Assembly (NCBI GenBank): GCA_037893245.1
Contig: JBAIAA010000414.1
Span: 1,588,001-1,652,000 of the forward strand
Direction: 5' to 3'
Source: Crossaster papposus
Lineage: Eukaryota > Echinodermata > Asteroidea > Velatida > Solasteridae
DNA: 64,000 nucleotides
Made by a program: the position numbers and the translations under genes. A model generated the notes under the pieces. It worked only from the letters and a program-made list of their open reading frames with translations. It was not told the origin of the DNA and did not search any database. Positions 1 through 64,000 of the stretch are shown here, one piece after another. Numbering within the stretch: the first letter of the stretch is position 1; every line of letters begins with the position of its first letter.

Positions 1-105
1 AGAGGTAATTATCTGGTTACTACACCAACTCCTCCCACTGAAGGCAACAAGCAAGGACGATTTATAACCTGAATCAACAGCCTGAAATGTAAGGAAGTTG
101 TTTTC
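1..105. repeat. Duplicate of the 1557-1660 segment
   Basis: This stretch is almost identical to 1561-1660, including the motif GGTAATTATCTGGTTACTAC and the following GAAGGCAACAAGCAAGGACG. It is the distal end of the FREP 5'-flank unit. Its presence at the window edge suggests that another FREP-type unit lies to the left of this window. No coding potential is visible. Confidence 0.7.
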
Positions 106-123
106 TTATTGGCCCATTCTGAT

Positions 124-161
124 TTGTACACGAACCATCGGTACCGATGGTTCGTGTACAA
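124..161. repeat. Perfect 38-bp palindrome
   Basis: The half-site TTGTACACGAACCATCGGT is followed immediately by its exact reverse complement, with no loop. As DNA it could extrude as a cruciform and as RNA it would form a hairpin. No second copy was seen in the window. It may be the core of a small foldback element whose flanks have decayed. Confidence 0.9.
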
Positions 162-689
162 TCAATTAAATGTCACTTCTATCGAGAGTGTCCGAGCATG
201 GAGGAATGGTCCAAGTAATGATTTTTGTGGCGGGTCTTGGACAATTTTCATAAATGGGTAGATCTAAGTCCCCGACGTCAAGATTATAGATCAGTTTCGT
301 AATTACATGTAATTATATTTCATGCAAGCATGTGCATAAATAAGCTAGGATCTTCTCTCAATTTCTCCAAGATTTGTTTCATTTGTCAGGAAAAGTCTTT
401 GAAATCGTCAATATGTACTTTCTAGTCTGTGTGGTTTTTGGGGTACAATTTTTTATTTTTGTAAATATATTTATATTTTGAAATATTTTCTTTCCTCACG
501 AGTTTGGGGCTCCTTTTCCCATGAGTCTCTAGAGAATAATTAAATTTATTACGACATTGATCTAATTATAGTTTTTACAATGATGACACGGTATAAGTAC
601 ATTGTATTTTGAAAAACGGCTTTTTAGCTTAGTGGATAGCGAGTTGTTAGAAATCATCACAAGATCTCTGGTCCTAAATCCATCTATGC
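162..689. other. Non-coding, AT-rich; one fragment of a dispersed repeat
   Basis: No gene is supported here. Positions ~465-540 (TTTCTTTCCTCACGAGTTT onward, to the motif GAGTCTCTAGAGAATAA) match 22225-22285 and 47300-47345, so this is a fragment of block X. Around 625-690 there is a match to a tRNA A-box (TAGCTTAGTGG) with only a poor B-box, possibly a decayed SINE head. Confidence 0.5.
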
Positions 690-832
690 AAACTTTTTAT
701 TGACTAAGGCGCGATTTTCCCTGCGTAAGAAGTTTCATATCCAGAAACGGACGAGGTAGCTCCCTGACATACGATGAATATTATGTGAAATAGTTGCAAC
801 CCAGTAAAAGTCAGTTTTGCCATTGCTTCCAT
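690..832 (-). pseudogene. Truncated FREP pseudogene (5' end only)
   Basis: Read on the minus strand from the ATG at 832, this gives the same signal-peptide region as the intact FREPs: it begins MEAMAKL and goes through CQGATSS to ETSYAG, with only scattered differences. After about 38 codons it departs from the family. A deletion of ~22 bases, between short TTT repeats in the intact sequence, breaks the frame near 720, and recognisable homology ends near 705-690. The PAN and fibrinogen domains are absent, so no functional product is expected. The 5' flank (833-1700) is well preserved and matches that of the three intact genes. It is therefore a remnant of a fourth tandem FREP copy lost by internal truncation. 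Confidence 0.8.
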
Positions 833-1700
833 TACTTAAAGGATTCGTTAAAATAAGATGACTTAACGTCGATCTCAGTTTGTTTTGTTTGTTTTTGTAT
901 AATGTGCGCCACATATCTATAGCTGAAATCAGGTAAGAAAATCTAGCGATTTGTCGTGTCTGAATGAACTATCCACAATGGTTGTTCAGCGACTAAAAGT
1001 CAAGCCGTACTGCTTTCGGCTGCTGTCCTCTCTATACAAATGCTAGGATGCTCCTGTGATACAGAGGCATGGCGATAGTGGGACTTGGTATAGTTTACAT
1101 AAAGGATTGGGTTGAGGCAGACGATGTGTATCTTTCATTCTCTCTGATTGGTTATTCAAGTCTTAGTGAGTACGTCATTCACGACAACAGTGACTAGTAA
1201 TTGGTCAGTATTCCAACAGTTACCAACCGTAGCCTTTGATTGGCTAATGTTTTATTGTAAGCTGATAACCTCGTCGGTCTGTGAGATTCTGGATACACGT
1301 TAAGCGCTGAAGTGCACTCTTAATTCGTTTTAATTAATTGTCGTCAGTCCACGCCAAACAAGGACACGGACAATCGGGAGATTGCATATGCGTTCATATC
1401 AATTTCACGCTGGTTGATTCCATTCTCAAAACTAATTGAATGAGAAATTAAGTCAGAGAAAAAGTCGTCTATTAAGAGTAGTCTTTACAATATAGCTTTA
1501 AAAATGACAACACGAACTGTCCACGATATTGATTTAGTTCCAGTGAATCTAATGAGATTGAGAGGTAATTATCTGGTTACTACACCAACTCCTTCCACTG
1601 AAGGCAACAAGCAAGGACGATTTATAACCTGAATCAACAGCCTGAAATGTAAGGAAGTTGCAAATATTATGAGTTGCGTTACAAAACAAAATCTAGACTC
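833..1700 (-). promoter_or_regulatory. Conserved FREP 5' flank, pseudogene copy
   Basis: It aligns with the sequence upstream of the three intact FREPs (19334-20225, 35765-36600, 44511-45370). It contains the block GCCGTACTGCTTTCGGCTG, the block GAGGCAGACGATGTGTATC, and a CCAAT box on the gene strand (ATTGG at 1147-1151). The dispersed R1 unit (see 1362-1500) forms its distal part. The promoter role is inferred from conservation and position only. Confidence 0.5.
1362..1500. repeat. Dispersed unit R1 (one of nine)
   Basis: R1 is a ~130-bp unit running from GACACGGACAATCGGGAGAT, through TCAATTTCACGCTGGTTG, to AAGAGGAGTCTTTACAAT. Further copies, same orientation, start near 5716, 7229, 19863, 27683, 36240, 45005, 51960 and 53885. 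It occurs both in FREP 5' flanks and in block U, so it predates the duplications. Its nature (old MITE, SINE body or regulatory module) is not evident from the sequence. Confidence 0.75.
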
Positions 1701-1739
1701 CTTTGTACTTATGCTTAAGTACATGACTCCCATGTCGTT

Positions 1740-1960
1740 AGTGGTATGGAAACAAATATCGCATACGGGACGCTCTTTCAAGTAATGAAATCATGACTAG
1801 TTTAGCATCCCCCGTGGAACATTTCAACCTAATTGGTCTAGTATGTAGGCCTATAGCAACGTGCTTCAGTTTCCGATTCGTGTAAGGAAATAAACGTTGC
1901 CGAAACTAATGTATTACCTCAACCAATTCTGTTCCAGAATTGTTTAGAAAATGTTGACCA
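1740..1960. repeat. Dispersed block Z, copy 1
   Basis: The sequence from ACGCTCTTTCAAGTAATGAA to GGAAATAAACGTTGCCGAA recurs at ~38695-38850 and ~46855-47100 with minor changes. It is non-coding. In each place it lies distal to a FREP 5' flank, so it marks the far end of the FREP unit. Confidence 0.65.
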
Positions 1961-2127
1961 AGCATTCTGGGGGCGGTTCTTTGTAGGAAGCAGAAACAGT
2001 GTCAAAGAATCGGACGTTCATTTGTCTTCTTCTTCAAATTTCACGTGTTTTTACAATTCGAGTGCTTTCCTAATTTGGCTGCATGCTTTCCTAATTCGGA
2101 TGCTTTTTGTAATTATTGTTGCATCAT

Positions 2128-2548
2128 TACAACATGCTGAGGTGTCCGACTTGAATCTGCACTCTTTAGGGAGTTAAGCCATACTTTAGGATCAAAGCGT
2201 ATCCGTACCGCAGCTTATCATCCGATAGCTAACGGATTGGTAGAACGCTTTCATTTACACCTTAAGTCTTCCCTAAAAGCTTATTACATTCTTGTCATTG
2301 GATAGAAGCACTTTCACTTATACTTTTAGATATTCGCACAAAATTAAATAGGGACCTGAGGTGCTCAGTAGCCGATATGGTTTTTGACGCGGCTACTCTT
2401 ACCCTTCCTTGTGAGCTTATTAAATCATCTAATGATACAATAATACCAGCAGATTCTTCCAATTATGTAAATCGTTTGAAACAACATATAGCATCTTTGT
2501 GGTCAGCTTTGACCAGACCAAGTACAAAGAATATTCAAGTACACAAAT
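2128..2548 (+). pseudogene. Ty3/gypsy-type retrotransposon integrase fragment
   Basis: Translation on the plus strand gives the end of an integrase catalytic core and the linker that follows. The segment normally read ITTDRG is present as ITTC-stop-G, then come the motif SKRIRTAAYHPIANG, then VERFH and LKSSL. After a frameshift near 2292 it continues with the conserved stretch W-I-E-A-L...LLDIRTKLNRDL and PCELIK, and ends at a stop at 2548. In Ty3/gypsy integrases the catalytic Glu of the DD35E triad is in the ANG-VERFH segment, and it is visible here. The Asp in TDRG has been lost, there is a stop next to it, and no reverse transcriptase or LTR is nearby. It is a dead fragment. A shorter relative lies at 21945-22023. 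Confidence 0.8.
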
Positions 2549-3030
2549 GATTTAATAAAATACTAACATACAAACAAAAGCATTTTGCATGCGCAGTAGT
2601 CGACAAGCTGTACTTCTCATGCGCCGTCTTTTTCATCGGAAGTGGTGAACAATTTGCGATCTGCTGGTGTTTCAACGTTCAAAATCGGATTTTCATATTT
2701 CTTAGAATGACGGATTGAGAGGTGGGGAAATTATGAATACATATTTTAATGAAATGTATGCTTTTCCGCCAAGTTTCTCAGTACGGCTGAAATTCGGGAG
2801 TTGATAATAACACGTTGTCTTTTAACCATTCGAGTTGTACTATGTGTGTAGTACTCTGCAAATTGTTTTACAAACGTTCGATTTTAACCTTCGGATTTCG
2901 TTTTCAGAATCATTTTCGCGTAATAAGCTGTTTTTAAATACCATAAACATGACAACATCATGATTTAAAATGTTTTTTTACAATTTTTTTTTTTTTTTTG
3001 GTATTTTGGATCGGGATTCTTTATCTCAAA
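2549..3030. other. No feature recognised
   Basis: AT-rich sequence with a T-run at ~2985-2999. No open frame, RNA gene or repeat end could be supported. Confidence 0.5.
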
Positions 3031-3039
3031 GAATTTCGA

Positions 3040-3508
3040 GGAGAAAACAACATCTCAGCTGAAGACTTATGTGTATTTTCTTCTGTTTAACTGTCTTGCG
3101 ATCTGCACCACAAGAGATACAGATATTTTTAGTTACACTTGACTTGACTCTCTTACTGCGTCGCTCAGATGTATCATTAATAGTCCCCTGCTGAGATGGT
3201 TCTGATTGTTCTAATGGTTGGGTTATGCTGTCAGTTTTAGTCATGTCCCTATGAAAACTTCTGTAACAAAATGAGGTGTGGTATTTCATGATACACTGCC
3301 CGTGCACTGTTAGTAGAAGAACTGTAGCAGCTCGAGTGTCATTATACTCTCTGTTTGTTTGGCAAGTGAAACAATATGACCCCTGTCGATTTCACCACGA
3401 GAGAGGTACTCACTCAGATTCCTCATTCTTCTGGCATTGAATGCAATCTTCGAGATTGATCGGCTTAGGCTTAGGAGTAGCACAAAGAGCAGCGAGAGGT
3501 ACCTCATC
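3040..3508 (-). pseudogene. Relic of a multi-copy Cys-rich (CxxC/HxxC) protein gene
   Basis: On the minus strand a good 3' splice site (TTTCTTTTCAG, ending at 3509) opens a frame containing P-K-P-I-N-L-E-D-C-I-Q-C-Q-K. After a frameshift near 3413 follows SRGEIDRGHIVSLAKQ, then after another break YHTSFCYRSFHRDM, a basic stretch (RRSKRVKS) and a second C-I-S-C-G motif. This order (CxxC, an helical segment, HxxxCY, basic stretch, CxxC) is one I know from large, poorly characterised gene families in invertebrate genomes that behave like repeats. The function is unknown. Two frame breaks indicate a pseudogene. Family recognition is from pattern only. Confidence 0.45.
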
Positions 3509-3529
3509 CTGAAAAGAAACAATTATACT

Positions 3530-5340
3530 ACAATTACATTGTTAGAGGAAACTAAGACAAAAGTTTGCTCTACCATCACATATTTTCAACCTTAAACAAA
3601 AGACCCCTTGGCCTCTAATCCACGGTAGAGATTGAACCACATTGTACTGTACTAGCTGTACTGGGTGTACTGTAACATGTACAGACTGCTAACACGCATC
3701 ACCTTTAACTGCATCCTCCCTTTACCTTATTATCTCTGTGAAACTGGATGTATAGATCGTTCCCTCACTCTCTTCGTACATTGTAGCACTGTTGCTATAA
3801 TCAAATCAGTCTTGCTAGTTTATAATGCAACGGTTATAATAATTAGATTAATTAGTAGAGGAACTTGCTTAGACATGTATGCACACAATTTAAAACCGGA
3901 GAATTTCAATTAATAAATATTCGGCAATTCCTGTATGTAGGTAGTTTTGTATGGTAATAAGTTGACCTTACGGTTTTTAGCTATTTTCTTGTAAAAATAT
4001 CAAATTATAAATGTTATACTCTTCTATGACTCACTAAACAGTCCGTTCTGAACATTTTGAGCATATCCACAAAGCTCCAGCTCCAACGGTTTAGAAGATA
4101 CATCTATTTCGGAAGTAGCACTTCCGCTAAAAAGGCCGTGGTCAATTTTAAAAGGGCGTGGTCATTTTCGGGCTGTTCGCCCCGGATAGAGATTTTGGCT
4201 CACATCCCAAGTTGTTCCTTGGGGTCATATCAGCCTAGAACAGTTGAGTTATCCTCTCCTAAATAATGTGCATACATGTCTGAGATCGACTACATCCTGA
4301 CGCAAAACAGAGGGAGGTAGTCGAGCTGACCTACACCGAGGGACCAGTAATTCCCACTATTTTCTAGAAATAAACTATGCTGTATTTGTTTGACTACACC
4401 TCATTTATAATCACTGCCTTGTCGATAACGGCCTTTGTAGATTTTTCATCTGTATTCAAGTTCTTCGTCAGTCAATGCCGGAAATGTATAAGTAACGTTA
4501 CTGAGACTGGTTTCATGCCACAGACTACATGTCTACGAGGCGATTTCTATATGGAATTTCTGGTACTACCAGAAAATAAAACCACACGACAGCGAGCTGG
4601 ATACTCACCGGAATGACGTCACCTGGCAGCGAATCATTTTTACTTCCCAGACGCGCGGCGCAACCGGCCAATGACGCGCTCTAAATGTAGTTAATTATAT
4701 TATTGTCGATTTCTTCGTTTACGCTTCAAATCTAGAGGGGAGCTATAGGTGTAGTGACCAAGCCTATGTTGTATGCACCCCAATGTTTTGAAGGGGTTTA
4801 TTTTAAAGTTGTTTTCTCTGCACACCCACTACAGTAGATAGATTAACCCCAGCTTAGTACTGCATTCACTTTCTTTGTAATACTGACAATACCTATTGTG
4901 ATTTTTGAGCATCAGTATATCAACCATTCTGGCTGTAATACTTTAGCGGGACACATCATATACCTGTACATGTAGCACACATGCTCTTATATCTACTGCA
5001 GTCTGAATATGCACATTACATAATTTACTAAAGCCCCAATTCATAAACGGTGATTTTCCCCTTGATCACGATTAATTTAAAATATATTAACTTAGCAATT
5101 GCCATTATTATGGGCAAGTTGCCTATTATATGGACAACTTGGCAACTTGCTGCCAAATGAAACCCATCCACTTTCTCTGGCAAATAGGGCCAATTTTCAA
5201 GCGTAATTGTATCAAGTCTGCCTGTAGAAGGAAGCCCCACTATCAGGGAGTTGGTCCTCGGTTGAATTTACGCAATCCCACCTTTTTAAAACCCAAAATG
5301 TTGTGTTTTTTTCACAAAAATGTGCCCATTTATTGGCAAG
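3530..5340. other. Long stretch without a supported gene
   Basis: Short open frames occur on both strands (for example 3665-3913 and 4377-4616, plus), but they have no recognisable domain, no partner copy in the window and ordinary AT-rich composition. I do not call them genes. The interval 5040-5340 has several imperfect direct copies of the words GGGCAAGTTGCC and GTGCCCATTATA, suggesting a decayed palindromic element. Confidence 0.45.
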
Positions 5341-5700
5341 TGCCCATTATAGGCACGTGCCCAGGTTTCACACGTATGAAGCTCAATTCTGGTGAGTGCA
5401 GCAACACCATAGCAATGGCCAAATGCCACCAGACAGATTGATTGAGGACAACAAGTTCAACAAGTGCTTGAAAAACAACCTTCCACTCAATAGAAAACAT
5501 TATATTGTTCACATGTTGTTTGTTTATTTATTTGAAGTTGTTTGACGCTTGATTGATTTCTATTGCAATTAGTTCTAGGTCTTAGCGTAAATTGACTTAA
5601 CTATTGCGCCTTGACGCATCCTCATTAAAAACGTATGAGCAAAAAAACATGTTGGCCTCGAATTACACAGCACTGTGCAACAGTAAACAGGTCGCCCATA
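5340..5700. repeat. Partial copy of the left end of block V
   Basis: It matches ~9360-9690 and ~28380-28710 (CACATGTTGTTTGTTTATTT, then GTCTTAGCGTAAATTGAC and AACATGTTGGCCTCGAATTA). It is non-coding. It stands to the left of block U, whereas the fuller copies stand to its right, so the block order has been shuffled. Confidence 0.65.
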
Positions 5701-5912
5701 AACGTTAAGCGCTGAAGGCACGGACACCCGGAAGATTGCATATACGTTCATATCAATTTCACGCTGGTTGTGTCCATTCTCAAAGCTTGAATGAGAAATT
5801 ATGATATTGAATTAGTTCCAGTGAATCTAATGAGACGAAGAGGTAATTATCTGGTTACAATGCCAACTCCTTCTACTGAAGGCTACAAGCTGATTACGTT
5901 GACAGACAGTCA

Positions 5913-5920
5913 GGTTGCAG
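5913..5920. other. Empty target site of the poly-G/poly-C element
   Basis: GGTTGCAG here runs uninterrupted into CGTACTCGATAA. In the homologous block at 52153-52924 the same GTTGCAG is present twice, flanking a 758-bp insertion. This copy is therefore the unoccupied site. Confidence 0.75.
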
Positions 5921-7587
5921 CGTACTCGATAAAGAGGCGAACAGCGACGTTTTATTTGCAGCGAATTGACGGTCTCGCAGCAATGAGATTTTACGAGATT
6001 TTGTGAGCATGGAGGAGTGCCCCGCGTAAATGAGCCACAATTCTATTTTCGCAGCATTATTGGGCCAACACGGGGTGTTATGTCAACATGTATTATTTTC
6101 TGTGTCTAATAATAGTGTTTCCATTGATAATTTCCTTGTGAATGTTATTTACGAGGCTTGTGAAGTTAAAAATACTTTTGTTTAGAATGCCCGCACGTTT
6201 TGGGTGACCCTGACTGTTTCGGGATGTTTTGAGACAACTTTTCTCATTTGCGACAAACTTGAAGAGTTATGCTTTCGACTCTTACTATTCCCATCTCTGC
6301 CGGACAAACGGGCGATTTTCTTTTTGATGCGAAATTTACGAGAATTGTCAACTTTTGCACTTGGAAATGTATTTTTCAATGACGTCATTGACGTGGATTA
6401 TGTACACGTACACGTTAACTCTACTGGTCTTGCTCCAAGACTGAGTTTTTCATTTGTTCCGGGGCGCGACGTCCGTCTATGCAGTTCATCAATCATCAAT
6501 ACTCCGAAAACGAGCTTATTGAGGGCGCCTTCGATTGTCACGCGATTTGTTTAAAAACTCCGTCTTGACGCAAGAGTCGAAAAGACCCGTGAAATGCCGA
6601 GGACATGTTCTTTCAGTAAATTCGAGAATTATAAATAATAATATCGATCAATTTGATATGTAAATTCAAAATTGTTTTAAAAAAATATTTTTTAGGAAAT
6701 AGTAACAAACCTTTTATTATCAAGAGAAAAAAACACACTCATTAACAGTTTGACTGACGGCTTTTGTGCAACATTCATTTTTTGTGGAATTTAACCAGGA
6801 ATAATTGATACTGAAATCAAACTGACTCAACAATTAAATTTTATTTTGTTTGTTCATTTGTAATTTCGTGTTCTGTTATTAATTTTTTACTGTTTTCCTA
6901 AAATAACGTTGAAAAGTTGTGAATGAAATAAAGAGTTAAACCAATGCATCTTTTCCTTTGCAATATCAATGCACAAAATTGCATTTTCTAAGCTGACGTC
7001 ACGATTTCACCACGTTTTCTACGCCTCCCCCTATCAATTTGCGTTGCGTGCTTGTCTCACCCCCTGAACCTCCTTTACGACACTGTTTCTTCGGGAAAAC
7101 TGCGCCCTCACGTGATACTCTCTTCTCTGCGGCTCTTCGCTTCCGATCCACCCCGTATCCCGTATCCGCCTAATTTAGGGGGTTACTTTCGCGTGGCGGG
7201 GTATTCTGCAATTGCTCCTGCAATGCCAAAGGCACGGACAATCGGGAGACTGCATAATTATGCGTTCATATCAATTTCACGCTGGTTGTTTCCAGCCTCG
7301 AAGCTTAAATGAGACATTAAGTCAGAGAAAAAGTTGTTTATTAAGAGGAGTCTTTACAATTATTACATCCATGCTAACAGTATCGCCTAACTTAAACATT
7401 AACGCAAATTGCTGCTAGAGTGCGCAATTTCACTTTATCATGGCTTGCTTAACCGCATTGGTTCAACGTACATGTTTCTCGATGAGCCAAACTGAAGTGT
7501 ATAAACATGGGAAGAACTTGAAGATATAAAACAAAACGTCTGATATGCATGTTTTTAAAAGAGATTCGAAAAAAAATCTGTCTTTCC
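5921..7587. repeat. Block U, copy A
   Basis: A ~1.6-kb duplicated block, homologous to 25003-28035 (copy B) and 52925-54255 (copy C). Open frames such as 6204-6554 (plus) and 6182-6388 (minus) overlap each other. They are shared with copy B only because the nucleotides are shared, and codon positions do not differ in conservation, so no gene is called. The stretch 6425-6550 (GCTCCAAGACTGAG to GATTGTCACGCGAT) is the same sequence that forms the inner arms of the CRE foldback element described at 26260. Confidence 0.7.
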
Positions 7588-9025
7588 AGATATGATTAGC
7601 CTTGGTCAAGGCGAGTTCGTCGTTATCCGTTAGTCGCTATCCGTCTAGAAATACACGCCACGCGCGCCCCGCATATGCTGCTACAGCGCGAACAGCGACC
7701 TCATACGGCCACTATTTATGCAAATCTACTGAGGCTACTTTTTCGCCTTGGATCATTGGGTTTTTGAAATCTTATGTTTTTCCTATATTTTGCGCCACAT
7801 TTGTGGCGCATGACCTCGTATGCGAATACAGATAAGTATAGGCGGGGCTAAGATGTGAAGTATCCAATCACAACGCGGTTGAATCCCGACGTCATCGAAT
7901 TTGATGCAGCATAACATTTAAAACAAAATGGCAGATATTCAGCGTCGCCTGTCGTCCGAAAATCTGTCGCGTTGTTTGAATTTTGCAGCGAAAATATTAT
8001 CCTCGAAGATTTTAGACCCGAGCAGCGAAAGGCCATTAATCCTTTCTTCGTGGTCACGGTACGTGTTTTTGTGAATTTGCCCACAGGTTATGGGAAATCC
8101 GTCATTTTTCAGGCAGCCCCATTTTGCTCGGTGCTCGTACGTACGTACGGCCAGGTACTCAGCGTCAGTTTTCAGCGTGTTCGGTCAGTTTCTTATCGCC
8201 GCATAATCGGCATTAACCCAGGCATGCTGGTCTGTGCGTTATCGCCACATTGTATGGTCCAAGCATGGTCCAACGCTGTGGGGAGGGGGCATGTTTACGG
8301 CTGCAGAACCAACCTTCAAAGTGATCGCAATATCGTAATTTAAACAGGGACAAGTGTCTTATATCCTCAATAACTTCTCAGATTATTTGTTTGGCAAAAT
8401 TCAGCCGGCAAGTCATTTAATTATCAGAGTTCCGCGTTTTACCGAGCCACGGTTTTCAGATCAGCTGGATTAGATGCGTGTGATATAATGTAGGGCCGAG
8501 TTCGACACGTTTCAATAGAGTCGCGGCCTAGTCCAGTCACCGCGGTTGAAAACTCAAAACTAAGCAGCTAAACACTGACCATAACATTGTCAACATTCAA
8601 GAAAATACCCAGCAAAACGAGCAAAATAACTGCGACCCTCACGAATCAAGCAAGACAGTTCAAATCTTCATGTGTAATTCCTACAAGCCTTCGTAAAAAT
8701 CTATCAACTTTCTCCGATAAAATAATGTCAACGATGGCGGTGTTCGTAAACACTTGCGAGCAAGCTATGACCTTTCACCGCTAGCTCAAATTATGCAGTT
8801 TCTACGCAACGATCGACCAATAAGAAAACGACTATAAAGGTCAGCTTAATCTATTAGCATAATGAGCACCGCCCCCAAAACCTAATGATCCAAGGCGTTC
8901 GAGTATCCTCAGTTAGTTTGCATAGTGGCCGCGTGAGGTCGTTGTTTGAGCTCCGATACGATTACCGCTGCGCTGTACGTACGGACGGGTAACGATGAAC
9001 GCCTTGACCAAGGCTAAGATATGAT
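7588..9025. mobile_element. Mutator-like element (MULE) with captured helicase fragment
   Basis: The element proper is 7597-9016 (1420 bp). Both ends read TAGCCTTGGTCAAGGCG in inverted orientation. The inverted similarity continues for about 170 bp through shared words CGACCTCA, CGGCCACTAT and CGCCTTGGATCATT. It is flanked by a perfect 9-bp target duplication AGATATGAT (7588-7596 and 9017-9025). Copies B (28030) and C (54243) of the same block lack the insertion and keep one AGATATG-like site. A 9-bp TSD with long TIRs is the hallmark of Mutator-like elements. No transposase is present, so it is non-autonomous. The interior carries a RecQ-helicase-like gene fragment (7927-8154), which makes it Pack-MULE-like. 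Confidence 0.8.
7927..8154 (+). pseudogene. RecQ-type helicase 5' exon fragment inside the MULE
   Basis: An ATG at 7927 opens MADIQRRL; after a frame break near 7972 the reading continues E-F-C-S-E-N-I-I-L-E-D-F-R-P-E-Q-R-K-A-I and then FVNLPTGYGKSVIFQAAP. FRPEQ-KAI matches the RecQ motif 0, and PTGYGKS is a Walker A (motif I) loop at the spacing expected for RecQ/SF2 helicases. A potential 5' splice site (CAG|GTACTC) closes the fragment at 8154. Motifs Ia-VI, including the DEAH/DExH box, are absent, so this cannot be an active helicase. The small open frame continuing to 8343 has no recognised motif. The fragment most likely was captured from a host gene; a transposon-encoded helicase is the alternative. 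Confidence 0.65.
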
Positions 9026-9836
9026 AAACTCTTAATAAAAATACATGTATCCTTAGTCTTTTTTAGGAATGTATTTTGTACATTTTGTTTTTCTTTGATA
9101 TTGTAATTGTTTGCAATGTTATTATTTTTTTCCGTCAGCCAGTGAAAAATTGTAGTACAAAAATTATAAATGAAATAAAATAAAAGACTCGATCCAAGAA
9201 TACTATCGGAAAATAAGAAACTCTCATGTATACTCGCTGTGATATTGTAGTTCAGTCAATTTACATCAAATTAGGACCTGACCTAGAAGTAATTGCAATA
9301 TAATTTGTTTTAACACGGTCACGCGGGAGAACTATTATTCTTTGACATTTGGCCATTGCTATGGTGTTGCTGCACTCGTATTTGATCTTGAATCCTAAAC
9401 ATTAGCTTACAAAGGCATATCAATCGAAGCAAGTCACCAGGCAGATTGTTCGAGGACAAAAAGTAATACAAAATGGTTCAAAAACAATCTTCCACTTAAT
9501 AGAAAACATTAGATTGTTCACATGTTGTTTGTTTATTTATTTGACGCTTGATTTATTTCTATTGCAATTAGTCCAGGGTCTTAGCGTAAATTGACCGAAC
9601 TATTTCGCCCTGACGCATCAACATTAAAAAAACGTATGAGCAGAAAACATGTTGGCCTCGAATTACACAGTACTGTACAGCAGTAAACAGGTCACCCCTA
9701 GCAACAAAGTGGTGGGTTCTGCCGTTGTAGAGGGGGGCATGCAGCTCCACACAAAGGAAATCAGACAACTCAATTTTAGTTTTATGAGAGCAAGCGCTTT
9801 TACTTTGTACATGTGTATTAAAACAAAAATAGAACA

Positions 9837-10342
9837 CTTTCTTGCAGAGTTGTAATGACTAGTCAATGACTCGACTCGAATCAAGTAACATTTTGTTGGC
9901 GACTCAACTCGACTCATGTCCCGATGGGTAAATGACTTGACTCGACTCGACTCGAAGCAAATGACTCGATTCGATACGAGTCCCTCTTTAGAATAACCAC
10001 AAATAAAAGCAAAACGACCGCCAGTGTCGGTTCATGTCACGTTTATGTTGACGAAGAATAAGTACACATATAGTATATTAATATACAGTGGCCGTCTGTA
10101 CATGTTTTCCTTCCTCCGCGATACAAAAACAGTTTTTGTAAAATCAAGAAAGCCAGTAAAGTCATGGATTTCCACCTTGTGTTTCTGTACCGTGTTTATT
10201 CATTAGTGACTCGAATTGACTCAAGCTAAATACATGACTCAACTCGACTACACAACGTGACTCGACTCGACCATCTTGACCTAATGACTCGACTCGACTT
10301 GAGTGACAACAATCAGTGACTCCTTACAACTCTGCTTTCTTG
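9837..10342. mobile_element. hAT-type MITE, copy A
   Basis: The element is 9845-10334 (490 bp) and is flanked by a perfect 8-bp duplication CTTTCTTG. The ends are CAGAGTTGTAA and its inverse TTACAACTCTG. The subterminal regions are rich in GACTCGACTCGA-like words, and no transposase is present. The 8-bp TSD with CAG...CTG ends fits hAT elements. The sister copy at 28863-29320 has the same flanks, so the insertion predates the block duplication. Confidence 0.85.
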
Positions 10343-10956
10343 TTATAGGTGAAATGTAGTACATGTATATGGCAACCAAAGTTGCCTGTTATTAAATCAC
10401 CATTTTGTATTGTTATTTGATTGGTATACTATCGGCAATTTACATCTCGTATCAGAATTCGTTCAACAGACAAATCTCATAAAAAGATATGAATGACAAT
10501 TTTGTAGTTGGAAAAATACAAAATACAACTGTATACAATGAAATGAGCCAATACGGTGCAGATAAATCTCTTTCAATCATTAAGAGCAAAAACCACTTAT
10601 GCAGGGTCAACTTGAGCTGACAATAGCAGTACATAGGCAAGTACAAAGCATTATGCTTAGCATAGACAAACACCCCGAATGTGAGGTATTTGTACTGTGA
10701 TCCTGTTAACAGTTACCACTATTGTGTAGTCAATTACAATCCCTAAATACAAGGAACAGTTCCCTACTTTTTCTTCGGCTTGGCCATCTGGCAAACCAAG
10801 TAAATAACACTTTAAAGTACTCAAGCTAACTACATTGAGGCTATCATTACAAACACTCGCAGTAAGAGAAACAAGAACTCCTCCTGTCACCTCGACATTA
10901 CAAAGTTAGCCGCTTAAAACTGGCTCAATAACAAGTATCCAAAATTGTATCTACCA

Positions 10957-11260
10957 CTATAACTGTATGACAACACGTAATAAGGCCAGGTGACTGTAAT
11001 TTAGTATCTTCACTAGGCTTTTCAAAGAATTAAAAATTGCAGTGAATCTACCATTCAATGCAGCTTCAATGCTATTTACCACACCTCTACTAACAGGACA
11101 TACACCTTTATCATATTTACGTAAAATATACGTGAATGCACAAACTATGGTCTCAGCTAAAGCACTATGTGACTTAGAAATGAAGTCTGGCACAGACATG
11201 GCTGGGATACACGTCTGGCAATGTACACAACATATGACTTGTTAAAATACAGTATCAGAC
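10957..11260 (-). CDS. Hypothetical minus-strand frame conserved in block V, copy A
   Basis: An open frame from after an in-frame TAA near 11242 down to 10957 reads QVICCVHCQTCIPAMS and then S-V-P-D-F-I-S-K-S-H-S-A-L-A-E-T. It contains paired cysteines (CCVHCQTC) and an amphipathic, hydrophobic remainder. The first Met is at 11199. The same frame is open in copy B (29929-30240). By hand count about four of five differences between the copies change an amino acid, so there is little sign of constraint. It could be an exon of a decayed gene or a chance frame. I do not recognise the family. Confidence 0.25.
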
Positions 11261-11557
11261 CTAAATCACTGACTTAAAATCCATCTAGTCTGCACACAGT
11301 TTGCACAGTCAAAAATAATTATGTCTAACCACACTGTAGACAAAAGTACAATTGCAATTAATTAAAAAATCTTCAAATTGACACAAACTTACACAGATTT
11401 AAATGTCACACAATAATATGCCAAGACAATGAAGTCATTGATAAAACATTCTTCACACTGGTGTGAACTACAGTGCAAAATACAGTTAGCTGAAAACCTA
11501 GAGTTACATTAACGTGTGTGTAACAATAATATTTGGCTCAAAAACAATCAATCCAAC

Positions 11558-11952
11558 TTAAAGGGATCGTACACGTTTGGCAATTGGAATCCATTGTTTG
11601 TTTCAATCCTATATAGTTATAGATATATACCATAGAACTAACCTGTACAAATTTCATTTCAAAAGGTGGTAGCGATTTCGAGATATTGCCGAAAATCTGG
11701 AGCGGTTATTTCCACGCAGAAAGAATAATCTGCATTGGAATACGCAGTCTGAGAAACGTCACTGCAGTAACGCTTCTCAGATTCAAATTTTTGGACATAA
11801 AAAGTGACATCTTTTTCCATAACCGCAGTACTTCGAAGTGAAACATTTCTAAAAATGCATTATACTATCCAAAGCTGCTGTAGTTCTTACCAAGTAAGTT
11901 TTTATTGCCATTAATTTTTGGAGTAATTACCAAACGTATACGATCCCTTTAA
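11558..11952. mobile_element. MITE with TTAAAGGGATCGTA ends, copy A
   Basis: The 395-bp element begins TTAAAGGGATCGTACACGTT and ends with the inverse of TTAAAGGGATCGTATACGTT. The inverted similarity extends over about 28 bp, and TTAA stands at both outer ends. TTAA could be the target duplication (piggyBac-like), or TA could be (Tc1/mariner-like); no empty site is available to decide. Copy B (30530-31265) carries a later insertion inside it. Confidence 0.75.
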
Positions 11953-12428
11953 GCACAGGCCTAAAAAACTGTCTCTAAAATAATTGTATAATTAATTATT
12001 ATTTTCAAACAGATTCATCGGAGGCACAACTGCCTAAAAACTGAACTGATCTAGCTTATCTACAAAATAGTAAAATATCATTAAACACAATTCTATAAAT
12101 ATAATTATACAATGAAAATTACGCAGCACATAATGTAACCGAAATGTGTCGATTAAATCCTGTCAATGCTGGGTATAGGCACGAATTACATCAATATTTC
12201 GCGACAATAAATGCGCGGAAGCGAACGCGTACATGTAGTTGTCATGTAGGAGAAAATCTAAAGTCCGGCACAAAACATATCCGGATAAAAGTACGTCGTC
12301 ACTTATTGTACTAAATGCACAGTTATAACTATAAGGCGTAGTACATCAAATATGCCACAGCAATACAACATGAAGGTTAAATGTCAACACATGGCTAGTT
12401 GCACTTTACATGTACGTACGCTCTAAAA

Positions 12429-12944
12429 TATAGGTTTTCCCGATCAATGTCGGCAAATGAGCAGCCAATTTAATTGTTCGTGCGTTCGAAATAAAGCGAT
12501 TTTGTCTCTCCAGATTTTGCCGTGTTTTAAATTTAAATTAGGGCATTCATTTTAGTTTTGAAACATTTAAATTTCTTAAGCAATTTGTTCAATTTAGCAT
12601 ATCGTCGATCTTTTATGTGACGCACATAGAAGAGGCAGATCGTAAATTTCGTAAAAAGACAATCAATTTCACTAATAGATTGCACAAATGACGCAAATGT
12701 CTGCCCAATAATGAATTTGAATCACCGAACACACGCATTGAAAACGGTCCTGCGAATTGAAATGATGTTTTGTTGAATTGTAGAATGGTTGTTAATGGTT
12801 ATTTTGACACAACAGTACATTTGCCTAGTTATAAAAACGAAATTTAAATACCATTTTCAACGAGCATTCGATTTCGCGCAAAAATAGTATGACGCAGTGG
12901 TTAAATTGGCTGCTCGTTTGCCGAAATTGACCGGAAAACCTATA
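12429..12944. mobile_element. MITE with TATAGGTTTTCC ends, copy A
   Basis: The left end reads TATAGGTTTTCCCGATCAAT and continues with CGGCAAATGAGCAGCCAATT. The right end is the inverse, with AAATTGGCTGCTCG and GGAAAACCTATA, giving TIRs of about 45 bp. TA at each outer edge fits a TA target duplication (Tc1/mariner-like). Isolated ends of the same kind, TATAGGTTTTCCCGG, are at 17420, 33826 and 39135. No transposase is present. Confidence 0.7.
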
Positions 12945-14454
12945 TGAAGTACAGGGTCGCAAAAATTACAGAATAATTATCTCACAAAAATATAAAACAA
13001 ATTCACTATTAAATTACAAGGTTACCCTTCCTACGTAGTTTACATTATTAGGAGCATGGCCGGAGCTATACTCCCTAGAAAAACGAGTTAATTTTTTGGT
13101 TTATCAGTTTATGTTGATCTTCTCTGCCCGAAGCCCACAGGAGAAAACTCGCTACAAGTTTTATGGACCCATGCAAATCACTTGCAAATTTTTTAGGCAG
13201 TGTAGTCGATCGACGGTGTCAACCTTAAAATTTTCGCCTTTTGTGGACCACACAATAAACCACATTATGCATTAGTACTGTATGTAATTTAAGTGACGCA
13301 CACAACGTGTGTATACGTTGACACAAAAGGTATTATACACCATTGCGCAGTGTTCGCATTATCAGAAATGGGTGGATTTTGTGAGTTTTGTTGTCAATAT
13401 CGTTTAACTGATTGTCCAAAGTTTTACAATCATGAAATATATGGACCACCAGTTTGGTTACCTCATCCCAAAAAAAATATTCAATGTATTGAGACAAATT
13501 CGTGCCTTACTTACAACGTTGCCATGCCTCCTCACATAATATAAAGAACGCTTATCTAAACCTAAACTTTCCCCTCTTTATAATAGACTCATCTACTTAA
13601 GTATTTATTTTGTCATAGTTGGGTCCAAAACATAAGTTCCGTGACCATTCTCTGGCTAGGAAGGTTTGACGAGGGATTTGACTTCTATGGACTATTTATA
13701 AAGAAATTAGCCCCCCGGTCCCTCCCAAAAATCCCGGCATTTTTCGCTAGAGGGCCAAATCCAAAATGGCCACCGGCGCCATTTTGGAAAATTAACCTTT
13801 GAACCAGAGCACCTAGAATCATGTCTGAAAACACTTTTTCGGGTAAGTGGACCTCGAGGATTCCGATTCCGACATCGGTTCGACAATATGACATCAACTT
13901 GACCTAGAAATCCAAGATGGCCGTCGGCGCCATCTTGAAAAATTTACTTTTGAACCAGACCACCTAGAATCATGTCTGAAAACACTTGTTCGGGTAAGTG
14001 GATCCCGATGATTCCGATTCCGACATCAGTTTGACAATATGACATCAATTTGACCCAGAAATCTAAGAAGGGAACACCTAGAAACATGAATGAACACATT
14101 TTGTTCGGTTAAATCATTGCGCTGATGGAATTTATGAAGGTCCTAGTCAGCCGGATATGATGAATAATGGTTCTAGGAGTGAGCTCATAATGGTATAAGG
14201 GCCATATCGGCTGGATTTGTATGTGGGTACAAACGTATTCAGCAGAGTGAAGGTCTGATTTATTTTAACAATGCACACTTTCTTTTAAGTTTGTGTCTTC
14301 GCTAAAAACACCAATCACCGTCACTACATAATCGTAGTGTTGGCACCAGATTTGTTTCTCTTTGTACAGTTTTGTATCACAAACATGATACTTCTTTCTG
14401 TTATTGTTCCACTGATGCTGTGGTTTAAGTAGTTGTGTTGTGAATTGAGAAATA

Positions 14455-14795
14455 TCAGTTACATTCTCCCTGGTAATATTAGGTAAATGGTGTAAAATCG
14501 GGTGACCTCAATTTACATGCTGACCCTAAGTGGGCGTGATAAACCTTGGTGAAACAATTTTGTCACTTTTCCTACATGAACGTTATGTAACGGGTGGTAA
14601 TAACAATGCAATGCCAGAAATAACGGTTACACTCTCTCTGGTAATATTTGGTAAAGGGGGAAACTATCGGGTGGTAATAACAATGCAATGTCGCAAATAA
14701 CGGTTACATTCTCCCTGGTAATATGGGGTAATATCGGGTGGTAATAACTAGCGTTATTACTCGTTACAACCCGGGTAATATCGGGTAAAATGCTC
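14455..14795. repeat. Imperfect tandem repeats inside K
   Basis: The words GTTACATTCTCCCTGGTAATA and CGGGTGGTAATAACAATGCA alternate in at least three imperfect copies (~14460, ~14620, ~14705), with spacing of roughly 80-160 bp. This resembles subterminal repeat expansion in a DNA transposon. Confidence 0.55.
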
Positions 14796-14844
14796 AGTGG
14801 GTAGTGCGCCCCCTTCCTGAATTACCACCCCTCACCAATCGGAC

Positions 14845-15054
14845 ATGGTTGGGAGCTGTCGCCCTGTCTGCCACACGCGACATGCTCTCCCGACGCATCT
14901 ACCTGCATCAGGGCCAGCTGAAGAGAGCGAAGAAGATGAGCACGATTGGGATGATGATGAGGAGGAGGGAGATGATGATGTACAGAGGAGGGAGGATTCA
15001 TCTGTATCTGATGATTCAGAATCTAGTGAGCCAGAATTCTCTGATTCAGACTGA
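14845..15054 (+). CDS. Acidic C-terminal exon-like frame inside K
   Basis: The frame has an ordinary first half and then a strongly acidic, serine-rich tail: a run beginning E-E-S-E-E-D-E-H-D-W-D-D-D and ending SSEPEFSDSD, stop at 15052-15054. Such tails are typical of C-termini of nuclear or nucleolar proteins. The ATG at 14845 is only the first Met of the open frame; a real exon might start at an upstream splice site. It could be a captured host exon, the end of a lost transposase gene, or a chance frame created by GATGATGAG repeats. No domain is recognisable. Confidence 0.3.
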   Translation: MVGSCRPVCHTRHALPTHLPASGPAEESEEDEHDWDDDEEEGDDDVQRREDSSVSDDSESSEPEFSDSD

Positions 15055-15980
15055 TCACATCTCTCAATGTCACATTGATTAACCTGTTACGATGTTGAAA
15101 CAATGTGTAGCATAAGACAAAAGCATAATTGGTGACTAATCCTAAATGGGTTTCAATTGCTTTGGACTGTTGTGTCATTTGTCTTCTCTAAAAAAACAAC
15201 CCAAAAGAACAAATGATTTTGTATTGACATGCTTTTTGTGGTTTCATTTGATAACTACATGTATTTAAGTTACAGCTATAACAAGAAGCTTATTTTAAAG
15301 AATAATTATATTTCTCTTGTCATTCATTTGGCTGAAACAGATTTTATAGAGGTAGTTTGCTTTAATATTAAAGAGTAAAGCAGTACCAAAATAAACGGGT
15401 TTGTCATTAACAGTTTTTGACCGAACTTAATTATGAAATTACCACCCTGCCCCATAATCACAAATTGCTATTACTAAACCTAGCATGTTTATTAGGCATG
15501 GACTCATAAGTAAAATAGCTATAATTGTTCCTTCCTTATGTACGGTATGAATGGCAAACCCCACATCTTCATTTACTGTTTAAAAGTTAGGATTTTCTTT
15601 ATCGTATGGCGGCCATCTTAAATGTCTGGGTCAAAATGATTTCACAGCAATTTTTCAAGATGGCGCCGGCGGCCATCTTGGATTTCTAGGTCAAGTTGAT
15701 GTCATATTGTCAAACCGATGTCGGAATCGGAATCCTCGAGGTCCACTTACCCGAAAAAGTGTTTTCAGACATGATTCTAGGTGCTCTGGTTCAAAAGTTA
15801 ATTTTCCAAGATGGCGCCGGTGGCCATCTTGGATTTGGCCCTCTAGCGAAAAATGTCGGGATTTTTGGGAGGGACCGGGGGGCTAATTTCTTTATAAATA
15901 GTCCATAGAAGTCAAATCCATCGTCAAACCTTCCTAGCCAGAGAATGGTCACGGAACTTATGTTTTGGACCCAACTATCA

Positions 15981-16817
15981 TCAAATGTCTCTATAAACAT
16001 TCTATCATCCCACTACATTTTCTTCCACAGCCAAACACAAAGAAGACGGACACTTTGCTCTTTAAACTTTACTATTGCCCAACTAACTATGTGATATTTT
16101 CTGTATTTACCCGGTTCCCTAGATTTTTTTTCAATTCCGTGTGACCTCCAAAATCTCTGTCTAAAACCCTCTCTAAAAGACTGTTTTCGTTGCGGGATCA
16201 CCTCTTTGACCATGTTTCAATTTTTCTTGCTTTTTAGATTTGTGGAATATTTACATGTACGTGTACAGTCGGCTCTCGTTTGTACAGACTCAGCCGGATC
16301 TGGACAAAATAAATGCACAGTCTGTTTTGTTATTGTTCATGTGTATTTCTGTTTTACTGTCATTGTTTGTTTTGCCCCAAAACTTGAAGTAAATAAAAAT
16401 GTAAATGTAAATTGCTGTCCGGATTGGGATAATGCTTAGCTATATAGACTGGTGCTTCATATGATAATATTTTAAATAAGATAAATTGTGCGGTAAAAAC
16501 ATCTTTACCATATTGTCTTTAGAGCTGAATTCATGGATTAATTTTAAGTGCTGCGAGTGTCCGATGATCTAACGTTCTGCACGGCTTGCAAGTCCAAAAC
16601 GAGTCACGCTCATTTAGTATCGTACGAATTTTAACAATAATTTGACAATAGTTGTTAACAGCCAAAAAAACCAAACTTTCCTTTGAAGGTTATAGTTTTA
16701 TATAGGTTTTTCTGGCTATTTTAAAACATTGTTTTTTTCATATTCGAATTTACCCACTCTCAAATTCAATTTCGTTCGAAGAAATATTTCACACGCTTTT
16801 ACCAAACCAATTAAGTA
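15981..16817. other. Non-coding insertion-rich segment, possible LINE tail
   Basis: Positions ~16200-16411 end in AAGTAAATAAAAATGTAAATG, like the 3' end of a retroposed sequence with a short-period tail. Positions ~16455-16625 (GATAAATTGTGCGGTAAAAA to TCATTTAGTATCGTA) recur at ~51795-51960. No gene is supported. The whole stretch is missing between blocks V and W in copy B. Confidence 0.45.
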
Positions 16818-18190
16818 ATTCACCATTCAATTTAAACGTTTCGTCAGCCCTTCTAAACACCAGGTCGAGAATATTCGTCATTACAGACTAGATTCGTCTA
16901 TAGCAACAGCTTAGACCAATTTGATCTGCAATGACGAATATTCTCAATGCAATGTTTAAACAGAGTGACCACACTTTGACATTGAATGATAAATGACTAA
17001 ATTGGTTCGGAAAAAGCTTTGTCTTGACGGAATTGAACGTGAGAGCTCGTGAATTTGAAAACAATGTTTTTTAAATAGCATACAAAATGGTTTTTGTTGC
17101 CAATTTTAAACCTGTCTTTCACATTGAAACACCTTTATCAATACTGTCTTGTTATTCTTTTTAAACGCGTTCAAACACAAACAAGGTATTGGTCGAAAAT
17201 ATCTAGCGATTTATCATTCATTCTTTTAATTACACGCGCAATGTTTAGCTTCTGAAAAAATGTTTTCGTTTACTGAACACAGTGTTGACGGTACTGTCGG
17301 ACACAATGTTTATTTTACAATGCAACGTATTAAAGGTGTAAGATGGTAATCTTGATTGTACAATGAATTACAATTACAACTATTATTATAACTAAAACAA
17401 ATAATTATTCGAAATAAATATAGGTTTTCCCGGCTAAATTCATCACAAATTAGTTCATTTTCATTAACACTCATTCAAATTCACGCATTTCCCCATAATT
17501 CAATCAAACTAGGGTTTCTTTTTAGTTACTATTCATTTTAGTGTTTGTGCACACATTATTTCGTTCTTTTCATTCAGGCTCGTTTTAGTCATTCTATTTC
17601 ATGTATAGACATAACTATTTCAAGACTACAGTTTTACCATTCTTCAGTTGAATTTCTGCTATAGGTAAAGTGTTAGGTAAAGTTTGAAAAGTTATGGTGG
17701 TAAGTTTGAAATGAAAATTAAATCTTTCGCTATTGTCTTGTGATCGTTTGCAATGGTCTTTTTTTTATTCTTTGTTTTATTCTTTATTTCTGCTAATGTT
17801 CGGACCATGTCCAATAACAAAATAGCAAATGCTTTTAAGAAACAAAAGCTTAAAATTATCAGGGGGTCTTTATAAAATTAACTAAAACAAAAGGTTGTTC
17901 TTTTCATGTATATTTTTTCCACAGTTCTTTTTTTAATCGCGTTTCTTTTTGTTCAAAAATTCTTTACTTAAAGGTATAACGCAGAATTAGTGTAATTCTG
18001 TATTCTCTTAATTCAGAATTTGCCTTTATATAGGTAAATACGAATTTGAATGTGAACATTAAAAAAATGTTTGCCAATTGATAAAATTGATTGGATGACG
18101 ACCTCGTGAAGTTGAATGATCTTATTTGGCCAGTGAATGCTAACTGCTGAAATAGAATTACTCTTTTTGACTGTTGAATGATGATGCAAC
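16818..18190. repeat. Block W, copy A: FREP 3'-distal flank
   Basis: It is collinear with 33268-34600. It is non-coding and AT-rich. It contains an inverted repeat with 16-bp perfect arms (GAGAATATTCGTCATT at 16867-16882 and its complement at 16930-16945) and a larger imperfect inversion (16718-17083). Both look like decayed MITEs, but their outer ends cannot be fixed. Confidence 0.6.
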
Positions 18191-18196
18191 AAAGCT

Positions 18197-18202
18197 TTTA
18201 TT
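18197..18202 (-). terminator. Candidate poly(A) signal of FREP1
   Basis: AATAAA on the minus strand (TTTATT on plus) lies ~97 bases past the FREP1 stop codon. The same hexamer stands at the same distance behind FREP2 (34613-34618). Role inferred from position. Confidence 0.4.
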
Positions 18203-18298
18203 TTGAAACGAAAATGAATGAGCCTGGTGTTAATTTGAATGATTTTGTGTTTAAATTTGGCCTGGAAAACCAATATAAAATACAATAGGATACGGCGT

Positions 18299-19333
18299 TC
18301 AAAACCCAATTTCACGTATTTTCATGCTACATGCTTTCATAGAATATGAACGCGATTTCCATGACTTCCATTGTACGCCCTTGTTATCATCGGCATTCTC
18401 ATCTGGGTAATATCTACCATTCAAGTGAGACATTAAACACCGCTTAAACCACCAGGCTCCTGCGCGCATTCGTGCGCAATTCTTTTGTAATTCATCATTG
18501 TCACGATCCTTTGTCGTAAAGGGATACCCTCTGTGATACCCAAGAGAGTCACCGGCAGTGCTGCTGGCATCGTATTGGTCATAATTCAGATTGTACTCAC
18601 CCGGGGATATTTGGAAATCTGAGTATTTTGCCCATGCCCTGTTGCCCTCCCAGTCCTCTAAGTCAACTCGTAGCTCCCATGATCCACGTAAATCGTCGGA
18701 CGTCAGAGTCACCAAGTTGTCATTACCCAACCAGAACTCACCGGACACTTCTCCAAAGCCAGACTGGTAGTCGGCCCAGTTACGGTAGAATTCCTCGCTG
18801 CCATCTTGTCGCCTCTGAAACACGATCCATCCCCCGCCGTCAGTTTCCATGTCACAGTAGACACGAAGACCGTCATTGCCGAATCGCTCTGGGTAGATTG
18901 TGTAGATACCGCTTGAACAATAACCAGCATCTAAGAGTATCTTGCAACTTTTGTAGCGATTCAAGGAACTATCAGCCAGTGAGTAGCGAGGTGTTTCCTC
19001 ATCTGCATCAAAGTACACGCTCCCTTGAGTTGCATTGAAGTAGTCGAGATGCTGCCGTCTTATGGCAAGATTTAACTCGCACATTTTACTGCAGTCATTG
19101 AAGTTAAACGATTTGCAATGTTGATCCATGCTGCATTCACGTCCGCAGATGACACGAGATCGTACAATTTTGGTTGCAAACGCAAACCCTTTTAGGGCGC
19201 GATTTTCTGCGGCATAAAACGCATGTTTCCCTGCATAAGAAGTTCCACATCCAGTGACGGACGAGGTAGCTCCTTGACATATGATGAATATTGTGTGAAA
19301 TAGTTGAAAACCAGTAAAAGTCAGTTTCGCCAT
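18299..19333 (-). CDS. Fibrinogen-related lectin FREP1 (PAN + FBG domains)
   Basis: A 344-residue single-exon protein. Residues 1-22 form a signal peptide (basic start, then a hydrophobic stretch to CQGATSS), so secretion is expected. Residues ~29-108 resemble a PAN/apple domain, with the cysteine-rich core CGRECSMDQHCKSFNFND. Residues ~128-344 are a fibrinogen C-terminal domain: GIYTIYP, YCDMETDGGGW, GEFWLGND, the calcium site KDRDND, GAWWF-x-x-C, SHLNG and a closing YSMKACSMKIR. Family members bind sugars or acetylated groups on microbes; that role is inferred. The intact genes at 35764 and 44510 have an ATG three codons upstream; here it is ATA, so the second Met (19333) is taken as the start. 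An extra Cys (GYCSSG) is unique to this copy. No introns, frameshifts or stops are seen. Confidence 0.93.
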   Translation of the reverse strand: MAKLTFTGFQLFHTIFIICQGATSSVTGCGTSYAGKHAFYAAENRALKGFAFATKIVRSRVICGRECSMDQHCKSFNFNDCSKMCELNLAIRRQHLDYFNATQGSVYFDADEETPRYSLADSSLNRYKSCKILLDAGYCSSGIYTIYPERFGNDGLRVYCDMETDGGGWIVFQRRQDGSEEFYRNWADYQSGFGEVSGEFWLGNDNLVTLTSDDLRGSWELRVDLEDWEGNRAWAKYSDFQISPGEYNLNYDQYDASSTAGDSLGYHRGYPFTTKDRDNDELQKNCARMRAGAWWFKRCLMSHLNGRYYPDENADDNKGVQWKSWKSRSYSMKACSMKIREIGF

Positions 19334-20225
19334 TGCTTCTATTACTTAAAAGATTCGTTAAAATCAGATGACTTAACGTCGATCTCAGTTTGTTTTATTT
19401 GTTTTTGTATGTGCGCCACATAAGTATATAGTTGAAATCACGGGAAGAAAATCTAGCGATTTGTCGTGTCTGATTGAACTATCCACAATGGTTGTTCAGC
19501 GACTACAAGTCAAGCCGTACTGCTTTCGGCTGCTGTTCTCTCTATACAAATGCTAGGATGCTACTGTGATACAGAGGCCTGGCGACGGTGGGACTTGGTA
19601 TAGTTTACAGAAAGGAATGGGTTGAGGCAGACGACGTGTATCTCTAATTCTGTCTGATTGGTTATCCAAGTGACACGTCATCCACGTCAGTGGCTAATAA
19701 GTGGTCAGTATTCCCTCAGTTACAAACCGTAGCCTTTGATTGGCTAATGTTTTATCGTAAGCTGATTACCTCATCGTTCTGTGAGATTCTGGATAAACGT
19801 TAAGCGCTGAAGTGCAGTCTTAATTCGTTTTTAATAATTGTCGTCATGCCACGCCAAACAAAGACACGGGCAATCTGGAGATTGCATATGCGCTCATCAA
19901 TTTCACGCTGGTTGATTCCATTCTCAAAACTTGAATGAGAAAGTCAGAGACAAAGTCGTCTATAAACTAAGAGGAGTCTTTACATTATTATAGCTTATAC
20001 AAACGACAACACGAACTGTCCACGATATTGATTTTGTTCCAGTGAATCTAGGACAATAAGAGGCAATTCTCTGGTTACTATGGTAACTCCTTCTACCGAA
20101 GGCCACAAGCTGATTATTTTCAAGGAAGAACGATTAATACCAAACCTAAATTGACAGCCTGCAATTTAATGAAGTCGCAAATATTATGAGTTGCGTCACA
20201 AAACAAAATCTAGACTCCTTTGAAC
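19334..20225 (-). promoter_or_regulatory. FREP1 5' flank with conserved CCAAT boxes
   Basis: This region is shared with the other FREP units. On the gene strand CCAAT boxes lie at 19657-19661 (~325 bp before the ATG) and 19739-19743. A TATATA-like word occurs near 19425. The strongest blocks, CCGTACTGCTTTCGGCTGCT and TTGAGGCAGACGA, are kept even in a diverged orphan copy at 39.8-40.0 kb. R1 forms the distal part. Transcription start is not determinable from sequence. Confidence 0.45.
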
Positions 20226-20323
20226 TTACATCATCGCCATCACTAAAAAAACCAAAATACTTAAAAATGGGTCAACGTAAATATTTCAAATAAGTGTTCT
20301 CGTCAATAATTTGTTTTCTGTGA

Positions 20324-20426
20324 ACCAGCACGAGTAAATGAGACACTTTAAGGCAAAAATTGAGATTTTGATTTCATCATTTAAAGCTTGTTTAGCCTCA
20401 AAGTGTCTCATTTACTCGTGCTGGGT
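20324..20426. mobile_element. 103-bp hairpin MITE
   Basis: ACCAGCACGAGTAAATGAGA and its inverse bound a ~40-bp loop; the arms are ~31 bp with one or two mismatches. The homologous flanks of FREP2 (~36690) and FREP3 (~45470) lack it, so it entered after the FREP units duplicated. The target duplication is unclear. Confidence 0.7.
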
Positions 20427-20429
20427 CAA

Positions 20430-21940
20430 AAATATGAAAGGACTTGGTAAGCAAGTAACGATAGAACTTACATTTTTGTATGGCCTGTTGCCATGCTAAC
20501 AGGCCATTTTGTGTTTTGCTTATAATTTTGAAAAAAATCACCCAGCCAAAATGAAAATTCATATCACCAAATAAACTATATCATTACAAGGAATCATCAT
20601 TGCCCTTTCTTGAGAACAAAATAAAAAGTGTTAAATGTCACCATCATGCTATTTTTGGAGCATGCGTTAAAGTTTGTTTTTAGAACTTGAAAAATTGAAA
20701 TTTTTACCCCATTTTTGTCCCTCAATAAGTCATCTTGCCAGGGGTTTCAGAATTTTTTAATTTTTTTTTCTTTGGATTAACAAACACACACAAATTGTAC
20801 TTTTATGAATCCGGCTCCTTTTTAAAATTTACAAGAGTGTAGGCCTGTGAATTACTTCTACTGAATAAGCAACATTTTTTACGTCGAAAATCTAGACTAA
20901 CCCCCTCCACAGCATTTCTTACATACCATTTTCTGATAACATTCTATTAGTGGCATATACAATTAGTGGCATATACAAAATGAAATTTTGGACTAAATAC
21001 AACAATTTAACATCGACTATTGTTAACACAGCGATATCCCATAATTTCTTATCGACCGATCAGAGAGCTTTATTCCACACACGCATGCGCACTAGGTCAA
21101 ATTTAACACCAAAAGTACGTAACACCAGTACTTGATTTGAAACTAATACTTCAAGAATCATTTTACTTCATTTTAACACCAATTTCCATTCTATTCCAAA
21201 AGATTAAAAAAACATTGGTGTTGACATTTTTGAAAAAAACGAATCTTTATTTCGAATTTTTGAATGAAAATTTAATAGAAAGTTCAATGCAAGTTAGAAT
21301 AACGGCTGTTTGTAAAATTCGAGCATGTAAAATGCTTGCTGCATTCGCCGCACATACCGCGAATAGGCCTATAATATAGGGCGCTCTCTCTGAAGAGTGG
21401 TCATCGGAATCACTCCAAAAAGTGAGTGGTATAGTGGCTCACTCGATAAAGAGTGATTACCCTTAGACGACTTTGTAGCATTTCTCCACTCGAATCAGAG
21501 TGAATCCCACTCACAAAAGAGTTAAACCGTTAAAACTCAGGCGAGAGATTGACGTTTTCACTCTTTTGCATTTAGAGAGTAGAGACGGTTCTTTGTATGA
21601 AGCAGAAACAGTGTAACAAATATCAGACGTGTTTTTTGTTTTTTCTTCAAAATTAATGTCACGTGAGTGTTTTTAGGCAATATTTTTGAACGTTGAGGGC
21701 GCTGTGCAAATGGTATTGGGGGTATAATTAAAAGTGATTAGAAGATAATTCATGTCAGTTTACATATTCTTACAGCTCCAAACATTTACATGTTTCAATA
21801 TTTCATTTTTATATAAAAGTGATGTTCCTAAACTACTTCACTAAACGTGATTTTACCCGTGTTGGGTACCCGGAAAATGGCGTCTTATAGCGCCCTCATG
21901 CGACCAGGAATATGGCGCATTCGGATGCTTTCCTAATTCG
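20430..21940. other. FREP-distal flank and unexplained repeats, no gene
   Basis: 20430-20970 continues block W (compare 36710-36900 and 37825-37935). From 21385 to 21590 the words GAGTG/CACTC occur many times (for example ACTCGATAAAGAGTG), suggesting a decayed palindromic element. 21590-21720 resembles 1975-2050 (GGTTCTTTGTA-GAAGCAGAAACAGTGT). No gene is supported. Confidence 0.5.
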
Positions 21941-21944
21941 GATG

Positions 21945-22023
21945 CTTTTTGTAATGCTTGTTGTATCATTACAACATACCGAGGTGTCCATTTTGATTCT
22001 GCATTCTTAAGGGAGTTGTAGCG
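21945..22023 (+). pseudogene. Short Ty3/gypsy integrase fragment
   Basis: The plus strand reads I-T-T-Y-R-G-V-H-F-D-S-A-F-L-R-E-L and then a stop. It matches the first part of the integrase fragment at 2128-2548, at the same position relative to the GGATGCTTTTTGTAAT flank. Homology ends abruptly at GGGAGTTGTAGCGAC, where block X begins. The catalytic Asp of TDRG is replaced by Tyr. Confidence 0.65.
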
Positions 22024-24060
22024 ACGTTGAGTGACTAGTCTCCGAGGCTTCAGCGACAACAATATAAACCGCCTGTATCGGAGGATTATGCGTCAATTTT
22101 TCAGTCGCGCGACCGACTATAATAAACCAGGCTTTACGATACTGGAGAGATTTGGCTCGGGGGTAGGCAGAGCAAGAACTTCCTATCTCAAGTAGAATTG
22201 TACGATTTCTCTGAAATTGTTTACAAATATTTTCTTTCCTCAAGAGTTTTGGGCTCCTTTCCCCACGAGTCTCTAGAGAATAACCTTGTCGGGGTACCAT
22301 TCACCATATTGTGGGCAGAATCGCGGGCCTTTTTAACGCCGTGATTCAAGGCCCGCGTGCATACATTTGAATTTATTAGGATATTGTATTTAGAAAAACG
22401 TCTTTTTCTCACAATTAGTCCGGTCAGTTTACATTAAAATAGGGCCTGCCCAAGAAGTAATTGCAATATAATTTATTTTAACACTGTCACGCAGAATAAC
22501 TATTACTCTTCGACCTACTAAACAAATCTAATGTCCCCCAATGAGTGAAAAAGTGATTTTTATTTACTTTTCGCTACTATTTTTTATCATACACCAAAAG
22601 CCAGTACAAAAGAAATGTCGTTTATGTTTTGCGTCTGCTAACCGTCAGAAAATGTGTCCACATCACGCATGCGACACCGCGAAACTAGACTTATCACAAG
22701 CAGACGACTTTTCTATGTCCAATTTATATCTAATGTGACCCGCTCTGCAAAAATGAGTCTGATGTGGCATAAACAAAATTGTGTGTTCTTCATATGGCTT
22801 GAAAGAGCATCACATAAGTTTTCGGTTGTGTCTGAAAATGTGGATATAAAACAAGCACAACACACACAACAAAATGATTTCCCGACCAAAAAAATCACCC
22901 CTGAACATTCAATCGCCCTGTACGTGTAAACAGTCAATGCGACATCCGACTCATTTTTGCAGAGCGGGTCATTACGGGAATCTACCTTGCCACGCAATAA
23001 TATTAGGTCTTTTCTTTAAAACGGTGAGGAATTTTGATATTTGTGGCTGTCAGAATTATTAATCGGTTAAAATAAATCACTTCATGTTCAATAAACCATT
23101 TGTTTTGTAATGTTTTGGCATAACTATGTCAAATTAAAACAGAGGCGCGGACAATGATGTGCACGAAGTGACCCAATTGAACTTAAGTGTTCATGCACAT
23201 AAGCTTGAGCCCAAAAGAAACGAAAAGGCGGGCATATGTAGAGATTATCTGATTGGCTGATCATTTAACATCAACTTGATCAATACAAACCTGCTAAAGG
23301 GGTGATTGTCATTTTTGAAACTGGACCTACGATCATTGAAATGACAATAACTCCCCTCCGCAACATCGTATCTCAACAATCGAGGAGTCAAAATACGCAG
23401 AACAAAATTAAATATGCACATGGTTATTTGCTTCGATTAATCCAGACCCATTCAGGCCGTTATTTATTGGATCATTTTTAAGTGTTTCGATACTTTTTAT
23501 GATGAGTTTATTACATTATTATATGGTTTTTTGTTTGCGTATGACCCCATTGAAGATGTATATGAGTTATATCTCATAAATGCGTGAACACATTTGTTTA
23601 GACTTTGTTGCAACCAATCAGAAATTAGGAAACCAATTCACCTCCCATAGCTCATCATTGAGATTTATTGACTTTGATGCCCTTCCTGAGGACGAGGTTG
23701 CAGGTGAGAGGGCAGCCATCCATACGCGTTTAAGCCCTAATTGCCTCACAGCTACCAATCACATCGATAGAATCACATTCTCACACACTCAACAATACTT
23801 CAAATTAATGGAGAAACAATCAATCACGGATTGGTTCTCGTCACTCAGTTTAATCAACGTCATCGGTCATTAGAACTATTTTGTGTATTGCAATAAACAA
23901 GCAAAAGTACAATGTGCATATTTGTTATCCAGCCAGAAATGTTGTTGGTACATCTTCCCATTATCTAGAAAAGAAAAAGAAATTGTGCATTTTATTTACT
24001 TTACGTTAAGCGCTGGTCAAAGGACGACGACACGCCCTAAATTGTGTGTGATGTTGAAAT
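22024..24060. repeat. Block X, copy 1
   Basis: It is homologous to 47105-48280 plus 48700-48780 and 50089-50815, where a SINE and a foldback element have been added. Open frames on both strands are shared because the nucleotides are. The best is 23580-23873 (plus; FVATNQKLGNQ to SITDWFSSLSL), also open at 50337-50828, but differences between the two copies are mostly amino-acid changing, so it is not called as a gene. It provides the empty site (CTGGACCTACGATCATTG, ~23325) for the insertion at 48787-50082. Confidence 0.65.
22737..22970. mobile_element. MITE with GACCCGCTCTGCAAAAATGA ends, copy 1
   Basis: A 234-bp element with inverted ends GACCCGCTCTGCAAAAATGA; the TIR continues through GTCTGATGT with mismatches. 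The second copy is at 47799-48041. Flanking bases (AATGT / ATTACG) do not define a clear target duplication. The open frames across it on both strands are by-products of the inverted repeat. Confidence 0.65.
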
Positions 24061-24068
24061 CGACAAGT

Positions 24069-24262
24069 CGTCACCGTTTTCACGAAGAGGCGAATTTCAT
24101 GAAAAATCGTCTATTTATCGAAATTATTTTTTTTGATGAAAACGATTAAATATTGCAATTTCTACAACCTGGTGAAGTTATACATCCACAAAATCATTAA
24201 AATCACAATTAACCTAATTAACTAATGGGCGAATTGGTCCTCAAGTGCCCTTTTGCGTTTTC
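24069..24262. mobile_element. Truncated N element
   Basis: It begins CGTCACCGTTTTCACGAAGA and follows the N family (complete copies at 50952-51613 and 56644-57444) up to TTTTGCGTTTTCA, where it is cut by the Y element at 24263. Confidence 0.7.
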
Positions 24263-24988
24263 AACAAAGTGCGCCACCAACGTTGAAATGTATCTCATTC
24301 ATACTTTCACGCTCACGAGCTAGCTGCACATCTCATACAGTAAATACGTATAGATCGCTACCTCGAAGCGCACCATTGAAACACGTACAAATTTGTACTC
24401 TATGAGCTCCGTGCATCGCTCCCCGAATTCAGTGATTTCCGCTACGTCCGCAAAGCCAAGTACACAGGCACGATCTACACGAAACTTTTTTGAATTAAGA
24501 ATTGGCAGAAACCATTAAAAAAACAAAACTTAAAAAAAAGTCAAATATCTAGAGGATGTACCGAGGGATTTTTATTTAACTTTCAGGAATGAAAGATCTA
24601 TTTCTAAATATTACGTTAATGGGAAAAAATCAGAGGATGAACAAACATTTTGTTCACATTATGTCGATATTTGTAGCCATTTTAGGAGAGACGTTTTGTA
24701 ATGAAATCCCCACTTGGACCCATTCATACACGTTAGCTGCTGCAATAAACCAACGGAAAATTGTCGGTAATATTTTTACGCATTTTATTTAAAACTAAAC
24801 ACCTCAACAATTTAAAATACTCTTACAATATAAACTATTATGTTTTCAGTGCTGTTAAAGAGAGAATTCTAACGGTATACATGGATTTATTTTTTTGTTT
24901 TTAATGGTCATCACCCCTTTTTCAAATGGAGTGTACCCAAACTGCGATTGCAAATGATTGCAAACACCCTTCCCCCCCCCCCCCCCCC
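24263..24988. mobile_element. Poly-G/poly-C element Y, 5'-truncated copy
   Basis: It is collinear with the complete copy at 52160-52917 from AACAAAGTGCGCCACC to the terminal C-run (24970-24988). The left G-run end is missing and replaced by the N fragment. The right flank is GGTTGCAG, the same target word. Protein-like frames inside (see 52327-52452 and 52440-52640) are frameshifted here: 24482-24490 has one extra T in the run after CGAAAC. Confidence 0.7.
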
Positions 24989-26253
24989 GGTTGCAGGGTA
25001 CTCGATAATTATAATGAGGCGAACAGCGACGTTTTATTTGCAGGGAATTTACGGTCTCGCAGCAATGAGATTTTACGAGATTTTGTGAGCATGGAGGAGC
25101 GCCCCGCGTAAATGGGCCACAATTCCATTTTCGCAGCATTGTTGGGCCAACATGGGGTGTTATGTCAACATGTATTATTTTCTGTGTCGAATAATAGTAT
25201 TTTATTGATAATTTCGTTGTGAATGTTATTTACGAGGCTTGTGAAGTTAGGTATAAAACTATTTTTTTAAAGAATGCCTGCACGTTTTGGGTGACCCTGA
25301 CTGTTTCGGGGTGTTTTGAGACAAAAAGTTCTCATTTGCTACAAACTTGAAGGGTTATGCTTTCGACTCTTACTATTTCCATCTCTGCTGGACCAACGGG
25401 CGATTTTCTTTTTGATGCGAAATTTACGAGAATTGTCAACCTTTGCACTTGGAAATGTATGTTTTAATGACGTCATTCACGTGGATTATGTACACGTACA
25501 CGTTAACTCTACTGGTCTTGCTCCAAGACTAAGTTTTTCATTTGTTCCGGGGCGCACCGTCCGTCTATGCAGTTCATCAATCATCAATACTCCCAAAACG
25601 GGCTCATTGAGGGCGCCTTCGATTGTCACGCGATTTGTTTAAAAACTCCGTCTTGACGCAAGAGTCGAAAAGACCCGTGAAATACCGAGGACATGTTCTT
25701 GCAGTAAATTCGAGAATTATAAATTCATGTACAGTGCAATTTTATCGATCAATTTAATATGTAAATTCAAAATTGTCTTGATTCTCTACATTTAAAAAAA
25801 TATTTTTTAGGAAATAGTAACAAACCTTTTATTATCAAGAGGAAAAAAACCCACTCATTAACAGTTTGACTGACGACTTTTGTGCAACACTCAATTTTTG
25901 TGGAATTTAACCAGGAATAATTGATACTGAAATCAAACTGACAGACTCAACAATTAAATTTGATTTTGTTTGTTCATTTTTAATTTCGTGTTTTGTTATT
26001 AATTGTTTACTGTTTTCCTAAAATAACGTTGAAAAGAGTTAAACCAATGCATCTTTTCCTTTGCAATATCAATGCACAATTGCATTTTCTAAGCTGACGT
26101 CACGATTTCACCACGTTTTTACGCACCCCCCTATCAATTTGCGTTGCGTGCTTGTCTCACCCCCTGAACCTCCTTTACGACACTGTTTCTTGGGGAAAAC
26201 TGCGCCCTCTCGTGATACTCTCTTCTCTGCGGCTCTTCGCTTCCGATCTATCC

Positions 26254-27621
26254 CGTATCTATGATGGCCCTGAAGGGACTACGCAGATCGTGAATATTGA
26301 CGTCAATATTTCACGACTTTCCTCAAAGTCGCGAATATTGACGTCAAATTTGACGTCGATATTCGCGTCAAATTTCACGACTTTCCCCGAAAGTCGCGAA
26401 TATTGACGTCAATATTGACGTCAATATTCACGACTTTCCCAAAAAGTCGCAAATATTGACGTCAATATTCACGACTTTCCCCAAAAGTCGCGAATATTGA
26501 CGTCAAATTTGACGTCAATATTCGCGACTTGCCCCCCCAATTTTTTTTCCACAAGCTAGGTTTTGGCTAGTGTCGCTCCAAGACCGAGTTTTTCATTTGT
26601 CCGGGGCGCGCCGTCCGTCTATGCAGTTGTTCATCGATCATCCATACTCGGGATTATTGAGGGCGCCCTCGATTATCACAAGAGATCAGTGGATTTGTTT
26701 CAAGTTCAGAAACAAATCCCGTGAACTGGACTTAAAGGTATGATACACCATTTGCAGATATCAAAAATATTTACTACCGAATTATTAAGAAATATCTTAC
26801 TTATTTGAAGGTAAATTATGATTCTAGGCATCCAGCAAAATGATCGCGCTAGATATCCTGTAATTATTCCGAAAAATATAATTTTATAAAAATAAATTCG
26901 CGATCGCCGGATGGCAATCGCCCAAAACACATAATAACATAAGAATATTCAACTGCCCGACGGCTGTTGTAAACAAACGCAGTTTTTCGTGGTTTTCTCG
27001 CCATCCATAAATTATTGTAAAACGTCGGACAGGTCAGTTAAACGAGATTTACTATAAAATACAACCCCCCAAATCCACCCATTCATGATAATTCAAGCAA
27101 TTACCAATGGTGTATCCTACCTTTATCTTTGAAACAAATCCACTGATCTCTCGTGACAATCGAGGGCGCCCTCAAAAGGCCCGTTTTCGGAGTATTAATG
27201 ATTGATGAACTGCATGCATACTGTACTAGACTAGACGGACGGTGCGCGCCCCGGAACAAGACTAGCCAAAACCTAGCTTGCTGGAAAAAAAATCGCTTCA
27301 AAATATTTGCGACTTTGGGGGCAAGTCGCGAATATTGACGTCAAATTTGACGTCAATATTCACGACTTTTGGGGAAAGTCGTGAATATTGACGTCAATAT
27401 TGACGTCAATATTCGCGACTTTGAGAAAAGTCGTGAATTTTGTCGCGAATATTGACGTCAATATTCGCGACTTTCGGGGAAAGTCGTGAAATTTGACGTG
27501 AATATCGACGTCAAATTTGACGTCAATATTCGCGACTTTGAGGAAAGTCGTGAAATTTGTCGTGAATATTGACGTCAATATTCACGATCTGTTTAGTCCC
27601 TTCAGGGCCACCATACGTATC
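26254..27621. mobile_element. CRE-palindrome foldback element E1
   Basis: The element is 26260-27615 (1356 bp). Its ends read TATGATGGCCCTGAAGGGAC and the inverse of TATGGTGGCCCTGAAGGGAC. CGTATC flanks both sides (26254-26259, 27616-27621). Each outer arm (~280 bp) is an array of AATATTGACGTCAATATT-like palindromes alternating with CGCGACTTT.AAAGTCG hairpins. By hand count about 14 TGACGTCA sites occur in total. Inner arms carry CTCCAAGAC...GAGATCAGTGGATTTG, also inverted. The centre (26732-27125) is a separate MITE (M2). There is no coding region. A second member is at 48787-50082. Confidence 0.85.
26732..27125. mobile_element. M2 MITE (centre of E1)
   Basis: The left end is TTAAAGGTATGATACACCAT and the right end the inverse of AAAGGTAGGATACACCATTG. 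Related copies are 42830-43269 (free-standing) and 49275-49645 (centre of E2, inverted and truncated), and the end is tandemly amplified at 40211-40426. The interior contains a GCGATCGCCGG inverted motif. Confidence 0.75.
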
Positions 27622-28854
27622 CGCCTAATTTAGGGGGTTACTTTCGCGTGGCGGGGTATTCTGCAATTGCTTCTGCAATTCCAAAGGCACGGACAATCGG
27701 GAGACTGCATAATTATGCGTTCATATCAATTTCACGCTGGTTGTTTCCATTCTCAAAGCTTAAATGAGAAATTAAGTCAGAGAAAAAGTTGTTTATTAAG
27801 AGGAGTCTTTACAATTATTACATCCATGTTAACAGTATCGCCTAACTTAAACATTACCGCAAATTGCTGCTAGAGGGCGCCATTTCACTTTATCATGGCT
27901 TGCTTAACTGCATTGGTTCAACGTTCTCGATGAGCCAAACTAAAGTGTATAAACATGGGAAGAACTTGAAGATATAAAACAAAACGTCTGATATGCATGT
28001 TTTTAAAAGAGATTCGAAAAAATATGTCTTTCAAGAAATGTTAAACTCTTAATAAAGAAACATGTATCCTTAGTCTTTTTTAGAAATTGATTTTGTACAT
28101 TTTGTTTTTCTTTGATATTGTAATTGTTTGCAATGTTCTTATTTTTTTCCTTTAGCCACTGGAAAAATGTAATACAAAAATTATAAATGAAATAAAATAA
28201 AAGACTCCATCCAAGAATACTATCGGAAAATAAGAAACTCTCATGTATACTCGCTGTGATATTGTAGTTCAGTCAATTTACATCAAATTAGGGCCTGACC
28301 TAGAAGTAATTGCAATATAATTTGTTTTAACACGGTCACGCGGGAGAACTATTATTCTTTGACATTTGGCCATTGCTATGGTGTTGTTGCACTCGTATTT
28401 GATCTTGAATCCTAAACATTAGCTTACAAAGGCATATCAATCGAAGCAAGTGACCAGGCAGATTGTTCGAGGACAAAAAGTAATAAAAAATGGTTCAAAA
28501 ACAAACTTCCATTTAATAGAAAACATTAGATTGTTCACATGTTGTTTGTTTTATTTATTTGACGCTTGATTCATTTCTATTGCAATTAGTACAGGGTCTT
28601 AGCGTAAATTGACAGAACTATTTCGCCCTGACGCATCCACATTAAAAAAACTTATGAGCAGAAAACATGTTGGCCTCAAATTACACAGTACTGTGCGGCA
28701 GTAAACAGGTCACCCCTAGCAACAAAGTGATGGGTTCTGCCGTTGTAGAGGGGGGCATGCATCTCCACACAAAGGAAATCAGACAACTCAATTTTAGTTT
28801 TATGAGAGCAAGCGCTTTTACTTTGTACATGTGTATTAAAACAAAAATAGAACA

Positions 28855-29328
28855 CTTTCTTGCAGAGTTGTAATGACTAGTCAATGACTCGACTCGAATC
28901 AAGTTACATTTTGTTGGCGACTCAACTCGACTCATGTCCCAATGTGTAAATGACTCCACTCGACTCGACCCGACCGCAGGCAAATGACTCGATTCGATAC
29001 GAGTCCCTCATCAGAATAACCCAAAATAAGAGCAAAACGACTTACGCCAGTGTCGGTTCATGTCACGTTTATGTTGGCGAATAATAAGTACACATGGTAT
29101 ATTATCCAGTGGCCGTCTGTACACGTTTTCCTTTCTCTACGATACAACAAACATTCGTGTCATGGATTTCCACCTTGTGTTTCTGTAACGTGTTTATTTA
29201 TTAGTGACTCGAATTGACTCAAGCTAAATACATGACTCAACTCGACTACACACCGTGACCCGACCACTAATGACTCGACTCGACTCGAGTCACAACAATC
29301 AGTGACTCCTTACAACTCTGCTTTCTTG
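28855..29328. mobile_element. hAT-type MITE, copy B
   Basis: The element is 28863-29320 (458 bp), with the same CAGAGTTGTAA ends and the same CTTTCTTG 8-bp flanks as 9845-10334. It is shorter through small internal deletions in the GACTCGACTC-rich parts. Confidence 0.85.
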
Positions 29329-29928
29329 TTATAGGTGAAATGTAGTACATGTATATGGCAAAAAAATTGCATGTTAAATCACCATTTGTATTGTTATTTC
29401 ATCGGTAAACTACATCTCGTATCACAATTCGTACAATAGACAATTCTCATCAAAAAATATCAATGACAAGTTTTTAGTTAATTGGCAAAATACAAAATAC
29501 AACTGTATACAATGAAATGAGCCAATACGGTGCAGATACATCTCTTTAAATCATTAAGAGCAAAACACACTTATGCAGGGGCAACTTGAGCTGACAATAG
29601 CAGTACATAGCCAAATACAAAGCATTATGCTTGGCATAGACAAACACCCCGAATATGAGGTATTTGTACTGTGATCCTGTTAACAGTTACCACTATTGTG
29701 TAGTCAATTACAATCCCTGAATACAAGGAACAGTTTCCTCCTTTTTCTTCGGCTTCGCCATCGGGCAAACCAAGTAAATAACACTTTAAAGTACTCAAGC
29801 TAACTACATGGAGGTTATCATTAAAAACACTCGCAGTAGGAGAAACAACAACCTCCTGTCACCTCGACATTACAAAGTTAGCCGCTTAAAACTGGCTCAA
29901 TAACAAGTATCCAAAATTTGATCTACCA

Positions 29929-30240
29929 CTATAACTGTATGACAACACGTAATAAGGCCAGGTGACTGTAATTCACTATCTTCACTAGGCTTTTCAAAGA
30001 ATTAAAAATTGCAGTGAATCTATCATTCAATGCAGCTTCAATGCTATTTACCACACCTCTACCAACAGGACATACACCTTTATCATATTCACGTAAAATA
30101 TATGTGAATGCACAAACTATGGTCTCAGCTAAAGCACTATGTGACTTAGAAATAAAGTCTGGCACAGACATGGCTGGGATACACGTCTGGCAATGTACAC
30201 AACATATCACTTGTTAAAATACAGTATCAGACCTAAATCA
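29929..30240 (-). CDS. Hypothetical minus-strand frame conserved in block V, copy B
   Basis: This is the counterpart of 10957-11260. The frame QVICCVHCQTCIPAMS onward is open to the same stop. Substitutions relative to copy A include Lys to Glu, Ser to Gly, Gly to Asp and Leu to Val. No start context, splice sites or domain support a functional gene. Confidence 0.25.
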
Positions 30241-30529
30241 CTGACTTAAAATCCATCTAGTCTGCACACAGTTTGCACAGTCAAAAATAATTATGTCTAA
30301 CCACACTGTAGACAAAAGTACAATTGCAATTAATTCAAAAATTCTCAAATTGACACAAACTTACAAAGATTTAAATGTCACACAATAATATGCCAAGACA
30401 ATGAAGTCATTGATAAAACATCCTTGCACTGGTGTGAACTACAGTGCAATATACAGTTAGCTGAAAACCTAGAGTTACATTAACGTGTGTGTAACAATAA
30501 TATTTGGCTCAAAACCAAATAAATCAAAC

Positions 30530-31265
30530 TTAAAGGGATCGTACACGTTTGGTAATTGGGACCCATTGTTTGTTTCAATCCTATATAGTTATAGATATAT
30601 ACCATAAAACTAATCTGTAAAAATTTCATTTCAAAAGGTGGTAGCGATTTCGAGATATTGCCGAAAATCGGGAGCGGTTATTTCCACGCAGAAAGAATAA
30701 TCTGCATTGGAATACGCAGTCTGAGAAACGTCACTGCAGTAACGCTTCTCAGATTCAAATTTGTAGACATAAAAAGTGACATCTTTTTCCATAAGGCATA
30801 CAAAAAAAATGTTATGTAACCCGACCGACCCTAAAAATACGGCCGACCCTGGATATTTTTTGTTCAAGAGACGAAATTTAATGATTAAAATCTATATAAA
30901 TCTAGTTATAAATACGTTTGAAACCATTTCTGACCGTTTCTCATTGTTGTGAATGTGAATTGTGTATATATTGAACCTGGACACGCTATCATGTATCACT
31001 ACCGGCTTAAACAATTGAGAAAACATATCATTTTCATTGCTTGGAAGGAAAAAAAATAAAAAATCCCTACCTACCTACCCTATTTTTTTGGGCCCGTTAC
31101 GCCAACATAACATTATTTTTTGTTATGCCTATAAACCGCAGTACTTCGAAGTGAAACGTTTCTAAAAATGCATTATACTACCCAAAGCTGCTGTAGTTAT
31201 TACCAAGTAAGTTTTTCTTGCCATTAATTTTTGGAGTAATTACCAAACGTATACGATCCCTTTAA
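30530..31265. mobile_element. MITE with TTAAAGGGATCGTA ends, copy B (interrupted)
   Basis: The same element as 11558-11952, with the same flanks (GCACAGGCCTAAAA on the right). It is enlarged by the nested insertion at 30794-31130. Confidence 0.75.
30791..31133. mobile_element. 337-bp nested MITE with AGGCATA ends
   Basis: The element is 30794-31130, with ends AGGCATACAAAAAAAATGTT and the inverse of AGGCATAACAAAAAATAATG, flanked by ATA (30791-30793, 31131-31133). Copy A reads TTTTTCCATAACCGCAG without it. Three-base AT-rich duplications are usual for PIF/Harbinger-type elements, but the ends are not the classic ones. The interior includes CCCGACCGACCCTAAAAATA and the composition-biased CCTACCTACCC. 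Confidence 0.8.
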
Positions 31266-31973
31266 GCACAGGCCTAAAAAAATGTCTCTAAAATAGTTGT
31301 ATAATTAATTATTATTTTCAAACAGATTCATCGGAGGCACAACTGCCTAAAAACTGAACTGATCTAGCTTATCTACAAAATGGTAAAATATCATTAAACA
31401 ATTAAACAATTCTATAAATATAATTATACAATGAAAATTACGCAGCACATAATGTAACCGAAATGTGTCGATTAAATCCTGTCAATGCTGGGTATAGGCA
31501 CGAATCATATCAATATTTCGCGACAATAAATGCACGGAAGCGAACGCGTACATGTAGTTCTCATGTAGGAGAAAATCTAAAGTCCGGCACAAAACATATC
31601 CGGATAAAAGTACGTCGTCACTTATTATATTAAATGCACAGTTATAACTATAAGGCGTAGTACATCAAATATGCCACAGCAATACAACATGAAGGTTAAA
31701 TGTCAACACATGGCTATCTGGACTTTACATGTACGTACGCTCTAAAATATAGGTTTTCCCGATCAATGTCGGCAAATGAGCAGCCAATTTAATTGTTCGT
31801 GCGTTCGAAATAAAGCGATTTTGCCTCTCCAGATTTTGCTGTGCTTTAAATTTAAATTAGGGCATTCATTTTAGTTTTGAAACATTTAAATTTCCTAAGC
31901 AATTTGTTCAATTTAGCATATCGTCGATCTTTTATGTGACGCACATTTTTAATTGTAGAATGGTTGTTAATGG

Positions 31974-32507
31974 TTATTCATAAATACCTGGGGCAGTTTA
32001 GGCATTCCTATTGGTCGAGAGCCCGTCACGTGGCCGGTATTAAACGGACGATAAAGACATGGCTGGAAGTGTTTAAACCCAGCTGGAATCAACATTCCGT
32101 CCCAGGGCTCAATTTATTTCCAACCCTGAACCGTACCTCGTCTCCAATAATAAGAGCGGGTAGTGTTGGGCGCGTACAGCTCGACACCTTGGGTACGAGG
32201 TTGCCAATGGCAGTAATAGTCTGGTTTACAGGAAACACGCTTTATTGCATGTATTGTGTAGAGAGCGACAGAGGCGGAAACATGTCATTTGACACAGACA
32301 AAATGGCGAAACACCGAAATTTACTTGCGACAATTTTCCGTGATTTTCGGGGCTTTTTGGGCAGAATTTTACAAAAAAGGTATTTATGAATGGGAATAAA
32401 TGTGTGTTCGGTCGGTATTAATCACTCTGTTTAATACCGCTTGGAGTCTGGGTGCGGTATTAAACAGAGTGATTAAAACCTATCGAACACACATTTATTC
32501 CCTTATT
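31974..32507. mobile_element. 524-bp insertion with terminal hairpin
   Basis: The insertion is 31979-32502 with TTATT on each side (31974-31978, 32503-32507). Copy A has a single GGTTATTTTGACAC, so the duplication is a 5-bp TSD. The left end, CATAAATACC, has an inverse at 32379-32388. Beyond that, the right end is a large stem-loop (32392-32502). Open frame 31964-32389 has no recognisable domain. Confidence 0.7.
32392..32502. repeat. Long near-perfect stem-loop
   Basis: GGGAATAAATGTGTGTTCGG to TTTAATACCGC pairs with GCGGTATTAAAC to ACACACATTTATTCCC. The arms are ~48 bp with a few mismatches around a ~13-nt loop (TTGGAGTCTGGGT). Confidence 0.85.
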
Positions 32508-33267
32508 TTGACACAACAGTACATTTGCCTCGTTATAAAAACGAAATTTAAATACCATTTTCAGCAGCATTCGATTTCGCGCAAAATAGTATGACGCAGT
32601 GGTTAAATTGGCTGCTCGTTTGCCGAAATTGAGCGGAAAAACCTATAGTACAATCTGACAATATAATAATGAAATACAGGGTCGCAAAAATTAGAGAATA
32701 ATTATCTCACAAAAATATAAAACAAATTACAACGTTAATCACTATTAATTTTACAAGGTTACCCTCCCACGTGGTTTACATTATTAGAAAAACGAGATAA
32801 TGTATTTGTTTATCAGTTTATGTTGATCTTCTCTGCTCGAAGCCCACAGGAGAAAACTCGCTTCAAGTTGCATGGACCCATGCGAATCACTTGCAAAACT
32901 TTTAGGCAGTGTAGTCGATCGACGGTTCCAACCTGAAAATGTTCGCCTTTTGTGGACCACATAAGAAACCACATTATGCATTAGTACTGTATGTAATTTA
33001 TGTGACGCACACAACGTGTGTATTGCTCAGTGTTCGCATTATCAGAAATTGGTGGATTTGGTGAGTTGTACTTTTTAGTCAATATCGTTTAACTGATCGT
33101 CCGAAGTTTTACAATCATGAAATATATATGGACCACCAGTTTGGTTACCTCATCAGAAAAAAACCATATTCAATGTATTGAGACAAATTCGTGCCTTACT
33201 TACAACGTTGCCATGCCTCATCACATAATATGAAGAACGCTTATCTAAACCTAAACTTTCCCCTCAA

Positions 33268-34610
33268 TTTACCATTCAATTTAAACGTTTCGTCAGCCCT
33301 TCTAAACACCAGGTCGAGAATGTTCGTCATTACAGACCAGATTCGTCTATAGCAACAGCTTAGACCAATTTGATATGTTATGACGAATATTCTCAATCCA
33401 ATGTATAAACAGAGTGGCCACACTTTGACATTGAATGATAAATGGCAAAATTGGTTCGGAAAAAGCTTTGTCTGGACGGAATTGAACGTGAGAGTTCGTT
33501 AATTTGAATACAAAAAATGTTTTAAAATAGCATAACACCTTTATAAATACTGTCTTGTTATTCTTTTTTAACGCGTTCAAACACAAACAAGGTATTGATC
33601 GAAAATATCTAGCGATGTAGTATTCATTCTTTTAATTACACGCGAAATGTTTAGCTTCTGAAAAAATGTTTGCGTTTACTGAACACAGTGTTGACGGTAC
33701 TGTCGGACACAATGTTTATTCTACAAAGCAACGTATTAAAGGTGTAAGATGGTAATCTTGATTGTACAATGAATTAATACAAGTGCCAACTATTATTATA
33801 ACAAAAACAAATAATTATTCGAAATAAATATAGGTTTTCCCGGCCAAATTCATCACAAATTAATTCATTTTCATTAACACGCATTCAAATTCACGCATTC
33901 CCACCTATAATTCAATCAAACTAGGGTTTCTTTTTAGCTACTATTGCATTCAATTTCGTGTTTGTGCCCACATAATTTCGTTCTTTTTAGGTTTGTTTTA
34001 GTCATTCTATTTCATGTATAGGCATTCAAGACTACAGTTTTACCCTTCTTCAGTTGAATTTCTGCTATATGTTCCTCCGGCTAAAGCCTGTACCCTTTAT
34101 ATTTAAAGTTTGAAAAGTTATGGTGGTAAGTTTGAAATGAAAACTAAATCTTTCGCTATTGTCTTGTGATCATGTGCACTCGTCTTTATGTTTTATTCTT
34201 TATTTTTGCTAATGTTCGGACCATGTCCAATAACAAAATAGCAAATGCTTTTAAGAAACAAAAGCTTAAAATTATCAGGGGGTCTTTATAAAATTAATTT
34301 AAACAAAAGGTTGTTATTTTCATGTATATTTTTTCCACAGTTCCTTTTTTAATCGCGTTTCTTTTCGTTCCAAAATGCTTTACTTAAAGGTATAACGCAG
34401 AATTAGTGTAATTCTGTATTCTCTTAATTCAGAATTTGTCTTTATATAGGTAAATACCAATTTGAATGTGAACATTAAAAAAATGTTTGTCAATTGATAA
34501 CATTGATTGGTTGACGACCTCGTGAAGTTGAATGATCTTATTTGGCCAGTGAATGCTAACTGCTGAAATAGAATTACTCTTTTTGACTGTTAAATGCTGA
34601 TGCAACAAAG
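33268..34610. repeat. Block W, copy B: FREP2 3'-distal flank
   Basis: It is collinear with 16818-18190. It is non-coding. The end of an ATAGGTTTTCCCGG element is at 33826. No gene is seen. Confidence 0.6.
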
Positions 34611-34612
34611 CT

Positions 34613-34618
34613 TTTATT
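34613..34618 (-). terminator. Candidate poly(A) signal of FREP2
   Basis: AATAAA on the minus strand, ~97 bases past the FREP2 stop, matching FREP1. Confidence 0.4.
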
Positions 34619-34714
34619 TTGAAACGAAATTGAATGAGCCTGGCGTTAATTTGAATGATTTTGTGTTTAAATTTGGCCTGGAAAACCAATATAATATACA
34701 ATAGGATACGGCGT

Positions 34715-35764
34715 TCAAGATCTAATTTCACGCATTTTCATGCTACATGCTTTCATAGAATATACACGCGATTTCCATGAAAGCCACTGTACGCCTATTG
34801 TACGCTCAACGGCATTCTCATCTGGGTAATATCTACCATTCAAGTGAGACATTAAACACCGATTAAACCACCAGGCTCCTGCGCGCATTCGTGCGCAATT
34901 ACATTGTCGTGCATCATCATTGTCACGATCCTTTGTCGTAAAGGGATACCCTCTGTGTTTCCAAAGAGAGTCACCGGCAGTGCTGCTGGCATCGTATTGG
35001 TCATAATTTAGATTGTACTCACCCGGGGATATTTGGAAATCTGAGTACTTTGCCCATGCCGTGTTGCCCTCCCAGTCCTCTAAGTAAACTCGTAGCTCCC
35101 ATGATCCACGTGAATCATCAGACGTCAGAGTCACCAAGTTGTCGTTACCCAACCAGAACTCACCGGACAGATCGCCAAAGCCAGACTGGTAGTCGGCCCA
35201 GTTACGGTAGAAGTCCTCGCTGCCATCTTGTCGCCTCTGAAACACGATCCATCCCCCGCCGTCAGTTTCCATGTCACAGTAGACACGAAGACCGCCATTT
35301 CCAAATCGCTCTGGGTAGATTGTGTAGATACCGCTTGAAAGATAACCTGCATCTAAGAGCAGCTTGCAACTTCTGTTGCGATTCAAGGAACTATCAGCCA
35401 GTGAGTAGAGAGGTGTGTCCTCATCTGCATCAAAGTAAACGTTCCCTTGAGTTGCATTGAAGTAGTCGAGATGCTGCCGTCTTGTGGCAAGGTTCAACTC
35501 GCACATTTTACTGTAGTCATTAAAGTTAAAAGACTTGCAATGTTGATCCATGCTGCATTCACGTCCGCAGATGACACGAGATCTTACAATTTTGGTTGCA
35601 AACGCAAATTCTTTTAGGGCGCGATTTTCTGCGGCATAAAACGCACGTTTCCCTGCATAAGAAGTTTCACATCCAGTGACGGACGAAGTAGCTCCCTGAC
35701 ATATGATGAATATTATGTGAAATAGTTGCAACCCAGTAAAGGTCAGTTTCGCCATTGCTTCCAT
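34715..35764 (-). CDS. Fibrinogen-related lectin FREP2 (PAN + FBG domains)
   Basis: 349 residues in one uninterrupted frame from the upstream ATG (MEAMAKL; the second Met, three codons on, is the start used for FREP1). Signal peptide to about residue 25, PAN-like domain with the same cysteine pattern (one Cys of the FNFNDCSK stretch is Tyr here), fibrinogen domain from about residue 132 with DGGGW, WLGND, the calcium site KDRDND, GAWWF-x-x-C and YSMKACSMKMR. Compared with FREP1 the differences concentrate after the calcium site: D-D-A-R-Q-C-N-C, which adds a Cys, and NAVERTIGVQW. The predicted product is a secreted, calcium-dependent recognition lectin; ligand unknown. The stop is followed by a flank shared with FREP1. 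Confidence 0.93.
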   Translation of the reverse strand: MEAMAKLTFTGLQLFHIIFIICQGATSSVTGCETSYAGKRAFYAAENRALKEFAFATKIVRSRVICGRECSMDQHCKSFNFNDYSKMCELNLATRRQHLDYFNATQGNVYFDADEDTPLYSLADSSLNRNRSCKLLLDAGYLSSGIYTIYPERFGNGGLRVYCDMETDGGGWIVFQRRQDGSEDFYRNWADYQSGFGDLSGEFWLGNDNLVTLTSDDSRGSWELRVYLEDWEGNTAWAKYSDFQISPGEYNLNYDQYDASSTAGDSLWKHRGYPFTTKDRDNDDARQCNCARMRAGAWWFNRCLMSHLNGRYYPDENAVERTIGVQWLSWKSRVYSMKACSMKMREIRS

Positions 35765-36600
35765 TACTTAAAAGATTCGTTAAAATCAGATGACTTAACG
35801 TCGATCTCAGTTTGTTTTATTTGTTTTTGTATAATGTACGCCACATATAGTTGAATTCAGGAAAGAAAATCTAGCGATTTGTCGTGTCTGATTGAACTAT
35901 CCACAATGGTTGTTCAACGACTACAAGTCAAGCCGTACTGCTTTCGGCTGCTGTCCTCTCTATACAAATGCTAGAATGCTCCTGTGACACAGAGGCCTGG
36001 CGATTGTGGGACTTGGTATAGTTTACAGAAAGGAATGGGTTGAGGCAGACGATGTGTCTCTCTCATTCTCTCTGATTGGTTATCCAAGTGATCACGTCAT
36101 CCACGTCAGTGGCTAGTAGATGGTCAGATGTTTTATCGTAAGCTGATAACCTCATCGTTCTGTGAGATTCTGGATAAACGTTAAGCGCTGAAGTGGAGTC
36201 TTAGATCGTTTTGAATAATTGTCGTCATGCCACGCCAAACAAAGACACGGGGAATCTGGAGATTGCATATGCGCTCATCAATTTCACGCTCGTTGATTCC
36301 ATTCTCAAAACTTGAATGAAGAAGTCAGAGATAAAGTCGTCTATAAACTAAGAGGAGTCTTTACATTATTATAGCTTATACAAACGACAACACGAACTGT
36401 CCACGATATTGATTTTGTTCCAGTGAATCTAGGACAATAAGAGGCAATTCTCTGGTTACTATGGTAACTCCTACCGAAGGCCACAAGCTGATTATTTTCA
36501 AGGAAGATCGATTTATACCAAACCTGAATTGACAGCCTGAAATTTAATGAAGTCGCAAATATTATGAGTTGCGTTACAAAACCAAATCTAGACTCCTTTG
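35765..36600 (-). promoter_or_regulatory. FREP2 5' flank
   Basis: It is homologous to 19334-20225. The proximal CCAAT box is kept (36075-36079, ~311 bp before the ATG). A deletion of ~50 bp after 36127 removes the second CCAAT box present in the FREP1 and FREP3 flanks (CCTTTGATTGGCTAATG). R1 lies at ~36240-36370. Confidence 0.45.
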
Positions 36601-37136
36601 TACTTACATCATCGCCATCACTAAAACAAAAAATAATACTTAAGAGTGGGTCAACGTAAATATTTAAAATAAGTGTTCTCGTCAATAATTTGTTTTTTAA
36701 ATATAAAAGGACTTGGTAAGCAAGTAACGAAAATAGAACTTACATTTTGTTATGTCCTGTTTCCATGCTAACAGGCCATTTTGTGTTTTGCTTATAATTT
36801 GAAACAAATCACCCAGCCAAAATGCAAATTTATAATCAACTACATGTATATCATTACAAAGAATTATCATTGCCCTTTCTTGAGAACAAAACAAAATGTT
36901 TTAAATGTCACCCTTATGTTACCCTTAGGCCAACATTGGTCTTTTTATATCTGCTGAGATAAGTTTTGGGGATTATTCTCTTTGGGCACTACTGCATCAA
37001 AAATGGTTATTTTCCCCCCAAAATGGAAAAATGAAATTTGAAGTTTCCCTTCGGTTTAAGGTAATGATACCCAAACAAATAGTACTTTTATGAATCCGGC
37101 TCCTTTTTTTAATTTATAAGAGTGTATAGGTCTGTT
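36601..37136. other. Block W distal flank, no gene
   Basis: It is collinear with 20226-20860 and with 45370-45910. No coding signal is seen. It lacks the hairpin MITE of the FREP1 flank. Confidence 0.55.
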
Positions 37137-37824
37137 AATTTGTCAGCGACACCACGAACTGACACCCAGTGGTCGCCGTTACAGAAATACAATTCGGAAA
37201 AAAACGCTTTTAAAGGTTCGACACGAGTTTACTCAGTCAACAAATTCGTCTACCCTACTTGAGGGGTTTTGGTATCATTAAACGTAACAATTCGTTAACT
37301 GCTGAAACACAATCTTTATATTGTGAAAATATGGTTATTTAATTAATAATTAAATGATTAAGACGGGTGTCAGTTCCTGAAAACGAAAACTGTCGCGTTT
37401 TCGGGGAGTGCGCGCACACGGTGCTTGGGTGCCGCCGTGTTGACAACATCGAGTTTTATTTATTTCGTAGACAAACGTGATACGTATACACGGCGTAATA
37501 CAGCATTGCCCTGGGTACGTTGTATAGACAGTACCAGTTCGTGAAATCTTTTTCACAGCGCGCCCCCGCAATTTCGTTTTCACGAACTGACACCGAGTGC
37601 AGTGTCACTTCGTGGAACCGAAAAACGGCAGAATGGCCTAATTTCTGCAAAACTCCCCAATAAAAATTAGCAAATAAACATGATTTAAGAAAAAACACCT
37701 TTGCCATGTTATACTTCATGGCACAAAATGATATATTCGGCAATAATGTTTTGTCTCGAATTTCTTGAACTGTTTGTACACATGTGATGCAGAGGATGTC
37801 AGTTCGTGGTGTCGGTGACGAATT
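37137..37824. mobile_element. P element (CGTCASCGACACC ends), complete copy
   Basis: The element is 37141-37820 (680 bp), with ends YGTCAGCGACACCACG and the inverse of CGTCACCGACACCACG, flanked by AATT. The FREP1 flank has a single AATT at the same point (GTGAATTACTTC, ~20852), so AATT is the 4-bp TSD. The interior repeats parts of the end: TTCGTGAAAACGAAAACTG and TTTTCACGAACTGACACC. There is no transposase. Confidence 0.8.
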
Positions 37825-38111
37825 ACTCCTACTGAATAAGCAGCATTTTGACGGCGAACATCTAGACTAACCCCCTCCACAGCATTTCTTACATACCATT
37901 TCCTGATAACATTCTATTAGTGGCATATAAAAGAAGGAAACAATACTCGTTGTGAACTAAAAACATTATTTATACAGAAACCAACTAAAGCATTGCTCAC
38001 CAAGTCCTTTCATATTAAAACAAAACAAATGTCGATGACACTTATATGAAATATTTACGGGGACCCACTCTTAAATGCTTTTTTGAATGATTACTGTTTC
38101 ATATCACTTTC

Positions 38112-38353
38112 TTAACCAGTTCGCGCCGGGATTATTTTAACATCGCCGAGCCGACGGGCGGGATTATTTTTAACGAAACTCGATCCGAAGCGTGTTCAGG
38201 CCGATAGTGCTGGGTAGCACACCCACGCATTTCCGGTCTTGCGCGCTGCTGACATACATTTCCGAACTTGAACTTGGCGTGTTTATGCGTCATCCGTTTT
38301 GAATTTGGGGAAATGTTTGCGTTTATATACGTCATCCGGCGCGAACTGGTTAA
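38112..38353. mobile_element. TTAA-flanked MITE, CCAGTTCGCGCCGG ends
   Basis: The element is 38116-38349, with ends CCAGTTCGCGCCGG and its inverse and TTAA on both sides. A perfect TTAA flank with C-initial ends fits piggyBac-type non-autonomous elements. A second copy lies inside the LINE at 61704-61936. Confidence 0.75.
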
Positions 38354-39700
38354 ACATTCATTATGCCCGATAATATTTTTTACCAATCTTAATGTTGACG
38401 CTATTACCAATATTGCGCTTAAACACTAGCTGAAGTACCCGGTGGTCTTCTTTGGGTGAGAATTATCCAAAACGCCACGGGTCAACCCACCAAAAATGGA
38501 GAGAAAAAAATGAAAGATGGTATGTTGTTCATCGCTTCGTCTGAAAAGTCTAAACAGCTGTGAGAGAGTTTCAAGTATTTTAAACAGATTTTGAAAGTTT
38601 GGCAATGGTGATGGTGTCGGAGCCTATAGCTAGGATTTTGGAAAACGACCTTTGTAAACTGTTGTCATCAGATGTTTTTGTTTATATTAGTCGTGTCCTG
38701 TACGGACGCTCTTTCAAGTTATGAAATCTTGACTTTTTAAAGTTTAGCATCCCTCATAAAACATTTCAACCGAAATGGTCTAGTACGTATAGCAATGTGC
38801 TTCACTTTCCGATTTGGGCAAGGAAATAAACGTTGCCGAAAGTAATGTATTAATATTACATGACAGCCTGGAATTAAATATAGCCACGAATATTGTGAGT
38901 TGCTTTCACACACAAAAACTATTCTGTTGTACTAATTGTAACCGAGTAGTGGTTTGGTAACAATACCATTTTAAGTAAACCAGGAAACAGAAGGGGTGGT
39001 GACAAAAGTGTCGAGTGTTCTTGAAGTGTAGATTATTATAATTAGTACGAACAATCTCTTGGGCAATATACCCAAAATTTCCGATATATTAAAAAAAAAG
39101 TGTCTGCAAATAAGAAAAGGGAATAGAAATACTATAGGTTTTCCCGGACGATATCGGAAAATGTTTATATCGAAAATATCGAAACAAATGTTTGTAAAAG
39201 ATGCATTCATTTTTGTGCGAATATTGTGAGTGTTGCGTTCACAAAAATCCCTATTCTTTTGTACTTATTAAGAGTGGCTCCACGTAAATATCTGTCCTCG
39301 GCATTTTGTATTCATTTTTTGTAATATGAAAAGACATTGTAAGCAAGTAACCAAAGTAAAACTTATTTTTTGTTCTATGGCTCGTTGCCATGGTATTAGG
39401 CCATTTTGTGTTTTGGGAATTTTTTGCCAGTTTTGGGGCCGTAAAAAACAGTTTTTAGCTTATTTAAAAACATCCACCCAGCTAAAATCTAGACTTACCC
39501 CCTCCACAGCATTTCTCACATACTATTTTCTGATAACATTTTATTAGTGGCATATAAAATGAGAAAACAATAGGCCTGCTAGTTGTGAACTAAAATATTA
39601 TTTATACAGAACCCAACTACATAATTATTTCTACAGAACCCAACAGCCCCTTTAAGCATGTCATCCCTTACAAAAAGTATGTAAAACAGTTTTAAACAAA
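38354..39700. other. Shuffled FREP-distal fragments, no gene
   Basis: 38695-38850 is block Z. 39230-39550 is a diverged copy of the FREP-distal flank (GGTAAGCAAGTAAC and TAGGCCATTTTGTGTTTTG, compare 36710-36790 and 20447-20520). 39487-39560 repeats CCCCCTCCACAGCATTTC (compare 20900 and 37872). These pieces are present but not in the order seen elsewhere. Confidence 0.5.
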
Positions 39701-39708
39701 AGATGTAT

Positions 39709-40095
39709 TTCGCCATTGTTTTCTTTCTTTTAATGTTTGATAAGTACATGTAGTTATTAAACTGCGCGGAACAAAATTCAGCGATTGTTCATGTCTGGTT
39801 TTACTGTCGCCACGTTGTTAAAAGATTCAAGCCACACTGCTTTCGGTAGCTGTCTTCTTTACACAACTGCTGAATGGCTCTGGAGACACAGAGGTCTGAC
39901 GATGATGGGATTTGCAATAATACACAAAGCAATGGGGTGAGGCAGACGATGTGTATTTCTCTGATTGGTTATTTAAGTTAATGCGTCCTTCCATATTTAG
40001 TCTTTAGTCTTCCCGCTAGTCACAAACCATTGCGTCACAAACTGTTTCACGTTTTACCGTAGCCTTATAACAGCAGTGGTACAGTACGTAACAGA
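39709..40095 (-). pseudogene. Orphan FREP 5' flank; gene deleted
   Basis: This is a diverged copy of the FREP promoter region: CACACTGCTTTCGG, ACACAGAGGTCTGACGATG, GGTGAGGCAGACGATGTGTA and TCTCTGATTGGTTAT (CCAAT on the minus strand, 39964-39968). At 39714-39716 a minus-strand ATG begins MAK as in the FREPs, and homology ends directly after it, so the coding region has been lost. The greater divergence suggests an older duplicate. Blocks kept here and in the intact genes are the best candidates for functional promoter elements. Confidence 0.6.
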
Positions 40096-40210
40096 TGGAT
40101 TAAAGTTTGACATGAAGCGCATAAAGCCGGGGCTTCGTTTACGTCAATGTCAAGATGCAGTGACTCCGTGAAATCCATACTCAACACTTAAACAAGAACG
40201 TCAGTGATAA

Positions 40211-40426
40211 ATTATCAGGAATGGGTGGAAGTTAAGGTATGATACACCATTAGTAATTTCTTGAATTATCAGGAATGGGTGGATGTTAATGTTGGATACA
40301 TCACTGGTGATTGCTTGAATTATCAGGAATGGGTGGATGTAAAGGTAGGATATATCATTGGTAATTGCTTGAATTATCAGGAATGGGTTAATGTAAAGGT
40401 AGGATACACCATTGGTATTTCCCACC
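40211..40426. repeat. Four tandem 54-bp repeats derived from the M2 MITE end
   Basis: The units start at 40211, 40265, 40319 and 40373 with ATTATCAGGAATGGGT and contain AAGGTAGGATACACCATTGG. This is the terminal sequence of M2 (compare 49300-49340). The frames open across it are period effects, because 54 is a multiple of three. Confidence 0.85.
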
Positions 40427-40868
40427 TCTTATGTACGCATTCGTAAAATTCGGTATTTTAAAAAAACAAAATTCGATTGTCCCAATTGTTCATGTTTTAT
40501 GTATTAACACTATAGTGTGATAGACCTCAACCTTGTTCCTATGGTGTCAACAGTACCCTTCTATCTCTACCGGCTCTTTTACCCTGGTATTGAGTACGGG
40601 ATCTAGACGGGCGTTCCACTTTGTTGTGCTCTATAGACCAGAAAGTGATGCTGAAAAGATTTTCATGGGTTTTCTAAATAAAAAAAGCAACAAATCTTTG
40701 ACAAAAATAGCTAATCGACCAGAATGTTTGTACCCTGTACAATGGACCGTTTTGGTTTCTTCTCGCCAGGTCCATTAAAAATGCGCATCTGCGCATAAAA
40801 GTAAATTTATTGGAAAAAGGTCCATTCACCTCGTGGGGTCAATTATTGAGGTTGACGAAGACAAGCAA

Positions 40869-41690
40869 GGTGAGGTTCAGGGCGAGGTCCCGGGCGAGGT
40901 CCCGGGCGAGGTTTCGGGCGAGGTCCCGAGCGAGGTCCCGGGCGAGGTCCCGGGCGAGGTCCAGGGCGAGGTCCAGGGCGAGGTTTCGGGCGAGGTCCAG
41001 GGCGAGGTCCAGGGCGAGGTCCAGGGCGAGGTCCAGGGCGAGGTCCAGGGCGAGGTCCAGGGCGAGGTCCCGGGCGAGGTCCCGGGCGAGGTCAAGGGCG
41101 AGGTCCAGGGCGAGGTCCAGGGCGAGGTCCAGGGCGAGGTCCAGGGCGAGGTCCAGGGCGAGGTCCAGGGCGAGGTCGAGGGCGAGGTCGAGGGCGAGGT
41201 CGAGGGCGAGGTCGAGGGCGAGGTCCCGGGCGATGTCCAGGGCGATGTCCAGGGCGAGGTCCAGGGCGAGGTCCAGGGGAGGTCCAGGGGGAGGTCCAAG
41301 GCGAGGTCCAAGGCGAGGTCCAGGGCGAGGTCCAGGGGCGAAGTCCAGGGCGAGGTCCAGGGCGAGGTCCAGGGCGAGGTCCAGGGCGAGGTCCAGGGCG
41401 AGGTCAAGGGCGAGGTCCAGGGCGAGGTCCAGGGCGAGGTCCAGGTCGAGGTCCAGGGCGAGGTCCAGGGCGAGGTCCAGGGTGAGGGCCAGGGCGAGGT
41501 CCAGGGCGAGGTCCAGGGTGAGGGCTAGGGCGAGGGCCAGGGCGAGGGCCAGGGCGAGGGCCAGGGCGAGGGCCAGGGCGAGGGCCAGGGCGAGGGCCAG
41601 GGCGAGGACCAGGGCGCGGCCAGGGCAAAGTCCAGGGCGAGGGCCAGGGCCAGGGCAAAGTCCAGGGCGCGGCATGGGCGCGGCCAGGGC
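40869..41690. repeat. 12-bp minisatellite, array 1
   Basis: The unit is GGGCGAGGTCCA with variants (CCGGGCGAGGT, TCGAGGGCGAGG, and at the right end GGGCGAGGGCCA). Because 12 is divisible by three and the unit has no stop in any frame, long frames appear on both strands: GEVQ, RARS and similar on plus; LDLA, SPWT and PGPR on minus. I do not regard any as a gene: no frame is favoured and the frames change across single-base variants. The G-rich strand could form G-quadruplex-like structures. Confidence 0.85.
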
Positions 41691-42000
41691 GCTGCCAGAA
41701 GTTGTGGATCTACATCTGTAGAATACTATGCAAACTCCTTAATAGCATATCCCATACAGGAATAGTAACCTTTACAGGTGTTTGAAGCATAAATTCCAGT
41801 TGCCTTACACCTGCCAACCACGCTTTAATAATTACATACTCACAAACTCAACACAAACAACCTAAATAAACTAAGACAAATTAATCGTGGATTGGTTCTT
41901 GTCGCTCAGTTTATTCAACGTCATTGGTCTTTTTGAATTGGAACCATTTTTGTATCGCAATATACAAGCAAAAAGTAAAATGTGCTTATTAATTAAGATT
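41691..42000. repeat. Minisatellite right flank, copy 1
   Basis: It matches 63708-64000 (GTTGTGGATCTACATCTGTA onward, both ending at the word TTAATTAAGATTATT). The part from ~41890 (ATCGTGGATTGGTTCTTGTC) also resembles block X at 23820-23930. It is non-coding. Confidence 0.75.
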
Positions 42001-42829
42001 ATTTGTTGCCCTCTTCCTCAATATTGATGTGGTTTTGGTAATTTTAAATTAATTTCAATTATAAGCACTTACTTAAGATAACGCGCTCCAAATAATGCAT
42101 AATGTCATAATTGCGATTTAGTGAAATGTTTACAAATGATTACCATATTTCTTATAATGATTATTTCGACACCCCCATAAAACCTAGTTTCAAAAACATG
42201 ATCACTAGTGTTCCCTGGATGTATCCGATAAATTGTGAATTGTTTAATGGGATGGTGCCAGACTTTTTTTGAATTCTAGCCTCACTTTCAATATTTTTTT
42301 GAAATGTGGCATAAAACATTAAGGTATGTTTAATCACAAATGTTTAATTATTCATTAGAGACGACTGGTGTTATTTGGTAATTAACTTTAGTCATTGTTT
42401 TCATTTTTATCTGCAAGTTAAAATCAAAATGTCGATTTTACCTCACTTTCAATTATTATGGCCGACTCGTGAATAAATCTCATAGTGACGGATGCTGTTC
42501 GTAGCTCTGCAATGTTGGCGAAAGTTATTCTTTAAAGGAGAATTTAACTTCAATTTAAAAAAGACCATCATGCCTTTTTTTATAATGTAATCGGCAGGTT
42601 GTTGTACATAATGGGTGAACCCTTGTGTATGTGATTGCGCCTATAATGTCGCTGTTAAAAAGGGGAAAATCGGATTGACAATTAACTTAGTCTAAATTCG
42701 AGGCAGCTTCGGTTGAACTCTGCTACAATTTAGCATTGCGATATGATCAAATGTAGCCGTTGTTTCGTCAAATGTACAAAATATAATGGGTATTCTTTAT
42801 AATAAGCAAAACAAAAACTAGTTAACCTC
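42001..42829. other. No feature recognised
   Basis: AT-rich DNA without open frames, RNA genes or repeat ends that I can support. Confidence 0.5.
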
Positions 42830-43269
42830 TTAAAGGTAGGATACATCATTTGCAGATATCTACCGAATTATTAAGAAATATCTTACTTATTTGAAAATAA
42901 ATATTGTCTCTGAAGAAGATCTTGTTAAGATCGAAATATTAGGCCCTCTTAACTCATTTGATCAATATTGTTTGTTAGCATCCAGCAAAACTATGCGCTA
43001 GATATCCTGTAATTGTTTCGAAAAATTGAATTTTATAAAAAATAAATTACGATCGCCGGCCGGCGATCGTGGAAAAAAACAAGAACAACATAAGAACAAC
43101 TGCCTGACGCCGGTTGAAAACGAACGCCATTTTTCTGGCTTTTCTCAGCATCTATGATTGTAAAACTTCAGACAGGTCAGTTAAACGAAATTTTCTATCA
43201 AATACAACTCCCCAAATCCACCCATTCCTCCTAATTCAAGCAATTACCAATGGTGTATTCTACTTTTAA
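42830..43269. mobile_element. M2 MITE, free-standing copy
   Basis: The ends are TTAAAGGTAGGATACATCAT and its approximate inverse (CCAATGGTGTATTCTACTTTTAA). The interior has a 22-bp perfect palindrome at 43049-43070 (half-site ACGATCGCCGG). A 56-bp insertion at 42908-42963 is flanked by AATATTGT on both sides (42900-42907, 42964-42971). Confidence 0.75.
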
Positions 43270-43445
43270 CGTGTAGACAAAGTGATAGTAACATTTCAAT
43301 TAACTGCTAAACATTATTCCATAGAAACATTTTTTGGCAGTTTTAATAACTAAAAGACTCTGGGTATTAATGAATGGCTGTGCAATGATTTACAGGTGCC
43401 AACTAAAACAAGTACATTTCAAAATTAATTTCAACAATGCAACAT
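43270..43445. other. Unique 3' flank of FREP3
   Basis: It shares nothing with the FREP1/FREP2 3' flank; homology starts exactly at the C-terminal codons of FREP3. No AATAAA was found on the minus strand here. Confidence 0.5.
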
Positions 43446-44510
43446 TCATTGTTCAATTTCACGCGTTTTCATGCTACATGCTTTCATGGAATAACCCCTT
43501 TTCCATGAGATCCATTGCACGCCTTGGTAACGATCTGCATTCTTGTCTGGGTAATATACACCATTTAAGTGAGAATAATAACAGTTATTAAACCACCAGG
43601 CTCCTGCGTACATTTGTGCACAATTGTTCTGTGACGCATCATTGTCACGATCCTTTGTTGAAAAGGGATGTCCTTTGTGATACGTGTTCATACTATTTCC
43701 CTGATACCCAAGAGAGTCGCCGGCAGTGCTGCTGGCATCGTATTGGTCATAATTCAGATTGTACCCACCCGGAGATATTTGGAAATCTGAGTATTTTGCC
43801 CATGCCGTGTTACCGTTCCAGTCCTCTAAGTCAACTCGTAGCTCCCATGTTCCACGTAAATCGTCGGACGTCAGAGTCACCAAGTTGTCATTACCCAACC
43901 AGAACTCACCGGACAGATCTCCAAAGCCAGACTGGTAGTCGGTCCAGTTACGGTAGAAGTCCACGCTGCCATCTTGTCGCCTCTGAAACACGATCCATCC
44001 CCCGCCGTCAGTTTCCATGTCGCAGTAGACACGAACACCGTCATTGCAGATTCCCTCTGGGTAGATTGTGTAGATACCGCTTGAACGATAACCAGCATCT
44101 AAGAGCATCTTGCAACTTTTGTAGCGATTCAAGGAACTATCAGCCAGTGAGTAGAGAGGTGTGTCCTCATCTGCATCAAAGTACACGCTCCCTTGAGTTG
44201 CATTGAAGTAGTCGAGATGCTGTCGTCTTATGGCCTGGTTCAACTCGCACATTTTACTGCAGTCATTAAAGTTAAAAGACTTGCAATGTTGATCCATGCT
44301 GCATTCACGTCCGCAGATGACACGAGATCGTACAATTTGGGTTGCGAACGCAAACCCTTTTAGGGCGCGATTTTCTGCGGCATAAAAAGCATGTTTCCCT
44401 GCATAAGAAGTTTCATATCCAGAGACGGACGAGGTAGCTCCCTGACATATGATGAATATTATGTGAAATAGTTGCAACCCAGTAAAGGTCAGTTTCGCCA
44501 TTGCTTCCAT
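43446..44510 (-). CDS. Fibrinogen-related lectin FREP3 (PAN + FBG domains)
   Basis: 354 residues, single exon, from the upstream ATG (MEAMAKL). Signal peptide, PAN-like domain (CGRECSMDQHCKSFNFND) and fibrinogen domain as in FREP1. By hand count FREP3 differs from FREP1 at about 24 of ~266 positions up to GDSLG, then at about 22 of ~78, plus a ~9-residue insertion (QGNSMNTYH) just before the calcium site KDRDND. Examples are N-N-C-Y-Y-S-H-L-N-G-V for K-R-C-L-M-S-H-L-N-G-R, and ADRYQGVQW. In fibrinogen-domain lectins this C-terminal part forms the ligand pocket, so the change probably alters specificity (inference). The 3' flank is unrelated to those of the other copies. Confidence 0.93.
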   Translation of the reverse strand: MEAMAKLTFTGLQLFHIIFIICQGATSSVSGYETSYAGKHAFYAAENRALKGFAFATQIVRSRVICGRECSMDQHCKSFNFNDCSKMCELNQAIRRQHLDYFNATQGSVYFDADEDTPLYSLADSSLNRYKSCKMLLDAGYRSSGIYTIYPEGICNDGVRVYCDMETDGGGWIVFQRRQDGSVDFYRNWTDYQSGFGDLSGEFWLGNDNLVTLTSDDLRGTWELRVDLEDWNGNTAWAKYSDFQISPGGYNLNYDQYDASSTAGDSLGYQGNSMNTYHKGHPFSTKDRDNDASQNNCAQMYAGAWWFNNCYYSHLNGVYYPDKNADRYQGVQWISWKRGYSMKACSMKTREIEQ

Positions 44511-45370
44511 TACTTAAAGGATTTGTTAAAATCAGATGACTTAACGTCGATTTTATTTTTTGTATAATGTGCGCCACAAAATTGAAATCACGGGAAGAAA
44601 ATCTAGCGATTTTTCGTGTCTGATTGAACTATCCACAATGGTTGTTCAGCGACTACAAGTCAAGCCGTACTGCTTTCGGCTGCTGTCCTCTCTATACAAA
44701 TGCTAGGATGCTCCTGTGATATAGAGGCCTGGCGATGATTGTACTTGGTATAGTTTACAGAAAGGAATGGGTTGAGGCAGACGATGTGTCTCTCTCATTC
44801 TCTCTGATTGGTTATCCAAGTGATCACGTCATCCACGTCAGTGGCTAGTAGATGGTCCGTATTCCCGCAGTTACAAACCGTAGCCTTTGATTGGCTAATG
44901 TTTTATTGTAAGCTGATTACCTCATCGTTCTGTGAGATTCTGGATAAACGTTAAGCGCTGAAGTACAGTCTTAATTCGTTTTAAATAATTGTCGTCACGC
45001 CACGCCAAACAAAGACACGGGCAATCTGGAGATTTCATATGCGCTCATCAATTTCACGCTGGTTGATTCCATTCTCTAAACTTGAATGAGAAAGTCAGAG
45101 ATAAAGTCGTCTATAAACTAAGAGGAGTCTTTACATTATTATAGCTTATACAAACGACAACACGAACTGTCCACGATATTGATTTTGTTCCAGTGAATCT
45201 AGTGGCAATAAGAGGCAATTATCTGGTTACTATGGTAACTCCTTCTACCGAAGGCCACAAGCTGATTATTTTCAAGGAAGAACGATTTATACCAAACCTG
45301 AATTGACAGCCTGAAATTTAATGAAGTCGCAAATATTATGAGTTGCGTTACAAAACCAAATCTAGACTCC
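44511..45370 (-). promoter_or_regulatory. FREP3 5' flank
   Basis: It is homologous to the other FREP flanks. CCAAT boxes lie on the gene strand at 44807-44811 (~297 bp before the ATG) and near 44888. The TATATA-like word seen near FREP1 is lost (CGCCACAAAATTG instead). R1 is at ~45005-45130. Confidence 0.45.
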
Positions 45371-45910
45371 TTTGTACTTACATCATCGCCATCACTAACA
45401 CAAAAAAATAATACTTAAGAGTGGGTCAACGTAAATATTTAAAATAAGTGTTCTCGTCAATAATTTGTTTTTTAAATATAAAAGGACTTGGTAAGCAAGT
45501 AACGAAAATAGAACTTACATTTTGTTATGTCCTGTTTCCATGCTAACAGGCCATTTTGTGTTTTGCTTATAATTTGAAACAAATCACCCAGACAAAATGC
45601 AAATTTATAATCAACTACATGTATATCATTACAAAGAATTATCATTGCCCTTTCTTGAGAACAAAATAAAATGTTTTAAATGTCACCCTTATGTTACCCT
45701 TAGGCCAACATTGGTCTTTTTATATCTGCTGAGATAAGTTTTGGGGATTATCCTCTTTAGGCACTACTGCATCAAAAATGGTTATTTTCCCCCAAAAATG
45801 GAAAAATGAAATTTGAAGTTTCCCTTCGGTTTAAGGTAATGATACACACACAAATTGTACTTTTATGAATCCGGCTCCTTTTTTTTAATTTATAAGAGTG
45901 TATGTCTGTT
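45371..45910. other. Block W distal flank, copy 3; no gene
   Basis: Nearly identical to 36601-37136, closer than either is to the FREP1 flank. This indicates that the FREP2 and FREP3 distal flanks share a recent origin. Confidence 0.55.
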
Positions 45911-46546
45911 AATTCGTCAGCGACACCACGAACTGACTCCCAGTGGTCGCTGTTACAGAAATACAATTCGGAAAAAACGCTTTTAAAGGTTCGACACGAG
46001 TTTACTCAGTCAACAAATTCGTCTACTTGAAGGGTTTTTGTATCATTAAACGTAACAATTCGTTGACTGCTGAAACACAATCTTTATATTGTGAAAATGT
46101 GGTTAGTTAATTAATAATTAAATGATTAAGACGGGTGTCAGTTCCTGAAAACGAAAACTGTCGCGTTTTAGGAGAGTGCGCGCATACATTGCAGTGAGTG
46201 AGAGCCAGTTTGTGAAAACGAAAATTGACGCGTTAGAGTGCGCGCACACTGTGCTGGCTGTCAGTTCGTGAAAACGAAAACTGTCGCGTTTTCGGGGAGT
46301 GCGCGCACACAGTGCTTGGGTGCCGCCGTGTTGACAACATCGAGTTCTATTTATTTCGTAGACAAACGTGATACGTATACACGGCGTAATACAGCATTGC
46401 CCTGGGTACGTTGTATAGACAGTACCAATGCGCCCCCGCAATTTCGTTTTCACGAACTGACACCGAGTGCAGTGTCACTTCGTGGAACCGAAAAACGACA
46501 GAATAGACTAATTTCTGCAAAACTCCCCAATAAAAATTAGCAAATA
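45911..46546. mobile_element. P element, right-truncated copy with internal tandem repeats
   Basis: It starts at 45915 with CGTCAGCGACACCACG after AATT, as in the complete copy at 37141. It ends early at ~46546, joining a sequence (CCAATCTTAATGTTGACGC) found at 38382. The interior has about three tandem units (from ~46137, ~46205 and ~46261) of CAGTT-TGAAAACGAAAACTG, each followed by AGTGCGCGCA; the 37-kb copy has one. Confidence 0.7.
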
Positions 46547-47104
46547 AACTTTTTTTACCAATCTTAATGTTGACGCTATTACCAATATTGCGCTTAAACA
46601 CTAGCTGAAGTACCCGGTAGTCTTCTTTGGGTGATAATTCTCTAAAACGCCACGGGTCAACCCACTAAAAATTGAAAAGAAAATGAAAGATTGCATGTTG
46701 GTCATCATTTCGTCTGAAAAGTCTGAACACCTGTGAGAGAGTTTCAAGTATTTAAACAAGATTTTGAAAGTTTGGCAATGGTGATGGAGTCGGAGCCTAT
46801 AGCTAGGATTTTTGAAAACGACCTTTGTAAACTGTTGTCATCAGATGTTTTTTTTATATTAGTCGTGTCCTGTACGGACGCTCTTTCAAGTTATGAAATC
46901 TTGACTTTTTAAAGTTTAGCATCCCTCATAAAACATTTCAACCGAAATGGTCTGGTACGTATAGCAATGTGCTTTAGTTTCTGATTTGTGCAAGGAAATA
47001 AACGTTGCCGAAAGTAATGTGTTATTATTACCTCAACCAATTCAGTTCCAGAATTGTTTAGAAATATAAAAGGACGCCCATAGTTTTGACCAAGCATTCT
47101 GGAG
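46547..47104. other. FREP-distal fragments and block Z, no gene
   Basis: 46560-46855 matches 38382-38690; 46855-47060 is block Z. Nothing else is recognised. Confidence 0.5.
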
Positions 47105-48298
47105 ACAGTGACTAGTCGCCGACAACTATAAACCGCCTGTATCGAATGATTGCGCGTCAATGTTTCAGTCGCGCGACCGACTATAATAAACCAGGCTTTA
47201 CGATACTAGAGAGATTTGGCTCGGGGGTAGGCAAAGCAAGAACTTCCTATCTCAAGTAGAATTGTACAATTTCTCGGAATTTTTTTACAAATATTGTTTT
47301 TCCTCACGAGTTTTGTGCTCCTTTCTCCACGAGTCTCTAGAGAATAACCAACTTTTTCGGGGTACCATTCACCATTATTGCGGGCAGAATTGTGGACCTT
47401 TTTAACGTCGTGATTTAAGGCCCGCGGGCATGAATTTGAATTTATTAGGGCATTGTATTTAGAAAAAACGGCTTTTGTCGACATCTCACAATTAGTCCGG
47501 TTAATTTACATTAAAATAGGGGCTGACCTAGAAGTAATTGCAATATAATTAATTTTAACACTGTCACGCAGAATAACTAGGCCTATTACTCTTCGACCTA
47601 CTAAAAAAAATCGAATGTCCCCCAATGAGTGAAACAGTGATTTGTATTCACTTTTTGCTACATACCGGTACAAAATAAATGTCGTTTATGTTTTGCGTCT
47701 AAACCGTCAGAAAATATGTTCACATCACGCATGCGACACCGCGAAACTAGACTTATCACAAGCAGACGACTTTTCTGTGTCCAATTTATATCTAATGTGA
47801 CCAGCTCTGCAAAAATGAGTCTGATGTGGCATAAACAAAATTGTGTGTTCTTCATATGGCTTGAAAGAGCATCAAATAAGTTTTCGGTTTTGTCTGAAAA
47901 TGTAGATATAAAACAAGAAAAACACACACACACACACTCAAAATAATTTCCCGAAGAAAAAAAAATCACCCCTGAACATTCAATCGCCCTGTACGTGTAA
48001 ACAGTCAATGCGACATCCGACTCATTTTTGCAGAGCGGGTCATTATCTACCTTGCCACGCAATAATATTTGGTATTTTCTTTAAAACGGTGAGGAATTTT
48101 GATATTTTTGGCTGTCAGAATTATTAATTCGGTTAAAATAAATCACTTCATGTTCAATAAACCCTTTGTTTTGTAATATTTTGGCATAGATAGGGCAAAT
48201 GACAACAGAGGCGCGGACAATGATGTGACGAAGTGGCCCAATTGAACTTAAGTGTTCATGCACATAAGCACGAGCCTAAAAGAAAAGAAAAGGTGGGC
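47105..48298. repeat. Block X, copy 2 (first part)
   Basis: It is collinear with 22030-23230. It includes the second copy of the GACCCGC-ended MITE at 47799-48041 (left end GACCAGCTCTGC). No gene is called. Confidence 0.65.
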
Positions 48299-48299
48299 A

Positions 48300-48692
48300 T
48301 AATAATACTATACTATACTAATACAAATAATGTTAGTTCTTATATAACGCTTTAGACTCCCACAGTGTGGGTGTATCAAAGCGCTTTACCATTTATTATT
48401 ACCCCGGTCATCGGGCCCATGAAACATTCCAAATACCATCTCAGCTCCCTGGGGAGTATACAGCTCGATGCTGCCACTTCGGCGCAAAGTAGCTAAATCA
48501 ACCACAATAACCATCTCTGCCCTCACAGGTACCCATTTACTCCTGGGTGGAGAGAAGCAATGAGTGACAAAGTGCCTTGCCCAAGGGCACACGCACCATA
48601 GTCCCAGGCAGGACTCGAACCCACAATCTTTAGCTTTACATACAGATTACAAATTCAATGCTCCAGACCACGAGGCCACGGCACTCCACGAT
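48300..48692 (-). mobile_element. tRNA-derived SINE
   Basis: On the minus strand the head reads GCCGTGGCCTCGTGGTCTGG (A-box region), then GGTTCGAGTCCTGCC (B-box). The body contains CTCTCCACCCAGGAGTAAAT and GGGTACCTGTGAGG, and the tail AAAGCGTTATATAAGA. The same body and tail type occur in the SINE at 61133-61430. The homologous place in copy 1 (GGGCATATGTAGAGATTAT, ~23233) is uninterrupted. Target duplication not clear. Confidence 0.8.
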
Positions 48693-48780
48693 GTGGAGAT
48701 TATGTTATTGGCTGATCATTTAACATCAACATGATTAATACAAACCTGCTAAAGGGATGATTGTCACTTTTAAAACTGGA

Positions 48781-50088
48781 CATACGTATGGTGGCCCTGA
48801 AGGGACTACCCAGATCGTGAATATTGACGTCAATATTCACGACAAATTTCACGACTTTCCTCAAAGTCGCAAATATTGACGTCAATATTGACGTCAATAT
48901 TCACGACTTTCCCCAAAAGTCGCGAATATTGACGTCAAATTTGACGTCGATATTCGCGTCAAATTTCACGACTTTCCCCAAAAGTCGCGAATATTGACGT
49001 CAATATTCGCTACAAAATTCACGACTTTCCCCAAAAGTCGCGAATATTGACGTCAAATTTCACGACCGGACATAAATTTTGACGCGAATTTGTTTCCAGC
49101 AATCTAGGTTGTCTTCTTATTCATCCATGGTTTTGGTTAGTCTTGCTCCAAGACTGATTTTTTTATTTGTTCCGGGGAGCGCCGTCCGTCTATGCAGTTC
49201 ATCAATCATCAATACTCCGAAAACGGGCTTATTGAGGGCGCCCTTGATTGTCACGAGAGATCAGTGGATTTGTTTTAAAGGTATAGGTAGAATACGGTTA
49301 GGATACACCATTGGTAATTGCTTGAATTATCACGAATGGGTGGATTTTGGGGGGTTGTATTTTATAGTAAATCTCGTTTAACTGACCTTTACAATAATTT
49401 ATTGATGGCGAGAAAATCACGAAAAACTACGTTTGCTTTCAACCGCCGTCGGGCAGTTGAAAATTCTTGTTATTAAATGTATTCGGGTTTTTTGCGATCG
49501 CCGTCCGGTGATCGCGAATTAAGTTTTATAAAGAAAAAATCCGGAATAATTTAAGGATATCTTGCGCGATCATTTTGCTGGATGCCTAAAATCATAATTT
49601 ACCTTCAAATAAGTAAGATATTTCTTAATAATTCGGTAGTCAACAAATCCACTGATCTCTCGTGACAATCGAGGGCGCCTTAAGTCCGTTTTCGGAGTAT
49701 GTAGGATTAATGAACTGCATAGACAGACGGCCGGACGGCGCGCCCCGGACAAATGAACAACTCAGTCTTGGAGCAAGACTAACCAAATCCTAGCTTGCTG
49801 GAACAAAAATTCGCGTCAAAATATTCGCGACTTTGAGGAAAGTCGTGAATTTTGTCGCGAATATTGACGTCAATATTCGCGACTTTCAGGGAAAGTCGTG
49901 AAATTTGACGCGAATATCGACGTCCGAATTTAACGTAAATATTCGCGACTTTGGGGAAAGTCGTGAATATTGACGTCAATATTGACGTCAATATTCGCGA
50001 CTTTGAGGAAAGTCGTGAAATTTGTCGTGAATATTGACGTCAATATTCACGATCTGCGTATAGTCCCTTCAGGGCCACCATACATACG
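48781..50088. mobile_element. CRE-palindrome foldback element E2
   Basis: The element is 48787-50082 (1296 bp), with ends TATGGTGGCCCTGAAGGGAC and its inverse, flanked by CATACG (48781-48786, 50083-50088). The empty site in copy 1 (~23325) has one CCTACG, so the TSD is 6 bp. Arms of AATATTGACGTCAATATT palindromes are as in E1, with the inner arms CTCCAAGACTG...GAGATCAGTGGATTTG. The central M2 (49275-49645) lies in the opposite orientation to that in E1 and lacks ~45 bp at one end. Confidence 0.88.
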
Positions 50089-50830
50089 ACCATTGAAATG
50101 GCAATAACTCCGTTCCGCAACATCGTATCTCAACAATCGAGGTGTCAAAATACGCAGAACAAAATTATGCACTGTGTTATTTGCTTCGATTAATCCAGAC
50201 CCATTCGGGCCGTTATTTATTGGATACTTTTTAAGTGTCTCGATACTTTTTGTGATGAGTTTATTACATTATTATAGGTTTTTTTGTTTGCGTATGACCC
50301 CATTAAAGATGTATGTGAGTTATATCTCATAAATGCGTGAGCACATTTTGTTTAGACTTTGTTGCAACCAATCAGAAATTAGGAAACCAATTCACCTCCA
50401 AGAGCTCATCATTGAGATTTATTGACTTTGATGCCCTTCCTGAGTACGAGGTTGCAGGTGAGAGGGCAGCCATCCATACGCGTGTAAGCCCTAATTGCCT
50501 CACAGCTACTAATCACTTCGATAGAATCACATTCTCGCACACTCAACAATACTTCAAATTAATGGAGAAACAATCAATCACGGATTGGTTCTCGTCACTC
50601 AGTTTAATCAACGTCATCGGTCATTGGAACTATTTTGTGTATTGCAATAAACAAGCAAAAGTACAATGTGCATATTTGTTATCCAGCCAGAAATGTTGTT
50701 GGTACATCTTCCCATTATCTAGAAAAGAAAAAGAAATGGTGCATTTTATTTACTTTACGTTAAGCGCTGATCAAAGGACGACGACACGCCCTAAATTGTG
50801 TGTGATGTTGAAATCGAATACCATTTGATA
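50089..50830. repeat. Block X, copy 2 (second part)
   Basis: It continues copy 1 from ACGATCATTGAAATG (23328) to ~24060. The open frame 50337-50828 is longer than in copy 1 because one stop is changed (CATTAGAAC to CATTGGAAC). No domain is recognised, and base differences do not show codon constraint. Confidence 0.6.
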
Positions 50831-50947
50831 CTTGCTTTCCCCAAACAACAGCCTAATGGGGTGTACTTTATTTGTATTTTGACTGTTCGTAACAAAAAGT
50901 CAATCACATCAGTGCGACTTACTTTGGGTTTCGTTTGAACGGGTGAC

Positions 50948-51617
50948 AAATCGTTACCGTTTTCACGAAGAGGCAAATTGAGCCTTTCACGGTCTGAACA
51001 AACTTTCGAGAAAATCGCTTGTAAAGTTCGTCCTTTTTTCGTTTGGCAGTTTGAAACATAAATATTCATAGAATATACAAGATTAAGGTATCATGGGAAA
51101 GAAGAGATTTCAATCTTCTTAAATATAGCAAACGTTAGGAAAAATAGGCGATTAGTTTTGCAGAATTAATCAATTAATAGAATTGCCTCTTCGTGAAAAC
51201 AAAAAAACGATACATTAGCGAATTCGCCCGTGGCTGTAAGAGTCAGAATGTATACATTTCCCCATTGCGCCCCCAATTTGCCTCTTCGTGAAAACGCTAA
51301 AAGCCAGTACGCGCCCAATTCGCCCAATTTGCCTCTTCGTGAAAACGCTAAAGTCAATACGCGCACCAAAGTGCCCCTTCATAAACACGTTGAAGTCAAC
51401 GCTATTTCGAATTTGCCTCTTCGTGAAAACGCAAAAGTGCACTTGAGGACCAATTCGCCTATTCGTTAATTAGGTTAATTAGGATTTTAATAATTTTTGG
51501 GATGTATAACTTCACCAGGTTGTAGAAATTGCAATATTTAATCGTTTTCATTAAAAAAAATCGATTAATAGACGATTTTTCATGAAATTTGCCCCTTCGT
51601 GAAAACGGTGACGAAAT
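50948..51617. mobile_element. N element, complete copy with TSD
   Basis: The element is 50952-51613 (662 bp), with ends CGTTACCGTTTTCACGAAGA and the inverse of CGTCACCGTTTTCACGAAGG, flanked by AAAT on both sides. The interior has at least four more copies of GCCTCTTCGTGAAAACG (near 51184, 51281, 51341, 51416). It is inverted relative to the copy at 56644. No transposase. Confidence 0.75.
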
Positions 51618-51958
51618 GCTAAAAACAACACAAAATAATTAATTAAAGGGCATTATATTCTATGAAATGTTTCTGAAAGTATTCCTATACGATGGAATTG
51701 GCGTCGGGGTAATGTCAATTCAGTATTTGTGTATATTGTAAACATAAGTAGGAAGGCCACGTCTACAATGTTGCATTTCTTTCATATTAATAAGATTTTT
51801 AAACAAGATAAATTGTGCGGTAAAAACATCTTTATTATATTGTCTTCAGAGCTGAATTCATGGATTAATTTTAAGTGCTGCACGTGTCCAGTGATATAAC
51901 GTTCTGCACGACTTGCAAGTCCAAAACGAATCACGTTCATTTAGTATCGTATCGCGCT
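51618..51958. other. Non-coding; partial duplicate of 16455-16625
   Basis: 51795-51958 matches 16460-16625. The rest shows nothing I can support. Confidence 0.5.
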
Positions 51959-52326
51959 AAAGGCACGGACACCCGGGAGATTGCATATACGTTCATATCA
52001 ATTTCACGCTGGTTGTGTCCATTCTCGAAGCTTGAATAAGAAATTATGATATTGAATTAGTTCCAGTGAATCTAATGAGACGAAGAGGTAATTATCTGGT
52101 TAACTATGCCAACTCCTTCTACTGAAGGCTACATACGTTTAAAGACAGTCAAGTTGCAGCCAGGAAGGGGGGTGGGGGGGGGGGGGGGGGAAGGGGGCCC
52201 TAACAAAGTGCGCCACCAACGTTGAAATGTATCTCATTCATACTTCCACGCTCACGAGCTAGCTGCACATCTCATACAGTAAATACGTATAGATCGCTAC
52301 CTCGAAGCGCACCATTGAAACACGTA

Positions 52327-52452
52327 CAAATTTGTACTCGATGAGCTCCGTGCATCGCTCCCCGAATTCAGTGATTTCCGCTACGTCCGCAAAGCCAAGT
52401 ACACAGGCACGATCTACACGAAACTTTTTGAATTAAGAATTGGCAGAAACCA
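52327..52452 (+). pseudogene. Protein-like frame 1 in element Y
   Basis: An open frame reads Y-K-F-V-L-D-E-L-R-A-S-L-P-E-F-S, then F-R-Y-V-R-K-A-K-Y-T-G-T-I-Y-T-K-L-F-E-L-R-I-G, and stops. Composition and hydrophobic pattern look like real protein. There is no start codon in frame, and an in-frame stop lies just upstream of 52327. In the sister copy (24372-24495) one extra T breaks the frame. The origin is unknown. Confidence 0.3.
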
Positions 52453-52640
52453 TTAAAAAAACAAAACTTAAAACAAAAGTCAAATATCTAGAGGATGTAC
52501 CGAGGGATTTTTATTTAACTTTCAGGAATGAAAGATCTATTTCTAAATATTACGTTAATGGAAAAAAATCAGAGGATGAACAAACATTTTGTTCACATTA
52601 TGTCGATATTTGTAGCCATTTTAGGGGAGACGTTTTGTAA
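52440..52640 (+). pseudogene. Protein-like frame 2 in element Y
   Basis: From ATG 52440 the frame gives a Lys-rich start, then K-Y-L-E-D-V-P-R-D-F-Y-L-T-F-R-N-E-R-S and a Cys/His-containing end, stop at 52640. Another frame just downstream carries TLAAAINQRKIV before a possible 5' splice site (GGTAATATT). In the sister copy (24500-24790) the first frame is interrupted (TCTAGAGG stop) and the downstream one is open. It may be a decayed exon of the element's own gene or of a captured one. Confidence 0.3.
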
Positions 52641-52924
52641 CGAAATTCCCACTTGGACCCATACACGTTAGCTGCTGCAATAAACCAACGGAAAATTGTC
52701 GGTAATATTTTTACGCATTTTATTTAAAACTAAGCACCTCAACAATTGAAAATACTCTTACAATATAAACTATTATGTTTTCAGTGCTGTTAAAGAGAGG
52801 ATTTTTTTGTTTTTGTAATGGTCATCACCCCTTTTTAAAATGGAGTGTACCCAAACTGCGATTGCAAATGATTGCGCAACACCCCTTCCGCCCCACCACC
52901 CCCCCCCCCCCCCCCCGGTTGCAG

Positions 52925-54278
52925 CGTACTCGATAATTATAATGAGGCGAACAGCGACGTTTTATTTGCAGCGAATTTACGGTCTCGCAGCAATGAGATT
53001 TTACGAGATTTTGTGAGCATGGAGGAGCGCCCCGCGTAAATGGGCCACAATTCCATTTTCGCAGCATTGTTGGGCCAACACGAGTGTTAAGTAAAATTGT
53101 ATTAATTTCTGCGCACCGCCCGTCTATGCAGTTCATCAATCGCCAATACTCCGAAAACGGGCTCATTGAGGGCGCCTTCGATTGTCACGCGATTTGTTAA
53201 AAAACTCCGTCTTTACGCAAGAGTCGAAAGGACCCGTAAAATGCCGAGGACATGTTCTTGCAGTAAGTTCGGGAATTATAAATAATAATATCGATCAATT
53301 TAATATGTAAATTCAAAATTGTCTTGATTCTCTACATTTAAAAAAATACTTTTTAGGAAATAGTAACAAACGTTTTATTATCAAGAGGAAAAAACCCACT
53401 TATTAACAGTTTGACTGACGACTTTTTTGCAACATTCAATTTTTGTAGAATTTAACCAGGAATAATTGATACTGATATCAAACTGACTCAACAATTAAAT
53501 TTTATTTTGTTTGTTCATTTCTAATTTCGTGTTTTGTTATTAATTTTTTACTGTTTTTCTAAAATAACGTTGAAAAGTTGTGAATGAAATAAAGAGTTAA
53601 ACCAATGCATCTTTTCCTTTGCAATATCAATGCACAATTGCATTTTCTAAGCTGACGTCACGATTTCACCACGTTTTTACGCATCCCCCTATCAATTTGC
53701 GTTGCGTGCTTGTCTCACCCCCTGAACCTCCTTTACGACACGGTTTCTTGGGGAAAACTTCGCCCTCTCGTGATACTCTCTTCTCTGTGGCTCTTCGCTT
53801 CCGATCCACCCCGTGTCCCGTGTCCGCCTAATTTAGGGGGTTACTTTCGCGTGGCGGGGTATTCTGCAATTGCTTCTGCAATGCCAAAGGCACGGACAAT
53901 CGGGAGACTGCATAATTATGCGTTTATATCAATTTCACGCTGGTTGTTTCCATTCTCAAAGCTTAAATGAGAAATTAAGTCAGAGAAAAAGTTGTTTATT
54001 AAGAGGAGTCTTTACAATTATTACATCCATGCTAACAGTATTGCCTAACTTAAACATTAACGCAAATTGCTGCTAGAGGGGGCCATTTCACTTTATCATG
54101 GCTTGCTTAACCGCATTGGTTCAACGTACATGTTTCTCGATGAGCCAAACTAAAGTGTATAAACATGGGAAGAACTTGAAGATATAAAACAAAACGTCCG
54201 ATATTTATGTTTTTAAAAGAGATTCGAAAAAATATGTCTTTCAAGATATGTTAAACTCTTAATAAAGAAACATGTATC
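52925..54278. repeat. Block U, copy C
   Basis: It is homologous to 5921-7587 with a ~430-bp deletion after 53100 (CAACACGAGTGTTAAG...CGCACCGCCCGTC). It lacks both E1 and the MULE and therefore shows both empty sites. Homology to block V stops at ATGTATCCT (54279), where the tandem T units begin. Confidence 0.75.
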
Positions 54279-54975
54279 CTAGGAATAAACTCACTGTAAA
54301 GCTTTTCTATCCCGTCATTTATTTAGCGACCAAAAAGACATTTTTCTGACCACGTGACGTTGCTTTTTGTTTGTCTTTCTCCTCCCCGAATCGATTCAAG
54401 GAGTTCTTTCTGTTGGTTGGCAAAACAAACTCGTACGACCTCGCAACAATAATGGCGGATCGATCCCTCGCTCGCCCCATTCCGGTTATCGCACATTTTT
54501 TTTTATTTCCTTCTAAAACGCGCCGTACATTTCGAGACGACAACAACGCCGCCCAGATACATGTATGGTGGACAAAAAACACGCGCTCGTTGGACCATGT
54601 TTGTGTGTCCCAATTCCCCCAATGTGCCATGTTTATTTTCCAACCCACCTCCACTAATAGGTCGTCCTTTCTCGATCGATACGCTGGTGCGAAACCAATT
54701 CAAAAATCAAAACTTGGCATCATATCTGCAAGGCAACAAGTGTATAGTTGGCGTTTGAAATCAATTTTAAAAGATGGGGGAACAAATTGACGGTACCAGT
54801 TTAGGTTTGGGTTGCGTGTAAACAACTCGTATACTACAAAGGCAATAAGATAATAATAAAATTATTTGAAACAACAATTTTAAACAAAAAACGTAACCGC
54901 AGCAAACCTAGTTTTTATGTACCCCAAAGATATTAGTGTGAAAGCAAAAGTGTACTTTGTCAACATATTAAAATA

Positions 54976-55452
54976 TAGGCTGTTCTTGCTCGAATAATTT
55001 AGTATTCGGTTATTCAAAAGAGCACGTGACCAAATATTCGAAACTCACCGATCCAGTTTTACAAAGGCCAGATGCAGCTGACTTTCTCGTTGGTCAAAAG
55101 TTGCATACAAAGCTGGTTACACTTCGGTCAGCGATGAATATGAATGGTTGTTGTGTTTTGCAGTATATTTACAGTACTCGTGCATAACTGTCAGGGGACT
55201 TTACCCAGCTTAAATGAATGGGACCAATAAATAGGTGTCAACAAAACGTTACTGCCGACCGAAACAATGTCATCTGACAATTGGGGTTTAGTTGTGTACA
55301 AAAGCCGCAAGTTTAAAATTACATCACAGTCGTGTGTACACGTGCATTGTTTTTTGTCTTTCTCATACAATATTCAAACTTGCAAAAAGAGTTTCAAATA
55401 TTTCGGTTGACGATCGAATATTCGAATTTCAGTATTATTTGGCACAACCCTA
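54976..55452. mobile_element. TAGG-CTGTTCTTG-ended MITE in T1
   Basis: The left end is TAGGCTGTTCTTGCTCGAAT (TAGGGCTGT in T2) and the right end the inverse of TAGGGTTGTGCCAAATAA. Inner inverted parts contain ATTCGAATATTCG-like words. The ends resemble TAGGG-initial hAT elements, but no 8-bp duplication is visible. T2 copy: 58042-58519. Confidence 0.55.
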
Positions 55453-55579
55453 AACTGCCACCACGCTGTCAAGCTAAGCAGTGCTCGTGAACGTGTGTTT
55501 GGTGTAATTTCAAATGATAACTGCACCAGAATAACCAAACAATTCGGAGTTAAAAAAATGAATAAATATGGCTGTTAAT

Positions 55580-55800
55580 TCTTGGCAAAAATGGAATTAC
55601 TCCTTATGACTGTTGAATGCTGATGCAACGGAACATTCATTTTCGAATGAAATTGAATGAGCCGGGTATTAAATTAATTGCATTTATGTTTAAATTTGCA
55701 GAAAACCCTATTATTATAACTTCAAAAATGACAACAAGAATTGTCCAGGATATTGAATTTAATGAGATTGAGAGGTAATTTTTGCGTGGCGCAGCTTCGA
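55580..55800 (-). pseudogene. FREP deletion scar in T1
   Basis: 55580-55710 (ACTGTTGAATGCTGATGCAA to GTTTAAATTTG and GAAAACC) is the FREP 3' flank (compare 18165-18270). It is joined at ~55715 to ACAACAAGAATTGTCCAGGATATTG, the distal FREP 5' flank (compare 20005-20030). The whole coding region and ~650 bp of proximal promoter are missing between them. T2 has the same junction (58645-58870), so the deletion preceded the tandem duplication. Confidence 0.6.
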
Positions 55801-56558
55801 GTACAGAAGTAAAGCTTGAGCGATGATGTTTGAAAAGCTTGTCGTGATATTGCTCCCATTTTGTATTGCCCCCTAGAGGGGCAGATGGGGAAATATTTGG
55901 GAGAATTGTGCCTTTGATGATACAAGCATGGAATTAGGCACACAGTCAGAGTTTGTCAAGAGAAAGATATCGGGCTACAGGGCCATCGCAGATTTGAACT
56001 TTGAAGAAATTACCATTGTTTCTATAACCCTAACTCCCTTGGGTGTATAGAAGTTCATCCGTATTGGAATTGATGGGTTCAGCACTGCCATCAATGATAA
56101 GCAATACATCGTTCGGTTTCCAATCACATACTCAAGGTTGTGTCAGAGTTAGAAATAAACTCACTGTAAAGCTTTTCTATCACATCATTTATATTTCTAG
56201 ATCTTGAATAGTTTTCGAGCGTCAAAAAAACCCCGTGTTTTTTTTCTGAACACGTGAAGTTGCTTTGTTTTTGTCTTTCTCCTCCCCGAATCGATTCAAG
56301 GAGTTCTTTCTGTTGGTTGGCAAAACAAACTCGTACGACCTAGCAACAATAATGGCGGATCGATCCCTCGCTCGCCCCATTCCGGTTATCGCACATTTTT
56401 TTTTTTTTTCTTCTAAAACGCGCCGTACAGTTCGAGACGACAACAACGCCGCCCAGATACATGTATGGTGGACAAAAAACACGCGCTCGTTGGACCATGT
56501 TTGTGTGTCCCAATTCCCCCATTGTGCCATGTTTATTTTCCAACCCACCTCCACTAAG

Positions 56559-57716
56559 TTCCTTAAGAATATTCTTATTTCCTGTGAAATATAATTTATT
56601 TATCCCGTAGCACGTAGTACATTATATTTCATGTCTATTATATCGTCACCGTTTTCACGAAGAGGCGAATTTCATGAAAAATCGTCTATTTATCGAAAAA
56701 AATTTTTTTGATGAAAACGATTAAATATTGCAATTTCTGCAACCTGGTGAAGTTATACATCCACAAAATCATTAAAATCACAATTAACCTAATTAACTAA
56801 TGGGCGAATTGGTCCTCCAGTGCCCTTTTGCGTTTTCACGAAGAGGCAAATTCGAAATAGCGTTGACTTCAACGTGTTTATGAAGGGCACTTTGGTGCGC
56901 GTAGTCACTTTAGCGTTTTCACGAAGAGGCGAATTGGGCGAATTGGTCGCGAAGTGGCTTTTAGCGTTTTCACGAAGAGGCAAATTCGAAATAGCGTTGA
57001 CTTCAACGTGTTTATGAAGGGCACTTTGGTGCGCTTAGTCACTTTAGCGTTTTCACGAAGAGGCGAATTGGGCGAATTGGTCGCGAAGTGGCTTTTAGCG
57101 TTTTCACGAAGAGACAAATTGGGGGCGCAATGGGGAAATGTATACATTCTGACTCTCACAGCCACGGGCGAATTTGCTAATGTATCGTTTTTTTCGTTTT
57201 CACGAAGAGGCAATTCTATTAATTGATTAATTCTGCAAAACTAATCACCTATTTTTCTTAACGTTTGCTATATTTAAGAAGATTAAAATCTCTTCTTTCC
57301 CATGATACCTTAATCTTGTATATTCTATGGATATTTATGTTTCAAACTGCCAAACGAAAAAAGGACAAACTTTACAAGCGATTATCTCGAAAGTTTGTTC
57401 AGACCGTGAAAGGCTCAATTTGCCTCTTCGTGAAAACGGTGACGAACAGTACGTATTGCATTGAGTTTTAAACATTCTTGGTTTTTTTAAATCTGGGCTT
57501 CAGCTGTACTTTCAGCCAGTTATTTGTTTCATATATTTTTTCTTTCTTGTAACAATAGTTGTACATGTATATTATTGCGTTAACTAAGGAACCAGGCCAC
57601 GTACAAGCTTTTGCTTTTTGCCTGGTTTCCCCCATTCATCACCCTCTGTGCATTGTATAAATAACTGTGTGACATTATTTATTGTGATGTATGGAAATAA
57701 AACAATACCAATACCA
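56559..57716 (+). mobile_element. Retroposed LINE-like 3' tail hosting an N element
   Basis: The insert ends with ATGTATGGAAATAAAACAAT and the short tail ACCAATACCAATAC, typical of non-LTR retroelements with a microsatellite tail. CTAA/ACTAA stands at both borders. No reverse transcriptase remains. At 56644-57444 it is itself interrupted by N. Confidence 0.6.
56644..57444. mobile_element. N element, expanded copy
   Basis: 801 bp with ends CGTCACCGTTTTCACGAAGA and its inverse. The motif CGTTTTCACGAAGAGGC occurs about seven times. A 134-bp unit is tandemly duplicated (starts at 56831 and 56965). Flanks (ATAT / AACA) do not show a clear duplication. Confidence 0.75.
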
Positions 57717-59216
57717 ATACTAATAGGTCGTCCTTTCTCGATCGATACGCTGGTGCGAAACCAATTCAAAAATCAAAACTTGGCATCATATCTGCAAGGC
57801 AACAAGTGTATAGTTGGCGTTTGAAATCAATTTTAAAAGATGGGGGAACAAATTGACGGTACCAGTTTAGGTTTGGGTTGCGTGTAAACAACTCGTATAC
57901 TACAAAGGCAATAAGATAATAATAAAATTATTTGAAACAACAATTTTAAACAAAAAACGTAACCGCAGCAAACCTAGTTTTTATGTACCCCAAAGATATT
58001 AGTGTGAAAGCAAAAGTGTACTTTGTCAACATATTAAAATATAGGGCTGTTCTTGCTCGAATAATTTAGTATTCGGTTATTCGAAAGAGCACGTGACCAA
58101 ATATTCGAAACTCGCCGATCCAGTTTTACAAAAGCCAGATGCAGCTGACTTTCTCGTTGGTCAAAAGTTGCATACAAAGCTGGTTACACTTCGGTTAGCG
58201 ATGAATATTAATGGTTGCTGTGTTTTGCAGTATATTTACAGTACTCGTGCATAACTGTCAGGGGACTTTACCCAGCTTAAATGAATGGGACCAATAAATA
58301 GGTGTCAACAAAACGTTACTGCCGACCCAAACAATGGCATCTGACAATTGGGGTTTAGTTGTGTACAAAAGCCGCAAGTTTAAAATTACATCACAGTCGT
58401 GTGTACACGTGCATTGTTTTTTGTCTTTCTCATACAATATTCAAACTTGCAAAAAGAGTTTCAAATATTTCGGTTGACGATCGAATATTCGAATTTCAGT
58501 ATTATTTGGCACAACCCTAAACTGCCACCACGCTGTCAAGCTAAGCAGTGCTCGTGAACGTGTGTTTGGTGTAATTTCAAATGATAACTGCACCAGAATA
58601 ACCAAACAATTCGGAGTTAAAAAAATGAATAAATATGGCTGTTAATTCTTGGCAAAAATGGAATTACTCCTTATGACTGTTGAATGCTGATGCAACGGAA
58701 CATTCATTTTCGAATGAAATTGAATGAGCCGGGTATTAAATTAATTGCATTTATGTTTAAATTTGCAGAAAACCCTATTATTATAGCTTCAAAAATGACA
58801 ACAAGAATTGTCCAGGATATTGAATTTAATGAGATTGAGAGGTAATTTTTGCGTGGCGCAGCTTCGAGTACAGAAGTAAAGCTTGAGCGATGATGTTTGA
58901 AAAGCTTGTCGTGATATTGCTCCCATTTTGTATTGTCCCCTAGAGGGGCAGATGGGGAAATATTTGGGAGAATTGTGCCTTTGATGATACAAGCATGGAA
59001 TTAGGCACACAGTCAGAGTTTGTCAAGAGAAAATATTTGGCTACAGGGCCATCGCAGATTTGAACTTTGAAGAAATTACCGTTGTTTCTATAACCCTAAC
59101 TCCCTTGGGTGTATAGAAGTTCATTCGTATTGGAATTGATGGGTTCAGCACTGCCATCAATGATAAGCAATACATCGTTCGGTTTCCAATCACATGCTCA
59201 AGGTAGTGTCAGAGTT

Positions 59217-60185
59217 AGAAATAAACTCACTGTAAAGCTTTTCTATCACATCAGTTATATTTCTAGACCTCGAATAGTTTTCGAGCGTCCAACAAACCGT
59301 TTTTTTTCTGAACACGTGAAGTTGCTTTGTTTTTGTCTTTCTGCTCCCCGAATCGATTCAAGGAGTTTTTTTCTTTTGGGTGACAAAACAACCTCGTACG
59401 ACCTAGCAACAATAATGGCGGATCGACCCCTCCATTCTGGTTATCGCACATTTGTCAACGTCCCTCTAAAACGCGGCGTACAGTTCAAGACGACAACAAC
59501 GCCGCCCAGATATAAAATAAAATAAAACGCGCTCGTTGGACCGTAAATGCTATTTGTGCGTCACCACTCCCCCATTGTGCTATTTTCTCCCACAACCCAC
59601 CTCCACTAGTAATAGGTCGTCCTTTCTCGATCGATGCGTTGGTGGGAAACCAATTCAAAATTAAAACTTGGCATAACATCTGCAAGGCAACAAGTGTATA
59701 GTTGGCGTTTGCAATCAATTTTAAAAGATGGGGGAACAAATTGACGGTACCAGTTTAGATTTGGGTTGCGCGTTAACAACTTGTATACTACTTCTCGATT
59801 TACACTGGTTGAGTTCTATATTAATTGTGTTACCGATCTTTATACATCGCGCCATATATATTTGAAACTGGTTGTATAGCAATAATTACATGTGTGTTGA
59901 TTATCTAACAGGCCAGTAAAAAAAATGTCTAGTTGGTACGTAATAGCATTCTCTAAAATTGGTCGTAAACAGTCTCAATAGTTGAAGCTTGAGCGATGAT
60001 GTTTAAAAAGCTTGTCGTAATATTGTTCCCATTTTGTATTGCTCCTAGTGGGGCAGATGGGGAAATATTACGGGGAATTGTGCCTTTGATGAAACAAGCA
60101 TGGAATTAGACACACAGTCAGAGTGTGTCAAGAGAAAGATATTGGGCTACAGGGCCATCGCAGATTTGACCTTTGAAGACATATA
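59217..60185. repeat. Tandem unit T3 (partial, diverged)
   Basis: It follows T1/T2 to ~59770, then skips to the last part of the unit (59980-60180). It has several small deletions. 60020-60180 keeps the relic-exon region (C-V-K-R-K-I-L-G-Y-R-A-I-A-D-L). It borders the LINE. Confidence 0.65.
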
Positions 60186-61132
60186 GATAGAATACGATTT
60201 GAAGGTTTACATGGCAAAAAGGCAATAAGATAAGTAGTTTGCGGTAACACCACAGTAATACTCTTTAGTGAGGTATTACTCTATAGTGAGATGTGTTGTT
60301 CTTTTCAGAATCAAACATCTCACTAAAGATAATTTGTTTAAAGAGTATTACCGTGTTGATACAGAATTGAATGAGAACAATAATATGATTAATGACCAAC
60401 AAAACTTTAAATTGTATCCAGTTTCTACTGGCGAAGTTCTGAAGCTTCTGTGGAAAATACCTACTGGGAAAGCCTTTGGTATGGATGGGATTAACGACCG
60501 TTTTTTTTAATCTGGTGCTAAAGTCCTTGCTAAACCGCTTGCTTTAAATTTTCCAATTAAGTTTGCAGAATGGTATTGTTCCTAATGAATGGAAACTGGC
60601 CAAAGTTACTATAATCCACAAGGGTGGTGCAGTGCATGACCCTAATCAGAAAAGACCTATATCAGTTATATCAACTGTTATGAACATATTTGAGTGTATT
60701 GTTCATAATCAGTTATTTCATTTTCTTACAGATAATAACTGCTTAGTACAGGAACAGTCATGCTTCAGACCTCTCCATTCCACACAAACAGCCCTTCTTG
60801 ATGTTTCAGATTTGTTACTGAAGCAGATGGACAATGGTAAATTTATCAGAGCATTGTTTTTAGATCTTAACAAATTACACATTTTGGAGTAAGAGGTCTG
60901 GAGCTGGACTGGTTCCGGTCGTACCTTTGTAGAAGAACACAGGTAACTAAAATTGGAAATGTCCTATCGAGCAAATCCGATGCTATCAAATTTGGAGTAC
61001 CAAAAGGAACTATCTTGGGCCCATTAAGATTTTCTATATTTAATAACCATATCAAGTCTATGAATGAGCATACTCAAATTGTCCTATATGCTGATGACAC
61101 TGCTATTTTGTATTCAAGCCAAGATATAATGT

Positions 61133-61430
61133 TATGGCCCAGTGGTAGAATGTCATGGCCCAGTGGTTACGGTGTTCGACTCATGTACGATGGTGCTTGG
61201 GTTCGAACCCTGCCAGGAACATGGTGTTTGTGCCCTTAGGCAAGACACTTAACTACAATTGCCTCTCTCCACCCAGGAGTATAAATGGGTACCTGTGAGG
61301 GTCGAGGCCGATTGAGCGCCTATAAACGGCTGCCGCGTGGTCCAGGGCCTGATGAACGGGGTAATAATTGTAAAGCGCTTTGAGATCGTTGATACGATGT
61401 AAAGCGCTATATAAGCACGAACATTATTAT
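61133..61430 (+). mobile_element. tRNA-derived SINE inserted in the LINE
   Basis: A-box TGGCCCAGTGG and B-box GGTTCGAACC (61200-61209), then the body CTCTCCACCCAGGAGTATAA and GGGTACCTGTGAGGG, and a tail GTAAAGCGCTATATAAGCAC. The first ~20 bases are doubled (TATGGCCCAGTGGTAGAATG, then TCATGGCCCAGTGGTTACGG). It interrupts the reverse transcriptase between YSSQDIM and NLYLNLNQHK. Confidence 0.85.
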
Positions 61431-61703
61431 ATTCATCAGATTAACTTGTATCTAAACCTTAATCAACATAAAATATCAAACTGGCTTAATGATAATAGAA
61501 TAAAATTGAATAATGCAAAGTCAAAAAGTATGTTGTATATTTCTGTAAATGACAAGTGCCTGGAACAAATCACCACTTATACATATCTTGGTGTTCATAT
61601 TGATTGTAAAATGAAATGGATAGAACATTAATGACCATGTAGAATCTTCTGTCTCTAAAAGAATAGGTATTTTGTTTAAAATTGTCTTATCTACACAAAC
61701 CAA

Positions 61704-61936
61704 CCAGTTCGCGCCGGAATTATTTTAACATCACCGAGCCGACGCGCGGGATTATTTTAACGAAACTTGATGCGAAGCGGGTTCAGGCCGATAGTACCGG
61801 GAAGCACACCCACGCATTTTAGGCCTTGCTCGCTACTTACATACATTTCCGGCCTTGCTCGTGGCGTGTTTATGTGTCATCCGTTTTGAATCTTGGGAAA
61901 ACTTTGTGTTTATAAACGTCATCCGGCGCGAACTGG
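61704..61936. mobile_element. CCAGTTCGCGCCGG MITE, second copy, inside the LINE
   Basis: It has the same ends as 38116-38349. The flanks are CCAA and TTGA, consistent with decayed TTAA. It interrupts the LINE after F-K-I-V-L-S-T-Q-T. Confidence 0.75.
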
Positions 61937-62157
61937 TTGATCTTATTGTGAGAAGTCTTATTTTCCCTGAGTTTGATTAATTTGATCTTGTATGGAGTAG
62001 TGCTTCCAAAACCCTGTTACAACGGCTTGATGTACTTTTAGGTAGAACAGGACGGACTATTTCTTAAGTTCCTATCTAGAACATCAGCATCAGCTGTATG
62101 TAATGAACTAGGTTGGGAAACGCTAGAGACAAGAAGAGATATTCATATTAACCAGTT

Positions 62158-63707
62158 TGGGCGAGGTCCAGGGCGAGGTCCAGGGCGCGGTCCAGGGCGA
62201 GGTCCAGGGCGAGCTCCAGGGCGAGGTCCAGGGCGAGAACCAGGGCGAGATCCAGGGGGAGCGAGATCCAGGGGGGGCGAGGTCCAGGGCGAGGTCCAGG
62301 GCGAGGTCCAAGGCGAGGTCCAGGGCGAGATCCAGGGCGAGGTCCAGGGCTAGATCCAGGGCGAGATCCAGGGCGAGAACCAGGGCGAGATCCAGGGGGA
62401 GCGAGGTCCAGGGCGAGGTCCAGGGCGAGGTCCAGGGCGAGGTCCAGGACGAGAACCAGGGCGAGATCCAGGGGAGCGAGATCCAGGGGGAGCGAGGTCC
62501 AGGGCGAGGTCCAGGGCGAGGTCCAAGGCGAGGTCCAGGGCGAGATCCAGGGCGAGGTCCAGGGCTAGATCCAGGGCGAGATCCAGGGCGAGAACCAGGG
62601 CGAGATCCAGGGGGAGCGAGGTCCAGGGCGAGGTCCAGGGCGAGGTCCAGGGCGAGGACCAGGGCGAGATCCAGGGCGAGGTCCAGGGCGAGGTCCAGGG
62701 CGAGGTCCAGGGCGAGGTCCAGGGCGAGGTCCAGGGCGAGGTCCAGGGCGAGGTCCAGGGCGAGATCCAGGGCGAGGTCCAGGGCTAGATCCAGGGCGAG
62801 ATCCAGGGCGAGAACCAGGGCGAGATCCAGGGGGAGCGAGGTCCAGGGCGAGGTCCAGGGCGAGGTCCAGGGCGAGGTCCAAGGCGAGGTCCAGGGCGAG
62901 ATCCAGGGCGAGGTCCAGGGCTAGATCCAGGGCGAGATCCAGGGCGAGAACCAGGGCGAGATCCAGGGGGAGCGAGGTCCAGGGCGAGGTCCAGGGCGAG
63001 GTCCAGGGCGAGGACCAGGGCGAGATCCAGGGCGAGGTCCAGGGCGAGGTCCAGGGCGAGGTCCAGGGCGAGGTCCAGGGCGAGGTCCAGGGCGAGGTCC
63101 AGGGCGAGGTCCAGGGCGAGATCCAGGGCGAGGTCCAGGGCTAGATCCAGGGCGAGATCCAGGGCGAGAACCAGGGCGAGATCCAGGGGGAGCGAGGTCC
63201 AGGGCGAGGTCCAGGGCGAGGTCCAGGGCGAGGACCAGGGCGAGATCCAGGGGGAGCGAGGTCCAGGGCGAGGTCCAGGGCGAGGTCCAGGGCGAGGACC
63301 AGGGCGAGATCCAGGGCGTGGTCCAGGGCGAGGTCCAGGGCGAGGTCCAGGGCGAGGTCCAGGGCGAGGTCCAGGGCGAGGTCCAGGGCGAGGTCCAGGG
63401 CGAGGTCCAGGGCGAGGTCCAGGGCGAGGTCCAGGGCGAGGTCCAGGGCGAGGTCCAGGGCGAGGTCCAGGGCGAGGTCCAGGGCGAGGTCCAGGGCGAG
63501 GTCCAGGGCGAGGTCCAGGGCGAGGTCCAGGGCGAGGTCCAGGGCGAGGTCCAGGGCGAGGTCCAGGGCGAGGTCCAGGGCGAGGTCCAGGGCGAGGTCC
63601 AGGGCGAGGTTCAGGGCGAGGTCCAGGGCGAGGTCCAGGGCGAGGTCCAGGGCGAGGTCCAGGGAGCGGCCAGGGCGAGGTCCAGGGCGCGGCCAGGGCG
63701 CGGCCAG
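62158..63707. repeat. 12-bp minisatellite, array 2, with higher-order structure
   Basis: The unit is GGGCGAGGTCCA. Variants (GGGCGAGATCCA, GGGCTAGATCCA, GGGCGAGAACCA, GGGGGAGCGAGGTCCA) recur in the same order. The marker GGTCCAGGGCTAGATCC starts near 62341, 62556, 62776, 62912 and 63131, giving higher-order periods of ~215-220 bp and one of ~136. The last ~350 bp are homogeneous. Long frames on both strands are consequences of the 12-bp period and are not called as genes. Confidence 0.88.
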
Positions 63708-64000
63708 AAGTTGTGGATCTACATCTGTAGAATACTGTGCAAATTCCTTGATGGCATATCCCATACAGGGACAGGTGTTTGGAGCATAAACCTCAGTTGC
63801 CTTACACCTGCCAATCACGCTGCGATAATTACACACTCGTAAACTCAACATGAACAACCTAAATCAACTGAGACAAATTACTCGTGGATTGGTTCTTGTC
63901 GCTCAGTTTATTCAACGTCATTGGTCTTTTTGTATTGGAACCATTTTTGTATCGCAATATACAAGCAAAAAGTAAAATGTGCTTATTAATTAAGATTATT
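63708..64000. repeat. Minisatellite right flank, copy 2
   Basis: Near-identical to 41691-42000. It shows that array and flank were duplicated together, or that the array expanded twice at the same ancestral site. Confidence 0.75.

Follow-up and report, generated by a model that had tools for sequence, protein, structure and literature searches.

The 64,000-nucleotide stretch of the Crossaster papposus genome analysed here (the window) contains two foldback DNA transposons, E1 and E2, which have common ends and exact 6-bp target duplications (Table 1). All four ends agree over 22 bp (TATGGTGGCCCTGAAGGGACTA) apart from one base at the 5′ end of E1, which bears out the initial annotation of the pair as mobile foldback elements with shared termini. 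The two are oppositely oriented, and their best alignment reaches 77.6% over 925 columns. The target duplication and empty site described earlier for E2 also held up: CATACG stands on either side, and a paralogous site lacking the element matches the flanks of E2 at 93.1% over 159 positions. Two further paralogous sites are without E1; a local tandem unit of 7 bp sets them apart, which makes them less clean as empty sites.

Table 1. Coordinates of the two elements, their parts and the related sites without them, in window positions
Feature	Position	Strand	Remarks
E1 left target duplication	26254..26259	.	CGTATC
E1 whole element	26260-27615		CGTATC on either side
E1 left arm, palindrome-array part	26260..26531	+	7 TGACGTCA; inner limit approximate
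E1 middle, partly inverted	26532..27300	.	no open frame of at least 120 aa
E1 right arm, inverted array	27301..27615	-	7 TGACGTCA; terminus ...TAGTCCCTTCAGGGCCACCATA; inner limit approximate
E1 right target duplication	27616..27621	.	CGTATC
Paralogous site without E1	7080..7246	+	local CCCGTAT tandem present
Second paralogous site without E1	53738..53904	+	CCCGTGT tandem present
E2 left target duplication	48781..48786	.	CATACG
E2 whole element	48787-50082		CATACG on either side
E2 left arm	48787..49090	+	palindrome array behind the end TATGGTGGCCCTGAAGGGACTA; 6 TGACGTCA; inner limit approximate
E2 middle	49091..49805	.	no open frame of at least 120 aa
E2 right arm	49806..50082	-	4 TGACGTCA; terminus ...TAGTCCCTTCAGGGCCACCATA; inner limit approximate
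E2 right target duplication	50083..50088	.	CATACG
E2 paralogous empty site	23252..23410	+	single target, CCTACG not CATACG

As had been noted from the sequence, the arms are palindrome arrays with hairpin spacers, built of AATATTGACGTCAATATT blocks with CGACTTTCCCCAAAAGTCG-like hairpins between them. The left arm of E1 starts with the end TATGATGGCCCTGAAGGGACTA, followed by TTGACGTCAA palindromes and TTYRCGAC hairpins, and its inverted similarity extends to about position 26703. Folding of the left arm of E2 yields −86.6 kcal/mol, against −30.8 (sd 3.7) in 200 shuffles. Parts of the E1 middle are similar to other repeats of the window, for example that at 42947-43281.

The octamer TGACGTCA, of which E1 has 14 copies, the number given earlier, and E2 has 10, occurs 30 times in the whole window against 0.93 expected, a count reached in none of 100 shuffles. 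This density in the arms would suit elements that recruit or spread CREB/ATF-type (bZIP) sites and thereby drive their own retention or affect host genes, as would the E-type AATAT flank of some 11% of genomic octamers (about 15,121 of 136,993; 10,484 + 10,181 − 5,544; the reversed control gave 909 + 1,893 for the 13-mer and 0 for the 18-mer). The CREB/ATF consensus context is RTGACGTCAY, which rules out the T..A flanks of E-type octamers; it surrounds 98,342 of the 136,993 genomic octamers (72%) and is what an element seeding such sites would be expected to carry, whereas all 24 copies in E1 and E2 are flanked by T and A, giving the context TTGACGTCAA. Throughout the DNA examined, which was sampled for elements, the flanks are T..A in 345 cases, R..Y in 14 and other in 11. 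Seven relatives with similar ends contain no TGACGTCA at all, which speaks against the spreading of bZIP sites and against the earlier proposal that the octamer is the transposase site. From these contexts we regard the dispersal of CREB/ATF sites as very improbable, and the octamer looks like a quirk of the E family, not a dispersal of gene switches. A dense transcription-factor octamer inside a repeat need not mean regulation.

Across the 1.02-Gb genome, the end core TGGYCCTGAAGGGACTA occurs 969 times (491 + 478), against 0 for its reversed control. The 6-bp duplication foreseen for further copies was perfect at 11 of 17 two-ended places selected from the first 100 listed and had one mismatch at another; at the remaining five there was none. 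All loci examined together give 20 rows with a perfect duplication, representing 17 distinct sites. The target pattern NATACG, drawn from E1 and E2, did not generalize, fitting 2 of 18 distinct sites, both of them the window's own. TATGG stands at 29 of 30 tabulated ends, the exception being TATGA at the 5′ end of E1; this count is biased, because ends were searched by that pattern, but the position of the border is set by the duplications. Further inward, CAGATCGTGA occupies positions 25–34 in 28 of the 30 ends and is shifted by small insertions in the other two. As expected of foldback (FB) elements, long inverted arms made of repeats enclose a middle that varies, and E copies with perfect duplications span 84 to 1799 bp. 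At the lower limit, two loci with the same flanks (L023 and L024) hold an 84-bp perfect palindrome, made of two ends and one palindrome and bounded by a perfect target duplication, which is an extreme form of the E-type element.

In the portions consulted, one account of IS3EU gives TA..TA termini and target duplications usually of 6 bp (PMC10045372), and another describes families of rust fungi with 6-bp duplications, terminal inverted repeats (TIRs) above 30 bp and ends of the form TAYGG..CCRTA (PMC12730594). The elements studied here combine 6-bp duplications, TA..TA and TAYGG..CCRTA termini and TIRs longer than 30 bp. Judged by these ends, repeats and duplications, membership of the E elements in IS3EU is likely; it is unproven, since no transposase gene turned up in any copy. 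In the reading we think probable, E1 and E2 are non-autonomous, and an IS3EU-type (integrase-like, DDE) transposase moves these foldback DNA transposons in trans. Such an enzyme would pair two TATGG..CCATA ends and insert the element with a 6-bp stagger, presumably favouring S at the outer target positions.

A Galileo-like origin in the P superfamily would account for L014, the one locus at which P-like pieces (TNP-like_RNaseH_C at 2.1e-16, and TNP-like_GBD below its cut-off) were seen between two such ends. L014, however, has no duplication and its left flank reads as E-element sequence, so it looks nested or chimeric. There are 78 other P-like matches, and none of those on C31, C56 and C75, the contigs among them for which the list of ends is complete, lies within 20 kb of an end by eye. 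Duplications in the P superfamily are 7–8 bp, against 6 bp here, and we consider this origin highly unlikely. Mutator-like elements are the commonest source of foldback elements. The imperfect terminal palindrome (CCCT..AGGG here) and the subterminal repeats do resemble those of Muta1. The Mutator families in the consulted part of PMC5225508, however, have duplications of 8–9 bp, and not one of our 20 perfect 6-bp duplications reaches 7 bp, which leaves a Mutator origin scarcely credible.

The partner expected of an IS3EU-type system, an autonomous copy with TATGGTGGCCCTGAAGGGAC-type ends and a transposase gene, which the initial annotation had proposed to seek, was not found among the copies examined. 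Inspection of long frames in the copies read, with a Pfam scan on part of them, showed no transposase frame. The genome does encode integrase-core (rva_4) frames, all 150 that were scored out of 434 candidates matching the model. One of the encoded proteins (L054, 432 aa) matches rva_4 at 4e-36 and the NCBIfam IS3 transposase at 2.4e-8 (33.7 bits, cut-off 160), the sole NCBIfam model at E ≤0.1. Within the 2.8 kb read around its gene there is no such end and no TIR with a 6-bp duplication, and tblastn of the protein against 54 other locus records gave no match at E <1. The 25 rva_4 places listed, on contigs as far as C188, are all more than 5 kb from any listed end (the nearest is at 7.4 kb), the main list of ends being complete only to C78 and so covering 8 of the 25; by eye, none of 39 further ends from a wider search is near a listed rva_4 place.

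Several candidates were rejected. A 10.6-kb pair on C7 (L009 and L010) was dismissed as an autonomous copy, its duplicate, L020, being without the 9.2-kb element nested in the pair; that element has a 4-bp duplication (AATG) and ends TAGGCCGTA and contains the DUF6589-like and CXC-like frames. A 12-kb pair on C19 (L011 and L012) consists of two element pieces about 10 kb apart. The scanned IS481-model match L033 is a retroelement-type integrase, with an H2C2 zinc finger and rve, and the one frame scanned in L037, from a further group of IS481-model matches surveyed through their long frames (L034-L040), matched nothing. Five non-E ends whose mate is doubtful or not nearby (L044, L046, L047, L048 and L051) showed no recognisable transposase frame, with Pfam run on part of them, and did not match the L054 protein; the one frame scanned in L047 is a reverse transcriptase.

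Of the motifs in the arms, TTYRCGAC is the best candidate for a subterminal transposase contact. It occurs 21 times in E1 and 20 times in E2, against 18 times in the 61 kb of the window outside them, and recurs in five of the seven relatives mentioned above, in the arrays of type B (26 in L041, 22 in L042) and type C (34 in L050, 22 in L053, 4 in the 182-bp L045) as well as E. It is rare or absent in the other two (2 in L049, 0 in L052) and absent from the 84-bp L023. The E arms may amplify transposase contacts, multiplied perhaps where hairpins cause slippage or template switching, with TGACGTCA as the family's own array variant, dispensable for movement. Precedents are the extra transposase binding sites described for Galileo arm repeats (PMC4079207) and the 12-bp subterminal repeats of Muta1 (PMC5225508). 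Alternatively, the arrays would have no binding role and be by-products of hairpin-associated slippage and template switching, only the ends (about 22–40 bp) mattering for movement. The 84-bp form, which still has its perfect duplication, fits this, as does the diversity of array sequences among the relatives: direct TTTACGACATCACAT repeats in L050 and L053, TCTGCGCAGA and TGCGATATCGCA palindromes in L052, and ACTAGTCGYRAA-like units in L042. Nor is the octamer better conserved than the sequence around it: over 28 of 30 ends its mean is 0.96, compared with 0.95 downstream and 0.99 upstream, the last value being biased by retaining ends on positions 25–34. Against it stands the recurrence of a single motif in E, B and C arrays far above shuffles (21 versus 0.1 in E1, 34 versus 0.2 in L050), and we hold the by-product reading possible but doubtful.

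E and B arrays, and that of L052, have self-complementary units. We speculate, with little confidence, that one IS3EU-like machinery moves a whole clan sharing little beyond an end of about 10–20 bp, whose bodies repeatedly became unrelated palindrome arrays, hairpin or cruciform structure being kept and not sequence, so that an 84-bp perfect palindrome would suffice as a mobile element. The L053 arm counts against a purely structural reading, since hairpins were expected on folding and none was obtained (z +0.24). If it exists, a large clan of this IS3EU-like, palindrome-bodied kind would add one more lineage, together with a natural series of similar ends, four different arrays and an 84-bp minimal form usable for probing arm function.

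Among known foldback systems, the TU elements of sea urchins have arms with short repeats, like the E elements, and, unlike them, 8-bp duplications and 15-bp direct repeats. A sea urchin foldback element is also cited in PMC4079207, whose consulted part describes Tetris and Galileo of Drosophila: the long arms with internal tandem repeats are like those of E, Galileo's arm repeats carrying additional transposase binding sites, and for Tetris an autonomous copy has not been found, while DAIBAM, its miniature relative, has the same ends. Their ends are different, however, and Tetris arm units are tandem repeats of about 220 bp, in contrast to the short units of the E elements. Muta1, in the portion consulted of PMC5225508, has an imperfect palindromic terminal motif followed by 12-bp subterminal repeats and many non-autonomous derivatives sharing the TIR only, a likeness to E, but its duplications are 8–9 bp rather than 6 bp. 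Titles and abstract openings among the literature matches listed named no foldback IS3EU element and no foldback element with TGACGTCA. IS3EU/GingerRoot elements remain closest in their 6-bp duplications, TA..TA and TAYGG..CCRTA ends and TIRs above 30 bp (PMC10045372, PMC12730594), and the E elements differ from them in the very long palindromic foldback arms, a feature unmentioned for IS3EU in the consulted parts of these sources, and in lacking a transposase in the copies seen.

That E1 and E2 are foldback elements with common ends, as the initial annotation held, is borne out by 6-bp target duplications at both and by copies throughout the 1.02-Gb genome. The E2 duplication is shown, again as first proposed, by an empty site in the window, where the flanks are joined at a single target copy in a paralogous sequence (93.1% over 159). 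The E1 site also has two paralogs in the window without the element; a local 7-bp tandem unit blurs this comparison, and may be slippage or an excision footprint, the two being indistinguishable. A near copy of E1 (L002; 98%), separated from it by ~0.7 Mb of this contig, has identical flanks, so E1 was probably already in place before the duplication that gave rise to this copy. Neither element contains an open frame of at least 120 aa. The host is probably an animal, judging by the three tandem fibrinogen-C plus PAN genes in the window.

Features in the window (G000:C414:1588001-1652000) and at loci elsewhere in the genome
Feature	Position	Strand or orientation	Details
E1	window 26260-27615	opposite to E2	CGTATC on both sides
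E2	window 48787-50082	opposite to E1	CATACG on both sides
Site without E2	window 23252-23410		
Sites without E1	window 7080-7246, 53738-53904		CCCGTAT (or CCCGTGT) twice in tandem at E1 insertion point
Fibrinogen-C plus PAN genes, three in tandem, duplicated units	window 18299-19345, 34715-35767, 43446-44513	-	
Long 12-bp tandem arrays	window 40740-41720, 62120-63790		GC-rich, open in several frames
9.2-kb nested transposon	L009:1-5701 + L010:1-5401 (C7:1926300-1937300)		ends TAGGCCGTA; 4-bp duplication AATG
Broken P-element-like gene pieces	L014:1021-2490		between two E-type ends; no target duplication
322-bp element	L052:9003-9324		same kind of ends; body of TCTGCGCAGA and TGCGATATCGCA palindromes; 6-bp duplication GATCAG

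Genome-wide, the end core TGGYCCTGAAGGGACTA has 491 matches on one strand and 478 on the other, and its reversed sequence has 0. At 17 two-ended places picked among the first 100 listed matches of this core, the 6-bp duplication is perfect in 11, has one mismatch in one (L021) and is missing from five (L013, L014, L020 and long pairs on contigs C7 and C19). A single site is represented twice here, by L020 and the C7 pair. The nested transposon on C7, whose frames have weak DUF6589 and CXC (TCR) matches, both below cut-offs, is missing from the duplicate copy L020. Tabulating duplications across all fetched DNA, as had been suggested, gave 24 rows with no more than one mismatch. Of these, 20 are perfect and none of the 20 extends to 7 bp; they come from 17 distinct sites, because L002, L018 and L024 have the same flanks as E1, L017 and L023. 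E copies with perfect duplications are 84 to 1799 bp long, and include two 84-bp perfect palindromes centered on TGACGTCA (L023 and L024), the former predicted to fold end to end. In a set of 18 distinct duplications, counting L021 but leaving out L041-L043, S occupies the two outer positions in 29/36 cases and the two central positions in 5/36 (binomial p 3e-7 and 0.002, assuming 38.3% G+C); the NATACG target pattern proposed earlier fits only two, both in this window. Ends that are almost identical, a duplication of constant length and the lack of genes together strongly imply that a DDE transposase acting at the common end would move the copies in trans.

The ~14 octamers (TGACGTCA) reported for E1 were counted as exactly 14, with 10 in E2, 23 in L015 and 20 in the 829-bp L017. 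The suggested CRE/ATF meaning is unsupported: a T/A flank, which the RTGACGTCAY context excludes, is present at 24/24 octamers in E1 and E2, whereas RTGACGTCAY (98,342; reversed control 12,072) accounts for 72% of the 136,993 octamers in the genome (reversed control 29,990), and the octamer count is 0 in each of seven relatives with similar ends and other arms (L041, L042, L045, L049, L050, L052 and L053). E-type, AATAT-flanked octamers number ~15,121, or 11% of the total (10,484 + 10,181 one-sided minus 5,544 two-sided; reversed controls 909 + 1,893 and 0). On contig C1, some RTGACGTCAY/TGACGTCA sites are paired 156-165 bp apart or spaced at 203-bp steps, so repeats other than E seem to carry them.

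Four relatives (L045, L050, L052 and L053) have 18-20 of the first 20 bases in common with the E ends and perfect duplications; in L041 and L042 fewer bases agree and the duplication has one mismatch, and L049 has no duplication. An open frame at 8631-9449, with a match to SRCR at its start, overlaps the 322-bp element in L052. A second motif, TTYRCGAC, recurs in E1 (21), E2 (20), L050 (34), L053 (22), L042 (22), L041 (26) and L045 (4), and is scarce or missing in L049 (2), L052 (0) and the 84-bp form (0). Thus neither octamer nor TTYRCGAC is universal, and the end is the sole universal feature. Self-folding relative to shuffles is strong in the E2 left arm (z -15), L052 (z -29) and L042 (z -33), and absent from the L053 arm (z +0.24), which consists of direct repeats matching the opposite arm inverted; palindrome bodies are therefore common yet dispensable. 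By analogy with Galileo, whose arm repeats are described as holding added transposase binding sites (PMC4079207), and with Muta1, which has 12-bp subterminal repeats (PMC5225508), and given the recurrence of TTYRCGAC, the arm motifs may be extra contacts and are candidate sites. Because the motif is missing from both the 84-bp form and L052, arms arising as mutational by-products driven by hairpins are only modestly less likely than arms as contacts. We regard trans movement by an IS3EU-type transposase, with arms as contact motifs, as the likely explanation overall.

The search for an autonomous partner with the same ends found none among the copies examined. Frames matching the eukaryotic integrase-core model rva_4 numbered 150 among 150 scored, of 434 candidates, and 0 of 25 listed places (contigs up to C188) have a listed end closer than 5 kb, the nearest being 7.4 kb away among the matches listed; the list of end cores is complete for the contigs of 8 of these 25 places. 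One such gene (L054), a 432-aa frame matching rva_4 at 4e-36, has a weak IS3 match (33.7 bits against a cut-off of 160), from which we infer that the rva_4 genes are IS3EU transposases; no E-type end was seen in its 2.8 kb. Separately, 24 of 66 listed IS481-model matches, 21 of these with a 313-aa frame (by eye), cluster on contig C8 (at least 5.2 Mb), which thus looks like a bacterial chromosome within the assembly.

IS3EU elements are described as having TA..TA ends and duplications usually of 6 bp (PMC10045372), and the account of rust fungal families gives 6-bp duplications, TIRs over 30 bp and TAYGG..CCRTA termini (PMC12730594), all of which the E family shares. Since these published features are present but no transposase gene was found between E-type ends in the copies examined, E1 and E2 are probable, not proven, non-autonomous IS3EU-like elements of foldback, palindrome-bodied form.
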